From positions 62,001 through 126,000 of the forward strand of contig NZ_JAUHHC010000001.1 of NCBI RefSeq assembly GCF_030410485.1: 64,000 nt of DNA, written 5' to 3'. This DNA comes from Roseateles violae. Its GTDB lineage: Bacteria > Pseudomonadota > Gammaproteobacteria > Burkholderiales > Burkholderiaceae_C. The position numbers and the translations under genes were made by a program. Below, one piece after another: positions 1 through 64,000 of the stretch (positions are counted from its first letter, which is position 1; each line of letters begins with the position of its first letter). The notes beneath the pieces were generated by a model. The model was not told the origin of the DNA. It searched no databases and saw only the letters and a program-made list of their open reading frames with translations.

Positions 1-738
1 GCCGGCCAGCTCGCCGCCCATCACCTCGCGGTACAGCGGGAAGACCGCGTCGAGATCGCGCGGCGCGACCAGCGCGACCGCGCGCTGGCGCGGCTGCGGC
101 TGCAGCCGCAGCGTCGCCTCGCAGATCAGGCCCAGGGCACCGCTGCTGCCGATGAACAAGTGCTGCAGCGCGAGGCCGGCGTTGTCCTTCTGCAGTCCGC
201 GGCCGGCCTGCAGCAGCGTGCCATCGGCCAGCAGCGCCGTCAGGCCGAGGGTGTTGGCGCGCACATCGCCGTGGCGCAGCATGCGCGTGCCGCCGGTGTT
301 GTGGGCCAGCATACCGCCGATGCTCGGATCGGCGCTCAGATCGATGGCGAACTGCAGGCCATGCCCGGCCATCCGCTCATTGACCTCCGAGAGCCGGTAG
401 CCGGCCGAGACGCGCAGCGTGCGGTCCAGCGGATCGAAGTCGAAGACCTCGCGCAGCCGCTCGGTGGACAGCAGCAGATGGCGACGCTGGTCGCTGGGCG
501 TGGCGGCGCGCACCAGGCCCGTGTGCGCGCCCTGGATGACGAGGGTCAAGTCATGCGCGGCCGCCAGCCGCAGCAGCGCGGCGGCCTGGGCCGTCGTGGC
601 CGGCCGCACGAGGCCGGCGGCGCGGCCCGGCGCATAGCGGGCCGGCTGCAGATAGCGCGGCTCGATGGCCGGGCCGTCGACGACAAACTCGGCGCCGCAG
701 ATGCGGTGCGCCTCGGCCAGCCAGTCGCTGCCGCTCAT
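1..738 (-). CDS. FAD-binding oxidase, D-2-hydroxyglutarate dehydrogenase-like (3' end cut off)
   Basis: The visible 246 codons form the N-terminal FAD-binding (PCMH-type) half of a flavin-linked oxidase. Seen: a nucleotide-binding stretch reading VIQGAHTGLV near residues 68-77 and a glycine-rich SIGGMLAHNTGG segment near 139-150, both typical of the family that contains D-2-hydroxyglutarate dehydrogenase and glycolate oxidase GlcD. The gene runs off the start of the window, so the substrate-binding C-terminal domain is missing. Its ATG overlaps the stop of the preceding hglS gene (ATGA), which implies translational coupling. Because HglS makes D-2-hydroxyglutarate, the natural inference is that this enzyme oxidises it to 2-oxoglutarate. 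A different 2-hydroxyacid cannot be excluded from the visible part. Confidence 0.75.
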   Translation of the reverse strand, partial: MSGSDWLAEAHRICGAEFVVDGPAIEPRYLQPARYAPGRAAGLVRPATTAQAAALLRLAAAHDLTLVIQGAHTGLVRAATPSDQRRHLLLSTERLREVFDFDPLDRTLRVSAGYRLSEVNERMAGHGLQFAIDLSADPSIGGMLAHNTGGTRMLRHGDVRANTLGLTALLADGTLLQAGRGLQKDNAGLALQHLFIGSSGALGLICEATLRLQPQPRQRAVALVAPRDLDAVFPLYREVMGGELAG

Positions 739-1724
739 GCGGCGGCGGTCATCTTGAAGATGCCGGTCGCATTGCCGGCGTCGAAGCCCAGGTCCAGCGC
801 GCCCTCGGCGATCCGGCCGCGCTGGATGAACTCGTAGAAGGAGCCCGGCACGCTCAGGGTCACGACCTGGCCCTCGTGCAGGAAGCGCCTCGCTACCGAA
901 GCGGCACGGAAGGCCGTCTGGCGGACGCGGCCCGAGGCCGAGGTCTCGATCGTGTCCTTGATCGTGCGCGCCAGCGCGCGCTGCGCGCTAGCCACCGCCT
1001 CGATGTCGGCAACGCGATCGGTCGCGTGGTTGAAGGCATTGCCCTCGGTGGCGATCCAGGCCATCTCGGCCGACTCGGCCTTCAGCGCCTCGTAGTCGCT
1101 CTGCGCGAACAGGCCATGCTGGCGCTCGAAGCAGGCCAGCAGCCTGGGCAGCAGCCGCAGCGCGGCCTCCCAGGGCAGGACCTTGTCGCGCGCCAGCTGC
1201 TCCAGCAGGGCCAGATCGGCGGGCGCCAGCGGGTCGCGCGAGGCGCCGATCACGCGGCTCACCGTCGCCTGGAAGGCCGGCGAGAACTGCCCCGGGTGCA
1301 GCTCCGAGACGAAGAACTGCGCGATGTCCTCGGGCATGTCGGCATGGCGCCAGCTGCGGCCGGTCATGCGCAGCTTCTTCAGCGGATAGGTCTCGGCAAA
1401 GCGGTAGCCCAGCGGCCGCAACACGCGCGTGATTGCCGCCTCGCCGGGCGGCAGCGCGCCGCTGGGCCAGGCCACCGTGCGCAGCGCGCCATGGTCGAAG
1501 ACGATCTTGCCGGCTTCGGCCACATAGGCGGCGCCCTCGGGCACGCGGGCCAGCAGGTCGCGGAAGAGCGCCATGTTCAAGGCCTGCGCCAGTTCGGCGC
1601 GCGCGACGGTCTCGCCGACCGGCTGCAAGAGCGCCGGCGCGACATGGAGCTGGGCAAAGGTCTGCTGGGCCGCGGCCTCGCCGAGCGTGGCGACGAGCAG
1701 GCGGCTCAATCCGGTTTCGGTCAT
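735..1724 (-). CDS. hglS: DUF1338 2-oxoadipate dioxygenase/decarboxylase (HglS-like)
   Basis: A 329-residue DUF1338 protein. Family knowledge: HglS is a non-haem Fe(II) enzyme of VOC-like fold that converts 2-oxoadipate to D-2-hydroxyglutarate in lysine breakdown. Seen: a DHGALRTVAW segment with His78, an NHATDRV segment with a second His near residue 233, and YEFIQRGRI with a Glu near 297. The spacing suits a His-His-Glu metal site. The protein is shorter than Pseudomonas HglS (about 460 residues as I recall) and nearer in length to the compact DUF1338 branch, so the exact reaction is inferred. It lies third in a minus-strand operon after a saccharopine dehydrogenase and an aminoadipate-semialdehyde dehydrogenase, and overlaps the FAD oxidase by 4 bp. 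That context strongly supports the 2-oxoadipate role. Confidence 0.85.
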   Translation of the reverse strand: MTETGLSRLLVATLGEAAAQQTFAQLHVAPALLQPVGETVARAELAQALNMALFRDLLARVPEGAAYVAEAGKIVFDHGALRTVAWPSGALPPGEAAITRVLRPLGYRFAETYPLKKLRMTGRSWRHADMPEDIAQFFVSELHPGQFSPAFQATVSRVIGASRDPLAPADLALLEQLARDKVLPWEAALRLLPRLLACFERQHGLFAQSDYEALKAESAEMAWIATEGNAFNHATDRVADIEAVASAQRALARTIKDTIETSASGRVRQTAFRAASVARRFLHEGQVVTLSVPGSFYEFIQRGRIAEGALDLGFDAGNATGIFKMTAAA

Positions 1725-1818
1725 GAATCAGGTCTAGAGGAGGAGAACATCGACGGCAGGCGCAGCCCGGCCGCACTTCAAGCGGCACCCGAGGATCCGG
1801 CTCTGCCGGTCCACCGGG

Positions 1819-1858
1819 TGCGCCCCCTTGAGGGGGAGGCGCGCAGCGCCTCGGGGGT
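1819..1858. repeat. GC-rich intergenic palindromic element
   Basis: Lies in the 137-bp gap between the aldehyde dehydrogenase and hglS. It holds two adjacent inverted repeats: CCCCCT/AGGGGG around a TG loop (1823-1836), and GAGGCGC/GCGCCTC around GCA (1836-1852). The form recalls short dispersed palindromes common between genes in Burkholderiales such as Rubrivivax and Leptothrix. It could fold in the mRNA and set the ratio of the two flanking genes. Copy number in the genome cannot be judged here. Confidence 0.55.
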
Positions 1859-1861
1859 AGG

Positions 1862-3367
1862 TCAAATATCGAATTTGACGCCCTGTGCCAACGGCAGCTC
1901 GCGCGAGTAGTTGACCGTGTTGGTCGTGCGGCGCATATAGGCCTTCCAGGCGTCGGAGCCGCTCTCGCGGCCGCCGCCGGTCTCCTTCTCGCCGCCGAAG
2001 GCGCCGCCGATCTCGGCGCCCGAGGTGCCGATGTTCACATTGGCGATGCCGCAGTCGGAGCCGCTGGCGGAAACAAAGGTCTCGGCCTCGCGGATGTCGT
2101 TGGTGAAGATCGCCGAGGACAGGCCTTGCGGCACCGCGTTCTGCAGCGCGATCGCCTCGTCCAGGGTCTTGTACTTCAGCGTGTACAGGATGGGCGCGAA
2201 GGTCTCGTGCTTGACGATCTCGGTCTGCGCCGGCATGCGCACCAGGGCCGGCACTGCGTACCAGGCCTTCGGGTACTGCTGGGCCAGCGCGCGTTCGCCG
2301 CCGGTCACCTCGCCGCCCTGCTCGCGCGCGGCAGCCAGGGCCTGCTGCATCGCGTCGAAGGCGGCCTCGTCGATCAGCGGGCCGATCAGGTTGCCGGCCT
2401 CCACCGGCGAGCCGATCCTCAGCTGCGCGCGGGCGCGGTCCAGGCGGGCGACCAGCTCGTCGTGGATCGATTCATGCGCGATCACGCGGCGCGTCGTCGT
2501 GCAGCGCTGGCCGGCCGTGCCGTAGGCGCCGAACAGGATGCCTCGCACGGCGAGGTCCAGGTCGGCGCTGGGCGTGACGATGATCGCGTTGTTGCCGCCC
2601 AGCTCCAGCAGGCAGCGGCCGAAGCGCGCCGCCACGCGCGGGCCGACCGCGCGGCCCATGCGCGTCGAGCCGGTGGCCGAGACCAGCGCGACGCGCGCAT
2701 CGTCGACCAGCGCCTCGCCGACCGCGGCGCCGCCGATCAGCACCTGCGACAGATGGGCCGGCGCGCCCGCGTAACGAGCCAGCGCCTTCTCGAACAGCGC
2801 CTGCGTGGCCAGCGCCGTCAGCGGGGTCTTCTCGCTGGGCTTCCAGATGCAGGAATCGCCGCAGACCAGGGCCAGGGCCGAGTTCCAGGCCCAGACGGCC
2901 ACGGGGAAGTTGAAGGCCGAGATGATGCCGACGACGCCCAGCGGCAGGTACTGCTCCATCATGCGGTGGCCCGGGCGCTCGCTGGCGATGGTCAGGCCAT
3001 GCAGCTGGCGCGACAGGCCGACGGCAAAGTCGCAGATGTCGATCATCTCCTGCACCTCGCCCTCGCCTTCGCTGGTGACCTTGCCGGCCTCCAGCGAGAC
3101 CAGGCGGGCCAGCGCGGCCTTGTTGGCGCGCAGCTCCTCGCCGAACAGACGCACCAGCTCGCCGCGCCGGGGCGCCGGCACATTGCGCCATTCGAGGAAG
3201 GCGGCATGGGCGCGGCCGACGGCGGCCGTCATGTCGGCGGCGCTGGCCTCGTGCACGGCGCCAATGGCGGCGCCGTCGATCGGCGAGCGAACCTTGAGGG
3301 TACCGCCGGTGGTGGCGGCCGAGGGAACACCGAGGGTGCTCAGGAGGTCAGAGGTAGTCATGCCCAT
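1862..3367 (-). CDS. amaB: L-aminoadipate-semialdehyde dehydrogenase (ALDH7 family)
   Basis: A 501-residue NAD(P)-dependent aldehyde dehydrogenase of the ALDH7/antiquitin type, the usual length for the family. Seen: the general-base glutamate in CLLELGGNNAIIV (about residue 255) and the nucleophile in GTAGQRCTTTRR (about residue 288). The double asparagine after ELGG is characteristic of ALDH7 rather than of succinate-semialdehyde or betaine aldehyde dehydrogenases. Family role: oxidises 2-aminoadipate 6-semialdehyde (piperideine-6-carboxylate) to 2-aminoadipate. It follows the saccharopine dehydrogenase-like gene with a 9-bp gap and precedes hglS, giving consecutive steps of lysine catabolism. 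An ATG two codons downstream is an alternative start. Confidence 0.9.
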   Translation of the reverse strand: MGMTTSDLLSTLGVPSAATTGGTLKVRSPIDGAAIGAVHEASAADMTAAVGRAHAAFLEWRNVPAPRRGELVRLFGEELRANKAALARLVSLEAGKVTSEGEGEVQEMIDICDFAVGLSRQLHGLTIASERPGHRMMEQYLPLGVVGIISAFNFPVAVWAWNSALALVCGDSCIWKPSEKTPLTALATQALFEKALARYAGAPAHLSQVLIGGAAVGEALVDDARVALVSATGSTRMGRAVGPRVAARFGRCLLELGGNNAIIVTPSADLDLAVRGILFGAYGTAGQRCTTTRRVIAHESIHDELVARLDRARAQLRIGSPVEAGNLIGPLIDEAAFDAMQQALAAAREQGGEVTGGERALAQQYPKAWYAVPALVRMPAQTEIVKHETFAPILYTLKYKTLDEAIALQNAVPQGLSSAIFTNDIREAETFVSASGSDCGIANVNIGTSGAEIGGAFGGEKETGGGRESGSDAWKAYMRRTTNTVNYSRELPLAQGVKFDI

Positions 3368-3376
3368 ATTTTCCTC

Positions 3377-4477
3377 TCAGCCGATCGACTCGACCTGGCG
3401 CGACTGCTGATAGGCCTGGCCGAAGCGGTTGGCCAGGAAGGCCGGCAGCTCGACCTCCTCCTGGCGGATGAAGCCGCTTTGCGGCAGCCGGCCCTCGCGG
3501 AACAGGTCGACGGCGGCGCAGATGCCGGCGGCGGTGGTGATCTGGATCGCCGATAGCGGCGCCTTGGCATCGCGCTCGGCGAAGATCTTGCGTGCGAACA
3601 CCTCCTGCATCAGCACGCCGTTCTTGAGGCCCGAGACGGTGACGAAGACCAGCACCACGTCCTGCATGGTCGCCGGCATGCTCTTGCGCATGATGTCCTT
3701 CAGCCGGTCCTGGTCGGAGGCCAGGGCCAGGTCCTCGAGCAGGAACTTCATCAGGTCGCGGTGGCCGGGGTAGCGCACCGTCTTGTAGTCGAGGTTGCGC
3801 ACCTGGCCGGCCCAGGTCTCGCACAGGGTGCCCAGACCGCCCGAGGTGTTGAAGGCCTCGTACTCGGTGCCGTCCAGGCTGAAATGCTCCAGCCCCTCCA
3901 GCGGCAGGGCCGAGATGAACTCGCCGCCATGGATGGCCTCGCAGGGATGGCAGTACTCGTTGATCAGGCCGTCGACCGACCAGGTCAGGTTGTACTTGAG
4001 CGCATTGGTCGGGAAGGCCGGCAGGGCGCCCACGCGCATCTGCACATCGCGCACCTCGTCGAACTGCTTAGCCAGATGGTGGGCGACGATGCCGATGAAG
4101 CCCGGCGCCAGCCCGCATTGGGGCATGAAGGCGGTCTTGGCGTTCCGGGCCAGGTCCTTGATCGCCTTGGTGGCGGCGACGTCCTCGGTCAGGTCGAAGT
4201 AATGGCAGCCGCATTCGAGCGCCAGGGTCGCGGCGGTGATCGCCAGGTGATAGGGCAAGGCGTTGACGACGGCATCCTTGCCGCGCAGCTGGGCGGCCAG
4301 CGCGGCCTTGTTCTCGGTGTCGACTTCGGCCGTGGCGATGCCCTCGTTGTCGAGCGCGGCCAGGTACTTGGCGTTCTTGTCGATCACGGTGACGCGGTAG
4401 TCACCGGTGGCGTGCAAGAGGCGAGCAATCGTCTGGCCGATGTGGCCGGCGCCCAGCAGGGCAATCTTCATCGTCAT
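3377..4477 (-). CDS. Saccharopine dehydrogenase family protein (Lys9-like)
   Basis: A 366-residue protein with an N-terminal Rossmann fold (IALLGAGHIGQTIARLL, residues 4-20) and the saccharopine dehydrogenase C-terminal domain. The start MTMKIALLG is chosen because GGAG lies just upstream and the Rossmann motif begins at once; a longer frame adds 34 unconserved residues. Family role: NAD(P)-dependent cleavage of saccharopine to glutamate and 2-aminoadipate 6-semialdehyde, the substrate of the next gene (9 bp downstream). No lysine-ketoglutarate reductase (saccharopine-forming) gene is visible, so this protein may act directly on lysine, or the partner lies elsewhere. First gene of the operon, divergent from the Lrp-type regulator. 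Confidence 0.82.
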   Translation of the reverse strand: MTMKIALLGAGHIGQTIARLLHATGDYRVTVIDKNAKYLAALDNEGIATAEVDTENKAALAAQLRGKDAVVNALPYHLAITAATLALECGCHYFDLTEDVAATKAIKDLARNAKTAFMPQCGLAPGFIGIVAHHLAKQFDEVRDVQMRVGALPAFPTNALKYNLTWSVDGLINEYCHPCEAIHGGEFISALPLEGLEHFSLDGTEYEAFNTSGGLGTLCETWAGQVRNLDYKTVRYPGHRDLMKFLLEDLALASDQDRLKDIMRKSMPATMQDVVLVFVTVSGLKNGVLMQEVFARKIFAERDAKAPLSAIQITTAAGICAAVDLFREGRLPQSGFIRQEEVELPAFLANRFGQAYQQSRQVESIG

Positions 4478-4615
4478 CACAGTCTCCGGGTTCGTGGAAT
4501 GAGGGCAGTCTAGAAACGGTGTCGGACGAAAGAAAGCACGAGTCCGACGAAAAACATGGGGAGAATGACGATCTGACATCTCTGCGATTCATATCGTCGA
4601 AAACAAGGGTTAACC
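4478..4615. promoter_or_regulatory. Divergent control region between the lysine operon and the Lrp/AsnC gene
   Basis: A 138-bp gap between two divergent starts. It is noticeably A/T-richer than its surroundings, as expected for Lrp-type binding. No single clean operator or sigma-70 box is strong enough to mark. Regulation of the catabolic operon by the adjacent Lrp-family protein is inferred from the arrangement only. Confidence 0.4.
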
Positions 4616-5062
4616 ATGAGTGGTGAAGCGAAGGACGCGATCGACCGTCAGCTGATCGCGCTGCTGCAGGCCAATGCGCGCGAGAGCACGGCCAATCTCG
4701 CACGCAAACTGGGCATCGCGCGCACCACCGTGGTGGCGCGGCTCGCCAAGCTGGAGAGCGGTGGCAGCATCGTCGGCTACACGGTGCGCCTGGGCAGCGA
4801 TGCGGCGGACCGGGGCGTGCAGGCCTTCGTCGGCATCACCGTGCAGCCACGCGCCGGACGCGAGGTGATCAAGAAGCTGAGCGGCTTCCCGGAGCTGCGC
4901 CAGCTGGCCTCGGTGAGCGGCGAATTCGACTACATGGCGGTGCTGCGCGCCGAGTCGACGATGCGGCTCGATGCGCTGCTGGATGAAATTGGCGACATCG
5001 AAGGTGTGATCAAAACCACGAGTTCGGTCGTCTTGGCGCTGCGTGTCGACCGTAAGGCCTGA
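4616..5062 (+). CDS. Lrp/AsnC family transcriptional regulator
   Basis: A 148-residue protein of standard Lrp/AsnC length. The N-terminal helix-turn-helix is visible (ANLARKLGIARTTVVARLAK, residues 26-45), followed by an RAM/AsnC ligand-binding domain whose QLASVSGEFDYMAVLRAE segment near residue 97 carries the usual G-(D/E)-x-D-Y core. Such regulators bind amino acids and often control the adjacent operon. It is divergent from the lysine-catabolic genes, so lysine, aminoadipate or a related metabolite is a likely effector (inference). Confidence 0.9.
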   Translation: MSGEAKDAIDRQLIALLQANARESTANLARKLGIARTTVVARLAKLESGGSIVGYTVRLGSDAADRGVQAFVGITVQPRAGREVIKKLSGFPELRQLASVSGEFDYMAVLRAESTMRLDALLDEIGDIEGVIKTTSSVVLALRVDRKA

Positions 5063-5146
5063 ACAAAGGGTTTTTCCTGCCTCCTTTGCTGTACACCTGG
5101 CACGGTGTTTGCGCGTTCAATGCATGTCCTGCAAGGAGAATGCACG

Positions 5147-5305
5147 ATGAGAAGTGTCAGCAACAGCATCGGCGGCAAGGTTCTGGTCGAGCACCGCAGC
5201 GGCCGCGTGGTCCTGACCGCGATGAAGGCCCTGGTCCTCGTCGGCGCCGCCTGGGGCGTGGTCTATCCGGCCCTGCTCTGGAGCCTGGGCCGGCTGCTGC
5301 AGTAA
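5147..5305 (+). CDS. Small single-membrane-span protein, 52 residues
   Basis: A short gene with a good ribosome site (AAGGAG about 8 bases before the ATG). The product has a basic N-terminus and one hydrophobic segment (ALVLVGAAWGVVYPALLWSL, about residues 28-47), so it is probably an inner-membrane protein. I do not recognise a family. A longer frame starting at 5105 lacks this ribosome site. It is separated from the ABC transporter by 87 bp and might be co-transcribed, but nothing ties the functions together. Confidence 0.6.
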   Translation: MRSVSNSIGGKVLVEHRSGRVVLTAMKALVLVGAAWGVVYPALLWSLGRLLQ

Positions 5306-5392
5306 GCGCCGGTCCCCGGCTTCGGCAGATGACGGCGTCGCCCCCACGACGCCGGCGGCGGCACGCCGCGGCATCGGTTAAAAACCGTTGCC

Positions 5393-7177
5393 ATGACAAG
5401 CAATGCTCACCCGCTGCAAAGCCTGCTCGCCTATGCGCGAGCGCACCGCCCGCAGATCCGCCTGGCGGTCCTCTACTCGGTCCTCAACAAGTTCTTCGAC
5501 ATCCTGCCCGAGGTCCTGATCGGCGCGGCCGTCGATGTCGTCGTGCGCGGCGAGCAGAGCTTTCTGGCCAGGAAGATCCTCGTCAACGTCGGCATCACCG
5601 ACACCTGGCAGCAGTTGCTGCTGCTGGGCGCGCTGAACGTCGCCGTCTGGGGTGGCGAGTCGCTGTTCGAATACCTGCTGGAGCTGAAATGGCGCGGGCT
5701 CGCGCAGGACATCCAGCACCAGCTGCGGCTGGACACCTATGCCCATGTGCAGAAGCTGGAGCTGACCTTCTTCGAGAACCAGCGCACCGGCGCCCTGATG
5801 TCCATCCTCAACGAGGACATCAACCAGATCGAGCGCTTCGTCAACGGCGGCGCGACGCAGATCATCCAGGTGCTGTGCTCGTCGCTGATGGTCAGCGCGG
5901 TCTTCTTCGCCCTGCAGCCGGGCATCGCGCTGATCGCGCTGCTGCCCATCCCGCTGATCCTGTTCGGCGCCTTCTGGTTCCAAAAGCGGCTGGCGCCGCG
6001 CTACACGGCCGTGCGCGAGGCGGCCGGCGACGTCAGCGCGCGGCTCAACAACAATCTGCTGGGCCTGGCGACGATCAAGGCCTACACCACCGAGGACTTC
6101 GAGTCCGAGCACATCCGCCAGGCCAGCGATGCCTATCGCGGCGCCAATGCGCGCGCGATCCGGCTCAGCTCGGCGATCACGCCGGTGATCCGCATGGCCA
6201 TCCTGGCCGGCTTCACCGCGACCCTGGTCTATGGCGGCTGGCTGACCCTGCACGGGCGGCTGGAGGTCGGCGCCTACTCGGTGCTGGTCTTCCTGACCCA
6301 GCGCCTCTTGTGGCCGATGACGCGGCTGGCCGAGGTCGCGGACATGTACCAGCGCTCGATGGCGGCGACGGCGCGCGCGCTGGGCCTGCTCGGCACGCCC
6401 ATCCGCATCCGCTACGACGAAGGCCAGCACTTCGCGCCGCAGCAGGCGCGCGCCGCCCTGCGCTTCGAGAACCTGGGCTTTGCCTATGCCGAGCAGCCGA
6501 CCCTGCAGAACATCTCGCTGGACATTGCCGCCGGCCAGACGGTGGCCTTTGTCGGCAGCACCGGCTCGGGCAAGTCGACCCTGGTCAAGCTGCTCCTGCG
6601 CTTCTACGAACCGCAGCAGGGCCGCATCCTGTTCGACGGGCGGGCCATCGCCGAGCTGAACCTGCAGGACCTGCGGCGCGCGATCGGCTATGTGGCGCAG
6701 GACAGCTTCCTGACCGACGGCACGATCGCCGAGAACATCGCCTACGGCACGCCGGGTGCCAGCGATGCGCAGATCCGCGCGGCGGCGGCGCAGGCCGAAT
6801 GCCTGGAGTTCATCGAGCGGCTGCCGCTGGGCTTCGCGACCCGGGTCGGCGAGCGCGGCCAGAAGCTCTCCGGCGGCCAGCGCCAGCGCCTGGCGCTGGC
6901 GCGCGCGATCCTGAAGAACCCGCCGCTCTTGATCCTCGACGAGGCGACCAGCGCCGTCGACAACGAGACCGAGGCGGCGATCCAGCGCTCGCTGGCCATC
7001 GTCAGCCGCGGCCGCACGACCCTGGTGATCGCGCACCGGCTGTCGACGGTGCGCCAGGCGGACGCCATCCATCTGCTCGAGCGCGGCCGCATCGTCGAGA
7101 GCGGCCGGCATGAGGAGCTGCTGGCGCGCGGCGGCGCCTATGCGGCGCTGTGGCGGCTGCAGACCGGCGAGGCCTGA
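5393..7177 (+). CDS. ABC half-transporter, permease-ATPase fusion (exporter type)
   Basis: A 594-residue protein: an N-terminal six-helix membrane domain (about residues 20-310) followed by one nucleotide-binding domain. Seen in the ATPase: Walker A GSTGSGKST (about 388-396), signature LSGGQRQR (about 492), Walker B LLILDEATSAVD (about 515-526) and the H-loop histidine in VIAHRLS. This is the MsbA/multidrug/Atm1-type layout that works as a homodimer. The substrate cannot be told from sequence; lipids, drugs or peptides are all possible. It ends 69 bp before the next gene on the same strand. No partner half-transporter is nearby. Confidence 0.88.
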   Translation: MTSNAHPLQSLLAYARAHRPQIRLAVLYSVLNKFFDILPEVLIGAAVDVVVRGEQSFLARKILVNVGITDTWQQLLLLGALNVAVWGGESLFEYLLELKWRGLAQDIQHQLRLDTYAHVQKLELTFFENQRTGALMSILNEDINQIERFVNGGATQIIQVLCSSLMVSAVFFALQPGIALIALLPIPLILFGAFWFQKRLAPRYTAVREAAGDVSARLNNNLLGLATIKAYTTEDFESEHIRQASDAYRGANARAIRLSSAITPVIRMAILAGFTATLVYGGWLTLHGRLEVGAYSVLVFLTQRLLWPMTRLAEVADMYQRSMAATARALGLLGTPIRIRYDEGQHFAPQQARAALRFENLGFAYAEQPTLQNISLDIAAGQTVAFVGSTGSGKSTLVKLLLRFYEPQQGRILFDGRAIAELNLQDLRRAIGYVAQDSFLTDGTIAENIAYGTPGASDAQIRAAAAQAECLEFIERLPLGFATRVGERGQKLSGGQRQRLALARAILKNPPLLILDEATSAVDNETEAAIQRSLAIVSRGRTTLVIAHRLSTVRQADAIHLLERGRIVESGRHEELLARGGAYAALWRLQTGEA

Positions 7178-7246
7178 GTCCGCTCCACGGCCGGGATGGA
7201 CCGAATCGCGCTATCCTGTTTGGCATCGCTACACGGGAGTCGCGAG

Positions 7247-7900
7247 ATGACCGATACGACATCGCCCGGCGACGACGCCGCCGCTTCCGATCCCCCGCCC
7301 GAGGACGAGCAGGCGATCCGCGAGCGGGTGCGGCAGCTGAGCGCCCAGCTCTTTGCCGGCGGCAAGCTCGACACCGAGGGCATCAAGGAGGTCGTGCGCG
7401 CGATGAGCGGCGGCGCGATCAAGCCGCCGCTGGACAGCGCGGCGGCGCGCGAGGCCTTCACCGAGACGCTGCGCGGCCTCGACCAGGCGCTGCTGCTGTC
7501 CTCGCAGGCGGCGCACGAGGCGCTGGCGACCTTGGCCGCCCGCGGCAGCGACTTCTCCGACAACGACCTGAAGAACGCCTTCGCGGCGCTGCAGGAGATG
7601 CAGGGCGATTTCGTCGCCGCCGCCAATCACATCGCCGAGGCCAGCAGCGGCAATATCCGGCGCGAGCTGGTCGATCTGGCCCTGCATGCGCAGCGAGTCG
7701 GCGCGGACGCCAGCGTCAGCATCGCGCAGACCATGAGCGAGTTCGCCAACCGCATGAACGAGTCCTACCGCAACCGCGCGGTGCCCGGCCTCGAAAAGGC
7801 GCGCGAGTACGGCGCGAACATGACGCTGGTCACCAGCGGCCTGCTGGCCGGCTTCGCCGACGCGCTGCGCCAGCAGGCGGAAGCCCGCAAGGCGAAGTAG
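7247..7900 (+). CDS. Uncharacterised helical protein upstream of the ABC1 kinase gene
   Basis: A 217-residue acidic, alanine-rich protein without signal peptide or clear membrane span; predicted mostly helical. The start at MTDTTSPGDD is preferred over an ATG 51 bp upstream because GGGAG sits 8-9 bases before it. The middle reads like repeated amphipathic helices, similar in feel to phasin-like proteins, but no diagnostic motif is present. It may belong to a domain of unknown function that accompanies ABC1 kinases (DUF6781 is my guess; unverified). Only 9 bp separate it from the ABC1-kinase gene, so the two probably form an operon. Confidence 0.7.
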   Translation: MTDTTSPGDDAAASDPPPEDEQAIRERVRQLSAQLFAGGKLDTEGIKEVVRAMSGGAIKPPLDSAAAREAFTETLRGLDQALLLSSQAAHEALATLAARGSDFSDNDLKNAFAALQEMQGDFVAAANHIAEASSGNIRRELVDLALHAQRVGADASVSIAQTMSEFANRMNESYRNRAVPGLEKAREYGANMTLVTSGLLAGFADALRQQAEARKAK

Positions 7901-7909
7901 GACCTGCCC

Positions 7910-9598
7910 GTGCGCGAACCGCCGCCGAGCGTGGTGCGCGACCTGCCGCGCCTGCACGAGATCAGCCTGGTCTTCATGCGGCACGGCCTGGGCGACCTGA
8001 TGCGCCGCATCGGCGTCGTCTCGGTGCTGGAGCGCGCCGGCACCCTGCTGCGCTGGGGCGAGGTCCAGCGCAGCCACCGGCTGCTGCCGCAGCAGCGCCT
8101 GCGCCTGGCGCTGGAGGAGCTGGGGCCCACCTTCATCAAGCTGGGCCAGATGCTGTCGACGCGCGAGGACCTGCTGCCGCCCGAGTGGACGGAGGAGCTG
8201 ACCCTGCTGCACACCAGCGTCGCGCCGCTTCCGTTCGAGGCGATGCTGCCGGTCATCGAACAGGCGCTGGGCCGGCCGCTGGCCGAGGTCTTCGTCGATC
8301 TGGAGCGCGAACCGCTGGGCTCCGCCTCGATCGCCCAGGTGCATCGCGCGCGGCTGCTGGACGGCCGCGAGGTCGTGCTGAAGATCCGCCGCCCCGGCAT
8401 CGAGGCCAAGATCGAGGCCGATATGCGGCTGCTCGCCCATCTGGCCCGTCTGGTCGAGAGCGAAATGCCCGAGGCGCGCCGCTACCAGCCGGGCCGCGTG
8501 GTCGAGGAGTTCCGCCGCTCCATCCTGCGCGAGCTCGATCTGGCGCTGGAGGCGCGCAATATCGAGCGCTTCGGCCGCAACTTCCGCGACGACCCGCACA
8601 TCCTGATCCCGCAGGTCCATATGGCCTGGACCAGCAGCCGGATGAATGTGCAGGAGCACATAGACGGGCTCAGCGGCGAGGACCATGCCGCGATAGCGCG
8701 CGCCGGGCTGGACGCGAAGAAGCTGGCCCACCGCGGCGCCGCGGCCGTGCTGAAGATGATTCTGGAGCACGGCTTCTTCCAGGCCGATCCGCATCCGGGC
8801 AATGTGCTCTACCTGCCCGGCAACCGGCTGGCCATCATCGACCTGGGCATGGTCGGGCGGCTCTCGCCGGCGCGGCGCCACCAGGTGATCGACGTGCTGG
8901 CCGGCATCGCGCGGCGCGACAACGAGCCCATCATGGAGGTGCTGCTCGACTGGGCCGAGGAGGACGCGGTCGACGAGGAGCGGCTGGCCAGCGATGTGGA
9001 CGAGCTGGTCACCGATTTCGCCGACCTGCCGCTGAAGGACATCCGCGTCGGCCGCCTGCTCGGCCGGCTGACGGCCATCGTGCGCGAGCACGGCATCCTG
9101 CTGCCCTCCGACCTGACCCTGATGTTCAAGTGCCTGGTCACCTTGGAAGGCTCGGCGCGCAAATACGACCCGGACTTCCGCCTGGTCGACCAGATCAAGC
9201 CCTTTGTCGACCGCGCGCAGGCGGCGCGCTATGCGCCGGCCGAGATCGCGCAGCGCGGCAGCGCCAGCCTCGGCCACTTCATCGGCCTGCTCGGCGCGAT
9301 GCCGCGCGAGCTGAACCGGCTGCTGAAGGATGCGCGCCGCGGCCGGCTGCGCATCGACTTCGATCTGAAGCGGCTGGACGTCTTCGGCCACCGGCTCGAC
9401 GGCGCGATCGACCGCATCACGATCGGCATCATGACCGCCTCGGTCGTCATCGGTTCATCGATCGTGATGACGGTCACCTCGGGACCGCAGGTCTTCGGCA
9501 TCCCGCTGTTCACCATCCTGGGCGCGCTGGGCTTCCTGCTGGCCTTCTTCAACAGCGTCTGGGTGATCGTCTGGATCTGGCGCTCGCGGCGCGGCTGA
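7910..9598 (+). CDS. ABC1/UbiB family protein kinase-like protein
   Basis: A 562-residue ABC1/ADCK/UbiB family member. Seen: the family KxGQ signature in FIKLGQMLSTREDLLP (about residues 77-92), the A-rich nucleotide loop LGSASIAQVHRA (about 136-147), the VVLKIRRPG lysine strand, and a C-terminal hydrophobic pair of helices (about residues 505-560) for membrane attachment. Family members act as atypical kinases or ATPases in ubiquinone biosynthesis or lipid handling. The start is GTG; an in-frame ATG 66 bp downstream would cut into the conserved region. It is not next to ubiE or ubiJ, so it may be a UbiB paralogue rather than UbiB itself. Confidence 0.88.
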   Translation: MREPPPSVVRDLPRLHEISLVFMRHGLGDLMRRIGVVSVLERAGTLLRWGEVQRSHRLLPQQRLRLALEELGPTFIKLGQMLSTREDLLPPEWTEELTLLHTSVAPLPFEAMLPVIEQALGRPLAEVFVDLEREPLGSASIAQVHRARLLDGREVVLKIRRPGIEAKIEADMRLLAHLARLVESEMPEARRYQPGRVVEEFRRSILRELDLALEARNIERFGRNFRDDPHILIPQVHMAWTSSRMNVQEHIDGLSGEDHAAIARAGLDAKKLAHRGAAAVLKMILEHGFFQADPHPGNVLYLPGNRLAIIDLGMVGRLSPARRHQVIDVLAGIARRDNEPIMEVLLDWAEEDAVDEERLASDVDELVTDFADLPLKDIRVGRLLGRLTAIVREHGILLPSDLTLMFKCLVTLEGSARKYDPDFRLVDQIKPFVDRAQAARYAPAEIAQRGSASLGHFIGLLGAMPRELNRLLKDARRGRLRIDFDLKRLDVFGHRLDGAIDRITIGIMTASVVIGSSIVMTVTSGPQVFGIPLFTILGALGFLLAFFNSVWVIVWIWRSRRG

Positions 9599-9601
9599 AA
9601 C

Positions 9602-10594
9602 CTAAAGCAGACCGCGCTGCCGGCCCAGCAGCCGCGTCAGCCCCAGCAGCGCGTCGGTATGCGGCGTGGCGATCCGCAGATGCTGGCCGACCTCGCGCAC
9701 CGCGCCGACCAGGGCCATCAGCTCCAGCGGCCGCTGCGCCTCCAGGTCCTGCAGCATCGAGGTCTTGATCGCGCCAAGCTTGCGCGTCAGCGCATGGCGC
9801 TGCTCGGGCGTCTGCTCGATCGCGCAGCCGATGCGCGCGCCGATCGCGGCGGCCTCCAGCATCACCGCGCTGGCGAAGCCGCGCACCAGCTCGTCGTCGA
9901 GGATGCGGTCGCAGCTGGCGCCGGTCAGCGCCGAGATCGGGTTCATGGTCATATTGCCCCAGAGCTTGAACCAGATGTCGCGCTGGATGCGCTCCGACAC
10001 CGTCGCCTCGAAGCCGGCACGGCTCAGCAGCGCGGCAACCTGCTCGACATGGGCCGGCCGCCCGCCGGCCGGCGCGCCGACGATCAGGCCCTGGCCCATC
10101 TGGTGGCGCACAAGACCCGGCTCCAGGCTGGAGCAGGCGGCATGGACGACGCAGCCGATCACCCGCTCGCTGGGAATCAGGTCGGCGATATGGCCCTCGG
10201 GATCGACCGCGCGCAGCGGCAGGCCGGCCGCCTCGCCGCCAAAGCCGTCGAAGAACCACCAGGGCAGGCCGTTCATCGCGACCAGCACGCGCGTCTCGGG
10301 GCCCAGCATCGCATGGACGGCCGGCGCCACGGCCGGCAGGGCCGGGCCCTTGACCGCGACGATGAGCAGGTCCTGCGGCCCCAGCTCGGCCGGGTCGTTG
10401 CTGGCGTGCACCGGCACAGTGATGCGCTCGCCGCTGCTCTGCTCCAGGCGCAGGCCCTGGCCGCGCAGCGCCAGCAGGCTCTTGCCGCGCGCGTAGGCGC
10501 TGAGCCGCAATTCCGGCCCCAGCGCCTGGGCCAGCCGCGCGCCCAGCCAGCCGCCGATCGCGCCGACGCCGACGATGCAGATCTTCTGAGTCAT
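9602..10594 (-). CDS. 2-dehydropantoate 2-reductase-like (ApbA/PanE family)
   Basis: A 330-residue NADPH-dependent reductase with an N-terminal Rossmann motif (ICIVGVGAIGGWLGARLA, residues 5-22) and the ApbA/PanE C-terminal domain (LWGNMTMNPISALTG near 212-226, containing the Asn of the ketopantoate site). The start is fixed by AGGAG about 8 bases upstream. Family role: reduction of 2-dehydropantoate to pantoate for coenzyme A. Many paralogues act on other 2-oxoacids, and no pan genes are nearby, so panE is not assigned. It is convergent with the ABC1-kinase gene (3-bp gap). Confidence 0.82.
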   Translation of the reverse strand: MTQKICIVGVGAIGGWLGARLAQALGPELRLSAYARGKSLLALRGQGLRLEQSSGERITVPVHASNDPAELGPQDLLIVAVKGPALPAVAPAVHAMLGPETRVLVAMNGLPWWFFDGFGGEAAGLPLRAVDPEGHIADLIPSERVIGCVVHAACSSLEPGLVRHQMGQGLIVGAPAGGRPAHVEQVAALLSRAGFEATVSERIQRDIWFKLWGNMTMNPISALTGASCDRILDDELVRGFASAVMLEAAAIGARIGCAIEQTPEQRHALTRKLGAIKTSMLQDLEAQRPLELMALVGAVREVGQHLRIATPHTDALLGLTRLLGRQRGLL

Positions 10595-10701
10595 GGACTG
10601 GCACTCCTGTTCGGTGAATCTGCCGATAGCTTCCCACAACTTAGGGGCGGCGGCCGCCGAACCCGCGGCACAAGATGCACGAGCCGCAAGGAGACCGCAT
10701 C

Positions 10702-12945
10702 ATGGCCAGCAAGAAAGCCCCATCCGCATCCGCAACGAAGAAGGCCGGCAAGGCGGCCGCGCCGGTCGATTCGATCAAGCAGCGCGCGCTCGACGCGCGC
10801 CCCGACCGGCTTGATTTCCGCGATCTGGTCTACCGCGCGCCCTTGCGCTGCCTGTCGCCGCGCTATCCGGACGATGCGACGCTGAAGCGCTTCCTGCCCG
10901 GCTATGTGAAGGCCGGGCTGGTGCTGAACCAGGGCAGCGAGGGCGCCTGCACCGGATTCGGTCTCGCCTGCGTCGGCAACTACCTGCTGTGGCGGCGCCA
11001 GGTCTTGTCCGGCGGCAAGACCACGATGGCCTCGGTCAGCCCGCGCATGTTCTACGAGCTGGCCAAGCATTACGACGAGTGGCCCGGCCAGGACTACGAA
11101 GGCTCGAGCTGCCGCGGCGCGCTGAAGGGTTGGCACAAGCATGGCGTCTGCGCCGACAAGCTCTGGCCCTATCCGCTCGATGCGGACGGCAAGCCCCTGT
11201 TCGTGCGCCCCGGGCCCGGCTGGGCCGAGGATGCGGTCAGCCGGCCGCTGGGCGTCTACTACCGCGTCGACAAGCTGTCGGTCGTCGATCTGCAGGGCGC
11301 GATCGCCGAGATCGGCGCCGTCTACGTCTCGGGCACCGCCCACGACGGCTGGGACGCGGTGATGCAGAAGCTCGGCAAGGCGCGGGCGGCGCCCCGCTCG
11401 CACGACGAGCTGCCGGTGATCGGCACGATGAAGGACCCGGCGCACAGCGGCGGTCATGCGTTTGCGCTGGTCGGCTACAACGAGCGCGGCTTCGTGATCC
11501 AGAATTCCTGGGGCCTGGAATGGGGCGCCAGCGGCTTCGCCACCCTGCCCTACGAGGACTGGGTCACCAACGCGACCGATGCCTGGGCCGTCGCCCTGGG
11601 CGTGCCGCAGCTGCGCGGCGAGCGGGGCGGCGCGGTGGCTGGCGGCGCGAGCGGCCGCGCCTCGGCCTTTCGCGTGCCGCTCGGCCGCTCGATGATCGGA
11701 CTGGCCCGGACCTCGGCCGTCACCGACAACCCGCCCGACGATCCCTGGCCGATCGACCACGAGTTCAACTACCCGCCCTACCAGCCCTGGAGCACGCCCC
11801 GCGCCTACCAGCACACGCTGCTGTCCGGCAACGAGGGCCTGCTGATGGTCACCGACTTCACCCGCCAGCGCGGCGACCGCGAAGGCCTGGCGCAGGAGCT
11901 GCTGCTCGAGCGGCCGCTGGCCTGGCAGCGCGCCGGCAAGCGCAAGACGCTGAAGCTGGCGCTGTACGCGCATGGCGGGCTCAATTCCGAATCGGAGGCG
12001 CTGCAGCGAACCCGGGTGCTGGCGCCCTATTTCGAGGCCAACGAGATCTATCCGATCTTCCTGACCTGGCGCACCGGCCCGGTCGAGACGATCACCAGCA
12101 TGGTCGAGGACTGGGCGCGCCACCTGCTGGGCCTGTCCGACGAACGCAGCGGCGGCTGGCTGAACCTCGGCGAGGCCAAGGACCGGGCGCTGGAAGCGGC
12201 CAGCCGCGTGCTGGGCCGGGGCCTGTGGAGCGAGATGCGCGAGAACGCCGCGGCGGCCGGCGAGCCCGGCCACGCGCTGACCCTGGCCGCGCTGCAGCTG
12301 CGCGCGCTGCGCGACCAGCTGGCGCAGGACGGCGCCGCACTGGAGCTGCACCTGATCGGCCATTCGGCCGGTTCCATCCTGCTGGGCCATCTGCTCGATC
12401 TGCTGGTCGGCCCCGAGCCGCTGCCGGTGCAGAGCTGCCATCTGTATGCGGCCGCCTGCTCGGTCGATTTCGCCGTCCGGCATTACCTCGGAGCCGCCCA
12501 GGCCGGCGCCCTGCCGCTGGAGCGCCTGCATCTGTACCAGCTCAGCGACGGCAATGAGCGCGCGGACGGCCTGCCCAAGCCCAGCCTGCCGATCTACGGC
12601 AAGTCCCTGCTCTACCTGGTCTCGCGCGCGCTGGACGACCTGCGCAAGCAGCCGCTGCTGGGCATGGAGCGCGCGCTGCTGCCGGCCTATGCGCGGGACG
12701 CCGAGCAATGGGCGGCCAGCGCGCTGCCGGCCGTGCAGCAATGGCAGAAGGCCTGGGGCCCGCTGGCGGCGAAGAACGCGCTCTCGCACACCATCACGAC
12801 GCCCAAGGTGCGCAACACCCGCGAGCAATGCCAGATCAGCGCGACGCATGGCTCCTTCGACAACAATATCGAGGTGCTGACCGACACGCTGGCGCGCATC
12901 AAGGGCGCGCCGCTGGTGCGCGAGATGGAGTGGCTGGACTACTGA
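10702..12945 (+). CDS. Papain-like cysteine peptidase fused to an alpha/beta-hydrolase-like domain
   Basis: A 747-residue, two-part protein starting after a strong AAGGAG site. The N-terminal half resembles C1-family peptidases: oxyanion Gln and nucleophile Cys in LNQGSEGACTGFG (Cys83), His in GGHAFALVGY (about 251) and Asn in FVIQNSWG (about 267). No signal peptide is seen; the first 25 residues are Lys/Ala-rich. The C-terminal half has the nucleophile elbow LIGHSAGSILLG (Ser about 554) of serine hydrolases, preceded by a strand LALYAHGGLN. Both active sites look intact. I know no standard family with this pairing. Nothing in the neighbourhood explains its job; a stress, effector or toxin role is only a guess. 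Confidence 0.8.
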   Translation: MASKKAPSASATKKAGKAAAPVDSIKQRALDARPDRLDFRDLVYRAPLRCLSPRYPDDATLKRFLPGYVKAGLVLNQGSEGACTGFGLACVGNYLLWRRQVLSGGKTTMASVSPRMFYELAKHYDEWPGQDYEGSSCRGALKGWHKHGVCADKLWPYPLDADGKPLFVRPGPGWAEDAVSRPLGVYYRVDKLSVVDLQGAIAEIGAVYVSGTAHDGWDAVMQKLGKARAAPRSHDELPVIGTMKDPAHSGGHAFALVGYNERGFVIQNSWGLEWGASGFATLPYEDWVTNATDAWAVALGVPQLRGERGGAVAGGASGRASAFRVPLGRSMIGLARTSAVTDNPPDDPWPIDHEFNYPPYQPWSTPRAYQHTLLSGNEGLLMVTDFTRQRGDREGLAQELLLERPLAWQRAGKRKTLKLALYAHGGLNSESEALQRTRVLAPYFEANEIYPIFLTWRTGPVETITSMVEDWARHLLGLSDERSGGWLNLGEAKDRALEAASRVLGRGLWSEMRENAAAAGEPGHALTLAALQLRALRDQLAQDGAALELHLIGHSAGSILLGHLLDLLVGPEPLPVQSCHLYAAACSVDFAVRHYLGAAQAGALPLERLHLYQLSDGNERADGLPKPSLPIYGKSLLYLVSRALDDLRKQPLLGMERALLPAYARDAEQWAASALPAVQQWQKAWGPLAAKNALSHTITTPKVRNTREQCQISATHGSFDNNIEVLTDTLARIKGAPLVREMEWLDY

Positions 12946-13087
12946 GAAGCCGCGGACACCCCCATCGCCGCGGCGCATAGCGCACGGGGTCGGATCTTGC
13001 GCAGGCGCGGCAAGACCTGCCGCCCTATGATCCGGCGCAGGCCTCGCCGCAGCAAGAAGCGCGCACGGCCACAGGGAGTACACACCG

Positions 13088-15676
13088 ATGCAGAAGTTTT
13101 CGATGGCCGCGCCGCTGGCGCGCCGGGCGGCCTGGCTATGGGCCGCCTTTGTCCTGAGCGCCTGCGGCGGCGGAGGTGGTGGTGGCGGCGGCGATCCGGT
13201 TATCGCGCCGCCGGCGCTGACGCTTTCCGCCGATGTCTATCCGCTGGCCAGCGGCGACCGCCGCAGCTGGCGCTCGACACTCACGCCGACGGCGCCGCTG
13301 CGCCATGAGCGCGTCGGCGAGGCGGTGACGGTCGGCAGCGGCACGGCGCTGCTGGCGCTGAGCGGCACGCAGGAGGCCGAAGACAGCGAATACCTGCAGC
13401 GCAGCGCCACCGGCATCAGCACGGTGCCCGGCCCGGGCAGCGATCCGCTGACCGCGGCGGTCGGCCCGCTGGAGCTGCTGCGCTTCGGCATCGCCCAGGG
13501 CCAGACGGTCCTGCTGTTCGAACGCAGCGTCTCGGCCGATGTCGATGGCGACGGCCGCCCCGATGGCATCGATCTGCGCGTCGAGAGCCTGTTCATCGGC
13601 AAGGAGGCGCTGACGACGGCACTGGGCAGCTTCCCCGACGCCTCGCATGTGCGGGCCACCGTGCGCACCGCGATCCGCCTCGCCGCCGGCGGCGCCGCGC
13701 AGACCCTGGTCTACACCGAGGACAGCTGGTACGCGCCGGAGCTTGGCCCGGTCAAGATCAGCTCGACGACGACCAGCAACGGCACCCCGCTCGAATCGAC
13801 GGCCGAGGAGCTGGTCGCCTACCGCGTCGGCAGCCGGCGCAGCACGACGACGCCGGCCGCGCTCGGGACGACGACGCCGGCCGCCGGCGCGCCGCTCGAT
13901 CCGCTGCACACGATCGAGCTGGACTTCAGCGCGGCGCTGGACCCGCTGTCGCTGCGCGGTGCGGCCGGCCTGGTCCTGCTCGACGGCGCCGGCCAGACGG
14001 TGCCGATCGAGATTAGCCAGAGCCAGGACCTGAAGCACCTGAGCATCCGGCCCAAGTCGACCCGCCTGCCCGACCAGCGCTACGAACTGCGCAACGCCGG
14101 CCAGGCCAGCGATCTGGCCGGCAATGCGCTGCCGGCCAGCGTGCTGAGCTTCTTCGTCGACACGACGCCGCCGCTGCTGATCTCGTCCTCACCGGCCCGG
14201 GACTCGACCGAGGCCTCGACCACCGAGCCCCTGCGGCTGCGCTTCGACGAGCCGATCAAGGCGAGCTCGAGCGCGCCGCCGCGCGTGCGGCTCTACGGCC
14301 CGAGCAGCACCGACTACCTGCCGGCGACGATCTCGGGCGACGAGCTGCTCGTCGCCCTGCCGCAGCCGCTGCAGCGCAACGCCCGCTACACGCTGGAGCT
14401 CTACGAGGGCGTCAGCGACGCGGCCGGCAATACCCCGGCCCGTTTCTTCGTCGACTTCCGCACCGATCCCGGCCCGCTGGCGCGGCCGCTGCCGCTGGCC
14501 GCCGAGGCGATCGTCAACGCGATCGCCCTGGCCGATATCGACGGCGACGGCCGCCGCGATCTGCTGGTCGCCGCCCAGCGCATCGGCTCCTACGAGAAAT
14601 GGATAGGCGTGCGGCGCCAGCAGGCCGACGGCCGCTATGGCGACGTGCAGAAGCTGTTGAGCCTGGGCGAGGGCTATCTGTTCGACATCACTGCGCTGGC
14701 GGTGATCGACGCCGATGGCGACGGCCTGCGGGACATCGCGCTCTATGGCCAGTCCGGCATGCAGCTCTGGCGCCAGCAGGCCGGCGGCGGCTTCGTCGCC
14801 GAGGCGGTGCCGGCCAATCTGGCCAGCTGGCGGATCTATGGCTCGGACCTGGGCAGCAGCGGGGGCCGGGGCACGCTGGCCGTGGCCGAGCTGGGCCGCT
14901 TCAACTTCCTGCACCGCGATGCGGCCGGCAGCTGGACCAGCGTCGCCCAGCTGAGCGCCGGCGCGGACTTCGTCGCCGCCTGGCAGCTCGCCGATATGAA
15001 TGGCGACGGCCTGCCCGATCTGGTCTGGCTGCGCGCCAGCGCCGGCGGCGCGCTGGAGCTGGTCTGGGCGCCGCGCCAGGGCGCCGGCTTCGGCGCCGAG
15101 CGCGGCACCCGCACGCTGCCGGTGGAGCTGGGCTCGCAGCCCGATCTGGCCATCGGCGATGTCGACGGCGACGGCCGGCCCGATGTCGTTCTCGTCGGCT
15201 CGGGCAGCGACCAGATCGGCCGCGTGCTGCTCTTGCGCCAGCAGGCCGACGGCAGCTTTGCCGCGCCGCTCGTCCATGCCAGCAGCTATTCGCCGCGCGC
15301 CGTCCTCATCGGCGACGTCGACGGCGACGGCCGCGCCGATCTGCTGGTCGCGCATGACACGGCGAGCCGGCTGGGCGTCTATCTGCAGGCGGCCGACGGC
15401 ACGCTGCAGGCCGAGCGCCTGTTCGAGAGCGGCTATGCCTATTACGGCGCCAACCAGCTGGCCCTGCTGGACATGAATGCCGACGGCCGCATGGACATCG
15501 TCGCCAAGTCGGACCTGCTGATGGGCCGCAGCTTCAGCGGCGCCTGGCCGCTGGGCGCGCCGGCCGCGGCCGCCCTCAGGACGCAGGCGCTCGACCCGGC
15601 GGCGGCCCCCGCCAGCAAGCCCAGCCGCAGCCGCGGCCTCGGCCGGCTGCTGGCGCCGGCCGCCGCGCGACAATGA
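13088..15676 (+). CDS. FG-GAP/VCBS repeat lipoprotein with Ig-like domain
   Basis: An 862-residue exported protein. The start ATG has an AGGGAG site. The N-terminus is a lipoprotein signal (hydrophobic stretch, then LSAC with lipid Cys near residue 22) followed by a run of nine glycines, a flexible tether. A bacterial Ig-like (Big_5-type) domain lies around residues 365-460. The C-terminal half has at least six integrin-like FG-GAP repeats, each with a calcium-type core such as DIDGDGRRDLLV, DADGDGLRDIAL, DMNGDGLPDLVW and DVDGDGRPDVVL. These probably form a beta-propeller. The ligand is unknown; cell-surface binding is inferred. Confidence 0.88.
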   Translation: MQKFSMAAPLARRAAWLWAAFVLSACGGGGGGGGGDPVIAPPALTLSADVYPLASGDRRSWRSTLTPTAPLRHERVGEAVTVGSGTALLALSGTQEAEDSEYLQRSATGISTVPGPGSDPLTAAVGPLELLRFGIAQGQTVLLFERSVSADVDGDGRPDGIDLRVESLFIGKEALTTALGSFPDASHVRATVRTAIRLAAGGAAQTLVYTEDSWYAPELGPVKISSTTTSNGTPLESTAEELVAYRVGSRRSTTTPAALGTTTPAAGAPLDPLHTIELDFSAALDPLSLRGAAGLVLLDGAGQTVPIEISQSQDLKHLSIRPKSTRLPDQRYELRNAGQASDLAGNALPASVLSFFVDTTPPLLISSSPARDSTEASTTEPLRLRFDEPIKASSSAPPRVRLYGPSSTDYLPATISGDELLVALPQPLQRNARYTLELYEGVSDAAGNTPARFFVDFRTDPGPLARPLPLAAEAIVNAIALADIDGDGRRDLLVAAQRIGSYEKWIGVRRQQADGRYGDVQKLLSLGEGYLFDITALAVIDADGDGLRDIALYGQSGMQLWRQQAGGGFVAEAVPANLASWRIYGSDLGSSGGRGTLAVAELGRFNFLHRDAAGSWTSVAQLSAGADFVAAWQLADMNGDGLPDLVWLRASAGGALELVWAPRQGAGFGAERGTRTLPVELGSQPDLAIGDVDGDGRPDVVLVGSGSDQIGRVLLLRQQADGSFAAPLVHASSYSPRAVLIGDVDGDGRADLLVAHDTASRLGVYLQAADGTLQAERLFESGYAYYGANQLALLDMNADGRMDIVAKSDLLMGRSFSGAWPLGAPAAAALRTQALDPAAAPASKPSRSRGLGRLLAPAAARQ

Positions 15677-15700
15677 GCGCCAAGCCACGAGGAACCCGCT

Positions 15701-16147
15701 ATGAAATACCTGCACACCATGGTCCGCGTCCACGATCTGGACGCCTCGCTGAAGTTCTACCGCGACGCGCTCGGGCTGGAGGTCGTGCGCCGCAGCGAGC
15801 ATGAGGCGGGCCGCTTCACCCTGGTCTATCTGGCCGCGCCCGGCGACGAGGCTGGCAAGTACCAGCCCCAGGTCGAGCTGACCTACAACTGGCCCGATGC
15901 CGAGGGCCGCGCCGAGGTCTACGGCGGCGGCCGCAATTTTGGCCATATCGCCTATGCGGTCGACGATATCTACGCGGCCTGCCAGCGCCTGATGGACCAT
16001 GGCGTGACCATCCTGCGCCCGCCGCGCGACGGCCGCATGGCCTTCGTCCGCTCGCCCGACCAGATCTCGATCGAGCTGCTGCAGAACGGCCCGGCGCTGG
16101 CGCCGGCCGAGCCCTGGAGCGCTATGCCCAATACCGGCAGCTGGTAA
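15701..16147 (+). CDS. gloA: Lactoylglutathione lyase (glyoxalase I)
   Basis: A 148-residue VOC-fold enzyme converting the methylglyoxal-glutathione hemithioacetal to S-lactoylglutathione. All four expected metal ligands are in place: His5 in YLHTMVRV, Glu in QVELTYNW (about 61), His in FGHIAYAV (about 79) and Glu in ISIELLQN (about 127). A short insertion around ELTYNWPDAEGR is typical of the Ni-dependent bacterial type. A GAGGA ribosome site lies upstream, and the gene starts 24 bp after the FG-GAP protein. Confidence 0.92.
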   Translation: MKYLHTMVRVHDLDASLKFYRDALGLEVVRRSEHEAGRFTLVYLAAPGDEAGKYQPQVELTYNWPDAEGRAEVYGGGRNFGHIAYAVDDIYAACQRLMDHGVTILRPPRDGRMAFVRSPDQISIELLQNGPALAPAEPWSAMPNTGSW

Positions 16148-16297
16148 GGCCGGGCCGGCCGGCGTCGCCAGCCTCGCGCCGCGCTCGTGCATTTCGTGCA
16201 ATGCGCCCGCGCGGCGGCGGCTTCGCATGCGCGCGGCGCTTCGATCCGGGCTATGGTCGCGGTCCCAGCCCGTGAACCCCGCCTGTCGAGAGCCGCC

Positions 16298-18076
16298 ATG
16301 AGCCAGCCCGCCGCCACGCCTCCTTCCTCGCCCCTGGGCCGCCTCAGCGTGGCCGGCCGCCTCTGGCTGGCCGTCGCCCTCGTCATCGTGGCCATGGGCA
16401 GCCTGATCACCTATTCCAGCGCCCGCAGCGGCCGCATCCAGCGCGAGGCCGATGCGGCCGGCGCGGCGATGGACGCCAAGCAGAGCGCGGCCGAGCGCTG
16501 GTCCGCGCTGACGATGAGCAATGTGGTGCGCGTGCAGGCGGCCGCGATCAGCAACGACCCGGCCGTCGAGGCCGCGTTCAAGAACGATATCGGCAGCGCG
16601 ATCGCCGAGATCAGCAAGGTCCAGCAGGCGATCGAGAAGATGGCCCTCAGCGCGGAGGACAAGGCGCTGATGGACAAGATCGCCGTCGAGCGCAAGGCCG
16701 TGCTCGAATCGCTGGCCAAGACGCGCGAGCTGAAGGCGGCCGGCAATATCGCCGGCGCGACCGAGGAGACGCAGCAGCGCTTCAACCCCGCCGTCGTCGT
16801 CTATCTGAAGTCGCTGCGCGACTTCGCCGATCTGCAGGACAGCGCCAAGAAGAAGGTGCAGGAGCAGATGGCCGAGCAGCGCCAGGGCACGCTGCGCATC
16901 GCCAGCCTGATCGTCGCCGTGATCGTGCTGGGCCTGGTCGGCGGCGCTCTGCTGCTGATCCGCTCGATCCAGCGCCCGCTGGAGCAGGCGATCGGCGTGG
17001 CCGAGCGCATTGCCGCTGGCGATCTGTCCAGCGATGTGCGGGTCGAGCGCGGCGACGAGTTCGGCCAGCTGCTGGGCGCGCTGGACAAGATGGTGCGCCA
17101 GCTGCGCGGCGTCGTCGGCGAGGTGCGCCAGGGCGTCGAATCGGTCTCGACCGCCTCGGCCGAGATTGCCACCGGCAACCATGATCTGAGCGCGCGCACC
17201 GAGCAGACGGCCTCCAGCCTGCAGCAGACCGCCAGCTCGATGGAGCAGCTGACCGGCACCGTGTCGAACTCCGCCGACGTCGCCCGCCAGGCCAACCAGC
17301 TGGCCGCCTCGGCCGCCGAGACGGCCAGCCGCGGCGGCGCCGTCGTCTCGCAGGTAGTCAGCAATATGGACGAGATCACGCAGAGCTCGCGCAAGATCGG
17401 CGACATCATCGGCACCATCGACGGCATCGCTTTCCAGACCAATATCCTGGCGCTGAACGCAGCCGTCGAGGCAGCGCGCGCCGGCGAACAGGGCCGCGGC
17501 TTCGCCGTCGTGGCCGCCGAGGTGCGCACCCTGGCGCAGCGCAGCGCGCAGGCGGCCAAGGAGATCAAGACGCTGATCAACGCCTCGGTCGAGCGGGTCG
17601 AATCGGGCGCGCAGCTGGTCGGGCAGACCGGCTCGGTGATGGAGGAGATCGTCACCAGCGTGCGCCGCGTCACCGACATGATCGGCGAGATCGCCTCGGC
17701 CGCCACCGAGCAGCGCGACGGCATCGCCCAGGTCAATGTGGCCGTCACCAATCTGGACCAGATGACGCAGCAGAACGCCGCCCTGGTCGAGGAATCGGCC
17801 GCCGCCGCGCAGTCGCTGCGCGAGCAGGCGCAGCGACTGGCCGAGGTCGTGTCCGTGTTCAATGTCGGTCAGCAGAGCGCCGCCGTTGTCGCTGCGCCGC
17901 GCGCCGTGGCCGTGAAGCCCGCGGCCGTCACCGCGCCGCGCCCGGCCACCAAGCCGCCGGTCGCCAAGGCGGCCGCAGCGAAGCCGGCGGCGCCGCGCAA
18001 GCCGAGCCCGGCGCCCGCGCCGGCCGCCGTCGGCAGCAACAGCAGCAGTGCCGACGGCGACTGGGAAACCTTCTGA
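16298..18076 (+). CDS. Methyl-accepting chemotaxis protein with CheR-tether C-terminus
   Basis: A 592-residue transmembrane chemoreceptor. First membrane span about residues 20-40; periplasmic four-helix sensor (about 41-205); second span in IASLIVAVIVLGLVGGALLL (about 206-225); HAMP; then a long cytoplasmic signalling hairpin whose tip reads DGIAFQTNILALNAAVEAAR (about 380). Methylation-type Gln/Glu repeats flank the tip. After an Ala/Pro-rich linker the protein ends DWETF, close to the NWETF pentapeptide that tethers CheR and CheB in enteric receptors. The start at MSQPA is chosen because upstream frames are Ala/Arg-rich and unlike a receptor N-terminus; its ribosome site is weak. The ligand is unknown and no che genes are in the window. 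Confidence 0.92.
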   Translation: MSQPAATPPSSPLGRLSVAGRLWLAVALVIVAMGSLITYSSARSGRIQREADAAGAAMDAKQSAAERWSALTMSNVVRVQAAAISNDPAVEAAFKNDIGSAIAEISKVQQAIEKMALSAEDKALMDKIAVERKAVLESLAKTRELKAAGNIAGATEETQQRFNPAVVVYLKSLRDFADLQDSAKKKVQEQMAEQRQGTLRIASLIVAVIVLGLVGGALLLIRSIQRPLEQAIGVAERIAAGDLSSDVRVERGDEFGQLLGALDKMVRQLRGVVGEVRQGVESVSTASAEIATGNHDLSARTEQTASSLQQTASSMEQLTGTVSNSADVARQANQLAASAAETASRGGAVVSQVVSNMDEITQSSRKIGDIIGTIDGIAFQTNILALNAAVEAARAGEQGRGFAVVAAEVRTLAQRSAQAAKEIKTLINASVERVESGAQLVGQTGSVMEEIVTSVRRVTDMIGEIASAATEQRDGIAQVNVAVTNLDQMTQQNAALVEESAAAAQSLREQAQRLAEVVSVFNVGQQSAAVVAAPRAVAVKPAAVTAPRPATKPPVAKAAAAKPAAPRKPSPAPAPAAVGSNSSSADGDWETF

Positions 18077-18127
18077 GCCGAGCGCGCCGGCGCCTTGGCG
18101 GGACACCTTTTGCCTTAGGCTTGCGGC

Positions 18128-18679
18128 ATGCACAAGGACGACGACTTCGATCCCGAGGCGCCGCTGGCCGCTGCCATCGTCGACGACCGCAGCCTCGATA
18201 TGGACGCCTTTCTGACGGCCATCGTGCGCCGCCAGCAGGCCCTGGGCCTGCGGCTGCGCGGCTTCCTGATGAAGCGACCGCCGCGCGAGAACGGCTGCGC
18301 GGCGACCATGGTGCTGGTCGATGTGAACGATGCGAGCGAGTACCTGGTCTCGCAGCCACTGGGCAGCGGCTCGCGCGGCTGCCGCGCCGACCCGGCGGCC
18401 TTCGCGCGGGCGAGCCAGGTCTTGCGCGAGGCGCTGGAGCAGGCACCCGATCTGATCGTCAGCAACCGCTTCGGCGACCTTGAGCTGCGCCGCGGCGGCT
18501 TCAGCGCCGAACTACTGGCGGCGATGGAGCACGGCATCCCGCTGCTGACCACGGTGGCGCAGCGCAATGCCGAGGCCTGGCAGCAATTCAGCGGCGCCGG
18601 CCGCCTGCTGCCACCGGACGAGGCCGCCGTGTCGGCCTGGCTGGCCGCGGCGATCGCGCTCAGCCGGGCGTCTTCCTGA
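18128..18679 (+). CDS. DUF2478 family protein
   Basis: A 183-residue protein matching the DUF2478 pattern: N-terminal strand AAAIVDDRSLDMDAFL, central LVDVNDASEYLVSQPLGSGSRGCRAD segment with a Cys, then DLIVSNRFGDLELRRGGF near residues 117-134. Family members are nucleotide-binding-like and often lie near molybdenum or metal genes; the function is undefined. No Walker A is evident here. It ends convergent with, and overlaps by 20 bp, the hemerythrin gene. The first residues are Asp-rich, and no strong ribosome site is visible. Confidence 0.75.
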   Translation: MHKDDDFDPEAPLAAAIVDDRSLDMDAFLTAIVRRQQALGLRLRGFLMKRPPRENGCAATMVLVDVNDASEYLVSQPLGSGSRGCRADPAAFARASQVLREALEQAPDLIVSNRFGDLELRRGGFSAELLAAMEHGIPLLTTVAQRNAEAWQQFSGAGRLLPPDEAAVSAWLAAAIALSRASS

Positions 18680-19232
18680 TCGTCGCGCCGCGGCGGCCCG
18701 CCATCTCGGCGCCGATCGCCGCCAGCGCCGCGGCGCCACCCGCCTCCTCGTGCAGCACCCGCGCCTGCGGAAAGGCCAGCTCATCTTCCAGCCGCAGATG
18801 CGCGTCGTGCAGCCGACCGAAATGCTCGGCGGCCTCGGCCAGGCGCGGCGGCAGCCGCCCCGCCTCGATCTCGCGCAGCTGCGGTGCCAGCAGCTCCCAG
18901 GCGGCGCGGATCTGCTCATGCTCGCGCAGCAGCTGCTCGGCCGCCGCGCGCAGCGCTGCATCGGCCGAGCGCCGCAGCACCGGCACGATATGGCGCTCCT
19001 CGTCCTCGTGGTGGGCCGGCGCGGCCAGCGTGAAATAGCGCAGCAGATCGGCGGCCGCCTGGCGCGCCTGCTCGTCCACGCCCTGCGGTTGCGCGCCCAG
19101 ATGCTGCTGCAGACGCGCCAGCAGGCGCAGCGAGCGCCGCAGGCGCTCGTGGCAGGCCGCGAGCATTTCGAACGGCGCCTCGAAACCGGCCGCGGGCGAC
19201 TCGAATCCGGGCAGGGCTTTGTTGATCGGCAT
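18660..19232 (-). CDS. Hemerythrin HHE domain protein
   Basis: A 190-residue four-helix protein with the hemerythrin-type cation-binding pattern. Histidines occur in LAACHERLRRSL (about 28), PAHHEDEERHIVPVL (about 73-80), LLREHEQIRAAW (about 102) and LHDAHLRLEDELAF (about 131-140). They are spaced for a di-iron site. Such proteins bind O2 or NO or serve iron homeostasis. It is a single-domain soluble protein. The 3' end overlaps the convergent DUF2478 gene by 20 bp, so the two transcripts are antisense to each other at their ends. Confidence 0.85.
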   Translation of the reverse strand: MPINKALPGFESPAAGFEAPFEMLAACHERLRRSLRLLARLQQHLGAQPQGVDEQARQAAADLLRYFTLAAPAHHEDEERHIVPVLRRSADAALRAAAEQLLREHEQIRAAWELLAPQLREIEAGRLPPRLAEAAEHFGRLHDAHLRLEDELAFPQARVLHEEAGGAAALAAIGAEMAGRRGATIRKTPG

Positions 19233-19410
19233 CGGGCGCCAGCTTAGCCCCTCGCGGGCCGGCGCGGTTTGCTCGCCCTCAAACGCCGCCGCGCGGCATG
19301 GACTTGCGGCCGCGTCCTACAGTGCGGCAGCGTGGCGGACCACGAGCCGGCCATGGCGCGGCGCTTATAAGGAATCGAGTCCGCCAACCGGATCGGAAAG
19401 AGAGGCCGCC

Positions 19411-19749
19411 ATGAACCATCCCATCGACACCCCGCTGCCGGACGACACTGTCGATGAAGACCTCGCCCAGCAGGCCCGCCCCGGCTACGGCATCCCGTCC
19501 CAGGATCCGCGCCGGCACGCGCAATTCCCGCTCGACGAGGAGGAGGCCGAACGCGAGGCGCGCTCGGTGCTGGTCGGCGGCGGCGTCGTCGCCGGCGCGG
19601 CCACCGGCGCCGCGATCGGCACGGCCACGGCCGGCCCGCTGGGCACCGTCGTCGGTGGCGCGGTCGGCGCCGTCGCCGGCGCGCTGGGCGGCGCCGCGGC
19701 GGGTGGTCTGGTCAACAGCGAGGCTTCGACGCAGGACAAGCAGCCCTGA
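19411..19749 (+). CDS. Glycine-zipper protein, 112 residues
   Basis: A small protein with an acidic, Pro-rich N-terminal half (residues 1-58) and a C-terminal glycine-zipper block of GxxxG steps (VGGGVVAGAATGAAIG through AAAGGLVN, about 61-104) able to insert in or associate with membranes. The start follows an AGAGAGG site. Similar glycine-zipper proteins in Burkholderiales are short membrane or stress proteins of unknown function. No lipobox or signal peptide is present. Confidence 0.7.
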   Translation: MNHPIDTPLPDDTVDEDLAQQARPGYGIPSQDPRRHAQFPLDEEEAEREARSVLVGGGVVAGAATGAAIGTATAGPLGTVVGGAVGAVAGALGGAAAGGLVNSEASTQDKQP

Positions 19750-19787
19750 GCCGGGAGTCGCGCGCGGGGCGTTAGCATCATGCCCCG

Positions 19788-20489
19788 ATGAAGCCAGATG
19801 AAGCGATCCCCCTGAACCTGTACGAGGTCGTCCGCTGGGGCAATGAGTCGGACGATCCGGTGACCGGCGGGCCGAACGGCCCCGACACCTGCTTTCTGGT
19901 GCGTGCCGAATCGGTCGAGGCCGCGGCGCAGCTGGTCGATCGCGAGTTGGCGAGGATGCCCAGCGAGTTCGTCCAGCCCTTTGCCTCGCTGGTCCACCTG
20001 CTCGGCACCGAGCGCGCCAGCGAGTCCACGCCGCGGGTCCTGCGCGGGCCCTATGTGCAGAGCGCCTATGGCCATGGCTGGCGCAGCTGGAACCGCGACG
20101 AGCGCGACGGCCCCTGGATCGAGCACATCCCGGTGCAGCACATCACCGAGCGGATGAAGGCGCTGCTTAAGAGCGGCGCGATCGTGCGCCTGATCAGCGG
20201 CGCGCAATGGGCCAATCTGGCCCGCGCGATGCTGACGCTGCCGGCCAAGGGGCCGCTGGGGCGGGTGAAATACGTGGTGCGCGACGAGCCGGCGCCGGAG
20301 TTCTTCGCGGTCGACTGGCAGCTGCTGGCGGAGAGCCGGGCGACGACGAACATCATCGAGTGGGTGGAGATCGACGGCATCGGCGCCATGGCCGAGATCA
20401 CCGGCGCGCTGCAGGCGAATCAGATTGCGTTCACGACGACCAGCGACGACCGGGTGATGGTGAGGGGGTATGCGAGGGGGCCGACGTAA
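19788..20489 (+). CDS. Uncharacterised protein, 233 residues
   Basis: A soluble-looking protein with good codon bias and no signal peptide or membrane span. I recognise no domain. Features: an N-terminal LYEVVRWGNESDDPVTGGP, a segment on ordered residues VEAAAQLVDRELAR, and a central aromatic stretch YVQSAYGHGWRSWNRDE with a downstream WIEHIPVQHI. It is the last chromosomal gene before the integrated element, 136 bp before the att repeat, and is followed by a strong terminator hairpin. Confidence 0.7.
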   Translation: MKPDEAIPLNLYEVVRWGNESDDPVTGGPNGPDTCFLVRAESVEAAAQLVDRELARMPSEFVQPFASLVHLLGTERASESTPRVLRGPYVQSAYGHGWRSWNRDERDGPWIEHIPVQHITERMKALLKSGAIVRLISGAQWANLARAMLTLPAKGPLGRVKYVVRDEPAPEFFAVDWQLLAESRATTNIIEWVEIDGIGAMAEITGALQANQIAFTTTSDDRVMVRGYARGPT

Positions 20490-20594
20490 ATCGCAAGCGG
20501 TTTCGCCGGAACTGCGGAATGTCCTGCGGCAGCCACTGGCTATCGCAGAGCGAACCTGGCGCTTCTCATCCGCCGCCGCTACACCGCCAAACGC
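20490..20594. other. Non-coding spacer before the terminator
   Basis: Short chromosomal spacer between the 233-residue gene and the terminator. No conserved gene or RNA is seen. Confidence 0.4.
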
Positions 20595-20624
20595 AAAAAG
20601 GCTCCCCGAGGGGAGCCTTTTTTC
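20595..20624. terminator. Rho-independent terminator, bidirectional
   Basis: Stem AAAGGCTCCCC pairing with GGGAGCCTTT around a GAG loop, with A-tract on the left and T-tract on the right, so it can end transcripts on both strands. It serves the upstream plus-strand gene. Before the island inserted it would have lain directly downstream of tRNA-Phe (minus strand), and it is now about 30 kb from that tRNA. Confidence 0.85.
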
Positions 20625-20625
20625 G

Positions 20626-20674
20626 TCTGGTGGCCTGGGGCGGAATCGAACCACCGACACGCGGATTTTCAATC
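20626..20674. repeat. att site, far end: 49-bp copy of the tRNA-Phe 3' half
   Basis: These 49 bases are identical to 50,659-50,707, which hold the 3' half of tRNA-Phe from the anticodon loop to CCA. Identity stops sharply on both sides: at 20,625 (g versus a) and at 20,675, where the rest of the tRNA is absent. This is the classic footprint of integration by a tyrosine recombinase into a tRNA 3' end. It marks one boundary of the mobile element. Confidence 0.93.
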
Positions 20675-20970
20675 GGAATCCGCGTGCGCGGCAGGACCGA
20701 GCCCACACGCAACAATCAACAAAATCAAGCACTTACAGCGCACTGGACCGCAGTCAAACGCAACCATCCGCACCCGACTCCCAACGCCACCGCCAGAGCA
20801 GTGCCAGAAACGAACCTTGTGGTCGCCGCTGACCGCAACGCTGGCAATAGCGTCTCACGAACAGTGTAGTCACCGTCGGTTTATATGGGCAAGCCACCCG
20901 TGGCTTGGTGTCGACGCAAGGCTACGGGCATGCAGACCCCGGCACGCGCCGGAGTCCATGAATCAAGATA
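20675..20970. other. Element end without a clear gene
   Basis: About 300 bp inside the att repeat. Open frames here have no ribosome site or recognisable product. Short stretches (for instance the run around agtgccagaaac) resemble sequence on the other side of the integrase near 50,560-50,600, so they may be recombinase arm-type sites. This is inferred from eye comparison only. Confidence 0.35.
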
Positions 20971-21198
20971 TCAGATGGCCTCCTGTGGTGTAGCTCTCAC
21001 CAAACGCCTTGTGCGGCGCCTGGGCGGTCGAAGGTTCACGTGGCGCAGAGCCAGCCGATTCACGTGATTGGCAATCGTCGTGAAGCTGCCTCTCCCCAGT
21101 TCCAGTCGAAGGTTCTGCGGCCCCGGTAAGCGCCCCTGCTTCAGCAGCGCAACGTACGCCCGCACGACATCTTCCTTTTTGATGCCTGGTCTTCCCAT
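20971..21198 (-). CDS. Short KfrA N-terminal-like DNA-binding protein (probably truncated)
   Basis: A 75-residue product whose first 55 residues match the KfrA N-terminal DNA-binding pattern: GRPGIKKEDVVRAYVALL, a basic linker, then LELGRGSFTTIANHVNRL as the recognition helix region. Full KfrA-type proteins continue with a long coiled coil, which is missing here. The Arg-rich tail (PRRRTRRLVR) looks like a nonsense extension after truncation. Such proteins regulate plasmid or island maintenance genes. It lies close to the island end, pointing outward. Confidence 0.6.
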   Translation of the reverse strand: MGRPGIKKEDVVRAYVALLKQGRLPGPQNLRLELGRGSFTTIANHVNRLALRHVNLRPPRRRTRRLVRATPQEAI

Positions 21199-21367
21199 GA
21201 GTCCTCACTTGCATGGCGTCGCACCGTGCGGCGCCTGCAGCGTGTAGCGAGGGTTCGAGGCCGGCTGCAAAGTGCCCTAGCCGCTGCCCATTACGTAACG
21301 GGATTCGCTGGCGTCAACAGGGTAGTCAGGGAAGGATTCACATCACCGCAACTTCTCTTGCTTCCAC

Positions 21368-21784
21368 ATGCAACCTCTCTTCACGCCAATCCAAGCACCG
21401 ATTCGCACCGTGCTGCACCTCAGCGCCGCCACGGCCACGGCGGCCCTCTTGCAGGCTCAACGCCAACAGCAACCTCTTGGCGAGTGGCTCGAAAGTCTGG
21501 TGGTGCAAGGCTGCTCACGCCTCGACGAGCAACGTCTGGCCGACCGCTTGAGCGAGTTGATGACGGTCGAATTGTTCGCCCACGTGGCCAGCAACTGCCC
21601 CGGAGCGCTGACCGGCCGGTGGAAGCTGCTGTTCGAGCGCTGTTTGCAGGAGAGTGCGCTGTGGCATTACCCGCAGGTGTCGCTCGAAGACGCCGAGGTC
21701 GGTGTCGACTGCCAGCCCAGCCTGAATGCTCGGGCGCTGCTCAAGCGCTGGCCGCAGCTCATGTCCAGCGTGTGGTTGGTATGA
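21368..21784 (+). CDS. Uncharacterised small protein, 138 residues
   Basis: A protein-like composition without signal peptide; mostly helical by eye, with two Cys and several Leu heptads (ATAALLQAQRQQQPLGEWLE, then LADRLSELMTVELFAHVA). No ribosome site of quality precedes the ATG. I recognise no family. It lies alone between the KfrA-like fragment and a long gene-poor stretch. It may be a small accessory gene of the element. Confidence 0.45.
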   Translation: MQPLFTPIQAPIRTVLHLSAATATAALLQAQRQQQPLGEWLESLVVQGCSRLDEQRLADRLSELMTVELFAHVASNCPGALTGRWKLLFERCLQESALWHYPQVSLEDAEVGVDCQPSLNARALLKRWPQLMSSVWLV

Positions 21785-22447
21785 CCTTGGCGCCGGACTC
21801 GCGCCGGCTCCTGGCCGGCTGCGAGTCCGCTGCGCGCCATCACGTGGCCCATCCATATAAATGGCGGGGCCTACACCCGAGACCGGAGGAGAGGGCTCAA
21901 CACCCCGCGGCCGGTCTTGCGCACCAAGCGGGACGTCATGGGTGCACCCTGGGAGCAACGACTAGAGGGGGACAGGCGCGGCGCGACACCGCGTACACAG
22001 TCTGGTCGAGTGACGGCGCTGCGCGGCGGCCGTCATGCCACGTTTGGTCGACCTCGTCGGCTCTCTGTACGTCCAACCCAGGACCTCGATGCGTGGCAGG
22101 GCTCGAAGCACGGCGTCCGCGTCGGGCCTAGGGGGAGCCTTGCCTTTCGCTCGGGGTCCTGTCTACCGTCGGAGACAAAGAACTCTTGAATTCCCCGAGA
22201 GTTCTTTCTTATCCTGAATTACCAGGAGCGCGCCCCCTGCGCATCGCCTACGCAAGGCGCTCGCGAGCCCTCAAGGGGCGCGCATCAAGCTCAACCAAGG
22301 ACATCCCGACATCATTGCGCCTCCTGAGCGCGTTGACAGCTCGCGCCTGCGTCAACGACTCAGGCCACCATGCGTCGGGCTGACCAGGCTCTCCTCGTCA
22401 AAAGAAGCTTCGGCGAGCGGACGCTGAATTTTCAACAGCCTGCTAGG
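21785..22447. other. Gene-poor 660-bp stretch with one perfect inverted repeat
   Basis: Open frames cross this stretch, but their products are Arg/Pro-rich, unlike known proteins and lack ribosome sites, so I see no gene. The one clear structure is AAAGAACTCT (22,177-22,186) paired with AGAGTTCTTT (22,198-22,207). Without a T-tract it is not a convincing terminator; it could be an operator or a scar. The segment may be decayed mobile DNA downstream of the defence operon. Confidence 0.4.
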
Positions 22448-24532
22448 TCAATTGAGCACCAACAAGGCGCCGCGCTTTGCCCGAGTCAGCGCGACGTACA
22501 ACAACTGCCGGTGATTCGCATTCCCTTCCGTTGCTGCGACATAGATACTTGGTGCAACTACGGCAACGCAATCGAATTCAAGTCCCTTGGCTCGATGCAT
22601 CGTCGACATGTACACAGTGCCTCTCTCGTCGGTATTCTTGCTCTGCGCGGTGATTGCAACCGTCGGCACTCCCGCTGCCTGCAGTTGTTGAGCGAGCGCA
22701 TCACGCACCTTTTCACTCGACGCAACCACGCAGAAGCTAAGCGTCTCCTCCGCTTTGCTGTCGGCCGTCCGCCACTGTGAGAGAAACTTCGCGACCTCAC
22801 CGTAGGCACTTTCTAGGCCTGTTACGTTGACTATCGTTGGAGCAGGGCCATGTGACAGCGAGCGATAGCGAATGGTTTCATCATGGCCACCATCAAGGTC
22901 ATCCACCTCGATACCCTCCAGCAGCGCCACGGCCTGCCGCCTGATTTCGTCGGTCGTCCGGTAGTTGATGTAGAGCTTCCTGGAGCGTCCCCGAATGTCG
23001 ATGCCGCACTTGCTCATCGCCGCTTTGTGTCGGCTGTAGATGCGCTGGTGACCATCTCCTACGAAGAACAAGTCGTTCTCACCTCGTACGACCATCGCTC
23101 GGAGAAGCTTCAATGCCTGTGGCCCAAAGTCCTGAGTCTCGTCAATGACAATCGCGCTGTACTTCCCGGTGGCTTCCACGTCAGCGGCGAGCAACGCGGC
23201 AACCTCCCGATAGGCGTCATCGACGTCCTTCAATTTGCGGGATGCCAGCTGCCCTCGGTACTCCTCGAATACCGGCCACACCGCATCTCGTTTTGCACGA
23301 CTCAGCACCACGCCGCGACCGATACGTCGGGCCATCCGGTACTCATCCAGGGCTGTGATGCCCTGCGCCAGGACCACGTGCGCGAGCTCCTGCTCGTAGA
23401 AGTCGTCCGGCAAGTCAAGGCCGGTGTCACGAACTGCAAGTGCGGCTTGCCACGCTTGCAACGCTCCTTCCTGCTTCCGGTCATAGACGATGCGGTGTTC
23501 GAGCTTGCGGGTGCGAAGGAATGCATTTACCCAGGCATCGAGATTGCGGACCTCAAGTTTGGCGAGAGTTGATGCGCCGCAGAGCGTCTTGAGGTTCTGC
23601 TCGACGTCCCCGGCCAAATTGCGCGTGAATGTCGTGAACAACACCTTCTGGCCATCCTTGGTGCGGTTCTCCGCCAGCCACTTCGCGCGGTGCATGGCAA
23701 GGACCGTCTTGCCAGTTCCGGCGCCACCCAGCACGCGGACAGGGCCACTGCGGTCGCCGACGGCGAGCTTCTGCTGCATCGGATGCAGGAACACCCGCCA
23801 CTGCGCAAGAGGCGCATTCAAAATGGCCGCCAAGGTTTCATCGTCGCTGACCACGACGAAGCGAGATTGGGACTCTGGTGTAGCCAGCGCGGCCGCGAAA
23901 TCCTGAAGGTCGATGACCTTATCGACGCGCGTCTCGCGTGCATTGAGAACCTGGCTAACTGTGTCGCCAGCCGCCACCAAGAACAGACCTTCGTACGCCT
24001 CCACGGGGAGCTGCGACTGAATGGCATCCAGCTCTGCATCTGAATGCACGCCCTTCGCGAGGGTCAGCAAGTCCTCGGGAACGCCAAGGCTCATCAGCTC
24101 CCTGTCCTGCAGGCTCGCAAACAGCGGTGTTGCTACTGGCGTAGGTGCGGTCGCGGTAACTACGTCAGTCGAAACCGTTTCGGTAACTTGCTCCAGGTTT
24201 ACCAGTTGCATTGCACCGGTAACGGGGTTAATGGCCAGCTTACGACTCTCCGCCCAGTGATAGGCCGAGTCGTGGTGGTCTACGTAAAGCAGCACATAGA
24301 CGTCGCCTGACGACGGCTTGAACACGATGCCGCGCCAATCGCCGTCGATTCGGACCGACTTCAGGTTCGGGTCCCGAGCCCCGTTGATGTTTTCGTAGTT
24401 GATACCGGAACTTCTCGGGTCTGACTGGAACTTCACCGCCCACTTCATCACTTTCGTGTGAACGCTGGAAGGGAGTTTCGACAGCTGGATGAGGAAGTCG
24501 TTGCTCAGCGCAACTTTTGGTTTGAGGCTCAT
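22448..24532 (-). CDS. UvrD-type helicase with an N-terminal RelE/ParE-like domain
   Basis: A 694-residue protein. Residues 1-105 look like a RelE/ParE toxin fold: FLIQLSKLPSSVHTKVMKW, then NLKSVRIDGDWRGIVFKP and DVYVLLYVDHHDSAYHWAES. From about 255 it is a superfamily 1 helicase: Walker A GGAGTGKT (about 267), Walker B VIDETQDF (about 462), and late motifs HRAKGLEF and LYVALTRAKRGAL (about 680). It stops just after motif VI, so no C-terminal nuclease is present. Last gene of the defence operon, 4 bp after the large helicase. The RelE-like part may act on ribosomes or RNA, or may be a repurposed binding module; its catalytic residues cannot be judged here. Confidence 0.85.
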   Translation of the reverse strand: MSLKPKVALSNDFLIQLSKLPSSVHTKVMKWAVKFQSDPRSSGINYENINGARDPNLKSVRIDGDWRGIVFKPSSGDVYVLLYVDHHDSAYHWAESRKLAINPVTGAMQLVNLEQVTETVSTDVVTATAPTPVATPLFASLQDRELMSLGVPEDLLTLAKGVHSDAELDAIQSQLPVEAYEGLFLVAAGDTVSQVLNARETRVDKVIDLQDFAAALATPESQSRFVVVSDDETLAAILNAPLAQWRVFLHPMQQKLAVGDRSGPVRVLGGAGTGKTVLAMHRAKWLAENRTKDGQKVLFTTFTRNLAGDVEQNLKTLCGASTLAKLEVRNLDAWVNAFLRTRKLEHRIVYDRKQEGALQAWQAALAVRDTGLDLPDDFYEQELAHVVLAQGITALDEYRMARRIGRGVVLSRAKRDAVWPVFEEYRGQLASRKLKDVDDAYREVAALLAADVEATGKYSAIVIDETQDFGPQALKLLRAMVVRGENDLFFVGDGHQRIYSRHKAAMSKCGIDIRGRSRKLYINYRTTDEIRRQAVALLEGIEVDDLDGGHDETIRYRSLSHGPAPTIVNVTGLESAYGEVAKFLSQWRTADSKAEETLSFCVVASSEKVRDALAQQLQAAGVPTVAITAQSKNTDERGTVYMSTMHRAKGLEFDCVAVVAPSIYVAATEGNANHRQLLYVALTRAKRGALLVLN

Positions 24533-24536
24533 CGTT

Positions 24537-27500
24537 TCAATCCTTGTTCATCAGGCTCAGCCCGAGGTGTTGAGCAACCGCTGCAGCCCAAACAGTCCCG
24601 GCAATTTGGCTAAGGGAATCATCCAGCACCATCACCGTCCAGCCCTGAGATACCCAGGCATCCAAGAGGTCTGCCTGGTCGTCGCGCAGCACCGCGAGTT
24701 TCTGGGCGACCCAACAGAGTTCAGCGTCGGCCAGCACCTTCCCGTTCGGGTCAGCCAATTCCAGGCCAACTTCTGGAAGTTCTGCACCAGACTTCGCCAA
24801 GGCGCGCAGGCCAGCCTGAAGTGGCGTCAGCGTCTGCTTCAGGACGGCATCCCATGCCACGCCCAAGCCATCAGGCTGCGTTGATGTGGCGGGCTGAGCT
24901 AGAGGTGCTCCACTGAGCACGTGGAACGTCCCTTCGTCGAGGCCCGACGAAGTGACCAGCCAAAGGCCAGGCAAGGTCTGGCTCGTGTTGAACACGTGCA
25001 ACCACTGTCTCCATGCGAGGTGCAGCTCCTCCTCACTTTCGGCAGCTACGTCATCAAGGACCAGCACGCCAGGTGCGGACCAATGGTCAGCAACGTCCAC
25101 CCCTGCCTTCGCCACGTCAAGCGGCCACGCACCAAAGTGCAGGCACCTGCCGCCAGGCTTTGCGACGCTAGGCGCGAATTCCTTGCCGCTCGCCAGTGCA
25201 TGGTCCGGAAGTCGGTGCTTCCATTGCCCGAAGGTGTCTTCACAGGCACTGCGCTCCTGCGGCGTGTGAGGGACCATCAAGAATCCCAGCCAAAGCGCAT
25301 TGCGCTGTAGCTGACGTACCGCCTTGTCTACCTTGTCGCCATCGACAGGTGTTGCGAGCCAGGCGAGCAGCCGCGCCACTGCGTGGTGGGTGAAAGCCTG
25401 CTCCTGCGCGCGCGGAACTCCTGGCGGGGCAATGCTCCCGTTGTGTCGCGACATCGTGACCAGTGGCGAATCCAGGCCTGTGTTCAAGTCACCTTTGAGC
25501 GCCGTCGCAACATCGTTGTGGGTCACCGACCAAACCCAGAACTTTCCGCTCGTAACGAGTGCGCTGCGCTTGAGCGCATCGGCTCCCAACGAGTCCTTGT
25601 GATAAGCCCATCCATCGCAGAACACCGCAATCGGTCGGCGATTGCTGGACGCAGCCCAAGGCCAGATAACAAAGTCAGGCTTGCTGGCGACGGCGACGCC
25701 ATCGTCCGGTCCAATATCTCGCTGGGGCTCAATCTTGTAACGCTGCCCACCCACCTCCAAGACGTAACCCGACTTCCCGTGCACAACGTCCTGCACAAGC
25801 TTCGTCAACGGCACGGTGCCGACCCCACCTAGCCGCTTCAGGCTTTCGATAAAGCGAGCCTCAAGCACCGAGTCGAAGTTGGGGTTGATGTAAATGTCCG
25901 AGATGGTCTTGACCCGCTCCAGCTTGCCCAGAGACCCGACCAGCTCGGTCAGCACGGCCCGCGCGTTGTCTCGCGATACCAGCTCCATGTTCCTGCCCAG
26001 ACGGTATTGGTAGACGCAGCGGTAACAGCCGTCCTTGTCTGGGTCCTGGTTACACGGACACGCCGTCACAGCCTGCAAGGCCATGGTCAGCACATCGCTC
26101 AGGGTGCTTGCGTCATGAGCGAGCAGCTGGTGCAGGTACCCCGTGCCTCCGGGCACCGAATCGAACAGCATCACGTAATGCCGCCGAGGCCCGCCGTTCT
26201 TACCGGGCTCGTCCTGCAGCACCATCCGTAGATGGTCCACCTTGCCGCCGAAGCGCTTCTTCAGACCCAACTGAACAGCCGCCATGAAGGACTGCACGAC
26301 GCGCTCGTCGACACCGTTCTTTGTGTACGGCACAAGGATTCGCAAGGCTTCCGATTCGAACTCCCGGTACAGGTATAGGCATTCGAGGATATTGGCCGGG
26401 TCGTCGCTGCCATGTTTGGGGCAATCGAAGCTGTGGTTCTGCTCCGCCCCTTCGCTATTGCGCTTAGGTGCCTTCTGCACCTTGCCGCAATGGCGACATA
26501 GTCGGAAGCCTGGACGGCCGGACTCCTTGTCCGCGACCTTGAAGGATTCTCCGGGTTTGCTCAACTCGCCGAAGTTGACGTCGCGGAAAGTGACGCGTGA
26601 GATGAACTCGAAGCCGAATGGCAGCTCACCAGTATTGATTTGCCAGGCCTCACGCACGTTCTGCGGCAGAAAGTTCGCCATCAGCTGCCGTACGTAGTAC
26701 TTGGGTTCCCGGTCGTCCGCGCTATCGTCAATGCGAACCTCGGCATCATTGCTGTTGGCGATAGCTTGCTTGAATCGCAGCAGGGTTCGACGTTGGGCTG
26801 CATCCGACCACATCGCATCACCGCAGCGCGGGCAGGCCATGTGCACATCAGCCTCCAACGTCAGATTCTGCATGTGATGACATGAGGGGCAGAAGCGCCA
26901 ATCGTCCGTGCTGGCGAGGCTCATGTTGACCTGGTCCACCTCCACGCGGCGCTGGTTCGCATAGAAGCGGTTCTCCGGCGCGAACTCCGACAGGGCGGAT
27001 TGCGCTGGCCGCTCATACTTGAGCGTGCTCAAAGTGACGTAGGCACCTTGCCCCGGCTCGTCGTTGCCGCGCTTGCGCCACAGGACCGACTTCAACTCGA
27101 CGCCGGACTCCGGGAACGCGTAGTTCGGAATCAACCCGGCGTCAGTCAAGGTGTTCAGCAGGTCGCGACCGTTGATTTCCTTGATGAGCTCCAGCAGCTT
27201 GTCCCGTTCGCGCAGCAGGTTGCTGAGCTCTTCCTTGGTCGCGTCATCCTGCGGCTTCTGCAGCACGCGGGTCTTCGCCTTGTCGAGCTCGTCCTTACGC
27301 TTCTTGTAGCTTTGGCGTTCATCCACCAGCTCTTGCAACGACTTCATCAGCCGAATGCGCAAGCCGTCAGCCTCGCCTTGCCCCTGCATGAAGTCCAGCA
27401 GCCGGCCTCGCACCACGTCGTCGATGTCGCCGGCCAGCATCTTGCAGAAGCCTTGGAACAGGCGGTCCTCGTGTTGCACCACGTAGTCGCTGAAAAGCCG

Positions 27501-30500
27501 AGGGAAGCGGTCCGCTTTGGCCTGTTCCATCGCATCAAGCGCCTGAGAAGTTTTCTCGGGCAAGGCATTCGCGCTGGTCAGACTCGCAACCCAATCGTCC
27601 ATGCAGAAGGCGAAGAGCTGACGACGCAGAACCTCAGCAGCTTGGAGGAATATCCCCGGCGGCGACACCTCGCCAGCCATCATTTCCTGCGTTTCGGCGA
27701 AGAAGTAGAGGTCGTGCGGGCTGTTGCCGTCTGCCAGCGTCGTGGTCATCGCATTGCCATCCCGACGACCGGCTCGGCCTACACGCTGCAGAAAGCTTGC
27801 CTGATTCGGTGGCACCGAACACAAGAGCACCGACGATAGGTCGCCGATATCCACGCCCATCTCGAGCGTGGGCGTCGCCGACAGCAGGTTTTCAAACCAG
27901 GGCCTGGGCTGCTTGCTTTTGAAGCGGCTTTCCAGCGCCTCCCTGATGGGACGTTCCAGCAGACCTGTGTGCTCGGCGGCAATCACTCGTCGCAAGTCAC
28001 CACGGCTGAAGCGCTGCGCCCACCAACCGGCCGCATCGCCGACCAGCACCTCGTACTGGAACTCCGGCGCATCAAGGCACGGCATTCCCAGCAGCAGCTC
28101 CGCGTAGCTACGTGGCACCGTCATGCGGCGCTTGCTCCCCTCCGTCGCGATGAACGCAAGCTCGGTATGAAGCTCCAGCGACTCAGGATTCAACGACCAA
28201 GTGTCACCCTGATGATGCGGCGTCTTGATGACCATCCTCCGGCCGAGCATCGCGTTCAACGCTTCGATATACATGTCGGCAGCCAGGCCCTTGCCGAGCA
28301 GCGTTTCACCACCTAGCGCTGCATGGGCCCAGCGGTCAAACCACGTCGCGCGCCTCTGGTTCCGTAGCTTGTCGAAGTCGCGCTGAGTCCCTAGGGTGAG
28401 GAAGACCGGTCTGGGCGTGCTCTGGCCCATGGACGGAAGCCACTCGCGACGCCCGCCAGTCTCGCGGAGTGCGTACACGTTCCCATCCCCGGCATAGCTG
28501 CCAAGCTCCGCATGCATGACCGCGCCACGCCGGCGCAAATGCATCAGGAAGCCCCAAAGCCAGCGGGCAACCGTTCGCTGCTCCAACCCCTTGGCGCCGA
28601 ACTGCTCGTGGTAGGTCGGTAGCAACTCTTCAGCCACTTCGTCCAATATTTGCCAGGGCACGCAGAGTGCGGCCTTGCCAATCCGCTCCAGGGTCCGACC
28701 GCGCTGGCTTTGATACGTGAACTCCGTGTAGACCTGCCAGAGGAAGCGCTTCCTGACCTTGGCCGGCAGCTTGCTGTGGGCAGGCAGCTGCAAGTGCTTC
28801 GGCAACTCCACCGACCAGTCGTGCTGCCAAGTCATGTTTGGCGCGATGAATTCCGAGACCAACTCCTCTGGGGAGAGGAAAAGCACCGAACCTGGAGTGG
28901 CGAAGCGTTTCTCGACCTCGTCAAGAAAGTTCGACCAGCTCATCACCGGCTGATTGAGCTCGTCCAGCACGTGAGCCAACCCAGTACGCACGTTGTTCAG
29001 CCAGGTGCGCGCCCCAAAGAAGCCTGCACGGTGCGCTGCATCCTGCACCGAGTCAGAAAAGGCAATGAGCTTCTTGTCGTCGTTGAATACGCTGGCCCAA
29101 CTGCTTTCGACCACCTGCGAACCCAGCGTGGCGTTCCGCGCACCCAGCAGCAGCAGGGAGTCCGTCTCGCCGCATGCAGGGCAGGCGTTGTCATGCAAGG
29201 TGAACTGTGCCTGGCCTCGGGTCTGCGACTTCTGTGCGATGACCCGGAATACGTTAAGCAGCTCCTGATGCCCGCATGCCAGGCAAGCATCCTGTGCCTG
29301 CTGCAAAGTACCGCAAGCCACGCATATCCGTTCCGTAACACCCTCCACATGACTGCGTTGGATGCTCTCGGCGGCATAAAGCCGAGTGGCTTCGGGTCGA
29401 CGGGAGAACCAGGTGTTGTAAATCTCATCCAGCTTGGTCGATACCTTGCTGCTGCCTTGAACGAGGCGTGACAGCCACCCCGTTGTGCGGCACTGGTTGC
29501 ACTGAATCATCGGCAGGTACACACCATCGCGCTCGCCTGGCAGGTCGCGCTCACTGCGCAGTCGTGTGCCGTCCGGCGAGACGCTGAGCTTTCCGACCAT
29601 GCGGCGCAACTCGCGCACCCAAAGCTGCATGCGCAGGGTAACCAGGGGCTGCCGATTCTCGCGAAGCGCCCAGGCCAACAACACCAACAAGGCGTCGAGT
29701 ACCTGGCCGACCTGGGTTGAGTTGGCGGCAGGCATGTGGCGGGCAAACGCCTCAGTCAGTTCTTGGTAGCCGACCACGCCCCCCTTTCCCAGCTTCAGCA
29801 GATTCACGAAAAGCTGATGCTGCTTCAGCAGCGCACCAAGCGCCTGTCGCCACGCCGCGTCGCTGACGTCGAGGGGCTGTACCTCTTCGGGGAAGAACAG
29901 CTTGAACCAAGCCTGGACTGCCTGCTCGGGCGTTGCATAGCGGGCTGCATCTAGCTCCGCGGCGAGCTCCGCACGGAAGGCGAACATGAAGTTCACCGGT
30001 GCGTCCTCCAGGAAGGCGCCGACCGTCTGTCGGCTTTCGGTCACCACCGCTTGCTCGTCAAACGGCACCCCGAAGACCTGTCGCGCGTAATCGCGCAGCG
30101 GCTTTGTATCGGAGGCCCCCCCAAGCGTTGCCGAGGTACCAGCACAGATGAGGTGCTGGTCCGGCGTCTGCAAGCGTGCTCGAAGGCGACGCAGCAGCAG
30201 GGCCAGGTCAGTGCCTTGTGCGCCATCGAAGGTGTGCAGCTCATCGACCACGACGTAACGGAGAGTGGTCGGTGTGTTCTGCGCCCAGAGCTGCCGGTCC
30301 TTGGGTCGCAGCATCAGGTAGTCCAGCATCTTGTAGTTGGTCAACAAGATGTCTGGCGGGTGCTTGCGCAAGGTCTCCCGGTCGGTGATGACCGAGGTCG
30401 CTGTCATGACCGCGCCCTCGCCAGGCGCCGATGCCCAACCACCCACATAGAGACCTACACGCAAGCCCACAAACGCTGGAGTGGACGCGACAAGCTCTGC

Positions 30501-30938
30501 AATGCGGCGTGCCTGGTCCGAAGCCAGTGCATTCATCGGATAGATGACCAGCGCCTTGACCCCGGCTTCTTTCGCTGCCTTTGCTCGCGCACAGTGGTCC
30601 AGCACTGGATATAGGAAGCACTCGGTCTTGCCGCTGCCGGTCCCGGTAGCCACCAGCGTACTGAGCCCCAACCGCTGGCTCGACATGCGCTCCCATGCGC
30701 GCTCTTGGTGGCTGAAGCCGGGGAAGGTCGTCTCAAATCCCGGGAAGAAGCCCCGTCCAGCACTACCCACACTGAACGGCAGCCCAACCTGGACGTAGGG
30801 GCCCTTCAACCAGGCCTCCTCGTCCTCCACGAACCGCGTTATCAGCCCATGCATGAACGAGTCGGCGGGCTCAAAAGCCGAAATCAGGAACTGCTTGAGT
30901 CCAGTCTGGATGTCACGTGCGAGCAGGGATGGGAGCAT
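24537..30938 (-). CDS. Giant YprA/DruE-type helicase with DUF1998 and Vsr-like nuclease domain
   Basis: A 2133-residue superfamily 2 helicase. Walker A ATGTGSGKTE (about 97-106); DEAD-type box VVDELHTFDGAQGTD (about 230-244); SATLG; several CxxC zinc knuckles (about 475-620); helicase C core with TPTLEMGVDIGDLS (about 1015-1028) and QRVGRAGRRDGN (about 1055); more zinc knuckles (about 1345-1500); and the DUF1998 signature CNQDPDKDGCYRC (about 1632). After this, PDFVIWPWA and IAVFCDGWAYH (about 1750-1785) fit a Vsr/MutH-like PD-(D/E)XK nuclease fold. Size and order match Druantia DruE and the YprA helicase family better than the separate DrmA and DrmB of DISARM. It is sixth in the operon, 28 bp after the SIR2 gene. 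Confidence 0.88.
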   Translation of the reverse strand: MLPSLLARDIQTGLKQFLISAFEPADSFMHGLITRFVEDEEAWLKGPYVQVGLPFSVGSAGRGFFPGFETTFPGFSHQERAWERMSSQRLGLSTLVATGTGSGKTECFLYPVLDHCARAKAAKEAGVKALVIYPMNALASDQARRIAELVASTPAFVGLRVGLYVGGWASAPGEGAVMTATSVITDRETLRKHPPDILLTNYKMLDYLMLRPKDRQLWAQNTPTTLRYVVVDELHTFDGAQGTDLALLLRRLRARLQTPDQHLICAGTSATLGGASDTKPLRDYARQVFGVPFDEQAVVTESRQTVGAFLEDAPVNFMFAFRAELAAELDAARYATPEQAVQAWFKLFFPEEVQPLDVSDAAWRQALGALLKQHQLFVNLLKLGKGGVVGYQELTEAFARHMPAANSTQVGQVLDALLVLLAWALRENRQPLVTLRMQLWVRELRRMVGKLSVSPDGTRLRSERDLPGERDGVYLPMIQCNQCRTTGWLSRLVQGSSKVSTKLDEIYNTWFSRRPEATRLYAAESIQRSHVEGVTERICVACGTLQQAQDACLACGHQELLNVFRVIAQKSQTRGQAQFTLHDNACPACGETDSLLLLGARNATLGSQVVESSWASVFNDDKKLIAFSDSVQDAAHRAGFFGARTWLNNVRTGLAHVLDELNQPVMSWSNFLDEVEKRFATPGSVLFLSPEELVSEFIAPNMTWQHDWSVELPKHLQLPAHSKLPAKVRKRFLWQVYTEFTYQSQRGRTLERIGKAALCVPWQILDEVAEELLPTYHEQFGAKGLEQRTVARWLWGFLMHLRRRGAVMHAELGSYAGDGNVYALRETGGRREWLPSMGQSTPRPVFLTLGTQRDFDKLRNQRRATWFDRWAHAALGGETLLGKGLAADMYIEALNAMLGRRMVIKTPHHQGDTWSLNPESLELHTELAFIATEGSKRRMTVPRSYAELLLGMPCLDAPEFQYEVLVGDAAGWWAQRFSRGDLRRVIAAEHTGLLERPIREALESRFKSKQPRPWFENLLSATPTLEMGVDIGDLSSVLLCSVPPNQASFLQRVGRAGRRDGNAMTTTLADGNSPHDLYFFAETQEMMAGEVSPPGIFLQAAEVLRRQLFAFCMDDWVASLTSANALPEKTSQALDAMEQAKADRFPRLFSDYVVQHEDRLFQGFCKMLAGDIDDVVRGRLLDFMQGQGEADGLRIRLMKSLQELVDERQSYKKRKDELDKAKTRVLQKPQDDATKEELSNLLRERDKLLELIKEINGRDLLNTLTDAGLIPNYAFPESGVELKSVLWRKRGNDEPGQGAYVTLSTLKYERPAQSALSEFAPENRFYANQRRVEVDQVNMSLASTDDWRFCPSCHHMQNLTLEADVHMACPRCGDAMWSDAAQRRTLLRFKQAIANSNDAEVRIDDSADDREPKYYVRQLMANFLPQNVREAWQINTGELPFGFEFISRVTFRDVNFGELSKPGESFKVADKESGRPGFRLCRHCGKVQKAPKRNSEGAEQNHSFDCPKHGSDDPANILECLYLYREFESEALRILVPYTKNGVDERVVQSFMAAVQLGLKKRFGGKVDHLRMVLQDEPGKNGGPRRHYVMLFDSVPGGTGYLHQLLAHDASTLSDVLTMALQAVTACPCNQDPDKDGCYRCVYQYRLGRNMELVSRDNARAVLTELVGSLGKLERVKTISDIYINPNFDSVLEARFIESLKRLGGVGTVPLTKLVQDVVHGKSGYVLEVGGQRYKIEPQRDIGPDDGVAVASKPDFVIWPWAASSNRRPIAVFCDGWAYHKDSLGADALKRSALVTSGKFWVWSVTHNDVATALKGDLNTGLDSPLVTMSRHNGSIAPPGVPRAQEQAFTHHAVARLLAWLATPVDGDKVDKAVRQLQRNALWLGFLMVPHTPQERSACEDTFGQWKHRLPDHALASGKEFAPSVAKPGGRCLHFGAWPLDVAKAGVDVADHWSAPGVLVLDDVAAESEEELHLAWRQWLHVFNTSQTLPGLWLVTSSGLDEGTFHVLSGAPLAQPATSTQPDGLGVAWDAVLKQTLTPLQAGLRALAKSGAELPEVGLELADPNGKVLADAELCWVAQKLAVLRDDQADLLDAWVSQGWTVMVLDDSLSQIAGTVWAAAVAQHLGLSLMNKD

Positions 30939-30966
30939 CAGGCTGTCGTCCTATGCAATTTACTTT

Positions 30967-31830
30967 TCACGTTGGTTTCTTCCGTTTCGATTTGCCCGCC
31001 AGAGGCTCCTTCTTCAGTCCATCGGCATCGGTCCGGAGCTGATTCAAGAAGCTCGCTAGCGATGCTGACGGGTCTGCACCATCACCGACGATGGCTTCGA
31101 CTCCGCGCGAGCGCAGCACTTCAGCCTGGACGGCATTCGGCCGGGTCAGAAAGACATAAGACTTGGGACGAACCTCTTGCTCGGGCTCCTGCTCCCACTG
31201 CATTTGGAGCCGATACATCAGGTACCGGATATTGATATCCGCGAGGCTGTATCCGATGAAGAGGAGCGACTTGCCCAACGCATCCGCTCGCAACTTGACG
31301 TCCAGCGGTGATTCGAATGACAAGCGCTCGAAGTAGCTGGACTCTGTGAACACCATGCCCGACGGCACGGTCAGGTCCCCGTGGAGCTTGACGATTTGAA
31401 CGGCCTCATGGTGCACATCCACCATGTCCTTGACACTCAGGATGCGTTTGTAGGGCCGACTCATTGCGCGATGAGCTCGCTCAAGGAAGCTGTCGAAGTT
31501 GGTTGTGTAGATGGACTTGCAGCCAAGTTCCACCAGCGCTCGATGGACTGGCGAAGCGGCTACATCGCGCTCGGGTACGTTCCACTTGGCTTGCAGATGC
31601 CGCTGCAGCTCCTGCAGCCCCTTTTTTTCAAGGTGGTAGTACTCCGCCAAAGTTAGGTAGTCCCCGAAGCCTTCAAAGATGGCGCCATCAAAGCCGAGGT
31701 GGCCTCCAATCTCCCGAATCAACGCGGAGTAGGACGGGAGCTTTAGCGACATCGACACGCCGGCACCCACGAACAGGATGACCTGACCATTGGCGAGCTT
31801 GCGCGCAAGCTCCGGCGGAACGTTGCTCAT
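30967..31830 (-). CDS. SIR2-like domain protein (putative NAD-consuming defence effector)
   Basis: A 287-residue stand-alone SIR2_2-type protein. Seen: the dinucleotide loop FVGAGVSM (20-27), TTNFDSFLE with the catalytic-site Asn (about 109-117), KLHGD with the catalytic His (His150) and FIGYSLADINIRYL (about 194-207). In many antiphage systems such domains deplete NAD+ on infection. Both key residues are intact, so activity is plausible. The C-terminal tail is basic (GKSKRKKPT). Its ATG overlaps the stop of the HAM1-like gene (ATGA), which argues for coupled synthesis of the two nucleotide-acting proteins. Confidence 0.9.
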   Translation of the reverse strand: MSNVPPELARKLANGQVILFVGAGVSMSLKLPSYSALIREIGGHLGFDGAIFEGFGDYLTLAEYYHLEKKGLQELQRHLQAKWNVPERDVAASPVHRALVELGCKSIYTTNFDSFLERAHRAMSRPYKRILSVKDMVDVHHEAVQIVKLHGDLTVPSGMVFTESSYFERLSFESPLDVKLRADALGKSLLFIGYSLADINIRYLMYRLQMQWEQEPEQEVRPKSYVFLTRPNAVQAEVLRSRGVEAIVGDGADPSASLASFLNQLRTDADGLKKEPLAGKSKRKKPT

Positions 31831-32378
31831 GCGACCTCTCCGTCCAGATGGTCTCGGAGTGCCTCTAGCGCCCTGCGCCGCATGGATATCTCATTCTTGA
31901 ACGCCCCCATCTCGCTGAACGTCTGCTCATATCCCAGGGGCTGGAAGATGCAGTCCCACTGGAAGCCGTGGTCGATTCTTGGAGGCGCCACGATACGTCC
32001 CTCAATCTCACCCAGGAACACATGGACCCGGCGGCCATCGACATAGCCGATGTAGGTCTTAGCAAGTACGGGTCTATCTTTGTCGTTGAAGAGGTCTGAG
32101 AACTTCTCCTTGCGCAGGGTGTCCCAGAAAATTTGAGTCAGCCCGCCCGGAAAGCCGTTCAGCAGGTCCAGGTACAGGCCCGTATGTTCGACGAAGAGTG
32201 GCCTCCCCAGCTTCTGGAACGCCCTCGTGGCCTTGTCCCGAACCAACGCGTCGGTGTCGACGGTTTGCAACTCTTGAATTTCGGTGCGGTCCGCGATGAC
32301 ATCGACGCCGCGCGGCGCCAGGATTGCAGCCGCCTCAGCGTGCTTGTGCGGGTTCTTGGACATGAAGATGAGCTTCAT
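31827..32378 (-). CDS. HAM1/RdgB/ITPase-like protein with altered catalytic residues
   Basis: A 183-residue member of the non-canonical purine NTP pyrophosphatase fold. Substrate-loop SKNPHKHAEA (7-16) and GFQWDCIFQPLGY plus TFSEM (138-157) align well with RdgB. Two key places differ: the acidic pair before the T/S-G is VEHTG, so the catalytic Asp is His65, and the conserved SHR near the end is SMR (165-167). Canonical enzymes hydrolyse ITP and XTP to monophosphates; here the chemistry may be changed or replaced by sensing. The start is chosen at MKLIFMSKN, 25 bp after the methylase stop; a longer frame overlaps the methylase and is not conserved. Confidence 0.82.
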   Translation of the reverse strand: MKLIFMSKNPHKHAEAAAILAPRGVDVIADRTEIQELQTVDTDALVRDKATRAFQKLGRPLFVEHTGLYLDLLNGFPGGLTQIFWDTLRKEKFSDLFNDKDRPVLAKTYIGYVDGRRVHVFLGEIEGRIVAPPRIDHGFQWDCIFQPLGYEQTFSEMGAFKNEISMRRRALEALRDHLDGEVA

Positions 32379-32403
32379 GGCGCAGTCCTGCTGTTGCAGC
32401 CAA

Positions 32404-35400
32404 TCATTGCAGGCTCCCCTCTCGCTCCGCCTCAAAGAACGCCCATGCGATGCGGTAGTCGTCCTCGCGGTTGGCGCGGACGAAGGGGGCGACGTAGCGG
32501 CGCTCCACGGTGCGAGGGCCGCCGGGCAGGGTGTCGTCGGTGACCCATTGGGTGACGACGGTGCCATCGGGGACCTTGGGCTGGCCGCCCTCCGGCGTGT
32601 CGGCATAGGTCCACAGGTCGTCCCAGCCGAAGTTGCCGTCGCGGGTTTTGCCGTCGGAGGCCTGGATGCGGGCCTTGGGCGTCTTGCTGCCGCCTTTGCG
32701 CGGCAGGCCGACGCCGACAAGGCCCTTGCTGTTGGTGAAGACGATGCGGCCGTTGATGTCGTACCAGGTGTCGCGCTCGTAGCCCTGCATCACCGGGAAC
32801 TGCACGCGGTAGATGAGCAGCAGTTCGTCCAGTGTCAGACCGATGGCTTGTGCCACCAGAACGTCGGTTTCAACCAGCGCCATGCGACGGGCGTAGTCGC
32901 TGCGTAGGGCGCAATGTCGAGCCCAAGTGGAAGTGAGGCCGCTCCAGAAGTCCTGCGGGAGGCGCGGGTTAATGGACTGGCTCCAGCGTTGCTCCGCGAA
33001 CTCAACGTCGTAGACCTGCTCCCACAAGGGGGCGAAGTGGGTCGTAAGGCAGTTAAGCGACAGCGCGCGAGCGAAGGCGCTGGGCATCCACTGCTTTGCG
33101 ATGGGCAGTTGACCTACGAATGAAAGGTTCGCATGCCCAGCTCCGGTGGACTTGACACGGAAGTCTGCAACCAGAGAGGCAAAAAATGTCAACGCAGCGC
33201 ACAGTTGCTTGTTGTCCTGGAATGCATGTGACAGCACGGTGTGTACGTGCGAAACACCCGGCGGAATGAGCGCGACATGAAAAGTGCGCTCAGCGGTTTG
33301 ATTGAGCATTTCGCGGTTCGCCAAGCGATACCTCGCAGAGTGAGGTCCCGCCGAAACACCGCTTAGCTTTGCGACAGGTAGCCGACGTGCATACTCGGCT
33401 GAGTCTTCCATCGGCCGGTAGTTGGTGCGAGGTAAGTAGTCATCGGGAATGCTACTGAGGTCCAGAACGTCATAGTGATTGCTGGCGACACATCGGTTCA
33501 TAGGTGTCTTGTTCAGCGGAGTGCCAACAAAGAAGTGCGGGCCGGAGAGCACCCAATCCTCAGGCGTCTTTGGAAACGCGTTGTCGCCGGGCGGGCGGCG
33601 GACCAAAGTGCCGTCGCGTTGCGAGTACGTCTCGTCGAACATCACGGTCGAGTAGTAGCCATCGCCTAGGTCTGCCAGCCGTAGCGGCCAGGCGGCTAGC
33701 TTGGCGAGCACACTGCTGAGTGTCTGCGCGTGTATTGCCGGGAGGCGAGCGCGGAGGGCTGAGGTACCTGGTTCGTCATAAAGCTGGGCAAACACCGCCA
33801 ACGCGGCTTCATCCGCGCGAACGATGCGTTGGGCATGGCCGGCAGTGTTCCATTGGCCGGCCTCATTCTTGTAGCCACCAACAACGCCATTTCCATCATG
33901 CTGGTAGCAGGTGTCAACCGTTGTCGGGGTAAACAGGTTGGCCAGTTGGTCAAAGGCTGGGGCGCTGCGCTGCGCACCGTAGATGTTGACGCTGTATTTG
34001 GTGTGGTGGTCGACTTCGGCGAAGAGTTGCAGTTCGTTGACGAACCCGAAATGCCGTCGCAACCGCCTGTACATCGCCTCACGCAGACCTCCCCCCTTGG
34101 GGTCGTCGTACGGACCTTCTGGATGTAGCAGCCCGGTCACGCCCTTCGCCCCATTCAGCCCCCAAGCCAGCGGCATAAAGCACTTATACAGGTTGGTCTG
34201 CACGCCCTTAAGTAGTGGGTAGTTCTGAACGGCATTCAGGCTGTTCTGCGTGCCCTCAGCCTCTTCCAGTTCGGCGGTCCACGCGACCTGCAGACCAGTA
34301 TGTCGAGCAAAGGCCTGCTCGCGCGCCTTCGTCAGCTCATTCGCGCTAAAGGCTCGGATGGCGAAAAGCGGGTTGAACTCTCCCAGCACTCCGGCTTCGT
34401 TCCACTCCACCTTGAGCCACGGTGGGTTCCCCAGGATGAGGTCGAAGCCGCCGCGCTGAATCAGCACATCTGCAAAGCACAGCTCCCAGTGCATGAAGCG
34501 CCGCCGAGAGGCGATGCCCTCCACCACCGCCACGCGCGGGAAGTGCTCGCGCAGCTTCTTGATGCGCAGTTGCCCAAAACGGTCGTGCAAGTTGGGCTGC
34601 TCGGCCGGCTGTTGCAGCGTGAGTTGCACCTCGAACCCCGCCAAAGTCGGCTGCACCTCTGGCACCAGCAGCTGAGGCTCTTCCTTTGCGGGCAAAAGCT
34701 CCAGCGAGCCTTGCGGCGTCAGGTCCACCACATTGCCTTCCAGGATGGCGCCGACCTCCATCCACCACGCCTCCCGGCTCGGCAGTCGGTCGCTCTCGGT
34801 CATGGGCCAGAACCACAGCGCGCACCAATAGTCCATCACCAGCTTCAGCCGTCGGAAGGGTGTGGCGAGGTCGCCATCCTCGTTCAGCAGACCTTGGCGC
34901 CGGACGTCTTCCTTTTGCGCGCGGGACAGCGGCGATTGTTCGCCGTCGTGAGAATTTTGATGCGGCCAGATGTCGAGCGGGTCCTCGGTCTTGGCACGGT
35001 CACGCGCCAGCGCCTGCGTATGCTCTATCCACAGCTCTTCGACCTTGGCGCTCAGTTGCTGCAGGCGTGCCACCTCGTGCTGCTCCAGCGGCGCGTTGAA
35101 GGCCTTGCGCCATTTCTTCAGCCGCTCAAAGTCATCGGGGTAGAGCTTCTTGGCGTCCTTGTCGCCGTAGTCGGCCATGCCTGGGTCGGGCAACAGGAAG
35201 TGCCAGATTTCGTCGGGCCTACGGGGCTCAGCCAAGTTGACCTTGCGCGGCGGCTCCTCATGCCAGGCAGGCTTGGCACCTTTTATAACGCTGGTGGCGT
35301 GGAACACCTGGCGGCGTGCGCCAATGAGGCTGTTGCCGGCGAAGAGCTGGTACCCGAACCAAGGCACGCGGGCCGGCTTGAGCGGCAGCGGGTTGCCGTC

Positions 35401-37491
35401 CTTGTCTTCGGTGGGTTCGCCGTAGATGGCGTTCAGCCACAGCGAGACCTCGGCAAGCTCCACGGCCACCGGGTTCAAGTCCACACCGAAGACGTTGCGG
35501 TCGGCCAGCACCATGCGGACCTTCTGCAGTTCCTGCGGGTACTCGTCGTGGGGGATGCGCTTGCCTTCCTCCTGCTGCTTGCGCTCCAGGTAGGCGTCGG
35601 CCAGCTGGTTCACAGCCTCGTTCAAGAAGGCCGCGCTGCCCATGGCGGGCTCGCAGACGGTGAGGGTGAGGATGTCGTCGGCCTTCTGGACGCGGCCGTT
35701 CTCTGGGGCGAGCAGCTCCTTGAGCGCGTACTTCACCAGGCACTGAGTAAGCACCTGCGGGGTGTAGTAGCTGGCGCTCTTCTGCCGGTCTCGCCCGGCC
35801 AGGCGGTAGATGAAGCTGCCCTTGGGATGCATGCGCAGCTTGCGGTGGCCGGACTCGGTGAGGTCGTAGACCTTCTCATCGTCCTTGTACTCGTCGATGC
35901 GGCTGCGAGGGACGAACCAGGCGTTCTCTAGCAGGTCGGCATCGCTCTCCTTGGCGCGGGACTTGGTGCTGCTTTCGTCGTCGGCATCGCCGTCTTCGTC
36001 GCCATCGTCATCGGCCGTCGCGCGGGCCTTCTTCGGAGCGGGCTTGACCTCGTAGAGGTCTTCCTCGGCAAAGAAGCCCCGGTAGCTGAGCAGGGCCTCG
36101 TACACGGCACCCAGCTGGTTGATGGACAGCAGCTGGTAACTGACCCGGCCGCTGCGACGGCCCTTGCCCTGGCCCTTGCTGAGCGAAAGCAGCCGGACGA
36201 CCTTCTGCCAGACCTCGTTGGGAAACTGCACCTTGCTGAGAAGCGGCATGGCGCTGTCGTCGAACAGGCGGCTGTCTAGCGGGGCAAGCGCGAAAGTGTC
36301 TTTGGCACCCGGGGTGCCGCCGTGAAGTTCGGGCTGCGCGCTGACGCCATAGCCCTGGGACACAAGCTTGAACAGGCGGCGCAGGGAGATGTCGAAGTAT
36401 TTGCCCTCGCGCGACTGCGGCGTGGGCAGGGGTTGCAGCTCCAGGTCGCGCAGGCTCTCCAGGCTGTAACCCCGGAGGTAGACCTCGCTCTTTTGGATGG
36501 GCACGTAACCAAGCTCGGGCCGTGCCTCGATGTAGAACATGAACAGCAGCCGATATACCATGCGCAGGCTTTCCAGGCTGAGCTGCGCCGCATCCAGCTT
36601 GTACTGGCCGGTGTAGATGCTCTTCTTGCTGCCGCTGGCCTGTTCGTCCAACCGGCGAGCGGCTTCGTTGCCCAGCAGCTCGATGGCCTCGCGCAGTGCG
36701 TACTTCAGGCTCTCGCTGACGCTGAAGGCGTTGGCATGAGCGCGTTCGTCCAGCCGCTCCAGCAGGCTGCTGCCCTCGCCGGGGGCCAGGCAGTCCTTGT
36801 GCAGCAGCACCGCGCAGGCCTTGAGCGTGTCGGCGTCTTTGCGGTCGAGGATGTCCGCCCAGGTGAAGCGCAGGGCGCGGTTGTTTGGCCACTTGTAACG
36901 GTCCAGTAGCAGCCAATCGTCCAGGCCGAGCAGCAGGACGTAACGAGGCGGCTGGTCAGCGCCGAAGACGGCATCGGACAGCAGGTCGGCCCAGGTTTCA
37001 CCGGCCAGGTCCCTTGGCACACTGCCGTTGCAGTAGTGGAACGACAGTAGTTGGTGGTCCAGCAGGTCTTCACCTTCAGCGCCCGGCTGGTAGGCCGGGA
37101 TGATGGCTAAGCGCTGGCCCTGAACCTGCCAGACCGGGAGCGGGGAGCCGGTCACGAACTCTTCAGTCGCCAGCTCTTTGGGCGCAGACGGGTAACCGAG
37201 TGCCTGCAGCAGGCCCGACTGCATTTGTGCGAAGGCGTGCCAGCGCTCATTGGGCTCATGCGCACGCTGTACCTGGCCGCGCAGCGCGAACCAACGCTGG
37301 GCCCAGGACTGCAGGCGCTTGGGCGGCGCGCGGTGGGCGTCGTCGCCAGCGTGCTTGGCCTCTGCAGCGTCCCAAGCGTCCAGGCGCTCCTTGACGTCGT
37401 TCTTGAAGACTTCAGCCAGGTAGTGGTGGCTGTAGAACTCGTTCTCGTTTGTGATGCCGGCGAAGGTTTGAACGGCTTCCAGGACAGGCAT
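32404..37491 (-). CDS. Eco57I-class N6-adenine DNA methyltransferase (DrmMI-like)
   Basis: A 1695-residue protein centred on an amino-methyltransferase domain: SASYYTPQVLTQCLVKYAL (about 575-594), SAM motif I CEPAMGSAAFLNEA (about 615) and catalytic NPPW in LILGNPPWLKVEW (about 1018). A long helical N-terminal region and a large C-terminal target-recognition region flank it, with a charged DDDGDEDGDADDESS linker near 500. No nuclease motif is evident, so it may only modify, marking self DNA for the helicase partners. It begins 2 bp after the SNF2 gene stop. Size and operon position match the adenine methylase of class 1 DISARM-like systems. Confidence 0.9.
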   Translation of the reverse strand: MPVLEAVQTFAGITNENEFYSHHYLAEVFKNDVKERLDAWDAAEAKHAGDDAHRAPPKRLQSWAQRWFALRGQVQRAHEPNERWHAFAQMQSGLLQALGYPSAPKELATEEFVTGSPLPVWQVQGQRLAIIPAYQPGAEGEDLLDHQLLSFHYCNGSVPRDLAGETWADLLSDAVFGADQPPRYVLLLGLDDWLLLDRYKWPNNRALRFTWADILDRKDADTLKACAVLLHKDCLAPGEGSSLLERLDERAHANAFSVSESLKYALREAIELLGNEAARRLDEQASGSKKSIYTGQYKLDAAQLSLESLRMVYRLLFMFYIEARPELGYVPIQKSEVYLRGYSLESLRDLELQPLPTPQSREGKYFDISLRRLFKLVSQGYGVSAQPELHGGTPGAKDTFALAPLDSRLFDDSAMPLLSKVQFPNEVWQKVVRLLSLSKGQGKGRRSGRVSYQLLSINQLGAVYEALLSYRGFFAEEDLYEVKPAPKKARATADDDGDEDGDADDESSTKSRAKESDADLLENAWFVPRSRIDEYKDDEKVYDLTESGHRKLRMHPKGSFIYRLAGRDRQKSASYYTPQVLTQCLVKYALKELLAPENGRVQKADDILTLTVCEPAMGSAAFLNEAVNQLADAYLERKQQEEGKRIPHDEYPQELQKVRMVLADRNVFGVDLNPVAVELAEVSLWLNAIYGEPTEDKDGNPLPLKPARVPWFGYQLFAGNSLIGARRQVFHATSVIKGAKPAWHEEPPRKVNLAEPRRPDEIWHFLLPDPGMADYGDKDAKKLYPDDFERLKKWRKAFNAPLEQHEVARLQQLSAKVEELWIEHTQALARDRAKTEDPLDIWPHQNSHDGEQSPLSRAQKEDVRRQGLLNEDGDLATPFRRLKLVMDYWCALWFWPMTESDRLPSREAWWMEVGAILEGNVVDLTPQGSLELLPAKEEPQLLVPEVQPTLAGFEVQLTLQQPAEQPNLHDRFGQLRIKKLREHFPRVAVVEGIASRRRFMHWELCFADVLIQRGGFDLILGNPPWLKVEWNEAGVLGEFNPLFAIRAFSANELTKAREQAFARHTGLQVAWTAELEEAEGTQNSLNAVQNYPLLKGVQTNLYKCFMPLAWGLNGAKGVTGLLHPEGPYDDPKGGGLREAMYRRLRRHFGFVNELQLFAEVDHHTKYSVNIYGAQRSAPAFDQLANLFTPTTVDTCYQHDGNGVVGGYKNEAGQWNTAGHAQRIVRADEAALAVFAQLYDEPGTSALRARLPAIHAQTLSSVLAKLAAWPLRLADLGDGYYSTVMFDETYSQRDGTLVRRPPGDNAFPKTPEDWVLSGPHFFVGTPLNKTPMNRCVASNHYDVLDLSSIPDDYLPRTNYRPMEDSAEYARRLPVAKLSGVSAGPHSARYRLANREMLNQTAERTFHVALIPPGVSHVHTVLSHAFQDNKQLCAALTFFASLVADFRVKSTGAGHANLSFVGQLPIAKQWMPSAFARALSLNCLTTHFAPLWEQVYDVEFAEQRWSQSINPRLPQDFWSGLTSTWARHCALRSDYARRMALVETDVLVAQAIGLTLDELLLIYRVQFPVMQGYERDTWYDINGRIVFTNSKGLVGVGLPRKGGSKTPKARIQASDGKTRDGNFGWDDLWTYADTPEGGQPKVPDGTVVTQWVTDDTLPGGPRTVERRYVAPFVRANREDDYRIAWAFFEAEREGSLQ

Positions 37492-37493
37492 GG

Positions 37494-40430
37494 TCAGGCT
37501 CCGGCAGCTTGTGGGTGGCAGACCCCGGCGAGCACCTGAATCCAGGGCTGCGGCTCGGTGGTGAGGGTGTCACGCACCCACTGGCGGTAGTCGTCGAAGA
37601 CGCGATTGATTTGCTGGCTGCGCTGCTCGAAGCGACCGCGCTTGACGGTTTCGAGCTGCTTCTCCAAGTCCAGCTGAAGCTGCTCAACCTGGCGGCCTTG
37701 CAGGCGCTCCAGTTCCGCCAGCGTGCCTTCCAGCCGCTGATTAAGTTGCGCCGCGAAGGCTTGCTGGCGCTCCAACATGTGCTGGTGCATGCGTTGCACG
37801 GCGGCGGGGAGCGCCTGTTGCATCAACCCTTGGAGCGCGGCCAGACCGTCGGTGTAACCACGATTGGGCAGACCGCCTGCGCGGATGCCCGCCCTGGCGA
37901 TGAAGGCATCAAAGTCCTCAAGTTGGAAGGCTGCTTCGCCGACCCGGCTGGCCACCTGCCATTCGACCAGCAGGGGCTGGCCTTTGCGATTGGGCACCAG
38001 GCTCATCAGGATGAAGGCCTGCTCGTTTGGGGCCAGCTTCTGGCTTTGCAACAGAGGCGCGGTGTGCCGGCCGAAGTGGGTGAGCACGCGGTCGCCCAGC
38101 CATTCCATGATGGGGTGCTGCGGCCAGAGGTAGTGGAGCTGCGGCCAGGTGTCTTGCTCTTGGCGTGCCTGGCGAGCTGTCTCAATGGCGGCCGCCATGC
38201 GCTTGGGGTCGGCACATAGCGAGTAATGGTCGTTGTCGGCCTGGACCTCTCGCGGAAGCTGCTTGAGGCGGTCCTGAAGGTCACGTGGCGCCGTGAGCGC
38301 GATGACCTTCTCGCCGTCGTGCGGTGTCCACTGGCACAAGGTCTGGCCCTGGTTCAGCTGGGTCAACGCGGTATTGGCGTAGTGGTAGTCGCTGTCGAAC
38401 AGCGAGGCCGGCTCGTTGATTTTCTGGAGGCTGCTAGGGGCGACCGGCTCCGGCGCAGTGGCTGCGGCGTCGCCTCCACCAAAGAGCTGCATCAGCCAAT
38501 CGCCCTCGTTGTCGGAGTCGTCGGCGCCGGCCCGTTCCAGCTTGGCTTCCACGGCCTCGGGGGCTAGGCCTTGGGCCATGAAGTCCGAAACCTTCTCGGC
38601 TTCCTTCTCGGGGTCATAGACGTTCAGGAAAGCCGAGGGGTCGCCGAGGTTCAGGTAGGCCTGTTCGTCCTTGGCTTGGAGGATTTCAAGAATGCGCAGG
38701 TCGCCGCGAATCCGGTCGGTCACCGTCTCGGTGAACAGGTAGACGATTTGCGGCTGGTGCTTTTGGCCGTAACGGTCCACGCGGCCATTGCGCTGCTGGA
38801 AGACCATCAGCGACCAGGGCAGGTCGAAGTGGACCAGCCGGTGGCAGAAGTAGTGGAGGTTCAGGCCTTCACTGGCAACGTCGGAGCAGAGGAGGACGCG
38901 GATGGGGTCGTCCAAGCGGCCGAAGCGGTCGACCAGCTCCTGCTGGTCGGTGTCGGACATCTGTCCATGGAGGACGGCGACCTGGTTGGGCTTGAGCTTG
39001 AGGTCGGCGCATACCTGGCGCTCCAGCCAGCGCAGGGTTTCGATGCGCTCTGAGAAGACGACGAGACGGTCGGCCGGGTCTTGGCGGGTCCAGCCGAACT
39101 CGGATGCACGGAGCTGCTCTAGCAGTCGCTGGTACTTGCTGAATGAGGCGGCAGAGGGGTCGCCGACGATGGCCTGCAAGGCGTCGGCGAAGACGCGCAG
39201 GCCGTCCACCTCTTGCTGCTCCTCGGGTGTCGCGTTGGGTTTCTCGGTCAGCAGCTTGATGCGCTTCTGGGTCGATTCCAGGGCAGCAGCCGGACTGGAG
39301 AACAGGGCCTTCTGCATGCCGACGCGCTGCAGCTCTTGCTGGCGGCCCGCCTTGTGTTGGCCGCCTTGGGTGAAGGGAATGGCAAGCAGGGCGCGGTAGG
39401 CCGCCTCTTCGTGCGCACTGGCGGGCTTGCGCAAGCGCACAGTGTTGCGCTCCTGGAAGTCGGACTGGACCTGGTCCTTGATGTCCTTCTTGAAGCGACG
39501 GATGACCAGGCCCTTGTTACGGAAGTCGTCCGGGGTGTAGTGGTCCGGGTCGGAGATGGCCGTCGGGTCCAACAGGCTCATCAAGGACGCGAAGCTGCGG
39601 GCCGAGCCGTCGTGCGGCGTGGCCGACAGCAGCATCAGGGTGTCGGAGCGGTTGGACAGTAGTCGCGCCAGGCGGGCGCGGCGTGACAGGCCGGATTCGC
39701 CTGCACGCGCCGCCACGTTGTGGCACTCGTCGATGACGATGATGTCCCACCAAGCGTTCTCAAGATAGTTTCTGTACTCCAGGTTGTTCTTGAGGGTGTC
39801 GATGGAGATGATGCTGCGGTCGAAGTAGTTGAAGGGGTTGTGGTTGGCGGGGATGCGGTTGCGCACCCGTGCCAGGCCCACGGAGTCCAGGCGAACCAGC
39901 GGGATGGAGAAGCGGCTCCACCATTCCTTCTGGAACTGGGTGAGCATGGCTTTCTGGGTGACCACTAGGATGCGCTTGCCGCGACCACGCTGAATCAGCT
40001 CGGTGGCGAGGATGCCGGCCTCCAGCGTTTTGCCCAGGCCCACGGCATCGGCAATGAGGATGCGAGAGCGCGGCTGGCGCAGCGCCTGCAGGGCGGGGTC
40101 GAGCTGGTAGGGCACAAGGTTCATGACCCCGCGATGGCCCAAGTGGATGCGCTCGTCGTTGGCCACGCTGCGCCGGCGCATGCTTTCCAGAAACAGCACC
40201 GATGCGTTATAGGTCGGGCTGGCGTCCGGCTCCAGCCTAGTCTTGGCGGGGTCGAGGACCTCGATGGCGTCTTCCAACGAGGTCAAAAAAAGCGCCGTTT
40301 GACCACGGACCAGGTCGGATATGCCGTCGCAGGTCAGCAACCAGCCACCATCGGTAGCCGGGTCTACACGGCGGACAAGCCATTCTTCATCTCGGATGAC
40401 CGCTCGGGCACCCGGGGCAATTGGAAGCAT
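37494..40430 (-). CDS. SNF2-family helicase (DrmD-like)
   Basis: A 978-residue Swi2/Snf2 ATPase. Seen: Walker A ADAVGLGKTLEAG (about 127-139), DEAH-type box VIDECHNVA (about 232-240), motif III LLSATPHDG, and C-terminal helicase motifs LLCSDVASEGLNLHYF and QQRNGRVDRYGQ (about 550). The start at MLPIAPG is preferred: it follows GGGAG, and the extra 23 upstream codons overlap the region of the RHH stop and are Arg-rich. DrmD is the SNF2 helicase of class 1 DISARM, and the adjacent adenine methylase fits. Second gene of the operon, 19 bp after the RHH gene. Confidence 0.9.
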   Translation of the reverse strand: MLPIAPGARAVIRDEEWLVRRVDPATDGGWLLTCDGISDLVRGQTALFLTSLEDAIEVLDPAKTRLEPDASPTYNASVLFLESMRRRSVANDERIHLGHRGVMNLVPYQLDPALQALRQPRSRILIADAVGLGKTLEAGILATELIQRGRGKRILVVTQKAMLTQFQKEWWSRFSIPLVRLDSVGLARVRNRIPANHNPFNYFDRSIISIDTLKNNLEYRNYLENAWWDIIVIDECHNVAARAGESGLSRRARLARLLSNRSDTLMLLSATPHDGSARSFASLMSLLDPTAISDPDHYTPDDFRNKGLVIRRFKKDIKDQVQSDFQERNTVRLRKPASAHEEAAYRALLAIPFTQGGQHKAGRQQELQRVGMQKALFSSPAAALESTQKRIKLLTEKPNATPEEQQEVDGLRVFADALQAIVGDPSAASFSKYQRLLEQLRASEFGWTRQDPADRLVVFSERIETLRWLERQVCADLKLKPNQVAVLHGQMSDTDQQELVDRFGRLDDPIRVLLCSDVASEGLNLHYFCHRLVHFDLPWSLMVFQQRNGRVDRYGQKHQPQIVYLFTETVTDRIRGDLRILEILQAKDEQAYLNLGDPSAFLNVYDPEKEAEKVSDFMAQGLAPEAVEAKLERAGADDSDNEGDWLMQLFGGGDAAATAPEPVAPSSLQKINEPASLFDSDYHYANTALTQLNQGQTLCQWTPHDGEKVIALTAPRDLQDRLKQLPREVQADNDHYSLCADPKRMAAAIETARQARQEQDTWPQLHYLWPQHPIMEWLGDRVLTHFGRHTAPLLQSQKLAPNEQAFILMSLVPNRKGQPLLVEWQVASRVGEAAFQLEDFDAFIARAGIRAGGLPNRGYTDGLAALQGLMQQALPAAVQRMHQHMLERQQAFAAQLNQRLEGTLAELERLQGRQVEQLQLDLEKQLETVKRGRFEQRSQQINRVFDDYRQWVRDTLTTEPQPWIQVLAGVCHPQAAGA

Positions 40431-40449
40431 CTTGTTGTTCTCCCTGCGT

Positions 40450-40653
40450 CTACTTCGTTTTATTCGCGCTTGTCGTTGGCTCGTTCCGCTCTGCAACACC
40501 CACTCTTAGGTCGTGCTGTTTGCAGTAGTCCAGTATCAAAACTTCGAGCATGTTTGACAGCGTTCGGCGCTCACGCTCGGAGGCCAAGCGGAGCAGTTCC
40601 TTCATTTCTGGCGTCATACGAAGGTTGATGGCCTCAGTCTTCCGTTGACTCAT
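40450..40653 (-). CDS. Ribbon-helix-helix repressor, first gene of the defence operon
   Basis: A 67-residue protein: basic beta-strand TEAINLRMTPEMKELL followed by two helices (ASERERRTLSNMLEVLILDY), the CopG/Arc-type ribbon-helix-helix pattern, with a short charged tail. The start MSQRKTE is chosen because the fold begins there; an ATG 18 bp upstream is possible. Only 30 bp upstream lies a perfect TGTACA palindrome over the predicted -10 box, so this protein very likely represses its own operon. A lone regulator that shuts down a defence operon limits autotoxicity or opens the system on entry to a new host (inference). Confidence 0.8.
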   Translation of the reverse strand: MSQRKTEAINLRMTPEMKELLRLASERERRTLSNMLEVLILDYCKQHDLRVGVAERNEPTTSANKTK

Positions 40654-40682
40654 AGGGTCACGTCCGTGCATTGTCTTTACGT

Positions 40683-40697
40683 TGTACAGAATGTACA
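40683..40697. promoter_or_regulatory. Operator: TGTACA-GAA-TGTACA inverted repeat
   Basis: A 15-bp site made of two TGTACA hexamers, each itself palindromic, separated by GAA. It lies 30 bp upstream of the RHH start and covers the predicted -10 of the operon promoter. Short symmetric sites of this size are typical RHH dimer or tetramer targets. Binding by the adjacent RHH protein is inferred. Confidence 0.7.
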
Positions 40698-40718
40698 GCG
40701 TTGCGGGTTGATGACCAA
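40690..40718 (-). promoter_or_regulatory. Predicted sigma-70 promoter of the defence operon
   Basis: On the minus strand: -35 TTGGTC (40,718-40,713), a 17-bp spacer, and -10 TACATT (40,695-40,690). The -10 is inside the TGTACA palindrome, so repressor binding would block polymerase. The next gene start on this strand is the RHH ATG at 40,653. Confidence 0.55.
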
Positions 40719-41157
40719 TATCCGTCGCCATGAGCTCATCACATGAGCCAAGCAGCACCGACGGACGAACCGTCCGGTGAAAAGCATGGCAGGCGCTCTC
40801 ACATCCAACCCGGAATAAATCCTGATTCCCTATACCAAGGAATCGCGGGAGTCGGGTGCATCAATCCTCACCCCCAGCGATGCCTCCGGCAAACGACTGG
40901 GGCAAGCACCGTAACGGCGCTTCTTCTCCATTTCATCAACCAAGTCCGCATGGAGATGTCACACGCCGACTCAGTGGCGGCACGGGATGCAGACAGTTTC
41001 CCGTGCCGCTGGAAATAACTCCGCCGTTATCGGCAACCTTCACAGACTGTATATGTTTACCACCCCACCAAGCCACGCCGAATTCGGCGCGTGCTCCGCC
41101 ATTGCCCATCCCGGTTCAGCGCCGGAGAGCGACACACCTCAACCCGCTTCGACAGCG

Positions 41158-43104
41158 ATGACCTACCGTCAACTGCTCGACCACGGCGTCGCGCTCTTCG
41201 ACGCGAACGGAAAGCAGCAGGCAAAGAACATGGCTTCTGCCCTGCGGCTTTGGGTACAGGTGCACGGTTACTCGTTCGATAAGCCGGTTGGAGAAGAGTT
41301 CTCAGTCGACTTCGACAAATTCTTCCTGCGCTTCGGCGACGTAATAGCGGAGCGCCTCGCCAAGCGCACTCAAAGAGACCGGCAAGAGCAGGTGCTGCGA
41401 TGGCGACGTATCGCCGAGGAACTGCGCCGGCGCGACCTCCTACCGGCAACCTTTTCTGACGCATTGCAGCACTGCATAAAAACTTCGCCGCTCACATTGC
41501 GTCAGATTGCGCGGGACAGCGGAATTGGCGCCCACAGCCTGCGCTACTGGGCGGACGGTCGTGGCCAACCACGCGGCGCCGCCGTCACCGAACTGGCAAA
41601 GCTTGAAGCGACGCTTGAGCTGCCCCTTGGAACTCTTTCGCGCCGCTTGCCGCCGGCGCGCCGCACCAGGTACGAACGCGGTGTGGCAAAGAATGACAAG
41701 ACGACCAGTTTCACCAAGATTCGCAAAGCCCAGCTTGCGCGACTCAAGAAACCGTATGCAATGGAATTCTCCTCCGCGCTATCAGCACAGTGGACGGACC
41801 TTCTTCGCTTGAAGACCGACCCGATGCGCGACGAGGCTCGCGCACGGAATACCTGGCGTGTTAAGCCGCTTGAGCGCGTTGGCTCACTCATCAAGCCATG
41901 GATGGTTGTTGATGGTCAGGTGTGCCCTACAGCGGGTGTTCATTGGCAGTTTTTCGCGTCGTACTTAGGCTGGCTTACTCTGCCGCGTCCCGAAGGGCCT
42001 GGAATCCCTCACCCGGAAGCGCAGACCCTTGCGTGGCTAGCCGACCATCAACAAGTGATTGCGTACGCAAAGTGGCGAATCGGCCTTTCCGGCAGAAAGT
42101 TCCATAACGGAGTGAACGTCCTGCTCCAACTGGTGGAGAGCTACCTGAGGGCCCAGACTGGCTTCCTGTGGCTGCGCCCAGAACTCCGCGCGAGCGTGCC
42201 GTCGATGGCTTTGCTTATCGAACAAACGAACGCCGCGAGTTGCTCTGAGACGGCCGCCTGGCAGCGGCATTGCGAACTTGCCCGGCGGGAGCTGCGTGAA
42301 TTTCGCGAGAAGACGGCGGACACGATGGGCATTCGCTTGTCTAGGGACCCAACGGAGCGTCTGGCCACAGTCTTGCATGACGAATTCCCACTCAAAAAGC
42401 TGCTCGAATTCATTGAGACACTGGAGCGGTCGGCTCCGCCGCCTGCGCATCAACGCGACTACTGCGCTTGGATTAGGGACGTGACCCTATGCAGACTGCT
42501 CGTGTCCAATCCGCTCCGTGCCAGTCAGTACGCTGCCATGACGTTCAGGGCGGATGGCTCGGGCAATCTTTATCGCGCAGGCCCTGGTCGTTATTGCCTG
42601 AGGTTTGAACCACAGGACTTCAAGAACGAAAAAGGGGCCGCAAAAGAGAAGTATGAGGTTGAGGTAGATACGTCGGTGGTGCCCTGGATTGACCGCTACC
42701 TTGCCGAGAGTCGGCCGCACATGGTCGATGCGGAAGTGACCGACCGGTTTTTCCTAGCGACTGTCGTCGGTCCCCGAAAGCACAAGGCTTTCCTGGAAGA
42801 GCAAGGGCTGGAGCAACCAAAGGGGTGGAGTGCCCACGGAATCCTCGCCCGCATGAAGACGCTGACATCGACATACATCGAGGGCTGCGCCGGATTCGGG
42901 GGACACGGTTTTCGACACATCATCGCGACGGACCATCTCCGCCGCAATCCGGGCGACTGTCTGACTGTGGCCACGCTCTTGCACGACAAGCTCGAAACCG
43001 TCTTGAAGAACTATGCCCATTTGAAACCGGCAGACGGCTTGCGAGCTCTGTCGATGGGCATCCGCGAGGCAACGGCTCAGCTAGCCGCACAACGCAAGCG
43101 CTAA
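41158..43104 (+). CDS. Tyrosine recombinase-like protein with N-terminal helix-turn-helix
   Basis: A 648-residue protein from the chosen ATG; in-frame starts at 40,987 and 41,053 exist, none with a clear ribosome site. An XRE/MerR-like helix-turn-helix lies about residues 110-145 (LTLRQIARDSGIGAHSLRYW). The C-terminal third has tyrosine-recombinase marks: the first Arg in VSNPLRASQYAAM (about 455), the box GHGFRHIIATDHLRR (about 583-597) and a downstream Tyr in LKNYAHLKP (about 622). The spacing is right but the sequence is far from typical phage integrases. It is divergent from the defence operon with about 500 bp between. It may be a second mobility enzyme or an inverting or regulatory recombinase. 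Confidence 0.7.
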   Translation: MTYRQLLDHGVALFDANGKQQAKNMASALRLWVQVHGYSFDKPVGEEFSVDFDKFFLRFGDVIAERLAKRTQRDRQEQVLRWRRIAEELRRRDLLPATFSDALQHCIKTSPLTLRQIARDSGIGAHSLRYWADGRGQPRGAAVTELAKLEATLELPLGTLSRRLPPARRTRYERGVAKNDKTTSFTKIRKAQLARLKKPYAMEFSSALSAQWTDLLRLKTDPMRDEARARNTWRVKPLERVGSLIKPWMVVDGQVCPTAGVHWQFFASYLGWLTLPRPEGPGIPHPEAQTLAWLADHQQVIAYAKWRIGLSGRKFHNGVNVLLQLVESYLRAQTGFLWLRPELRASVPSMALLIEQTNAASCSETAAWQRHCELARRELREFREKTADTMGIRLSRDPTERLATVLHDEFPLKKLLEFIETLERSAPPPAHQRDYCAWIRDVTLCRLLVSNPLRASQYAAMTFRADGSGNLYRAGPGRYCLRFEPQDFKNEKGAAKEKYEVEVDTSVVPWIDRYLAESRPHMVDAEVTDRFFLATVVGPRKHKAFLEEQGLEQPKGWSAHGILARMKTLTSTYIEGCAGFGGHGFRHIIATDHLRRNPGDCLTVATLLHDKLETVLKNYAHLKPADGLRALSMGIREATAQLAAQRKR

Positions 43105-43251
43105 GCGCGGTCAAGGAAAGATTGGACGCGGTCATCGAGTGATGACCGCACCTCGTCGTCGCAGGTCAGTCGTGAAGAGGTAGATAAGCAAAATCTCAGG
43201 CGGCCCAAATCGCTCTCTATACGAAGTCCCTAGGCCATTCCAAAGGACTTT

Positions 43252-43908
43252 ATGAAAGCGCTTTTTCACGCCATCCAGACGGCGAACCTTCTCCGAAACG
43301 CCCGCATCGGCGGCATCATCGCGCCGGACCAACTGCGCTCCGAACTCGGGGCCGTCAAGGAACTTCCGCCCATCGCAAATTTCGCCATCGAGGCATCCGT
43401 CCCCAATTGGCTCATCGAGAAGTTGGACCCTCGCCTTCCGATGGCCCCGCACTACCAAGTGTTCCCGACACTGGACCGACGGGACGTGTTACTGCTGGCG
43501 ACACTGCAGTGTGCCAACGTGCAGCTGCGGTGCGTCATGCAGCTCAGTGACCCAAAAGTGCAGGATTTTTTATCGGACGCGCTCGACCAGGGTCTCTTCA
43601 CCGTGCTTTTCTATATCGAGAACACGAAGCAGAACGCCGTATTGGGTGTGCCCTTCGACTTGGCCGACCCACAGGCGCTGCGCAGGCACATGAAGGAAGC
43701 CAAGCGCTGCTCTGACGGCCTGGCGCCGGCGGTCCAGCTCACCAACTTGGCGAGCCATACCCTGTTTCAGCCAAGCCTCATCGCAGGCCACACCGTCGAT
43801 GACGTCGTGGCCATCCTTGCGGGTACTCCGACTGCGCAAGAGGTTAATGCTGCATTGGGCGAGGAGCCCCAGGACCCCACAGGCGCTAGCCGCACTTCGC
43901 TCCACTGA
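43252..43908 (+). CDS. Uncharacterised island protein, 218 residues
   Basis: Preceded by AAAGGA, and followed by a strong terminator. No signal peptide or transmembrane segment. The protein contains alternating beta-rich segments (DVLLLATLQCANVQLRCVMQ, then GLFTVLFYIENTKQNAVLGV), suggesting a compact alpha/beta fold, but I recognise no family. The single-gene unit with its own terminator in the variable part of the island suggests an independent accessory or defence-related gene. Confidence 0.65.
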   Translation: MKALFHAIQTANLLRNARIGGIIAPDQLRSELGAVKELPPIANFAIEASVPNWLIEKLDPRLPMAPHYQVFPTLDRRDVLLLATLQCANVQLRCVMQLSDPKVQDFLSDALDQGLFTVLFYIENTKQNAVLGVPFDLADPQALRRHMKEAKRCSDGLAPAVQLTNLASHTLFQPSLIAGHTVDDVVAILAGTPTAQEVNAALGEEPQDPTGASRTSLH

Positions 43909-43939
43909 GGACTCGTAGGCCCATCCAGGGGTCATTCAT

Positions 43940-43969
43940 CGGGACACAGCATTCGCTGTGTCCCGTTTT
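43940..43969 (+). terminator. Rho-independent terminator
   Basis: A perfect 11-bp stem CGGGACACAGC/GCTGTGTCCCG with ATTC loop, followed by TTTT. It ends the plus-strand transcript of the 218-residue gene and lies between two convergent genes. Confidence 0.9.
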
Positions 43970-43997
43970 CCTGCACGCCAGGTCGCTGCGCGCCGCC

Positions 43998-44840
43998 CTA
44001 TGCTCGTTCCCGATACCAAGCGACCTTCGCGGCATCCGGCTCGCGCGTGTAGCGCAAATCAAAGAGCTTCGACGCATCGAGCACATGCGGCCAAGAGCGG
44101 CAACCGTACCGTTCCGGCGTCTGCAAAGGATGTTCTCGCGCTGCGAACTGGATGGCGGACTCCAATGGAGTCCATCCGTCCGCCTGCAGCCCCCTGGCGG
44201 CTTCCCTAAGGCATGCGACGATTCCCGACGCCGCCCATAGAACTTGGCCGTCCGGCGCGATGCCGTTGACGAGGAGCTCGAGAAACTCGGGGGCGCTGAA
44301 CTCGCGTGCGGCACATTGCTTCGCATGGTCCAAGCCGTCCGCCCAAGTCCGAAGCTGTCCCACGTGTTCGTCGATACGCATATACGCATCAGATAGGTAG
44401 TCCACGGCGGCAAGGCACCCTGGCGCCGTCCAGACATCGAAGAGTTCAAGGAAGTGGTGGACCAGGGTGTTTCGCAGGTCGACCAGGTCTTTGACGCCCT
44501 GCTTGGCTTTGTCGTAGTCCGCTTGAGGCATCTGGAGTCGAACCACCGCCCTGAACCGAATCTCCGTCTCTGATGCAAGCGTTGCGTCTGCATCGTCGCT
44601 ATCGCTGAAGCCGTCTGGGACGATGACGCTCTTGAACAAGCGCTCTGCCACCTTGCCGAGGTTCGTCGTCGAGAGCTCCGCCGAGCGACGAGCGGGCGCA
44701 GCGGCAATGGTAGATAGCGTCCCACCGATGTCGTGCATGGCCACGACCGCCTTCATCAGTGCCTCGTACTGCTGCAGGCGAAGCATGCAGCGGCCCAGAA
44801 GCCGCTGCACCTCGTGTTGCTTGTCTTCGGTTTCCCTCAC
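43998..44840 (-). CDS. OST-HTH/LOTUS-domain-like protein
   Basis: A 280-residue protein with GTG start after a strong GGAGG site. The C-terminal 60 residues (GWTPLESAIQFAAREHPLQT, then a YGCRSWPHVLDASKLFDLRY stretch) fit the OST-HTH/LOTUS winged-helix pattern: initial GW, a mid YG, and a late LFDLR strand. The N-terminal helical part (RCMLRLQQYEALMKAVVAMH and DLVDLRNTLVHHFLEL) recalls the OST-HTH-associated region. Prokaryotic LOTUS proteins are RNA- or DNA-binding, often with NYN/PIN nucleases. None is fused here; a PIN-like gene lies 1.6 kb further on the same strand. Confidence 0.7.
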   Translation of the reverse strand: MRETEDKQHEVQRLLGRCMLRLQQYEALMKAVVAMHDIGGTLSTIAAAPARRSAELSTTNLGKVAERLFKSVIVPDGFSDSDDADATLASETEIRFRAVVRLQMPQADYDKAKQGVKDLVDLRNTLVHHFLELFDVWTAPGCLAAVDYLSDAYMRIDEHVGQLRTWADGLDHAKQCAAREFSAPEFLELLVNGIAPDGQVLWAASGIVACLREAARGLQADGWTPLESAIQFAAREHPLQTPERYGCRSWPHVLDASKLFDLRYTREPDAAKVAWYRERA

Positions 44841-45009
44841 GTTAGCCTCCCTCTTGCTTCTCCGGCGAGCTTACGGAATGGTAGACCGCGCTCCGGACAG
44901 AACTTCGACCCAAAAATCGTGATGCAAGTCACGCAATTCCTAGAGTTCTCAAGAGGAATAAAGACCATCGCCTAGACGGAAGACATAGGTCAACCACCCT
45001 GGAGTCGCA

Positions 45010-45219
45010 ATGTCTCTCCCGTCCGCCACACTCACGCTGAAGAAATCTGATGTCTGCGAGCGTCTCAAAATCTCCGCCCGCACCCTCGAAGGCCTGGTCA
45101 AGGAAGGCGCCTTCCCGCCCGCTGTCCGCATGGGCAAACACATCTACTGGAGCGAGAAATGTGTCTCCGACTTCGTCATCCGGATGTTCGCCGCGCAGAA
45201 CGCCTGGCGGCCCATCTGA
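45010..45219 (+). CDS. AlpA-like excisionase/regulator
   Basis: A 69-residue MerR-type winged helix protein: LTLKKSDVCERLKISARTLE at residues 8-27 and FPPAVRMGKHIYWSEKCVSDF afterwards, where the FPxxVRxGxRxxxW pattern marks the AlpA/excisionase family. Preceded by GGAG. Such proteins bend DNA for excision or activate the integrase. Its position 4 kb from the integrase, in a typical island regulatory zone, supports a role as recombination directionality factor. Confidence 0.8.
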   Translation: MSLPSATLTLKKSDVCERLKISARTLEGLVKEGAFPPAVRMGKHIYWSEKCVSDFVIRMFAAQNAWRPI

Positions 45220-45295
45220 GCCTCGCTTGACGTAAGGGCGACGCCGAGCGTCGCACTCTCGATTGCCCCCTTGTAAACCTCCCCCTTCGCCCTCA

Positions 45296-45314
45296 AACTT
45301 GACCTAACTTGACC
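45296..45314. repeat. AACTTGACC direct repeat upstream of the XRE-ImmA gene
   Basis: Two copies of AACTTGACC with a 1-bp spacer, giving a 10-bp period (one helical turn), 23 bp before the XRE-ImmA start. Each holds TTGACC, close to a -35 box, and the first is 16 bp upstream of TTAAAC. It may combine promoter and operator for autoregulation by the XRE domain (inference). Confidence 0.5.
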
Positions 45315-45337
45315 AGTCCGTTAAACTCCAACATCCC

Positions 45338-46468
45338 ATGCTGAACGTAGAACTCATCAAGTCGGCGATGACCCGACTGGGGCTCACCGGCACAGCTCTC
45401 GCTGAGGCGTGTGATGTCAGCAAGGAAGCCGTCTCCAACTGGCTGAACGGCGAGTCCATCCCGCGCCCCAGCAAGCTCACATCTCTTGCAACCGCCCTCA
45501 GCGTGGCGGTTGGGGACTTGTTCGTCGCGGACCCCTCGGAGCCCCCGACGCCGGTCATCGCATTTCGCACGCGCATGAACCGGGCCCCGTCGCTGGAGGC
45601 CCAGGAGGCCGGCGAAGAGGTCGGTCGCCATCTCCGCCAACTGCTTCCCTTCATGGGGTCGCTGTTCGCTCCGCGTCACATCGTTGACCCAAAGGTTGAC
45701 GAAGGGCTCATCGAGGAAGCCGCCAAGGCCATTCGTGCGCAGCTTAATCTCGGACCGACCGAGGCAGTGACCCATGGCCACTTGCTGCAGTTGCTGAAGA
45801 GCTTCGGCGCGGTGCTCGTGCCGGTCTACTGGGGCGGCGACAAGGTCGGCCACGAGAACGCGATGAGCGTCTACCTGCCAGACTCCAAGTCATCGTGGGT
45901 GCTGTTCAACGTCGGCTGTCGACTAGACGATTTCAGCTACTGGCTTGCGCATGAGTTCGGCCACTGCCTGACGCTCCACACCCTGACCGGGGACGCCGGC
46001 GAGAAGTTTGCTGAGCTGTTTGCCCAGACGCTGTTGTTCCCCAAGGAGCTGGCGAAGAAGGCGCTCGCAGACATCCGTGCTTCGAAGAATCCAATGAAGC
46101 TCGTGTACTGGTACGCCGGTACTTACGGCGTCTCCGTTGTGGCTGTAGTCAAGGCAGCTGACCGGGCTGCGCGCGAAGCGAAGGAACCAGTGACGGGTCT
46201 TGAGACTCCCGGCTTCTTCGCGCAATGGAAGCTCGACGGCAAGACGGCTCGCACCGCCAGCGACGAACTCTTCGGGATGGCAAAGCCCACCGCCAAGGAG
46301 CTCGTTGTCAAGGGAGAGCAGGTGTTTGGCACGCCAGTGTTCCGTGCGCTCGCGCGTTGGCAGCGCAGCGAAGGTGGTCGCTCGCCTTCATTCGTCTCCG
46401 CTGCGCTGAATCTCAAGCTCGGCGACGCCATGGAGCTTTCGCGCGCGTTGGAAGAGCTTCAGGACTGA
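45338..46468 (+). CDS. XRE regulator fused to ImmA/IrrE metallopeptidase
   Basis: A 376-residue protein. XRE helix-turn-helix at residues 5-65 (GLTGTALAEACDVSKEAVSN); then a COG2856-type zinc peptidase domain with the HExxH motif HEFGH (about 206-210) and a downstream Glu in FAELFAQTLLFP. This architecture is common in mobile elements, where it cleaves a repressor on stress (as ImmA does) or forms an antitoxin for a PIN or other toxin. Its 3' end overlaps by 10 bp the convergent PIN-like gene. The two are therefore probably functionally linked, though unlike usual pairs they are not in one operon. Confidence 0.87.
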   Translation: MLNVELIKSAMTRLGLTGTALAEACDVSKEAVSNWLNGESIPRPSKLTSLATALSVAVGDLFVADPSEPPTPVIAFRTRMNRAPSLEAQEAGEEVGRHLRQLLPFMGSLFAPRHIVDPKVDEGLIEEAAKAIRAQLNLGPTEAVTHGHLLQLLKSFGAVLVPVYWGGDKVGHENAMSVYLPDSKSSWVLFNVGCRLDDFSYWLAHEFGHCLTLHTLTGDAGEKFAELFAQTLLFPKELAKKALADIRASKNPMKLVYWYAGTYGVSVVAVVKAADRAAREAKEPVTGLETPGFFAQWKLDGKTARTASDELFGMAKPTAKELVVKGEQVFGTPVFRALARWQRSEGGRSPSFVSAALNLKLGDAMELSRALEELQD

Positions 46469-47082
46469 CCGTCCGGTGGCTCTTCCCCAAAGAGCGCCTT
46501 GTACTGCTCGACCCATCGCTGAGGGAGCTTTTCCCCGTTCTTGACCCAGTCCGTCACGGTCTCGATGCGCTGCTCACGCGTAATCTTGCCGTCCATCTCC
46601 ATCAGGTGCACGACGGCAACGCTCGTCAGCACCGTCTGCACTTCCGATGCGCGGTCCGCCACGAACGCCAGAGGCCACTCATCCGTCGCCAGATGACCTT
46701 TGACCACCTGTGCAGCAGCAAGCGCCTTTGCATCCGCCACTGACAATTCACGCACCTTGTCCAGCTGCTGGTCAACGCAGTACTTGCGCAGCAACGAGTT
46801 GCCTTCTGTGCGCAGCCACTTGGCTTCACCCAACATCGCCGACTTCTTCGGTTCGCGCAGCTTCAAGCAGTTGCCTGCAAGCTCCTTCTGAACGGCTTTT
46901 TCGAGCAGCCAAGGATGGCGCTCGACCACTTCGGTACCCGGACCCACTTCGTCCGCCAATTCCGCGAGCGTCACCAACCTGTAGCCAGCGAAGGTCGAGC
47001 CGAGAACAGGCCTCAGCGGCGAGAACAGCAGTCGGATGAAGCAGTTGGTGTCGACGACAAGCAGAGTCGGCGGTGAGGGCAT
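46459..47082 (-). CDS. PIN-like domain protein (putative RNase toxin)
   Basis: A 207-residue protein. The N-terminus LLVVDTNCFIRLLFSP (residues 7-22) has the PIN first acid Asp in VDTN; later DEV and SVADAKALAAAQVV (about 112-125), with a further Asp, fit the metal site. PIN domains are single-strand ribonucleases and common toxins. The start is chosen so that the fold begins at once; a longer frame adds 23 basic residues. It is convergent with the XRE-ImmA gene (10-bp overlap), a pairing of COG2856-type proteins and PIN domains predicted as toxin-antitoxin in the literature as I recall, normally in tandem. Confidence 0.7.
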   Translation of the reverse strand: MPSPPTLLVVDTNCFIRLLFSPLRPVLGSTFAGYRLVTLAELADEVGPGTEVVERHPWLLEKAVQKELAGNCLKLREPKKSAMLGEAKWLRTEGNSLLRKYCVDQQLDKVRELSVADAKALAAAQVVKGHLATDEWPLAFVADRASEVQTVLTSVAVVHLMEMDGKITREQRIETVTDWVKNGEKLPQRWVEQYKALFGEEPPDGQS

Positions 47083-47310
47083 AACCAAATTATCGCGTCG
47101 AAGATGGCAACGCCACGCGTAGGTGACTGCCAAATGCCAGCGCCCCCTCAACAGGAGGCCGACTCAATGGAACACGGATGAGCATCGCCTCCTACGCCGC
47201 TGGACGCAGAAGAGCTGCTAGATGGCTTAAGGCGCTCCTCGCAACCCGCACTCGTCGAAGCTGGCTACCTGGCAGGGTGGCGCCGACGCCATCTCGTCTA
47301 GGCCGAGCAC

Positions 47311-48795
47311 TCAATCCGCTTCTCGACCTTCGCGCAACTGGTTCGTGGGTGCTGAAAGCAAAAGGCCACCACTTGTGAAGACGAACTCGCTGTTATTCCT
47401 CAAAACTGTTTGCACCTGCTCTGCAGCAGGACGCTCAATTGACATCAACTCGCCCGCCAGTCGCTCGAGTTGAAGTTCCCTGGAGCATCGCAGCATGAAA
47501 TCTTGTTCGAAGACATGAGGTGCCAACTTGTCCAGCACGTCGGTGAATCCTGCGCTCCAGTCGGCCACATCGGCATCCGCACCAGCTCCGAGCATCAACT
47601 CCGCTCTCACGGCTCCAGTGAAGCTGTCCACCAGCAAGGAGAGACCGAGCTTGTTACGCAATTCCTGCACTGCAAAGAACACTGCCAGCCGCCGCCGAAC
47701 CTCGTCCTCGTGCTGTGCATACCGGCTTGGCACGGCAATGCGTAGCCCCCCGAAAACCGTACTCGTGGCTCGTTGCCAGTCACCGCCCAAGTTCAGGGCA
47801 CTTTCCTCCGAGCCACCGTCAGAGAGCGCTTGAAACTGCTCAAGCGCCTCCAGCATCACGAGCAGTCGACACACTCCCTCGACGAGGATGAGCGGCTTGT
47901 CGTCCTGGACACCCTCCTCAGTCACTGTCGGCCCATCTCCTGGCGGGTCAACCGCCATCACGCGCAGCATCCGTCCTGGGTCCGCGCTTGTGTGCACACA
48001 GACGCAAGTCACGGCGTTCTGCGGGGTCTGCCCTGCCCATCCGATTTTCGGCACGTACGCCAACTGAACGAGGCCTTCGCAAAGCCGCTCCCATCGACCG
48101 TCAACGTGGCCCCCCTTGCTCTCGAATACGTGCCACTTGCCGCTCTTGCTTTCGACCAAGTAGTCGGGGACCTTCTTCGAACCCGACTTGAACGCAATCG
48201 CGGCGGGTGCGCCGGCTATTCCCTTCGTGAAGATGCCCACGTGCAGGAACGACCGTATAGGGTCGCCCCCAGCAGCCAACCACTTCTGAGCAGCAATGAA
48301 AGCGCCCATGCCACCGAGCACGAATGAGAGAGCCGTCTTTTCCGACGCCTCCACTCGTTCGAAGAACGACTGCAGTTCGTAGGCGTTGTTCTTGTCCAGC
48401 TCGACGCATCCGGCGACCATCCGAAGGCGCTGAACCAGATAGTTGGCAATGCTTGCCGTCTCGGCCTTGTTGAGAACAAGCGCGGAGCTCCAGTTGCTCT
48501 GTCGTCCGTACCCGCCTTCAAGAGCAGCCCTAACCAAGTCCAGTTTCCGGAGAACGCAGTGCTTGTCGAGGTTGCCCGCTGACCCGAAATTTGCCTTCGA
48601 CGTCGGGCTGAACTTCGTCTTGATGAAAGCCGCAGGCGTCACGTAGATGCCCTTGCCTGCAGCCGCTTCCTCCTTGGTTACGGGTATCGGCTTCGGAGGC
48701 GCGCCGTCTGCGGGCGAATCCGGCGGATTGGGGATGTAGTAGACGAACTCATTCCCCTGTGGCGGTGTGGGCGCCACGGTCTTTTTGGTTGCCAC
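47311..48795 (-). CDS. Candidate PD-(D/E)XK nuclease-like protein, 494 residues
   Basis: GTG start with GGGAG ahead. The centre reads KVPDYLVESKSGKWHVFESKGG (split here: PDYLVE then HVFESKGG, about residues 210-228), a textbook PD-x(n)-E-x-K metal-nuclease core. An upstream helical domain holds a short GGMGAF segment. No methylase or helicase is fused. I recognise no named family. Position between the integrase and the PIN gene, in the variable cargo, suggests a stand-alone restriction-like or abortive-infection nuclease (inference). Confidence 0.62.
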   Translation of the reverse strand: MATKKTVAPTPPQGNEFVYYIPNPPDSPADGAPPKPIPVTKEEAAAGKGIYVTPAAFIKTKFSPTSKANFGSAGNLDKHCVLRKLDLVRAALEGGYGRQSNWSSALVLNKAETASIANYLVQRLRMVAGCVELDKNNAYELQSFFERVEASEKTALSFVLGGMGAFIAAQKWLAAGGDPIRSFLHVGIFTKGIAGAPAAIAFKSGSKKVPDYLVESKSGKWHVFESKGGHVDGRWERLCEGLVQLAYVPKIGWAGQTPQNAVTCVCVHTSADPGRMLRVMAVDPPGDGPTVTEEGVQDDKPLILVEGVCRLLVMLEALEQFQALSDGGSEESALNLGGDWQRATSTVFGGLRIAVPSRYAQHEDEVRRRLAVFFAVQELRNKLGLSLLVDSFTGAVRAELMLGAGADADVADWSAGFTDVLDKLAPHVFEQDFMLRCSRELQLERLAGELMSIERPAAEQVQTVLRNNSEFVFTSGGLLLSAPTNQLREGREAD

Positions 48796-48937
48796 GATAT
48801 GTTCTCCCTGCTCTTTGACGAACAGGATATCGGCTTAGGCGGGGGCCGGACGGCCGCGCTTTCACTGATGCGACGTCCGGGCCATTTGAGACGTTTCGAC
48901 GTGTCGGAATGCCTGGCGTCGCTCGCCAGGCGCTACT

Positions 48938-50272
48938 TCACGCTTTTCGACGCTGCCCAAAATCCAACTGCACGACGTTGGCCGGCAATGGGCCGTCAAC
49001 GGCAGCGGCAGCACTCGTCTGCTCCGCCTGTTTCTGTTTCGCGGCCTGTGCTTCCCCAAACTTCACGACGTCGTCCGCCTTCACGTTCACATAGCGCTGC
49101 ACCATCTTGTCGTCCTTGTGTCCCGTGAGAGCTTTCACCAAGAATACGTTGCCCGACTCCAGGGCCAAGCGGGTTGCCGCGGTGTGCCGGAGGTCGTGCA
49201 CCCTCAGGTCGTCAATACCGGCGCGCGTACAGGCGCGCTGCCAAGCCGCCTTGAGCGCCTCATAGCTCACACACACGAGCTTGTCGTCAGGCTCGCATGG
49301 GCCAAGCGCCTGAAGCTCCTTCAGCGCTTCCAGCGCCTCGGGCAACAAGGGCACATCACGCTTGCCGGTCTTGCCGTCCGTGAGCGTGAGCACTTTGCGC
49401 TGCCAGTCCACGTCGCGCCAACGCGCATGTTCCAGCGGCTCGGATGCACGCATGGCGGTCGCCCTCAGCAGCGCAAGCGTCGGCCCGACCAGCTTGTTAC
49501 GGCAGTCCTGGATAGCCTCATCCAACCGCTGCTGCTCCTCCATCGACATGACCCGGTCACGCTCGTTTCTGAGCTCGGGCATCCGAAGTCCCGTCGCAGG
49601 GTTCTCACTCGGCTCATTCCAGTTCCACACCTCGTTCGCGTAGTAGAACAGGGTGCGGACGAAGGCGCGTTCGAGATGGGTCGTCGAAGCGCTACGCGCG
49701 TCCGCCCGCAGCGCATCGACAAGGTCCTGCATGTGATGCCTGCGCACATCGGCCATCGGCATCCGCGCGATAAGCGCGCGCTGCGTGTCACTCTTGGCTG
49801 TGGCGCAGGCCAGCTTCCCGCGATGTTTGCCGAGGCCCTTGGGAATGTCGCGCTGTGGCAGCGCAGGCTCGAGTTCGACCAGGAACAAGGGGCCCTTGCC
49901 CTCTCCGTCCGTGGCGGGCACGACATCCTGGACCTTTCCGGCGGCTACAGCGTCGGCCCACTTGGTGACCTTCAGCGTGTCCAATCCCAGGGCGCGCAGG
50001 TACTTGTTGATGCGATTGGCCTCCTGGACGGCTCCTTTCATGAAGCGCAGGCGCGCCATACCGTAGTCTTGGGCGGCCTGAGCGACTGTCGTGCGTTGTG
50101 GGCCGAGGCCTTTGGGTGCGCCACGGGTCTTGAGTGGATGCACAAGCTTGTCCATCTCCTTCTTGGCGGCGGCAGAGGTCTTCTCGCCCGAGACAAACAA
50201 CTCCTGGCCGAGGATGCGACGACGCATCGACCAAGTCTTCCCTTCCTTATACGGCTTGGCTTCAGCGGCCAT
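48938..50272 (-). CDS. int: Tyrosine integrase of the tRNA-Phe island
   Basis: A 444-residue phage-type integrase after a GGAGG site. A helical core-binding domain (residues 60-215) precedes the catalytic domain with Arg in LLRATAMRASEPLEHARW (about 270), HDLRHTAATRLA (about 365-376) and TGHKDDKMVQRYVNV with the nucleophile Tyr (about 394). The longer central insertion with many charged residues is a little unusual. It sits 386 bp from the att copy in tRNA-Phe and reads away from it, the standard layout for tRNA-integrating islands. It is presumably the enzyme that placed the element. Confidence 0.93.
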   Translation of the reverse strand: MAAEAKPYKEGKTWSMRRRILGQELFVSGEKTSAAAKKEMDKLVHPLKTRGAPKGLGPQRTTVAQAAQDYGMARLRFMKGAVQEANRINKYLRALGLDTLKVTKWADAVAAGKVQDVVPATDGEGKGPLFLVELEPALPQRDIPKGLGKHRGKLACATAKSDTQRALIARMPMADVRRHHMQDLVDALRADARSASTTHLERAFVRTLFYYANEVWNWNEPSENPATGLRMPELRNERDRVMSMEEQQRLDEAIQDCRNKLVGPTLALLRATAMRASEPLEHARWRDVDWQRKVLTLTDGKTGKRDVPLLPEALEALKELQALGPCEPDDKLVCVSYEALKAAWQRACTRAGIDDLRVHDLRHTAATRLALESGNVFLVKALTGHKDDKMVQRYVNVKADDVVKFGEAQAAKQKQAEQTSAAAAVDGPLPANVVQLDFGQRRKA

Positions 50273-50658
50273 GGCGGGCCTCCGTACCGGTCAGGAGGGA
50301 GAAACCCACCGACGTCAGGGCGACGCCTTGGGACTGGGGAAAACTCAAAAACCTCATCGTGTAACTCCGAATCATCTAGGAGCTACGTGTAGGAATCGGG
50401 TGTTTAGCCTTTTGCAAGCCACTCACGCCTGCGTGAACTGCTTCACGTTCTGAGGCTGCAGGCGCCGTCACCGTGACCGCGACGCCGCTGCGCGGCGCAG
50501 CGAACTGGACCGCAATGCAGCGCAGCGAACGACGCTGACCCGCATTGAAATCCCGTTGGACTGCCAGACCATTGCCAGAAACAGGCGTCTTAAACGCAAA
50601 ACGGCGACCCCTCCCGAGGCCGCCGTCTTGGTAAGTCCTTGATTCACAAGGACTGCTA
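50273..50658. other. Integrase upstream region (386 bp)
   Basis: No gene seen. It lies between the integrase start and the att repeat, so it should contain the integrase promoter and arm-type sites. Short stretches around 50,560-50,600 echo sequence just inside the other att site. A small ORF here is Arg/Pro-rich and not convincing. Confidence 0.4.
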
Positions 50659-50707
50659 TCTGGTGGCCTGGGGCGGAATCGAACCACCGACACGCGGATT
50701 TTCAATC
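50659..50707. repeat. att site, integrase end: 49-bp direct repeat in tRNA-Phe
   Basis: Identical to 20,626-20,674. It covers the tRNA-Phe 3' half from anticodon loop to CCA plus two bases beyond. Because the tRNA gene is kept whole on this side, integration did not damage it. Confidence 0.93.
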
Positions 50708-50736
50708 CGCTGCTCTACCAACTGAGCTACCAGGCC
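50661..50736 (-). tRNA. tRNA-Phe (GAA)
   Basis: A 76-nt cloverleaf on the minus strand, 5' end at 50,736: acceptor GGCCTGG pairs with CCAGGCC, followed by the discriminator A and an encoded CCA. Anticodon stem GCGGA/TCCGC with anticodon GAA at 50,703-50,701. T-arm GGTTCGATTCC is intact. It serves as the attachment site of the island. Its original downstream terminator now lies about 30 kb away at 20,595. Confidence 0.96.
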
Positions 50737-50788
50737 TTTTGATCCTTCGCCGTGAAGCGAAGACCGCGACTATAGCATAGTTTTTCGG

Positions 50789-51481
50789 CTAGATGCCATT
50801 GCCGCGCTTGTTGCGGCTCAGGTCGACGCCGAGCTGCTTGAGCTTGCGGTACAGGTGCGTGCGCTCGAGGCCGGTCTTTTCGGCGACGCGGGTCATCGAA
50901 CCGTTTTCCTTGGCCAGGTGGAATTCGAAGTAGCTCTTCTCGAAGGCGTCGCGCGCCTCGCGCAACGGTCGGTCGAGTTCGAAGCTCTGCTCGGAGGCCA
51001 GGCCCACCGTCGGCAGCGTCACCTGCGGCACGACGCCGAGGCTGGGCGCCGGGTGCAGCGGGCTCAGCTCGCCGCGCGCATAGCTGGGCAGGCCGACGAC
51101 CGGCGCCGGCCGGGGTGCGGTCTTGACCAGCGCCTGCTCGACCGCGCGCAGCAGCTTCTGCAGGGTGATCGGCTTTTCGAGGAAGGCGATGGCGCCGAAC
51201 TTGGTCGCCTCGACGGCCGTGTCTATCGTGCCGTGGCCGCTCATCATGATGACCGGCATGGTCAGGTGGCCGGCGCCGCCCCACTCCTTCAGCAAGGTGA
51301 TGCCGTCGACGTCGGGCATCCAGATGTCGAGCAGCACCAGGTCCGGTCGAAGGCGGTCGCGGACCGCGCGCGCCTGGGCCGCGTTCTCGGCGAGTTCGAC
51401 CGTATGACCCTCGTCGGTGAGGATTTCGGACAACAGGGCACGGATGCCCAGTTCGTCGTCGACTACAAGAATGGTTGCCAT
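50789..51481 (-). CDS. Response regulator with Fis-type helix-turn-helix (partner of the NtrY-type kinase)
   Basis: A 230-residue regulator. Receiver domain: acidic pair VVDDE (residues 6-10), phospho-acceptor in LVLLDIWMPDVDG (Asp about 52), Ser/Thr in VIMMSGHG and Lys in FLEKPIT (about 104). The C-terminus is a Fis-like helix-turn-helix (RVAEKTGLERTHLYRKLKQL, about 199-218). Unlike NtrX or NtrC it has no AAA+ sigma-54 domain, as in the short NtrX form of betaproteobacteria. It follows the kinase gene by 21 bp. The regulated genes are unknown; nitrogen or redox response is inferred from relatives. Confidence 0.9.
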   Translation of the reverse strand: MATILVVDDELGIRALLSEILTDEGHTVELAENAAQARAVRDRLRPDLVLLDIWMPDVDGITLLKEWGGAGHLTMPVIMMSGHGTIDTAVEATKFGAIAFLEKPITLQKLLRAVEQALVKTAPRPAPVVGLPSYARGELSPLHPAPSLGVVPQVTLPTVGLASEQSFELDRPLREARDAFEKSYFEFHLAKENGSMTRVAEKTGLERTHLYRKLKQLGVDLSRNKRGNGI

Positions 51482-51502
51482 GAGTACCTGTTTACGCGGG
51501 CT

Positions 51503-53746
51503 TCAGCTGTGAGCCCGTTCCGTCGCTGCAGTCGCGAGTTTTGAAAATGATAACGAAACTTGCGCACCTATTACCGGCTGGGCCTCGTCCGCACCCAAAT
51601 GAAGGTTGGCCACGCGGATGCGCGCGCCATGTTCATCGGCAATTTTCTTGACCACCGCCAGGCCCAGGCCGGTGCCCTTGCTCTTGGTCGTGACATAAGG
51701 CTCGAAAGCGCGCTTCAGCACCTTCTCGGCGAAGCCCGGGCCATTGTCGATCACCTGCAGGCGCAGCGAACGCGGCTCGCCGCTTTCGCTCAAGCCCTGC
51801 TGCGTGCGCACCGTCACCAGGCCGTCGGCGCGCTCGTGCACGGCGTCCAGCGCGTTCTGCACCAGGTTGTGGATGACCTGGCGCAGCTGGCTGGCGTCTC
51901 CCCTGATCAGCGGCGGCTGGGCGGCAAGCTCGGCACGCAGCCGGCCCTTCTCCTGCGCCTCGGCATACAGGGTCAGCACCTCGACGACCAGGGCGTTCAG
52001 GTCCAGCGGCTTCAGATTGGCCGAGGGCAGCCGCGCATAGTCGCGGAACTCGTTGACCAGCTGCTTCATCGCCTGCACCTGGTTGACGATGGTGCCGACC
52101 GAGCGCACCAGCATCGCCTGGTCGGGGCCCTCCAGCTTGGGCTCCAGCTTCAGCTGCAGGCGCTCGGCCGAGAGCTGGATCGGCGTCAGCGGGTTCTTGA
52201 TCTCGTGCGCCAGCCGCCGCGCGACCTCGCTCCAGGCGGCGGAGCGCTGCGCCGAGACGACTTCGGAGATGTCGTCGAAGACCATCAGCCGGGCATCGTG
52301 CGGCAGCTGCGCGCCGCGCACCAGCAGGGTCAGTTGGTCCTGCTCGGCATTCAGCTGCAGCTCGAAGGAATCCTGCCAATGGTCGCGCTCGCCGAGCTCG
52401 GGGCTGTACTGGTCGAAGCGCTGGGCGACCGCCTGCGCGAAGTCCTGCAGCTGCGGCACCTCCTCGAGCTGGCGGCCGCGGTAGGCGCTCAGCGGCAGGC
52501 GCAGGATGCGCGTCGCGCCGGGATTGACGGTGTCGATGCGGCCGGCGGCATCGAACACGATCACCCCGGCGGTCAGGTTGTCGAGGATGGTCTGCAGATT
52601 GGTGCGCGCGCTCTCCAGCTGGGCGACGCTCTTCTCGACCATCTCGCGCGCCTCGGCCAGCTGGCCGGTCATGTCGGCGAAGGAACGGGTCAGGCCGCCC
52701 AGCTCGTCCTTCGATTCGATCACCGGCTTGGCCGACAGATCGCCCTTGGCGACCTGGCGCACGCCATCGGCCAGCAGTAAGAGCGGCCGCGCCAGCTGGT
52801 TGCCCAGGGTCACGGCCAGCAAGAGCGCCGCGAACACCGCCAGGATCAGCACCAGGGTCAGCGTGCCCAGGTACATGCGGCGCAGGCCGTCGCGCTCCAG
52901 CGCGCGCTGCTGGTATTCGCTGCTGGCCGTCTGCACGGCCAGCGCGTTGGTCAGCACGGTGCTCGGGATGCGCTGCACGACCATCAGATAGCGCTCGCCG
53001 CTGCCAAGCCGCATCTCGCTGCTGGGCAGCAGGGCCAGCGCGCGGATGCGCGCCAGACCCTGCATGGCGGCCGCCTCGTCGTCCAGACCCTCCAGCTGGC
53101 TGGCGATTGCGGCATTGCGCGCCTGGCGCAGCATCGACGGCGTCGGTCGGTCCGGCGTCAGCGCGCCGGTGTCGCCGCCGCTGGCCAGCAGGATCTGGCC
53201 ATTGCCGCCGACCAGGGCCACCGTGCGCGCGCCAAGCTGGTCGCGCAGGCGCTCCAGGCTCAGCAGTTGCGGCAGGCTGTTGCCTTCGGACATGCGCTCG
53301 GCCGCATCGCGGGTCTTGGCCGACAGATCGGCGACCAGGCCGTCCAGCGTGCCGCGGCCGAGGTTCAGGCCGGCCTCCAGCGCGCTGGCCAGGCGCACGT
53401 CGAACCAGCTCTCGATGCTGCGATTGACGAACTGGTAGGACACCGTATAGATCAGCAGACCCGGCACGACGCCGACCAGGGCGAAGATGCCGGCCAGCTT
53501 CAGCAGCAGCCGGCTGCCGAAGCGGGCAGCCCGCACGCGCACGATCAGCCGCACCGCCGCCACGGCGATGACGATCACCAGCACCGCGGCAACCAGCGCA
53601 TTGAGCCAGAACAGCCAGACGTAATGCCGCTCGAAGAAGCCGCGCTGGGCGGTTGCGCCGATCGACAGGAGGAAGGCCAGCACGCCGCAAACGCCGGTCA
53701 CGGTCAACAGCGAGATGACCCAGGCCCACCGCGTCCACTTGCTCAT
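51503..53746 (-). CDS. ntrY: NtrY-type membrane histidine kinase
   Basis: A 747-residue sensor kinase. Three to four N-terminal membrane spans (about residues 8-30, 44-68, 85-107 and about 294-317), with a periplasmic-type loop; then HAMP, a PAS domain (VFDAAGRIDTVNPGATRIL, about 403-421), the phospho-acceptor box with His in RRLAHEIKNPLTPIQLSAER (about 520) and an HATPase domain with N-box NLVQNALDAV, G1 DNGPGF and G2 GTGLGLAVV. This is the NtrY layout. It overlaps the DUF4390 gene start-to-stop by 4 bp and lies in a conserved rsmB - DUF4390 - ntrY - regulator operon. Confidence 0.9.
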   Translation of the reverse strand: MSKWTRWAWVISLLTVTGVCGVLAFLLSIGATAQRGFFERHYVWLFWLNALVAAVLVIVIAVAAVRLIVRVRAARFGSRLLLKLAGIFALVGVVPGLLIYTVSYQFVNRSIESWFDVRLASALEAGLNLGRGTLDGLVADLSAKTRDAAERMSEGNSLPQLLSLERLRDQLGARTVALVGGNGQILLASGGDTGALTPDRPTPSMLRQARNAAIASQLEGLDDEAAAMQGLARIRALALLPSSEMRLGSGERYLMVVQRIPSTVLTNALAVQTASSEYQQRALERDGLRRMYLGTLTLVLILAVFAALLLAVTLGNQLARPLLLLADGVRQVAKGDLSAKPVIESKDELGGLTRSFADMTGQLAEAREMVEKSVAQLESARTNLQTILDNLTAGVIVFDAAGRIDTVNPGATRILRLPLSAYRGRQLEEVPQLQDFAQAVAQRFDQYSPELGERDHWQDSFELQLNAEQDQLTLLVRGAQLPHDARLMVFDDISEVVSAQRSAAWSEVARRLAHEIKNPLTPIQLSAERLQLKLEPKLEGPDQAMLVRSVGTIVNQVQAMKQLVNEFRDYARLPSANLKPLDLNALVVEVLTLYAEAQEKGRLRAELAAQPPLIRGDASQLRQVIHNLVQNALDAVHERADGLVTVRTQQGLSESGEPRSLRLQVIDNGPGFAEKVLKRAFEPYVTTKSKGTGLGLAVVKKIADEHGARIRVANLHLGADEAQPVIGAQVSLSFSKLATAATERAHS

Positions 53747-54375
53747 GGGCTGGCCGGAATGCGCAGGCTGAAGTCGGGGTTCAGGCTCAGGCTGCGCTCG
53801 AGGCTCAGGCCCCAGCCCTGCGGCGAACCGAGGCCGATCTGCATCGGACGCGGCAGCTGGCTGGTATCGAGCCGGTAGCTGAACTCGATGTAGTAGCGGC
53901 CCTCGTCCTCGAGTTCCTTGGCCTCGGCGATGCGCCAGCCGGAGACGCCGCGCAGAAAGGCCAGCGCCTCGCCCAGCGCCGTAAAGCTCTGGTGCAGGCC
54001 GCCGGTGCTGACCCGGTACTGCCGCGTCAGCGGCTGCCAGGTCAGGCGCCAGCTGCGCTGGGCGCGGGCGACGCGGGCATCGCGCCAGTACCAGCGGTTG
54101 CGCAGCACCGTCACCTCGGCGACGAAGTAGATGGGCACGCCCTTCAAGAGCGCGTCCTCGGCCGCATGCGGCAGTTCGAAGCGGGTGCCGAAGCTGAGCT
54201 CCAGCCCCTCCTCCACCCGCTGCGTCGCCAGATGGCTCAGCTCGACGCCATCGGCCAGCGCCGCGCGGCCGAACAGCACCAGCAGCAGCCCCAGCAGCAG
54301 CGCGGCGGCCCAGCGCCGCAGCGGCGCGAGCGACGGGTCCGGCTTGGCGGTGAGAGTGGGAGCGGCTGAACTCAA
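53743..54375 (-). CDS. DUF4390 family exported protein, TTG start
   Basis: A 210-residue protein with an N-terminal hydrophobic signal or anchor (WAAALLLGLLLVLFGRAALA, about residues 27-46) and the DUF4390 beta-rich body (VPIYFVAEVTVLRNRWYWRD, then QYRVSTGGLHQSF and RPMQIGLGSPQGWGL). No ATG or GTG exists at a fitting place. The only sensible start is TTG at 54,375, overlapping the rsmB stop as TTGA; coupling would compensate for the weak codon. The last four bases overlap the ntrY ATG. The function is unknown, but linkage to rsmB and ntrY is conserved in the class. Confidence 0.82.
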   Translation of the reverse strand: MSSAAPTLTAKPDPSLAPLRRWAAALLLGLLLVLFGRAALADGVELSHLATQRVEEGLELSFGTRFELPHAAEDALLKGVPIYFVAEVTVLRNRWYWRDARVARAQRSWRLTWQPLTRQYRVSTGGLHQSFTALGEALAFLRGVSGWRIAEAKELEDEGRYYIEFSYRLDTSQLPRPMQIGLGSPQGWGLSLERSLSLNPDFSLRIPASP

Positions 54376-55745
54376 GGGGCTACAGATCTCTCTTCGGGCT
54401 GCTTGCTCAGCAGGGCATAGAAGAAGCCGTCGACGCTGGACGGCGCCGCCGGCACCGCCCCGGCCGTGCTCGCCCCATTGTCGGCGAGGGGCAGCAGATG
54501 ACCGGTGACGCCGTCCACGTCCAGCCTTTCCGCATCGCGATGGCGTTGCAAAAATGCGTCGATTTGGGACAGGCCCTCGGCCTTGAAGATCGAGCAGGTC
54601 GCGTAAACCAGGCGGCCGCCCGGCTTCAGCGTCGGCCACAGCGCCTCCAGCAGCTGGGCCTGGATCTGGGCCAGATTGCCGATATCGGCCGGCCGGCGCA
54701 GCCAGCGCACATCCGGGTGCCGGCGCACGATGCCGGAGGCGCTGCAGGGCGCGTCGAGCAGGATCGCGTCGAAGGGCCGGCCGTCCCACCAGGCGGCGGT
54801 CTCGCGGCCGTCGGCGGCCTGCAGCCGCGCCTGCAGCCTGAGCCGGCCCAGATTGTCCTGTACCCGCGTCAGGCGCTGCGCGTCGGCATCCAGCGCCAGC
54901 AGCTCCAGATCCTGCAGCTCCAGCAGATGGGCGGTCTTGCCGCCCGGCGCCGAGCAGGCGTCGAGCACCCGGGCGCCGGCCGGCACGGCGCCATCGCCGA
55001 GCAGCAGCGGCGCCGCCAGCTGGGCCGCCACGTCCTGCACCGAGACCTCGCCCTCCGCAAAGCCGGGCAAGGCGCTCACCGGCACCGGCCGCGCCAGCAT
55101 CACTGCCTGCGGCGCCAGCGGCCCGATCGCGCGCGCGGCGATGCCCAGGCCCGCCAGGCGCTCGACATAGGCTTGCGCCGTGCCGCGCCGCGCATTGACG
55201 CGCAGGCTCATCGGCGGATGTTCGTTGTTGGCCAGCAGCACCTGCTGCCACTGCGCCGGCCAATCCTGCCGCACCCGCTCGATCCACCAGGGCGGATGGT
55301 TGAAGGCGCCCTGCGGATCGCGGCGCGCGGCGGCGACGAGGGTCTCGCGCTCGCGCAGGAAGCGGCGCAGCACCGCATTGACGAAGCCGGCGCTGGCCGG
55401 CGCCCGCTGGCGCGCCGCGCCGACCGCCTGGTCGACCACGGTGTGATCGGCATAGAGCGGCTCGCCACCCGTCGGCCACAGCAGGGCCAGCGCGCTGACC
55501 AGCAGGCTGTCCACGCGCGGTGGCGGGCTCTTGGGCGCCAGCTCGGCGCGCGCCGCCTGCGCGCTGCCCAAGAGGCGCAGCACATGAAAGCTCAGTGCCT
55601 GCGTGCCGGCGCGCAGATCGGCCGGGCAGCGGGCCAGCACATCGGTCAGCGAACGGCCGTCGCGCACCGCCTGGACGGCATCGGCAACCTGCAGCAGCAG
55701 GCGGTTCAGCGGCGCGGCATGGGAGGGAGCGTTGGAGGCAGACAC
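54372..55745 (-). CDS. rsmB: 16S rRNA m5C967 methyltransferase
   Basis: A 457-residue enzyme: N-terminal NusB-like RNA-binding domain (residues 5-135), then a Rossmann methylase. Seen: SAM site LDACSAPGGKTAHLLEL (about 237-253), DAPCSASGIVRRHPD with the release Cys (about 303-317) and the nucleophile in LVYATCSIFKAEG (about 361). It methylates C967 of 16S rRNA with SAM. The start is uncertain: GTG at 55,745 (used) or ATG at 55,778, both before the NusB-like fold; neither has a strong ribosome site. Divergent from folE with 77 bp between. Confidence 0.92.
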   Translation of the reverse strand: MSASNAPSHAAPLNRLLLQVADAVQAVRDGRSLTDVLARCPADLRAGTQALSFHVLRLLGSAQAARAELAPKSPPPRVDSLLVSALALLWPTGGEPLYADHTVVDQAVGAARQRAPASAGFVNAVLRRFLRERETLVAAARRDPQGAFNHPPWWIERVRQDWPAQWQQVLLANNEHPPMSLRVNARRGTAQAYVERLAGLGIAARAIGPLAPQAVMLARPVPVSALPGFAEGEVSVQDVAAQLAAPLLLGDGAVPAGARVLDACSAPGGKTAHLLELQDLELLALDADAQRLTRVQDNLGRLRLQARLQAADGRETAAWWDGRPFDAILLDAPCSASGIVRRHPDVRWLRRPADIGNLAQIQAQLLEALWPTLKPGGRLVYATCSIFKAEGLSQIDAFLQRHRDAERLDVDGVTGHLLPLADNGASTAGAVPAAPSSVDGFFYALLSKQPEERSVAP

Positions 55746-55822
55746 GCGCCCAGTGTAGAGGCTGGCCCTGGAGCCCATCGGGCAACCGAGCCACAATGGC
55801 GGCACAACAACCGAGATGCCTG

Positions 55823-56521
55823 ATGAGCAGCAGTGCCCCGCCCGAGAAGATTCCCGTTTCCGAACGCATCCGCTACCGCCTGGTCGGTGCCGAATGCCGC
55901 CATCACGCCAACGACAATATCGCCGCCTATATCGAGGACGGCGAGCTGGACGAGTTGCAGGCCGAGGTGCAGGCCAAGATGCAGGAGGTGCTGAAGTCGC
56001 TGGTGATCGACACCGAGAGCGATCACAACACGCAGGAGACCGCCAAGCGCGTCGCCAAGATGTTCGTGCGCGAGGTCTTCAAGGGCCGCTACCTGCCGAT
56101 GCCGGCGGTGACCGAGTTCCCCAATGTCGAGCGGCTCAACGAGCTGATGATCGTCGGCCCGATCACCGTGCGCAGCGCCTGCTCGCACCATCTGTGCCCG
56201 ATCATGGGCCGGGTCTGGATCGGCCTGCTGCCCAACGAGCATTCGAATCTGATCGGCCTGTCCAAGTACGCGCGCATCTGCGACTGGATCATGAGCCGCC
56301 CGCAGATCCAGGAGGAGGCGGTGACCATGCTGGCCAACGAGCTGCAGGAACGCGTCAAGCCCGACGGTCTGGCCATCGTGATGGAGGCCGACCACTTCTG
56401 CATGCACTGGCGCGGCGTCAAGGACAGCCAGGCCATGATGACCAATAGCGTGATGCGCGGCGCCTTCCTGAAGGACCCGGACCTGCGGCGCGAGTTCCTT
56501 GCGCTGATCAGCAAGAAATGA
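55823..56521 (+). CDS. folE: GTP cyclohydrolase I
   Basis: A 232-residue GTP cyclohydrolase I, which makes 7,8-dihydroneopterin triphosphate for folate and for queuosine precursors. Seen: zinc site SACSHHLCPIMGRVWIG (about 116-132) and the second zinc Cys in DHFCMHWRGV (about 189-198), plus the GLSKYARICDW GTP-site segment. The middle of the zinc region has CMHWRGV where many homologues have CMSMRGV, a minor variant. Length is standard. The ATG at MSSSAPP is preferred over an out-of-frame ATG 7 bp upstream. The next gene follows by 16 bp. Confidence 0.93.
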   Translation: MSSSAPPEKIPVSERIRYRLVGAECRHHANDNIAAYIEDGELDELQAEVQAKMQEVLKSLVIDTESDHNTQETAKRVAKMFVREVFKGRYLPMPAVTEFPNVERLNELMIVGPITVRSACSHHLCPIMGRVWIGLLPNEHSNLIGLSKYARICDWIMSRPQIQEEAVTMLANELQERVKPDGLAIVMEADHFCMHWRGVKDSQAMMTNSVMRGAFLKDPDLRREFLALISKK

Positions 56522-56537
56522 CGACAAGGAGACCGCG

Positions 56538-56960
56538 ATGCTAGTCCGCCTGCTCTACGCCAGCCGCGCCGCCAGCCCGATGGGCGAGCACGAGTTGGCC
56601 GCCATCCTCAAGCAATCGCGCGAGCACAACCACGCCGAGGGCGTTACCGGCCTGCTCTGCTACACCGAGGGCATCTTCATCCAGGTGCTCGAGGGCGGCC
56701 GCGGCCCGGTCAACGCGCGCTACAAGGCCATCATCGACGACCCGCGCCACCGCGACGTGATCCTGCTCAGCTATGCCGAGATCGCCGAGCGCGACTTTGC
56801 CGGCTGGGCCATGGGCCAGGTCAATCTGTCGCGGCTGAACCCGGCCCTGGTGCTGAAATACAGCGAGACCGGCAAGCTCGATCCCTATGCGATGAGCGGC
56901 GCGGCGCTGACCGCGCTGTTCCACGAGCTGGTCAGCTCGGGCGCCATCGTCTGCAGCTGA
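56538..56960 (+). CDS. BLUF-domain blue-light photoreceptor
   Basis: A 140-residue stand-alone BLUF protein that would bind FAD. Seen: the key Tyr in RLLYASRAA (Tyr7), Asn in [12 protein letters not shown] (about 32), Gln in IFIQVLEGG (about 50) and a Trp/Met region in FAGWAMGQV (about 91-99). The C-terminal 40 residues form the usual short helical cap; there is no EAL or cyclase output domain, so signalling must be through a partner. AAGGAG precedes the start, which lies 16 bp after folE, suggesting co-transcription. Confidence 0.9.
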
Positions 56961-57083
56961 AGGACAAGCCTCTCGCGGGGCACCGCGGCGGTCCGCTCCC
57001 TGGGTCGGCGTCTTCCGCCGTTCGGTCGCGGTGAAAGAACTCGCCGCTGTCGACCCATAGCGGATAGAGACGAACGGCAGCGT

Positions 57084-58082
57084 TCAGGCGTCCTGATTCG
57101 GCAGGGCATCCAGCGGGCTGCGCACCGCCTTGGCCGAGCAATTCCTGCACGGTGCGGATGTCGCTGCCCGCCTGAAGCAGATGGGTCGCAAAGCAATGGC
57201 GCAGCGTGTGCGACGTGGCCGGCTTGGCGACGCCGGCGGCCTGGACCGCGCGCTTAAACGCCCGCTGGAAGGTCTCATCGTAGAGGTGGTGCCGACGGAC
57301 GATGCCGCTGCGTGGATCGGTGGAATGATGGTCTTGGGGAAAGCCCAAAACCAGCCCCAGCTCGCGCCGGCTCGCGGATACTTGCGCTCCAGCGCACAGG
57401 GCAACTCCACGCCGGCGCAGCCCGACTCCACATCAGCCGCCCAGATCTGGCGCGCACGGCCCAGCTGCTCTCGTAGCGGCAACACCAAGGATTGCGGCAG
57501 CATCACCACCCGGTCCTTGCCACCCTTGCCCTGGCGCACATAGATCGCCCGCTGCGCGAAGTCGATGTCCTTGACCCGCAGGCACAGGGCCTCGGTGATG
57601 CGCAGTCCAGTGCCGTACAACAGCCGGGCCAGCAGCTGATGCTCGCCCTGCAACCGGGCCAGCACCGACAGAACCTCCTCGACACCGAGCACCACGGGCA
57701 AGCGCCGCTTGGGCACTGGACGGCCGATCTCCTCCATCCAGGCAAGCTGCTGGCCCAGCACCCTGCCATAGAGAAACAGGAGTGCCGACAAGGCCTGGCG
57801 ATGACTGGACAGAGAGAGCTCCCGGTCTGCCGCCAGATAGCTCAGAAAGCCCTCGACCTCCGGGCCACCCATCTCTGCCGGATGGCGCGAACCATGGAAG
57901 CGGGTGAAGGCGCGGGACCAGTACAAGTACGCCTATTCGGTGCGCCGGCTGTAGTGCAGCATGCGAATGCGCTCGCGCAACTGGTCGAGCAGCCTAACGG
58001 CCCGCAAAGGCGGCAAATTGACCGGCGCAGCGGGCCGGAGCGCTGCACGAGGCAGGACGGGGCGAACGACGGCGGGCAGCAT
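57084..58082 (-). pseudogene. intI: Integron integrase (intI) pseudogene
   Basis: An IntI-type tyrosine recombinase, broken in three ways. N-terminal [14 protein letters not shown] is followed by an in-frame TAG (about 57,935) before [14 protein letters not shown]. The core is intact through [20 protein letters not shown] (Arg box). A frameshift near 57,350 switches to the frame carrying [13 protein letters not shown] and [20 protein letters not shown]. Right after VQELLG, the segment that should hold the catalytic Tyr (the TTMIYTHV region) is missing, and the reading returns to the first frame for the IntI-like end [13 protein letters not shown]. It must be inactive. Orientation is divergent from the adjacent gene cassette, as in all integrons. 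Confidence 0.9.
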
Positions 58083-58187
58083 GGCGGCCTCCGCCCGGCG
58101 GTGCCGCAAGCACTTGGCTCCGCCCTGGGCCGCCTGTTACTTCGCGGGTCGCCGTGATAGGCCGCGCCGGCCTGCGGTATACAACAC

Positions 58188-58194
58188 GTTAGGC
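58188..58194 (+). other. attI/cassette crossover site GTTAGGC
   Basis: A GTTRRRY-type core with recombination expected between G58188 and T58189. It lies 105 bp from the intI pseudogene start, where attI belongs. The following bases (TTAGGCGTCTC) are the exact inverse of GAGACGCCTAA at the far end of the cassette, which shows the junction is a true cassette insertion. Confidence 0.8.
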
Positions 58195-59656
58195 GTCTCA
58201 AATCACCCTGCTCACCATGCCGAAGCAAGATCTCGAGTTCATTCCTTCCCTGCAGTTGTTTAGTCAGTCCAGGGCACAGGCGCGCTATACCGTTCTCGCC
58301 GGCCCAAACAACAGCGGGAAGTCACTCACGCTGCGCTGGCTGAAGTCCACGTTGGGCAGGTCTGCATACTTCGTTGGAACGAATCGCTTCTACCATGTTT
58401 ACCACTTAAGCACGGGTCTTCGACAAGCCAATGAACTCGAGCAGTTCGAGTCATCATTTCAAAGTCAGTTTCACGACGACTCTCACAACCATGAACAGAA
58501 CGTCTTAGATCTCGGCCGAATACTCCAGGGCCTAAAGGATGTTCGGAGGAATCAACTCTTTGAACTGTGCGGCTCATTGATTGGTGCGACGTTTTCATTG
58601 CAGCAAGTGGAGCCCGGGAATGATCTGAGTCCGCGCTATATCGACATGGATGGCCAGAATCTATCTGTCGGCTCCACCGGGACACGACTGTTGATGACGG
58701 TCCTTGGACTATGCATGGACGACAGGTTCAGCACCATATTGATCGACGAACCTGAACTAGGCCTCAGCCCAAAAGTTCAAAGCGCGCTTTCCAGCTTCTT
58801 CCAAGATCAGGTTCAAAGAGCAAAGTACTTCCCACATCTGGAGCGCGTCTTTGTCGCAACACACTCAAATCTTTTCCTATCGCGAAACGACGTTACTGAC
58901 AATTTCGTAGTTACGAAGGAAGGGCGCAAAGTCTCCATCGCCCGAACCCTGACCATTCAAGACTTTCATAAGCTTCAGTTCAATCTCCTTGGAAACTCTC
59001 TGGAGACATTATTCTTTCCGTCGGCGGTCGTCGTTGTCGAAGGCAAGACCGACTACGCGTACTTGGAAAGGGTAATCGGCATAAGAATGGCGGGCCGCAA
59101 GGTCACAGTGGTTCCGGGTAACGGTGATGTAAAGAAGAAGGTCTATGCACTGAAAGAACTACTTGGGGACTTTGAAAGAAGCCCGTTCCGAGGACGCGTT
59201 TTCGTAGTCCTCGATAGCGTCCACCAACCGGGCCTTTCAGATGAGTTGGCGCGGATGGGCGTCTTGGCAGCACACATCGTTGTGTGGCCAAAGAATGGTA
59301 TCGAGTACTACTACCCTCGCAGCATTCTTCAGTCAGTGTTCTCCGCTTCTTTAGAGCAAGTTGAGCAACTGGCTATCGATGGCGACCGCATCTCTGTAAA
59401 CGGGATCACTCGCACAAAGAACGAGTTAGCGACGGAAGTCATCAAGCAATTGACGGAAGCGACAGAATACCCTGTCGAGCTCGAATCTGGCCTGCTTTCG
59501 CCTCTGTCCAATGCAGTCACATAACGTGGCGGAGACGCCTAACCCATCTCTCAAGCTGACCCGCTACGGCAGTCGTCAGGGGCCGCGTGGCACCCTTGTC
59601 CATGTTGCGCCACGCGACCCCTGCCGCCCGCCTCCGCGGGCAGCTTAGCTCGAACG
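58189..59656 (+). mobile_element. Single integron gene cassette (1468 bp)
   Basis: Runs from the attI crossover to the G of the attC R' box. Contents: one ORF (OLD-family protein) and its own attC, no promoter, no ribosome site: the classic cassette structure. Base composition is visibly more A/T-rich than the chromosome. Lying beside a dead integrase, it is frozen in place. Confidence 0.85.
58217..59524 (+). CDS. OLD-family ATPase/TOPRIM nuclease-like protein in an integron cassette
   Basis: A 435-residue protein. N-terminal AAA ATPase with Walker A LAGPNNSGKS (27-36), signature-like LSVGSTGTRLL (about 151), Walker B TILIDEPELGLSP (about 173-185) and an ATHSNLFL H-loop (about 212). The second half is TOPRIM-like: VVVVEGKTDYAYLE with the catalytic Glu (about 276) and VFVVLDS with an Asp (about 334). 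The second Asp of the usual DxD is replaced, so nuclease activity is uncertain. OLD and GajA-type proteins act in phage defence or DNA repair. No ribosome site before the ATG, as usual for first cassettes. Probably foreign. Confidence 0.88.
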   Translation: MPKQDLEFIPSLQLFSQSRAQARYTVLAGPNNSGKSLTLRWLKSTLGRSAYFVGTNRFYHVYHLSTGLRQANELEQFESSFQSQFHDDSHNHEQNVLDLGRILQGLKDVRRNQLFELCGSLIGATFSLQQVEPGNDLSPRYIDMDGQNLSVGSTGTRLLMTVLGLCMDDRFSTILIDEPELGLSPKVQSALSSFFQDQVQRAKYFPHLERVFVATHSNLFLSRNDVTDNFVVTKEGRKVSIARTLTIQDFHKLQFNLLGNSLETLFFPSAVVVVEGKTDYAYLERVIGIRMAGRKVTVVPGNGDVKKKVYALKELLGDFERSPFRGRVFVVLDSVHQPGLSDELARMGVLAAHIVVWPKNGIEYYYPRSILQSVFSASLEQVEQLAIDGDRISVNGITRTKNELATEVIKQLTEATEYPVELESGLLSPLSNAVT

Positions 59657-59659
59657 TTG
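59531..59659 (+). repeat. attC recombination site of the cassette
   Basis: R'' GCCTAAC at 59,537-59,543 and R' beginning GTT at 59,656. Inner L boxes AAGCTGA and CAGCTTA pair with one extra base, as in folded attC. The centre is a long hairpin (GGGGCCGCGTGGC against GCCACGCGACCCC). GAGACGCCTAAC is the exact reverse complement of the cassette start, as expected if the circular cassette inserted here. Confidence 0.85.
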
Positions 59660-59828
59660 ACCGTCAGCTTTCCGACGGCGATATCGCCGAGCCGAAGGTC
59701 CGCAGCGGGTCCCAAGCTGTAAGCGACCAAGCCCGCCGCGATCTGCCGCATCCAAGCCATCGCCGGCCTTGGCAGATCAGCCGAGCCCGAGCCTGCCTGA
59801 GAAGCGATCGGCGCTGGCCGCGCAACGG

Positions 59829-61109
59829 TTAGCCGAGCGAGTCGGCCCAGATCGTCCTCGCCCAGTTCCAGGCGTAAGTCCCCTCCAGCTCGTTCGGCGC
59901 GGCCGAAAGGCCGCCCGAGCCGTGTACGGCCTTGAAGGTCTTCTCCGCCGCGACGTACTCGTGCACGCTGGCGACGTGGATCACGTTCTTGGCGTCGACG
60001 AAGCTGTAGCAGGTATTGGTCAGCATGGGCGCCGGATTGATCTCCCAGCCGCTCAGCTCGGCCACGATGGCCGCCGCCGCCACCTTGGCCTGGCTGTTCG
60101 CCATATGGCCGCTCTTGGGCATGGCCGGCGCGACCTGGATCGCGTCGCCGATCACATGGATGTCCTTGGCCGCGGTCGACTCGAAGTTCAGGTAGTTGAC
60201 GTTGACCCAGCGCTTGTTGCTGTTGGCCAGGCCGCTCTGCACCGCGATCGCGCCGGCGCGCATCGAGGGCAGCACGTTCAGCACGTCGGCCTTGACCTCG
60301 TCCTGCACCTCGAAGCGCACGGTGCGGCTGCGCGCATCGACCTCGACCGCCTTGTGCTGCGGCCGGTACTCGATGATGCCGGCGTACTGCTGGGCCCAGA
60401 CCTTCTTGAACAGCGGCCCCTTCGAGGTCACGTCCGGATTGGCGTCGAGGATCAGCAGCTTGGACTTCGGCTTGGCCTGCTTCAGATAGTCGGCCACGAC
60501 GCAGGCGCGTTCATAGGGCCCGGGCGGGCAGCGGTAGGGCGCCTCGGGGATGGTGATCGCGAACACGCCGCCGTCCGGCATCGCGCGCAGCTGCTGGCGC
60601 AGCGCCGCGGTCTCCGGCCCGGCCTTCCAGGCCTGCAGCAGCTGGCCCGAGGCATTCGCCTGCTTGAGGCCGGGGATGCTGTCCCAGATCATCTCGACGC
60701 CGGGGCTTAGCAGCAGCTTGTCGTAGGCGATCGTCGGGCCCGAGGCCAGGGTCGCCGTCTTCTTCTGCGGGTCGATCGCCGACACCGAGTCGCGCACCAG
60801 CTTGACGCCATGGCGGGACTGCAGCGTGCCGTGCGGCGTGGTCAGATCGGCCAGCTCGCGCGAGCCGCCCAGCACCAGGTTGGACAGCGGGCAGGAGACG
60901 AAGGCCGGCTCCGGCTCGACCAGCACGACGTCGATCCTGTAGTCGGACAGCAGGCGCACATACTTGGCCGCCGTCGCGCCGCCATAGCCGCCGCCGACCA
61001 CCAGCACCCGCGCCTTGCTGGGCGTGCCGCCGAGGCTGGCGCAGCCGCCCAGGCCCAGGGCGGCCAGGGCGGCTGCGCCTTGCAGCAGATTGCGTCTTTG
61101 CATGGTCAT
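59829..61109 (-). CDS. fccB: Flavocytochrome c sulfide dehydrogenase flavoprotein-like
   Basis: A 426-residue FAD protein of the FccB/SoxF family. A twin-arginine signal (MQRRNLLQGAAALAALGLGG) ends in an AxGGCASL-type region, so it is exported folded and may be lipid-anchored at Cys. FAD fold VLVVGGGYGGATAAKYV (about 35-51); redox-site Cys in FVSCPLSNL (about 74) and in YRCPPGPYERAC (about 200-210). The family transfers electrons from sulfide or thiosulfate-like substrates to cytochrome c. Start chosen at MTMQRR after GAGGGA. It follows the cytochrome gene by 10 bp. Confidence 0.85.
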   Translation of the reverse strand: MTMQRRNLLQGAAALAALGLGGCASLGGTPSKARVLVVGGGYGGATAAKYVRLLSDYRIDVVLVEPEPAFVSCPLSNLVLGGSRELADLTTPHGTLQSRHGVKLVRDSVSAIDPQKKTATLASGPTIAYDKLLLSPGVEMIWDSIPGLKQANASGQLLQAWKAGPETAALRQQLRAMPDGGVFAITIPEAPYRCPPGPYERACVVADYLKQAKPKSKLLILDANPDVTSKGPLFKKVWAQQYAGIIEYRPQHKAVEVDARSRTVRFEVQDEVKADVLNVLPSMRAGAIAVQSGLANSNKRWVNVNYLNFESTAAKDIHVIGDAIQVAPAMPKSGHMANSQAKVAAAAIVAELSGWEINPAPMLTNTCYSFVDAKNVIHVASVHEYVAAEKTFKAVHGSGGLSAAPNELEGTYAWNWARTIWADSLG

Positions 61110-61119
61110 GATCCGTCCC

Positions 61120-61473
61120 TCAGTTCCTCGCTTGGGCGGCGAAATAGGCGGCCAGCTGCTCGATCTGCGCATCGCTGAAGCCCTTGGCCAGCTGCTGCAT
61201 CACCGTCGACGGCCGCGTGCCGGCCTTGAAGGCCTTCAGCTGCTCGCTCAGCGTCGAGGCCGGCACGCCGGCAAGACCCGGCACCGTGGCGCCGGCCGGC
61301 TGCCGGCCGTCGGTGCCATGACAGCCGGCGCAGGCGGCCGCCAGCGTGCGCGCCTGCAGCACTTTGTTGGCGTCCTGCGCGCGCGCCGGCAGGGCCGCGG
61401 CCAGCAGCAGCGCCATCATCATCGTCGGAACCATCATGGAAGCGCCCCGCATCGGCGCTCGCAGCATCGGCAT
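61120..61473 (-). CDS. Periplasmic c-type cytochrome, electron partner of the flavoprotein
   Basis: A 117-residue cytochrome c. Start chosen at MPMLRAPMRG, 7-8 bases after GGGAG. The signal peptide (VPTMMMALLLAAALPARAQD) ends near residue 32. One haem site CAGCH (about 49-53) with GTDGRQPAG after it, and a distal Met candidate in the STVMQQLAKG segment (about 92). The single-haem form fits the short FccA-type or cytochrome c4-like partner. It is directly upstream of, and co-transcribed with, the flavoprotein. Confidence 0.85.
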   Translation of the reverse strand: MPMLRAPMRGASMMVPTMMMALLLAAALPARAQDANKVLQARTLAAACAGCHGTDGRQPAGATVPGLAGVPASTLSEQLKAFKAGTRPSTVMQQLAKGFSDAQIEQLAAYFAAQARN

Positions 61474-61570
61474 CGCCGTCTCCCGCAGTTGCTGCCGCAG
61501 TGTAGGCATGCGGCGCCGCGCTTGCCAATGCCTTGCCCGCATAAGCATAGGCAGGCGCGCTCTATGCGCC

Positions 61571-62128
61571 CTAGAGCGTGCGCGCCTCGGCGAAACCGTA
61601 GAGCCCGGCCAGCACGCGGGTCGGGAACTGCTGGGCCGCCGCGTTGTACTGCGTCACCGCCTGGTTGAAGACCTGGCGCGCGAACGCGCGCTGGCGCTCG
61701 ATCAGCTTCAGCTCGTCGACCAGCGCATCGAGGCCGGCCTCGGCGCGCAGCTCATGCTGGTGCTCCAGCAGCGACATCAGCCGGGTCAGCGCCGCCTGCT
61801 GCACCGCGCCGGCGACGGCCAGATGCGCGACCGGCTCGCCGGCATGCGGCCGCGCGCGCGCCGCCTGAGCCGCGGCCTGCGCCTCGGCCTGCGCGCTGTC
61901 CAGGCTGTCGAAGGTCGCCTGCTCGCTGGGCAGCAGCGGCCGCAGGCGCTCGAGCAGCTGCGTGCAGACCTGGGCGCGCTCGCCCATATGCTGGTCCAGC
62001 GCGACATAGGCCTCGCCGATCGCATTGCGCAGCCGCATCAACCGGTTGTAGGCGCCGATGCCCCAGAACAGCAGGATCGCGGCCAGCGCCCAGCCCAGCG
62101 CCGCCCAGCTCAGCACCGGCAGCGTCAT
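61571..62128 (-). CDS. LemA-like membrane protein
   Basis: A 185-residue protein: one N-terminal membrane span (LGWALAAILLFWGIGAYNRL, about residues 11-30), then a long helical rod with the LemA-type signatures YNRLMRLRNAIGEAYVALD and FNQAVTQYNAAAQQFPTRV. The acidic and Ala-rich helix in the middle is typical. Function is unknown; LemA proteins are surface or periplasmic rods. Its ATG overlaps a relic of a queC-like 3' end (see 62,125). Confidence 0.82.
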   Translation of the reverse strand: MTLPVLSWAALGWALAAILLFWGIGAYNRLMRLRNAIGEAYVALDQHMGERAQVCTQLLERLRPLLPSEQATFDSLDSAQAEAQAAAQAARARPHAGEPVAHLAVAGAVQQAALTRLMSLLEHQHELRAEAGLDALVDELKLIERQRAFARQVFNQAVTQYNAAAQQFPTRVLAGLYGFAEARTL

Positions 62129-62175
62129 CGGACCAGGAACTCCGCATGGCCGCGCGCGCGCAGCTCGCAGGCGGG
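62125..62175 (-). pseudogene. Relic resembling the 3' end of queC
   Basis: Translates as [16 protein letters not shown] then stop, against [17 protein letters not shown] at the end of the intact queC 93 bp upstream. The stop overlaps the lemA start (ATGA), so queC may once have ended here, overlapping lemA. A palindromic insertion now separates the copies. Too short to be a gene. Confidence 0.5.
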
Positions 62176-62187
62176 GTGAAATGTCAG

Positions 62188-62227
62188 CCCCTCGCCCGGC
62201 GAGTACGCCGGGCTATCCCCCGAGGGG
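62188..62227. repeat. Intergenic nested hairpin
   Basis: CCCGGCG/CGCCGGG around an AGTA loop (62,195-62,212), enclosed by CCCCTCG (62,188-62,194) and CGAGGGG (62,221-62,227). It lies between queC and lemA and may act as an attenuator-like structure or be a dispersed palindromic element. Confidence 0.5.
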
Positions 62228-62267
62228 ATGCGGGTCGGCTTGGGAGCGGCCCGGCGCTCGACCCGCC

Positions 62268-62990
62268 TCATGCCTGCCCCTTGTATTCGACGTAGCCCCG
62301 CGCGCGCAACTCGCAGGCGGGGCAGGTCCCACAACCCCAGCCCCAGGCATGGCGCTGCTTGCGCTCGCCCAGATAGCAGGTATGCGTGTGCTCGACGATC
62401 AAGTCGTTCAGCGCCGCGCCGCCGAGCTGCTCGGTCAGCGCCCAGGTCTCGGCTTTGGTGATGAACATCAGGGGCGTCTCTATCGTCATCGGCTGGTCCA
62501 GGCCCAGGCTCAGCGCGACCTGCAGCGCCTTCAAGGTGTTGTCGCGGCAATCCGGATAGCCGGAGTAGTCGGTCTCGCACATGCCGCCGACCAGCACCGA
62601 GGCGCCACGCCGGTAGGCCAGCGTCGCGGCGAAGGAGAGGAACAGCAGATTGCGGCCCGGCACGAAGGTATTGGGCAGGCCGTTGGCCTGCATCTCGATC
62701 GCCCGGTCCGCGGTCAGCGCGGTGTCCGAGATCTGGCCCAGCAGGCTCAGGTCCAGCAGGTGATCGTCGCCCAGCTTGGCGCCCCAGGAATGGAAAGCCG
62801 CCGCCAGCTCGCGCCGCACGACCTGGCGGCAATCGAGCTCGATGCGGTGCCGCTGGCCGTAGTCGAAGCCGATGGTCTCGACCTCGGCATAGCGGTCCAG
62901 CGCCCAGGCCAGGCAGGCGGTCGAGTCCTGGCCGCCGGAGAACAGCACCAGGGCCTTGCGGGATTGGTTGGCTTGCGGAGGAATGCTCAT
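62268..62990 (-). CDS. queC: 7-cyano-7-deazaguanine synthase
   Basis: A 240-residue QueC, which converts carboxy-deazaguanine plus ammonia and ATP to preQ0 for queuosine. Seen: ATP pyrophosphatase loop [14 protein letters not shown] (17-30), [11 protein letters not shown] (about 43-53), [10 protein letters not shown] and the C-terminal zinc site in which Cys residues of HTCYLG and [12 protein letters not shown] are correctly spaced. The start follows GGAGGAATG-type sequence. No queD or queE is nearby. FolE, which starts the pathway, is about 6 kb away. Confidence 0.93.
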
Positions 62991-63064
62991 GAGACGGGGT
63001 TCGGCATGGAAGGGACGACGCAGCCGCCATGTTATGTTCCTTCGCCCATCCACCCGGAGCGACG

Positions 63065-64000
63065 ATGAAAAAGACCTGGCCGCTGCTGCTGCTCTCCACC
63101 ACCGCCCTGGCTCAGACGCCGCCGGCCAAGCCCGCCGCCGCGCCGGCCACGCCCAGTCGCATCGAGCAGGTGCTGGTCTATCCCGGCGGCGCGACGGTCG
63201 AGCGCAGCGTCGCCGTCAAGGCCGGTCAGCCGCTCTTGCGCCTGAGCTGCCTGTCGGCGCGCTTCGACGTCGATTCGCTGCAGCTGCAGGCCGAGGGCGT
63301 GACCATCGGCGAGATCAGCGTGCAGACGGTCGACCGCGCCACCCTGCCCGAATGCGCGGACAACACGCCGCTGGACGCGCGCATCCGCGAGCTGGAGGAG
63401 CAGCGCAACGCGGTGCAGAACGAGATCGCCGCGCACGAGGTGGCGCTGGGCTATATGAAGCAGTACAACGCCGGCTCGACGGCGATTGCCGCCACGGCCG
63501 AGAGCCTGCGCCGCGCGGGCCTGGAGACCTTGCAGCGTCAGGCACCGCTGCAGCGCCGCCGCGACGAGATCGAGCGCCAGCTGGCGCCGCTGGTCGGCGA
63601 GCGCGATCGGCTGCGCCAGGCCGAGCCGCAGCTGCGCACGCTGCAGGTGCGGCTGTCCGCCGCCCGCGACACCGAGATGAAGCTGAGCTACCGCGTCGGC
63701 CAGGCCGGCTGGGAGCCGGTCTACCGCGCCTATCTGGACAGCGAGAGCGGCAAGGTCCGGCTCGAGCGCCATGCCCAGGTCGCGCAGAACAGCGGCGAGG
63801 ACTGGAGCGATGTGAAGCTGCGCCTGTCGACGGCCCAGCCGCGCGCGGCCACCGGCATGCCGCCGCCGCAACCCTGGACCTTGGACCTGCTGCCGCCCGC
63901 CGGCAACGAGGCCCGCCCGGTGGCCGCCTATGCGCCGCCGCCGGCCCCGGCGCCGGCGATGCGCTCGGCCGAGCGCGGCGGGGCCGCGCCCGATCTGGGC
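63065..64000 (+). CDS. DUF4139 protein, mucoidy inhibitor-like (3' end cut off)
   Basis: The first 312 codons of an exported protein: short signal peptide ([16 protein letters not shown], residues 2-17), a Pro/Ala stretch, an N-terminal DUF4140-like domain ([19 protein letters not shown]), a coiled-coil hairpin (about residues 105-195, REL EEQ and [14 protein letters not shown]) and the start of the DUF4139 beta domain ([19 protein letters not shown]). GGAG precedes the ATG. The rest lies beyond the window. Role poorly known; in some bacteria homologues affect exopolysaccharide. Confidence 0.85.

Follow-up and report, generated by a model that had tools for sequence, protein, structure and literature searches.

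A tRNA-Phe element with an ARMADA type II operon that very likely carries a KomA-less KomB-KomC pair in an exchangeable defence slot between armB and armC

The window, a stretch of 64,000 nucleotides from Roseateles violae, holds between positions 22448 and 40653 seven minus-strand genes that follow one another, from the gene of a small ribbon-helix-helix-looking (RHH) protein to armD, with spacings of 19, 2, 25, -4, 28 and 4 bp when the preferred starts are taken (Table 1). The tight packing noticed in a preliminary description of this DNA is confirmed, as are the HAM1, SIR2, SNF2, UvrD and YprA/DruE-like domains that it had named, which were recovered by Pfam and PADLOC. For armA, the ATG at 40430, preceded by a purine-rich stretch, is favoured over the GTG at 40499. 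The RHH protein has no match in Pfam or PADLOC and its name is therefore a reading of the letters only; tblastn at 1e-5 returned no counterpart in 83 loci, a search of low power for a protein this small, and inspection by eye of ATG-started ORFs upstream of armA gave none in the 19 loci with room there. With no counterpart found in relatives, the RHH gene was rejected as a fixed member of the operon; the nearest relative, Paracidovorax konjaci (locus L020), cannot be judged on this point, its contig beginning inside armA, and from there on its armB-HAM1-SIR2-armC-armD order is identical to that of the window.

Table 1. Genes and other features of the locus, in window coordinates.
Feature	Position	Strand	Basis
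49-bp direct repeat of the tRNA-Phe 3' part, far att site	20626..20674	.	exact repeat
armD: RelE-like N-terminal domain and GajB/UvrD-like helicase, 694 aa	22448..24532	-	PADLOC, Pfam, fold
armC: giant YprA/DruE-like helicase with MZB (DUF1998) and a PD-(D/E)xK-looking C-terminal region, 2133 aa	24537..30938	-	PADLOC, Pfam
armB/armC cargo slot, 1465 bp, occupied by komB-komC	30939..32403	-	junction survey
komC: SIR2 NADase homologue, 287 aa	30967..31830	-	match to KomC 8zsf
komB: HAM1-like sensor homologue, 183 aa	31827..32378	-	match to KomB 8zsg
armB: PglX/DrmMI-like adenine methylase, 1695 aa	32404..37491	-	PADLOC, conserved residues
armA: BrxHII/RapA (SNF2)-like helicase	37494..40430	-	PADLOC, conserved residues
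Small ribbon-helix-helix-looking gene, possible repressor	40450..40653	-	sequence
Tyrosine integrase of the element, beside the tRNA	48938..50272	-	PF00589, 9.7e-24
49-bp direct repeat within tRNA-Phe (50661-50736), near att site	50659..50707	.	exact repeat

Between 20 and 52 kb of the window, GC content falls from about 0.70-0.73 to about 0.60-0.65; because of this drop, the exact 49-bp repeat and the adjoining integrase, the operon is read as cargo of an integrative element of about 30 kb at tRNA-Phe. The ARMADA II island of an E. coli locus (L018) likewise sits at tRNA-Phe, the site that the legend of figure 5 in the ARMADA paper gives for E. coli islands of this type (PMC12458937).

Judged by gene order and conserved residues, four of the seven genes are the armA-armB-armC-armD set of ARMADA type II. 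The main text of the same paper describes type II as a strictly ordered set made up of BrxHII-like helicase, PglX-like methylase and YprA-like helicase, nearly always followed by a RelE-GajB fusion; in E. coli, ArmA, ArmB, ArmC and ArmD are all required and protect non-abortively, without growth arrest (PMC12458937). The window has the published order, with an insert separating armB from armC, and conserves, across the four proteins, all eight positions that were mutated in the E. coli system: K157 and D257 of ArmA (numbering from the GTG), G618 and N1022 (of NPPW) of ArmB, K104 and D232 of ArmC, and K275 and D464 of ArmD. In the L018 proteins these eight residues carry the published numbers and fall within the motifs expected; ArmA, ArmB, ArmC and ArmD of the window are 50%, 52%, 38% and 44% identical to those proteins; L018 and a second operon, L019, are E. 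coli operons distinct from the records of the experimentally tested strains.

The domain content agrees with this assignment. ArmA matches the PADLOC models DrmD (5.1e-97) and BrxH (6.9e-58), together with one DrmA-labelled model (1.7e-69) that is weaker than DrmD, and its SNF2 domain is confirmed by Pfam; ArmB matches type IIG and DrmMI models. The best PADLOC match of ArmC is DruE (9.1e-102), the nearest ArmC model in a library older than ARMADA, and Pfam finds in this single 2133-aa protein both the YprA-like helicase (DEAD, Helicase_C) and the MZB/DUF1998 domain (8.8e-12). At the C terminus of ArmC, 16 homologues share invariant E, PD and FCDGWxxH residues; a fold search of this region for a Vsr-type PD-(D/E)xK nuclease gave weak Foldseek matches, TnsA and BsoBI among them, with a best E of 0.11. 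ArmD matches NERD+UvrD and GajB models in PADLOC and UvrD in Pfam. No Pfam match was obtained for its RelE part; the predicted fold of residues 1-250 has RelE/YoeB/YafQ toxins as top Foldseek matches (best E 3.1e-3, none below 0.001, probability 1.00) in a model whose mean pLDDT is 76.0, against 55-68 for the four others. A RelE-like domain at the N terminus of ArmD is thus supported by the modelled fold, and the RelE-UvrD protein of the preliminary description stands.

That description had seen in the operon a new mixture of DISARM, Druantia, HAM1 and SIR2 modules and had named ARMADA as a lead; the lead was right, and the mixture gives way to an ARMADA II core with a Kongming pair inside it. 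A DISARM/Druantia hybrid was rejected on the PADLOC and Pfam domain evidence. The likeness to class 1 DISARM consists in ArmA resembling DrmD and ArmB resembling DrmMI, whereas DISARM has separate DrmA, DrmB and PLD nuclease DrmC where a single protein of the window combines helicase and MZB. No stand-alone DrmB or DrmC occurs among the PADLOC matches listed for the seven proteins, as had been noticed earlier; the same remark about DrmA needs qualifying, the SNF2 protein also matching a DrmA model. With Druantia the resemblance is that of ArmC to DruE, and neither DruH nor any other non-DruE Druantia partner is among the matches listed for the seven proteins.

The insert encodes a HAM1 protein (PF01725, 1.7e-35) and a SIR2 protein (SIR2_2, PF13289, 1.8e-25). 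In the PDB, the former is closest to KomB (8zsg, 1.8e-55), followed by 9v0g (1.3e-22) and PH1917; the latter is closest to KomC (8zsf, 3.2e-68), followed, besides KomC mutants, by 9v0g (5.9e-44) and ThsA, 9v0g being another HAM1-SIR2 pair. The HAM1 protein has VEHTGL and NEISMR, as in KomB, where archaeal PH1917 has IEDSGL and NALSHR. In HAM1 enzymes, the D and H replaced in these motifs have catalytic or base-contacting roles. An ordinary house-cleaning pyrophosphatase was rejected, the motifs tracking KomB and not PH1917. In the SIR2 protein, TTNFD is kept and H150 aligns with the His altered in 9xvc, KomC(H146N). On these sequence matches, the pair is KomB and KomC, the sensor and the NADase of Kongming, and no part of ARMADA. 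In the passages on Kongming in PMC12948488 and PMC12774641, KomA acts on dAMP and kinases finish dITP, which binds the HAM1-fold KomB; the NADase KomC is then activated and NAD+ destroyed. Comparison of the window with L020 gives dN/dS of 0.04 for komB (dS 0.47) and 0.08 for komC (dS 0.41), next to 0.17 for armB (dS 0.73), 0.08 for armC (dS 0.57), 0.06 for residues 1-457 of armD (dS 1.07) and 0.03 for armA (dS 0.46, 110 codons); the low komB and komC values show that KomBC is maintained. Outside ARMADA, ten KomB relatives (in the four records inspected of 104 plasmid records with such a relative, and in six genomes) are each followed by SIR2. Among phage genomes no close KomB was found, the one weak match lying in an unannotated record of 2.3 kb.

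How the pair relates to the operon around it was judged from its relatives. Scanning a species-genome collection with an alignment of ArmC yielded 381 relatives, the best 80 of which represent 77 distinct loci, 55 of them showing the whole armB/armC junction. Extra DNA of at least 250 bp lies at that junction in 38 of the 55 scorable loci, at armA/armB in 2 of 33 (L067 and L079) and at armC/armD in none of 65 nor in five rechecked loci with an unaligned ArmC end (0/70 in total); the contrast of armB/armC with armA/armB and with armC/armD gives Fisher p values of 2e-9 and 3e-18, relatedness ignored. Loci L014-L019 are excluded from the counts of 55, 33 and 65. Among the 22 loci unscored for armB/armC, three begin inside armC, three (L064, L071 and L089) have 8.5-10 kb of DNA and no armB, and 16, with 0.6-2.5 kb 5' of armC that lacks an armB match, are probably filled too and are left uncounted. 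The inserts range from 738 to 9558 bp, and their ORFs of at least 150 aa are co-directional with the operon in 98 of 106 cases (40 loci, L014 and L017 included), ORF picking having been weighted toward the operon strand by 1.25.

The contents of these inserts are varied. All four Qat genes (QatABCD) occupy L060; ZorA, ZorB and ZorE of Zorya II are found in L061, and ZorA, with ZorB/ZorE homologues by clustering, in L076 and L087. ZacABC lies in L065, GajA-GajB (Gabija) in L086, MkoA-MkoB (Mokosh) in L021 with an MkoA homologue by clustering in L050, AbiEi-AbiEii in L069 and AbiLi-AbiLii in L072. Other contents are a DUF262/HEC-06-like protein in L036, RhuM (PDC-S05) in L035, DUF1016 (PDC-S02) in L070 and PDC-M07A in L049, and a second DrmD-like helicase is present in L036 and L033. 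PADLOC, run for 28 of the 38 filled loci on part of their ORFs and with cut-offs between 1e-5 and 1e-10, gave a match in 20, some weak or single-domain (L055, L075, L095), and none in L020, L029, L038, L059, L066, L083, L091 or L093. A family of about 240 aa is common to six slot loci and one of about 275 aa to three; neither has a family match where scanned (for the former, L066 by Pfam and PADLOC and L059 by PADLOC), and both are ready candidates for new defences. KomBC is a rare occupant: among the 77 loci from the best 80 of 381 relatives it is found in L020 only, and in none of the other 76, 22 of which have the junction partly visible.

Cargo is often unlike between close relatives. On an ArmC tree (FastTree, 78 rows, no printed support, drawn without an ARMADA I, Druantia or DISARM outgroup), parsimony over 56 tips, 38 of them filled and 18 empty, gives 12 changes between the two states; shuffled states average 15.5 changes, with a score as low in 20 of 500 shuffles; the slot therefore changes state often and its state is partly inherited. 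The tree omits L015, L019, L016 (which shares its genome with L038) and three fragments (L063, L068 and L088), and includes the frame-broken ArmC rows L017, L040 and L048, which were excluded from the parsimony and the pair counts. Four of the six filled pairs whose ArmC proteins are at least 80% identical have no cargo ORF in common (blastp 1e-6, half of the shorter ORF); in one of these four, L055/L050, a helicase is related under a looser clustering criterion. In that pair, with ArmC 92% identical, DNA homology stops at the end of armB and returns at the start of armC, breakpoints that fit exchange by recombination in conserved flanks; L061 and L056 (96%) have several pieces inside the slot in common. 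Because extra DNA is concentrated at armB/armC and the cargo is exchangeable, ARMADA II carries a defence cargo slot at this junction, and KomBC is one of its occupants. That the locus as a whole is an ARMADA II operon on a tRNA-Phe element of about 30 kb, with a KomA-less KomB-KomC pair as armB/armC cargo in a slot that often receives exchangeable defence modules, is very likely.

Within such an operon, ArmB would mark self DNA and ArmA, ArmC and ArmD would act on unmarked phage DNA. KomBC is probably a dITP-type-triggered NADase backup, as its resemblance to Kongming suggests: it would form a second, abortive tier against phages that pass ARMADA, firing when infection yields a dITP-like alarm and leading to loss of NAD+. 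Cargo would be swapped when the conserved flanking parts of armB and armC recombine, and the boundary between methylase and nuclease-helicase may tolerate inserts because the two halves need no fixed ratio. The functional reading in the preliminary description, a DNA-restricting core with an NAD-directed suicide arm, stays the best one, with the correction that core and arm belong to separate systems, the second nested in the first.

The co-location of ARMADA and KomBC may nevertheless be mere co-mobility. KomBC would then be freight unlinked to ARMADA function, and the slot only a site at which recombination comes easily and inserts stay expressed through transcription of the operon; this account, which has a little less than an even chance of being correct, is favoured by the diversity of the cargo, by the sharp breakpoints in L055/L050 and by defences already described as embedded in other operons. 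Mere permissiveness, however, predicts cargo at armA/armB and armC/armD as well, and hardly any is present there.

A backup of this kind raises the question of its signal. No KomA gene is present in the operon of the window, and protein searches of the window genome, run with no positive control, matched neither KomA nor an RdrB-like protein; no member of the PF00962 deaminase family was found in that genome by a search whose control gave a signal in 8 of 14. With neither KomA nor a PF00962 member found, a distant house deaminase of the PF00962 family is therefore excluded as the source in the window, and the signal would have to arise from a deaminase other than KomA; without KomA, KomBC could also be idle or sense something else. 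In the ten cases outside ARMADA, a deaminase adjoins KomBC in four (KomA-like in L010, L011 and L012, RdrB of RADAR in L105), a fragmentary match lies near it in L108 and none is seen in L013, L106 or L107, only about 1.5 kb around KomBC being visible in L102 and L103. A PF00962 deaminase occurs somewhere in five of the six other KomBC genomes, the sixth being the genome with RdrB, and one KomBC pair, on a Pantoea plasmid, has no annotated adenosine deaminase within 8 kb. The KomA-less pair makes it directly testable which other routes can produce a dITP-type alarm, and the position of KomBC after RADAR in a second genome suggests a portable read-out module.

One such route would run through ARMADA itself, nucleotides freed from the attacked phage DNA, or a deaminated base therein, feeding KomB without KomA. 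Although KomA was not found, and KomBC behind the RADAR deaminase suggests that various upstream systems can feed the pair, this trigger is rather improbable: PADLOC and Pfam found no deaminase domain in the ARMADA proteins, and in the Kongming passages it is on dAMP that KomA works before kinases complete dITP (PMC12948488, PMC12774641). A bolder version, in which ARMADA II is a modular immune chassis whose armB/armC junction is a dedicated dock exchanging complete, unrelated defences as a conditional second tier, and in which docked KomBC reads an alarm from ARMADA's attack on phage DNA with KomA unneeded, is unlikely. That KomBC is a decaying remnant left by the loss of komA is very improbable: komA was indeed not found, but the frames are intact, dN/dS is 0.04-0.08 at dS 0.4-0.5, and the Pantoea pair likewise has no such deaminase annotated nearby. 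Least credible is a separate ARMADA subtype in which HAM1 and SIR2 are genuine subunits acting only with ArmABCD, as the tight spacing (25, -4 and 28 bp), the presence of the pair in both the window and L020 and the strong purifying selection on it might suggest, since the pair was not found in the other 76 loci (22 with a partial junction), among which are empty slots and slots with different cargo, and since outside ARMADA it occurs beside KomA, beside RADAR or by itself. With HAM1 and SIR2 sporadic among the syntenic loci, the earlier claim of a fixed seven-gene system, with these two as constant members, therefore fails.

The interpretation retained, KomBC as a probable second tier lodged in an ARMADA II slot, makes the locus a testable case of layered immunity, with a DNA-restricting system around an NAD-depleting one; the single, sharply bounded junction also offers a simple route to new defences, by reading the DNA between armB and armC. 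The ARMADA II core and the KomBC module are both already known. In the main text and legends of PMC12458937 and in the ARMADA passages of two further papers no sign of the slot was seen, and the words SIR2 and HAM1 are absent from that main text. With ARMADA type II as published, the window has in common ArmA-D, their order, the RelE-GajB fusion, the catalytic residues and integration at tRNA-Phe; it differs in that the armB/armC junction is empty in E. coli L018 and L019 and holds komB-komC here. With KomABC, as far as the Kongming passages describe it, it has in common KomB and KomC, their overlapping genes and the motif set, whereas the pair of the window has no KomA alongside or found in the genome and is embedded in ARMADA. 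One defence system set between the genes of another is itself a described arrangement, the relevant passages of PMC12255303, PMC12629846 and PMC12111858 giving Septu in Hma, DarTG2 between hsdS and hsdR of type I R-M, PrrC in type I R-M and HEC genes in Hma. The ARMADA slot, 3' of a methylase and 5' of a nuclease-helicase, resembles in particular the hsdS/hsdR site of DarTG2 as described for the type I R-M island; it differs from these embedded defences, so far as those passages describe them, in its host operon and in that one junction of ARMADA II takes many kinds of multi-gene systems.

The armB/armC junction of ARMADA type II operons, which holds komB and komC in the window and varied defence cargo in related loci, is repeatedly occupied by a family of proteins of about 240 residues, found in six loci and constituting the sole occupant in two of them (L031 and L066); the L066 member has no match in Pfam or PADLOC. 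A second family at this junction, of 270-292 residues, carries cysteine pairs recognizable by eye, and its L014 and L029 members are without a Pfam match.

L036 and L015 share a helicase-led pair of genes. The SNF2 helicase of L036 is DrmD-like according to PADLOC and that of L015 appears so by eye; the protein that follows in each locus looks Hsp70/actin-like on visual inspection, and its L036 copy has no Pfam match. The L015 pair is itself preceded by an NTPase that, judged by eye, is KAP-like.

Features of the ARMADA II junction, of the window and its tRNA-Phe integrative element, and of a KomBC locus outside ARMADA
Feature	Locus	Coordinates	Setting
~240-aa family	L029	9070-9897	junction
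~240-aa family	L031	2244-3017	junction
~240-aa family	L036	4038-4760	junction
~240-aa family	L059	8933-9661	junction
~240-aa family	L065	2006-2749	junction
~240-aa family	L066	7025-7744	junction
270-292-aa family	L014	16009-16830	junction
270-292-aa family	L029	4702-5577	junction
270-292-aa family	L059	8066-8875	junction
DrmD-like SNF2 helicase, then Hsp70/actin-like protein	L036	4905-9927	immediately upstream of armC
DrmD-like SNF2 helicase, then Hsp70/actin-like protein	L015	886-7948	immediately upstream of armC
HTH + M78-peptidase-like gene, convergent 230-aa gene	window	45338-47151	within element
705-aa protein	window	40987-43104	divergent from ARMADA operon
Second integrase-like gene + AAA/OLD-like gene	window	57084-59524	low-GC patch, outside element
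RdrA-RdrB-KomB-KomC	L105 (genome G1030, contig 53)	242-7254	co-directional

Within the element, the HTH/M78-peptidase-like gene gives an RmrA-like match in PADLOC (4.6e-19), and its convergent partner resembles a PIN protein by eye; the C-terminal part of the 705-residue protein looks tyrosine-recombinase-like, again by eye. Neither the PIN-like nor the 705-residue protein has a match in Pfam or PADLOC.

KomB and KomC from the window share their runner-up structural match, PDB 9v0g (chains A and E), which is one solved HAM1-SIR2 pair. In L105, a KomB-KomC pair (dITP sensor and NADase) follows the RADAR genes RdrA and RdrB; as all four genes form one run, KomBC may act as the reader of dITP made by RADAR.
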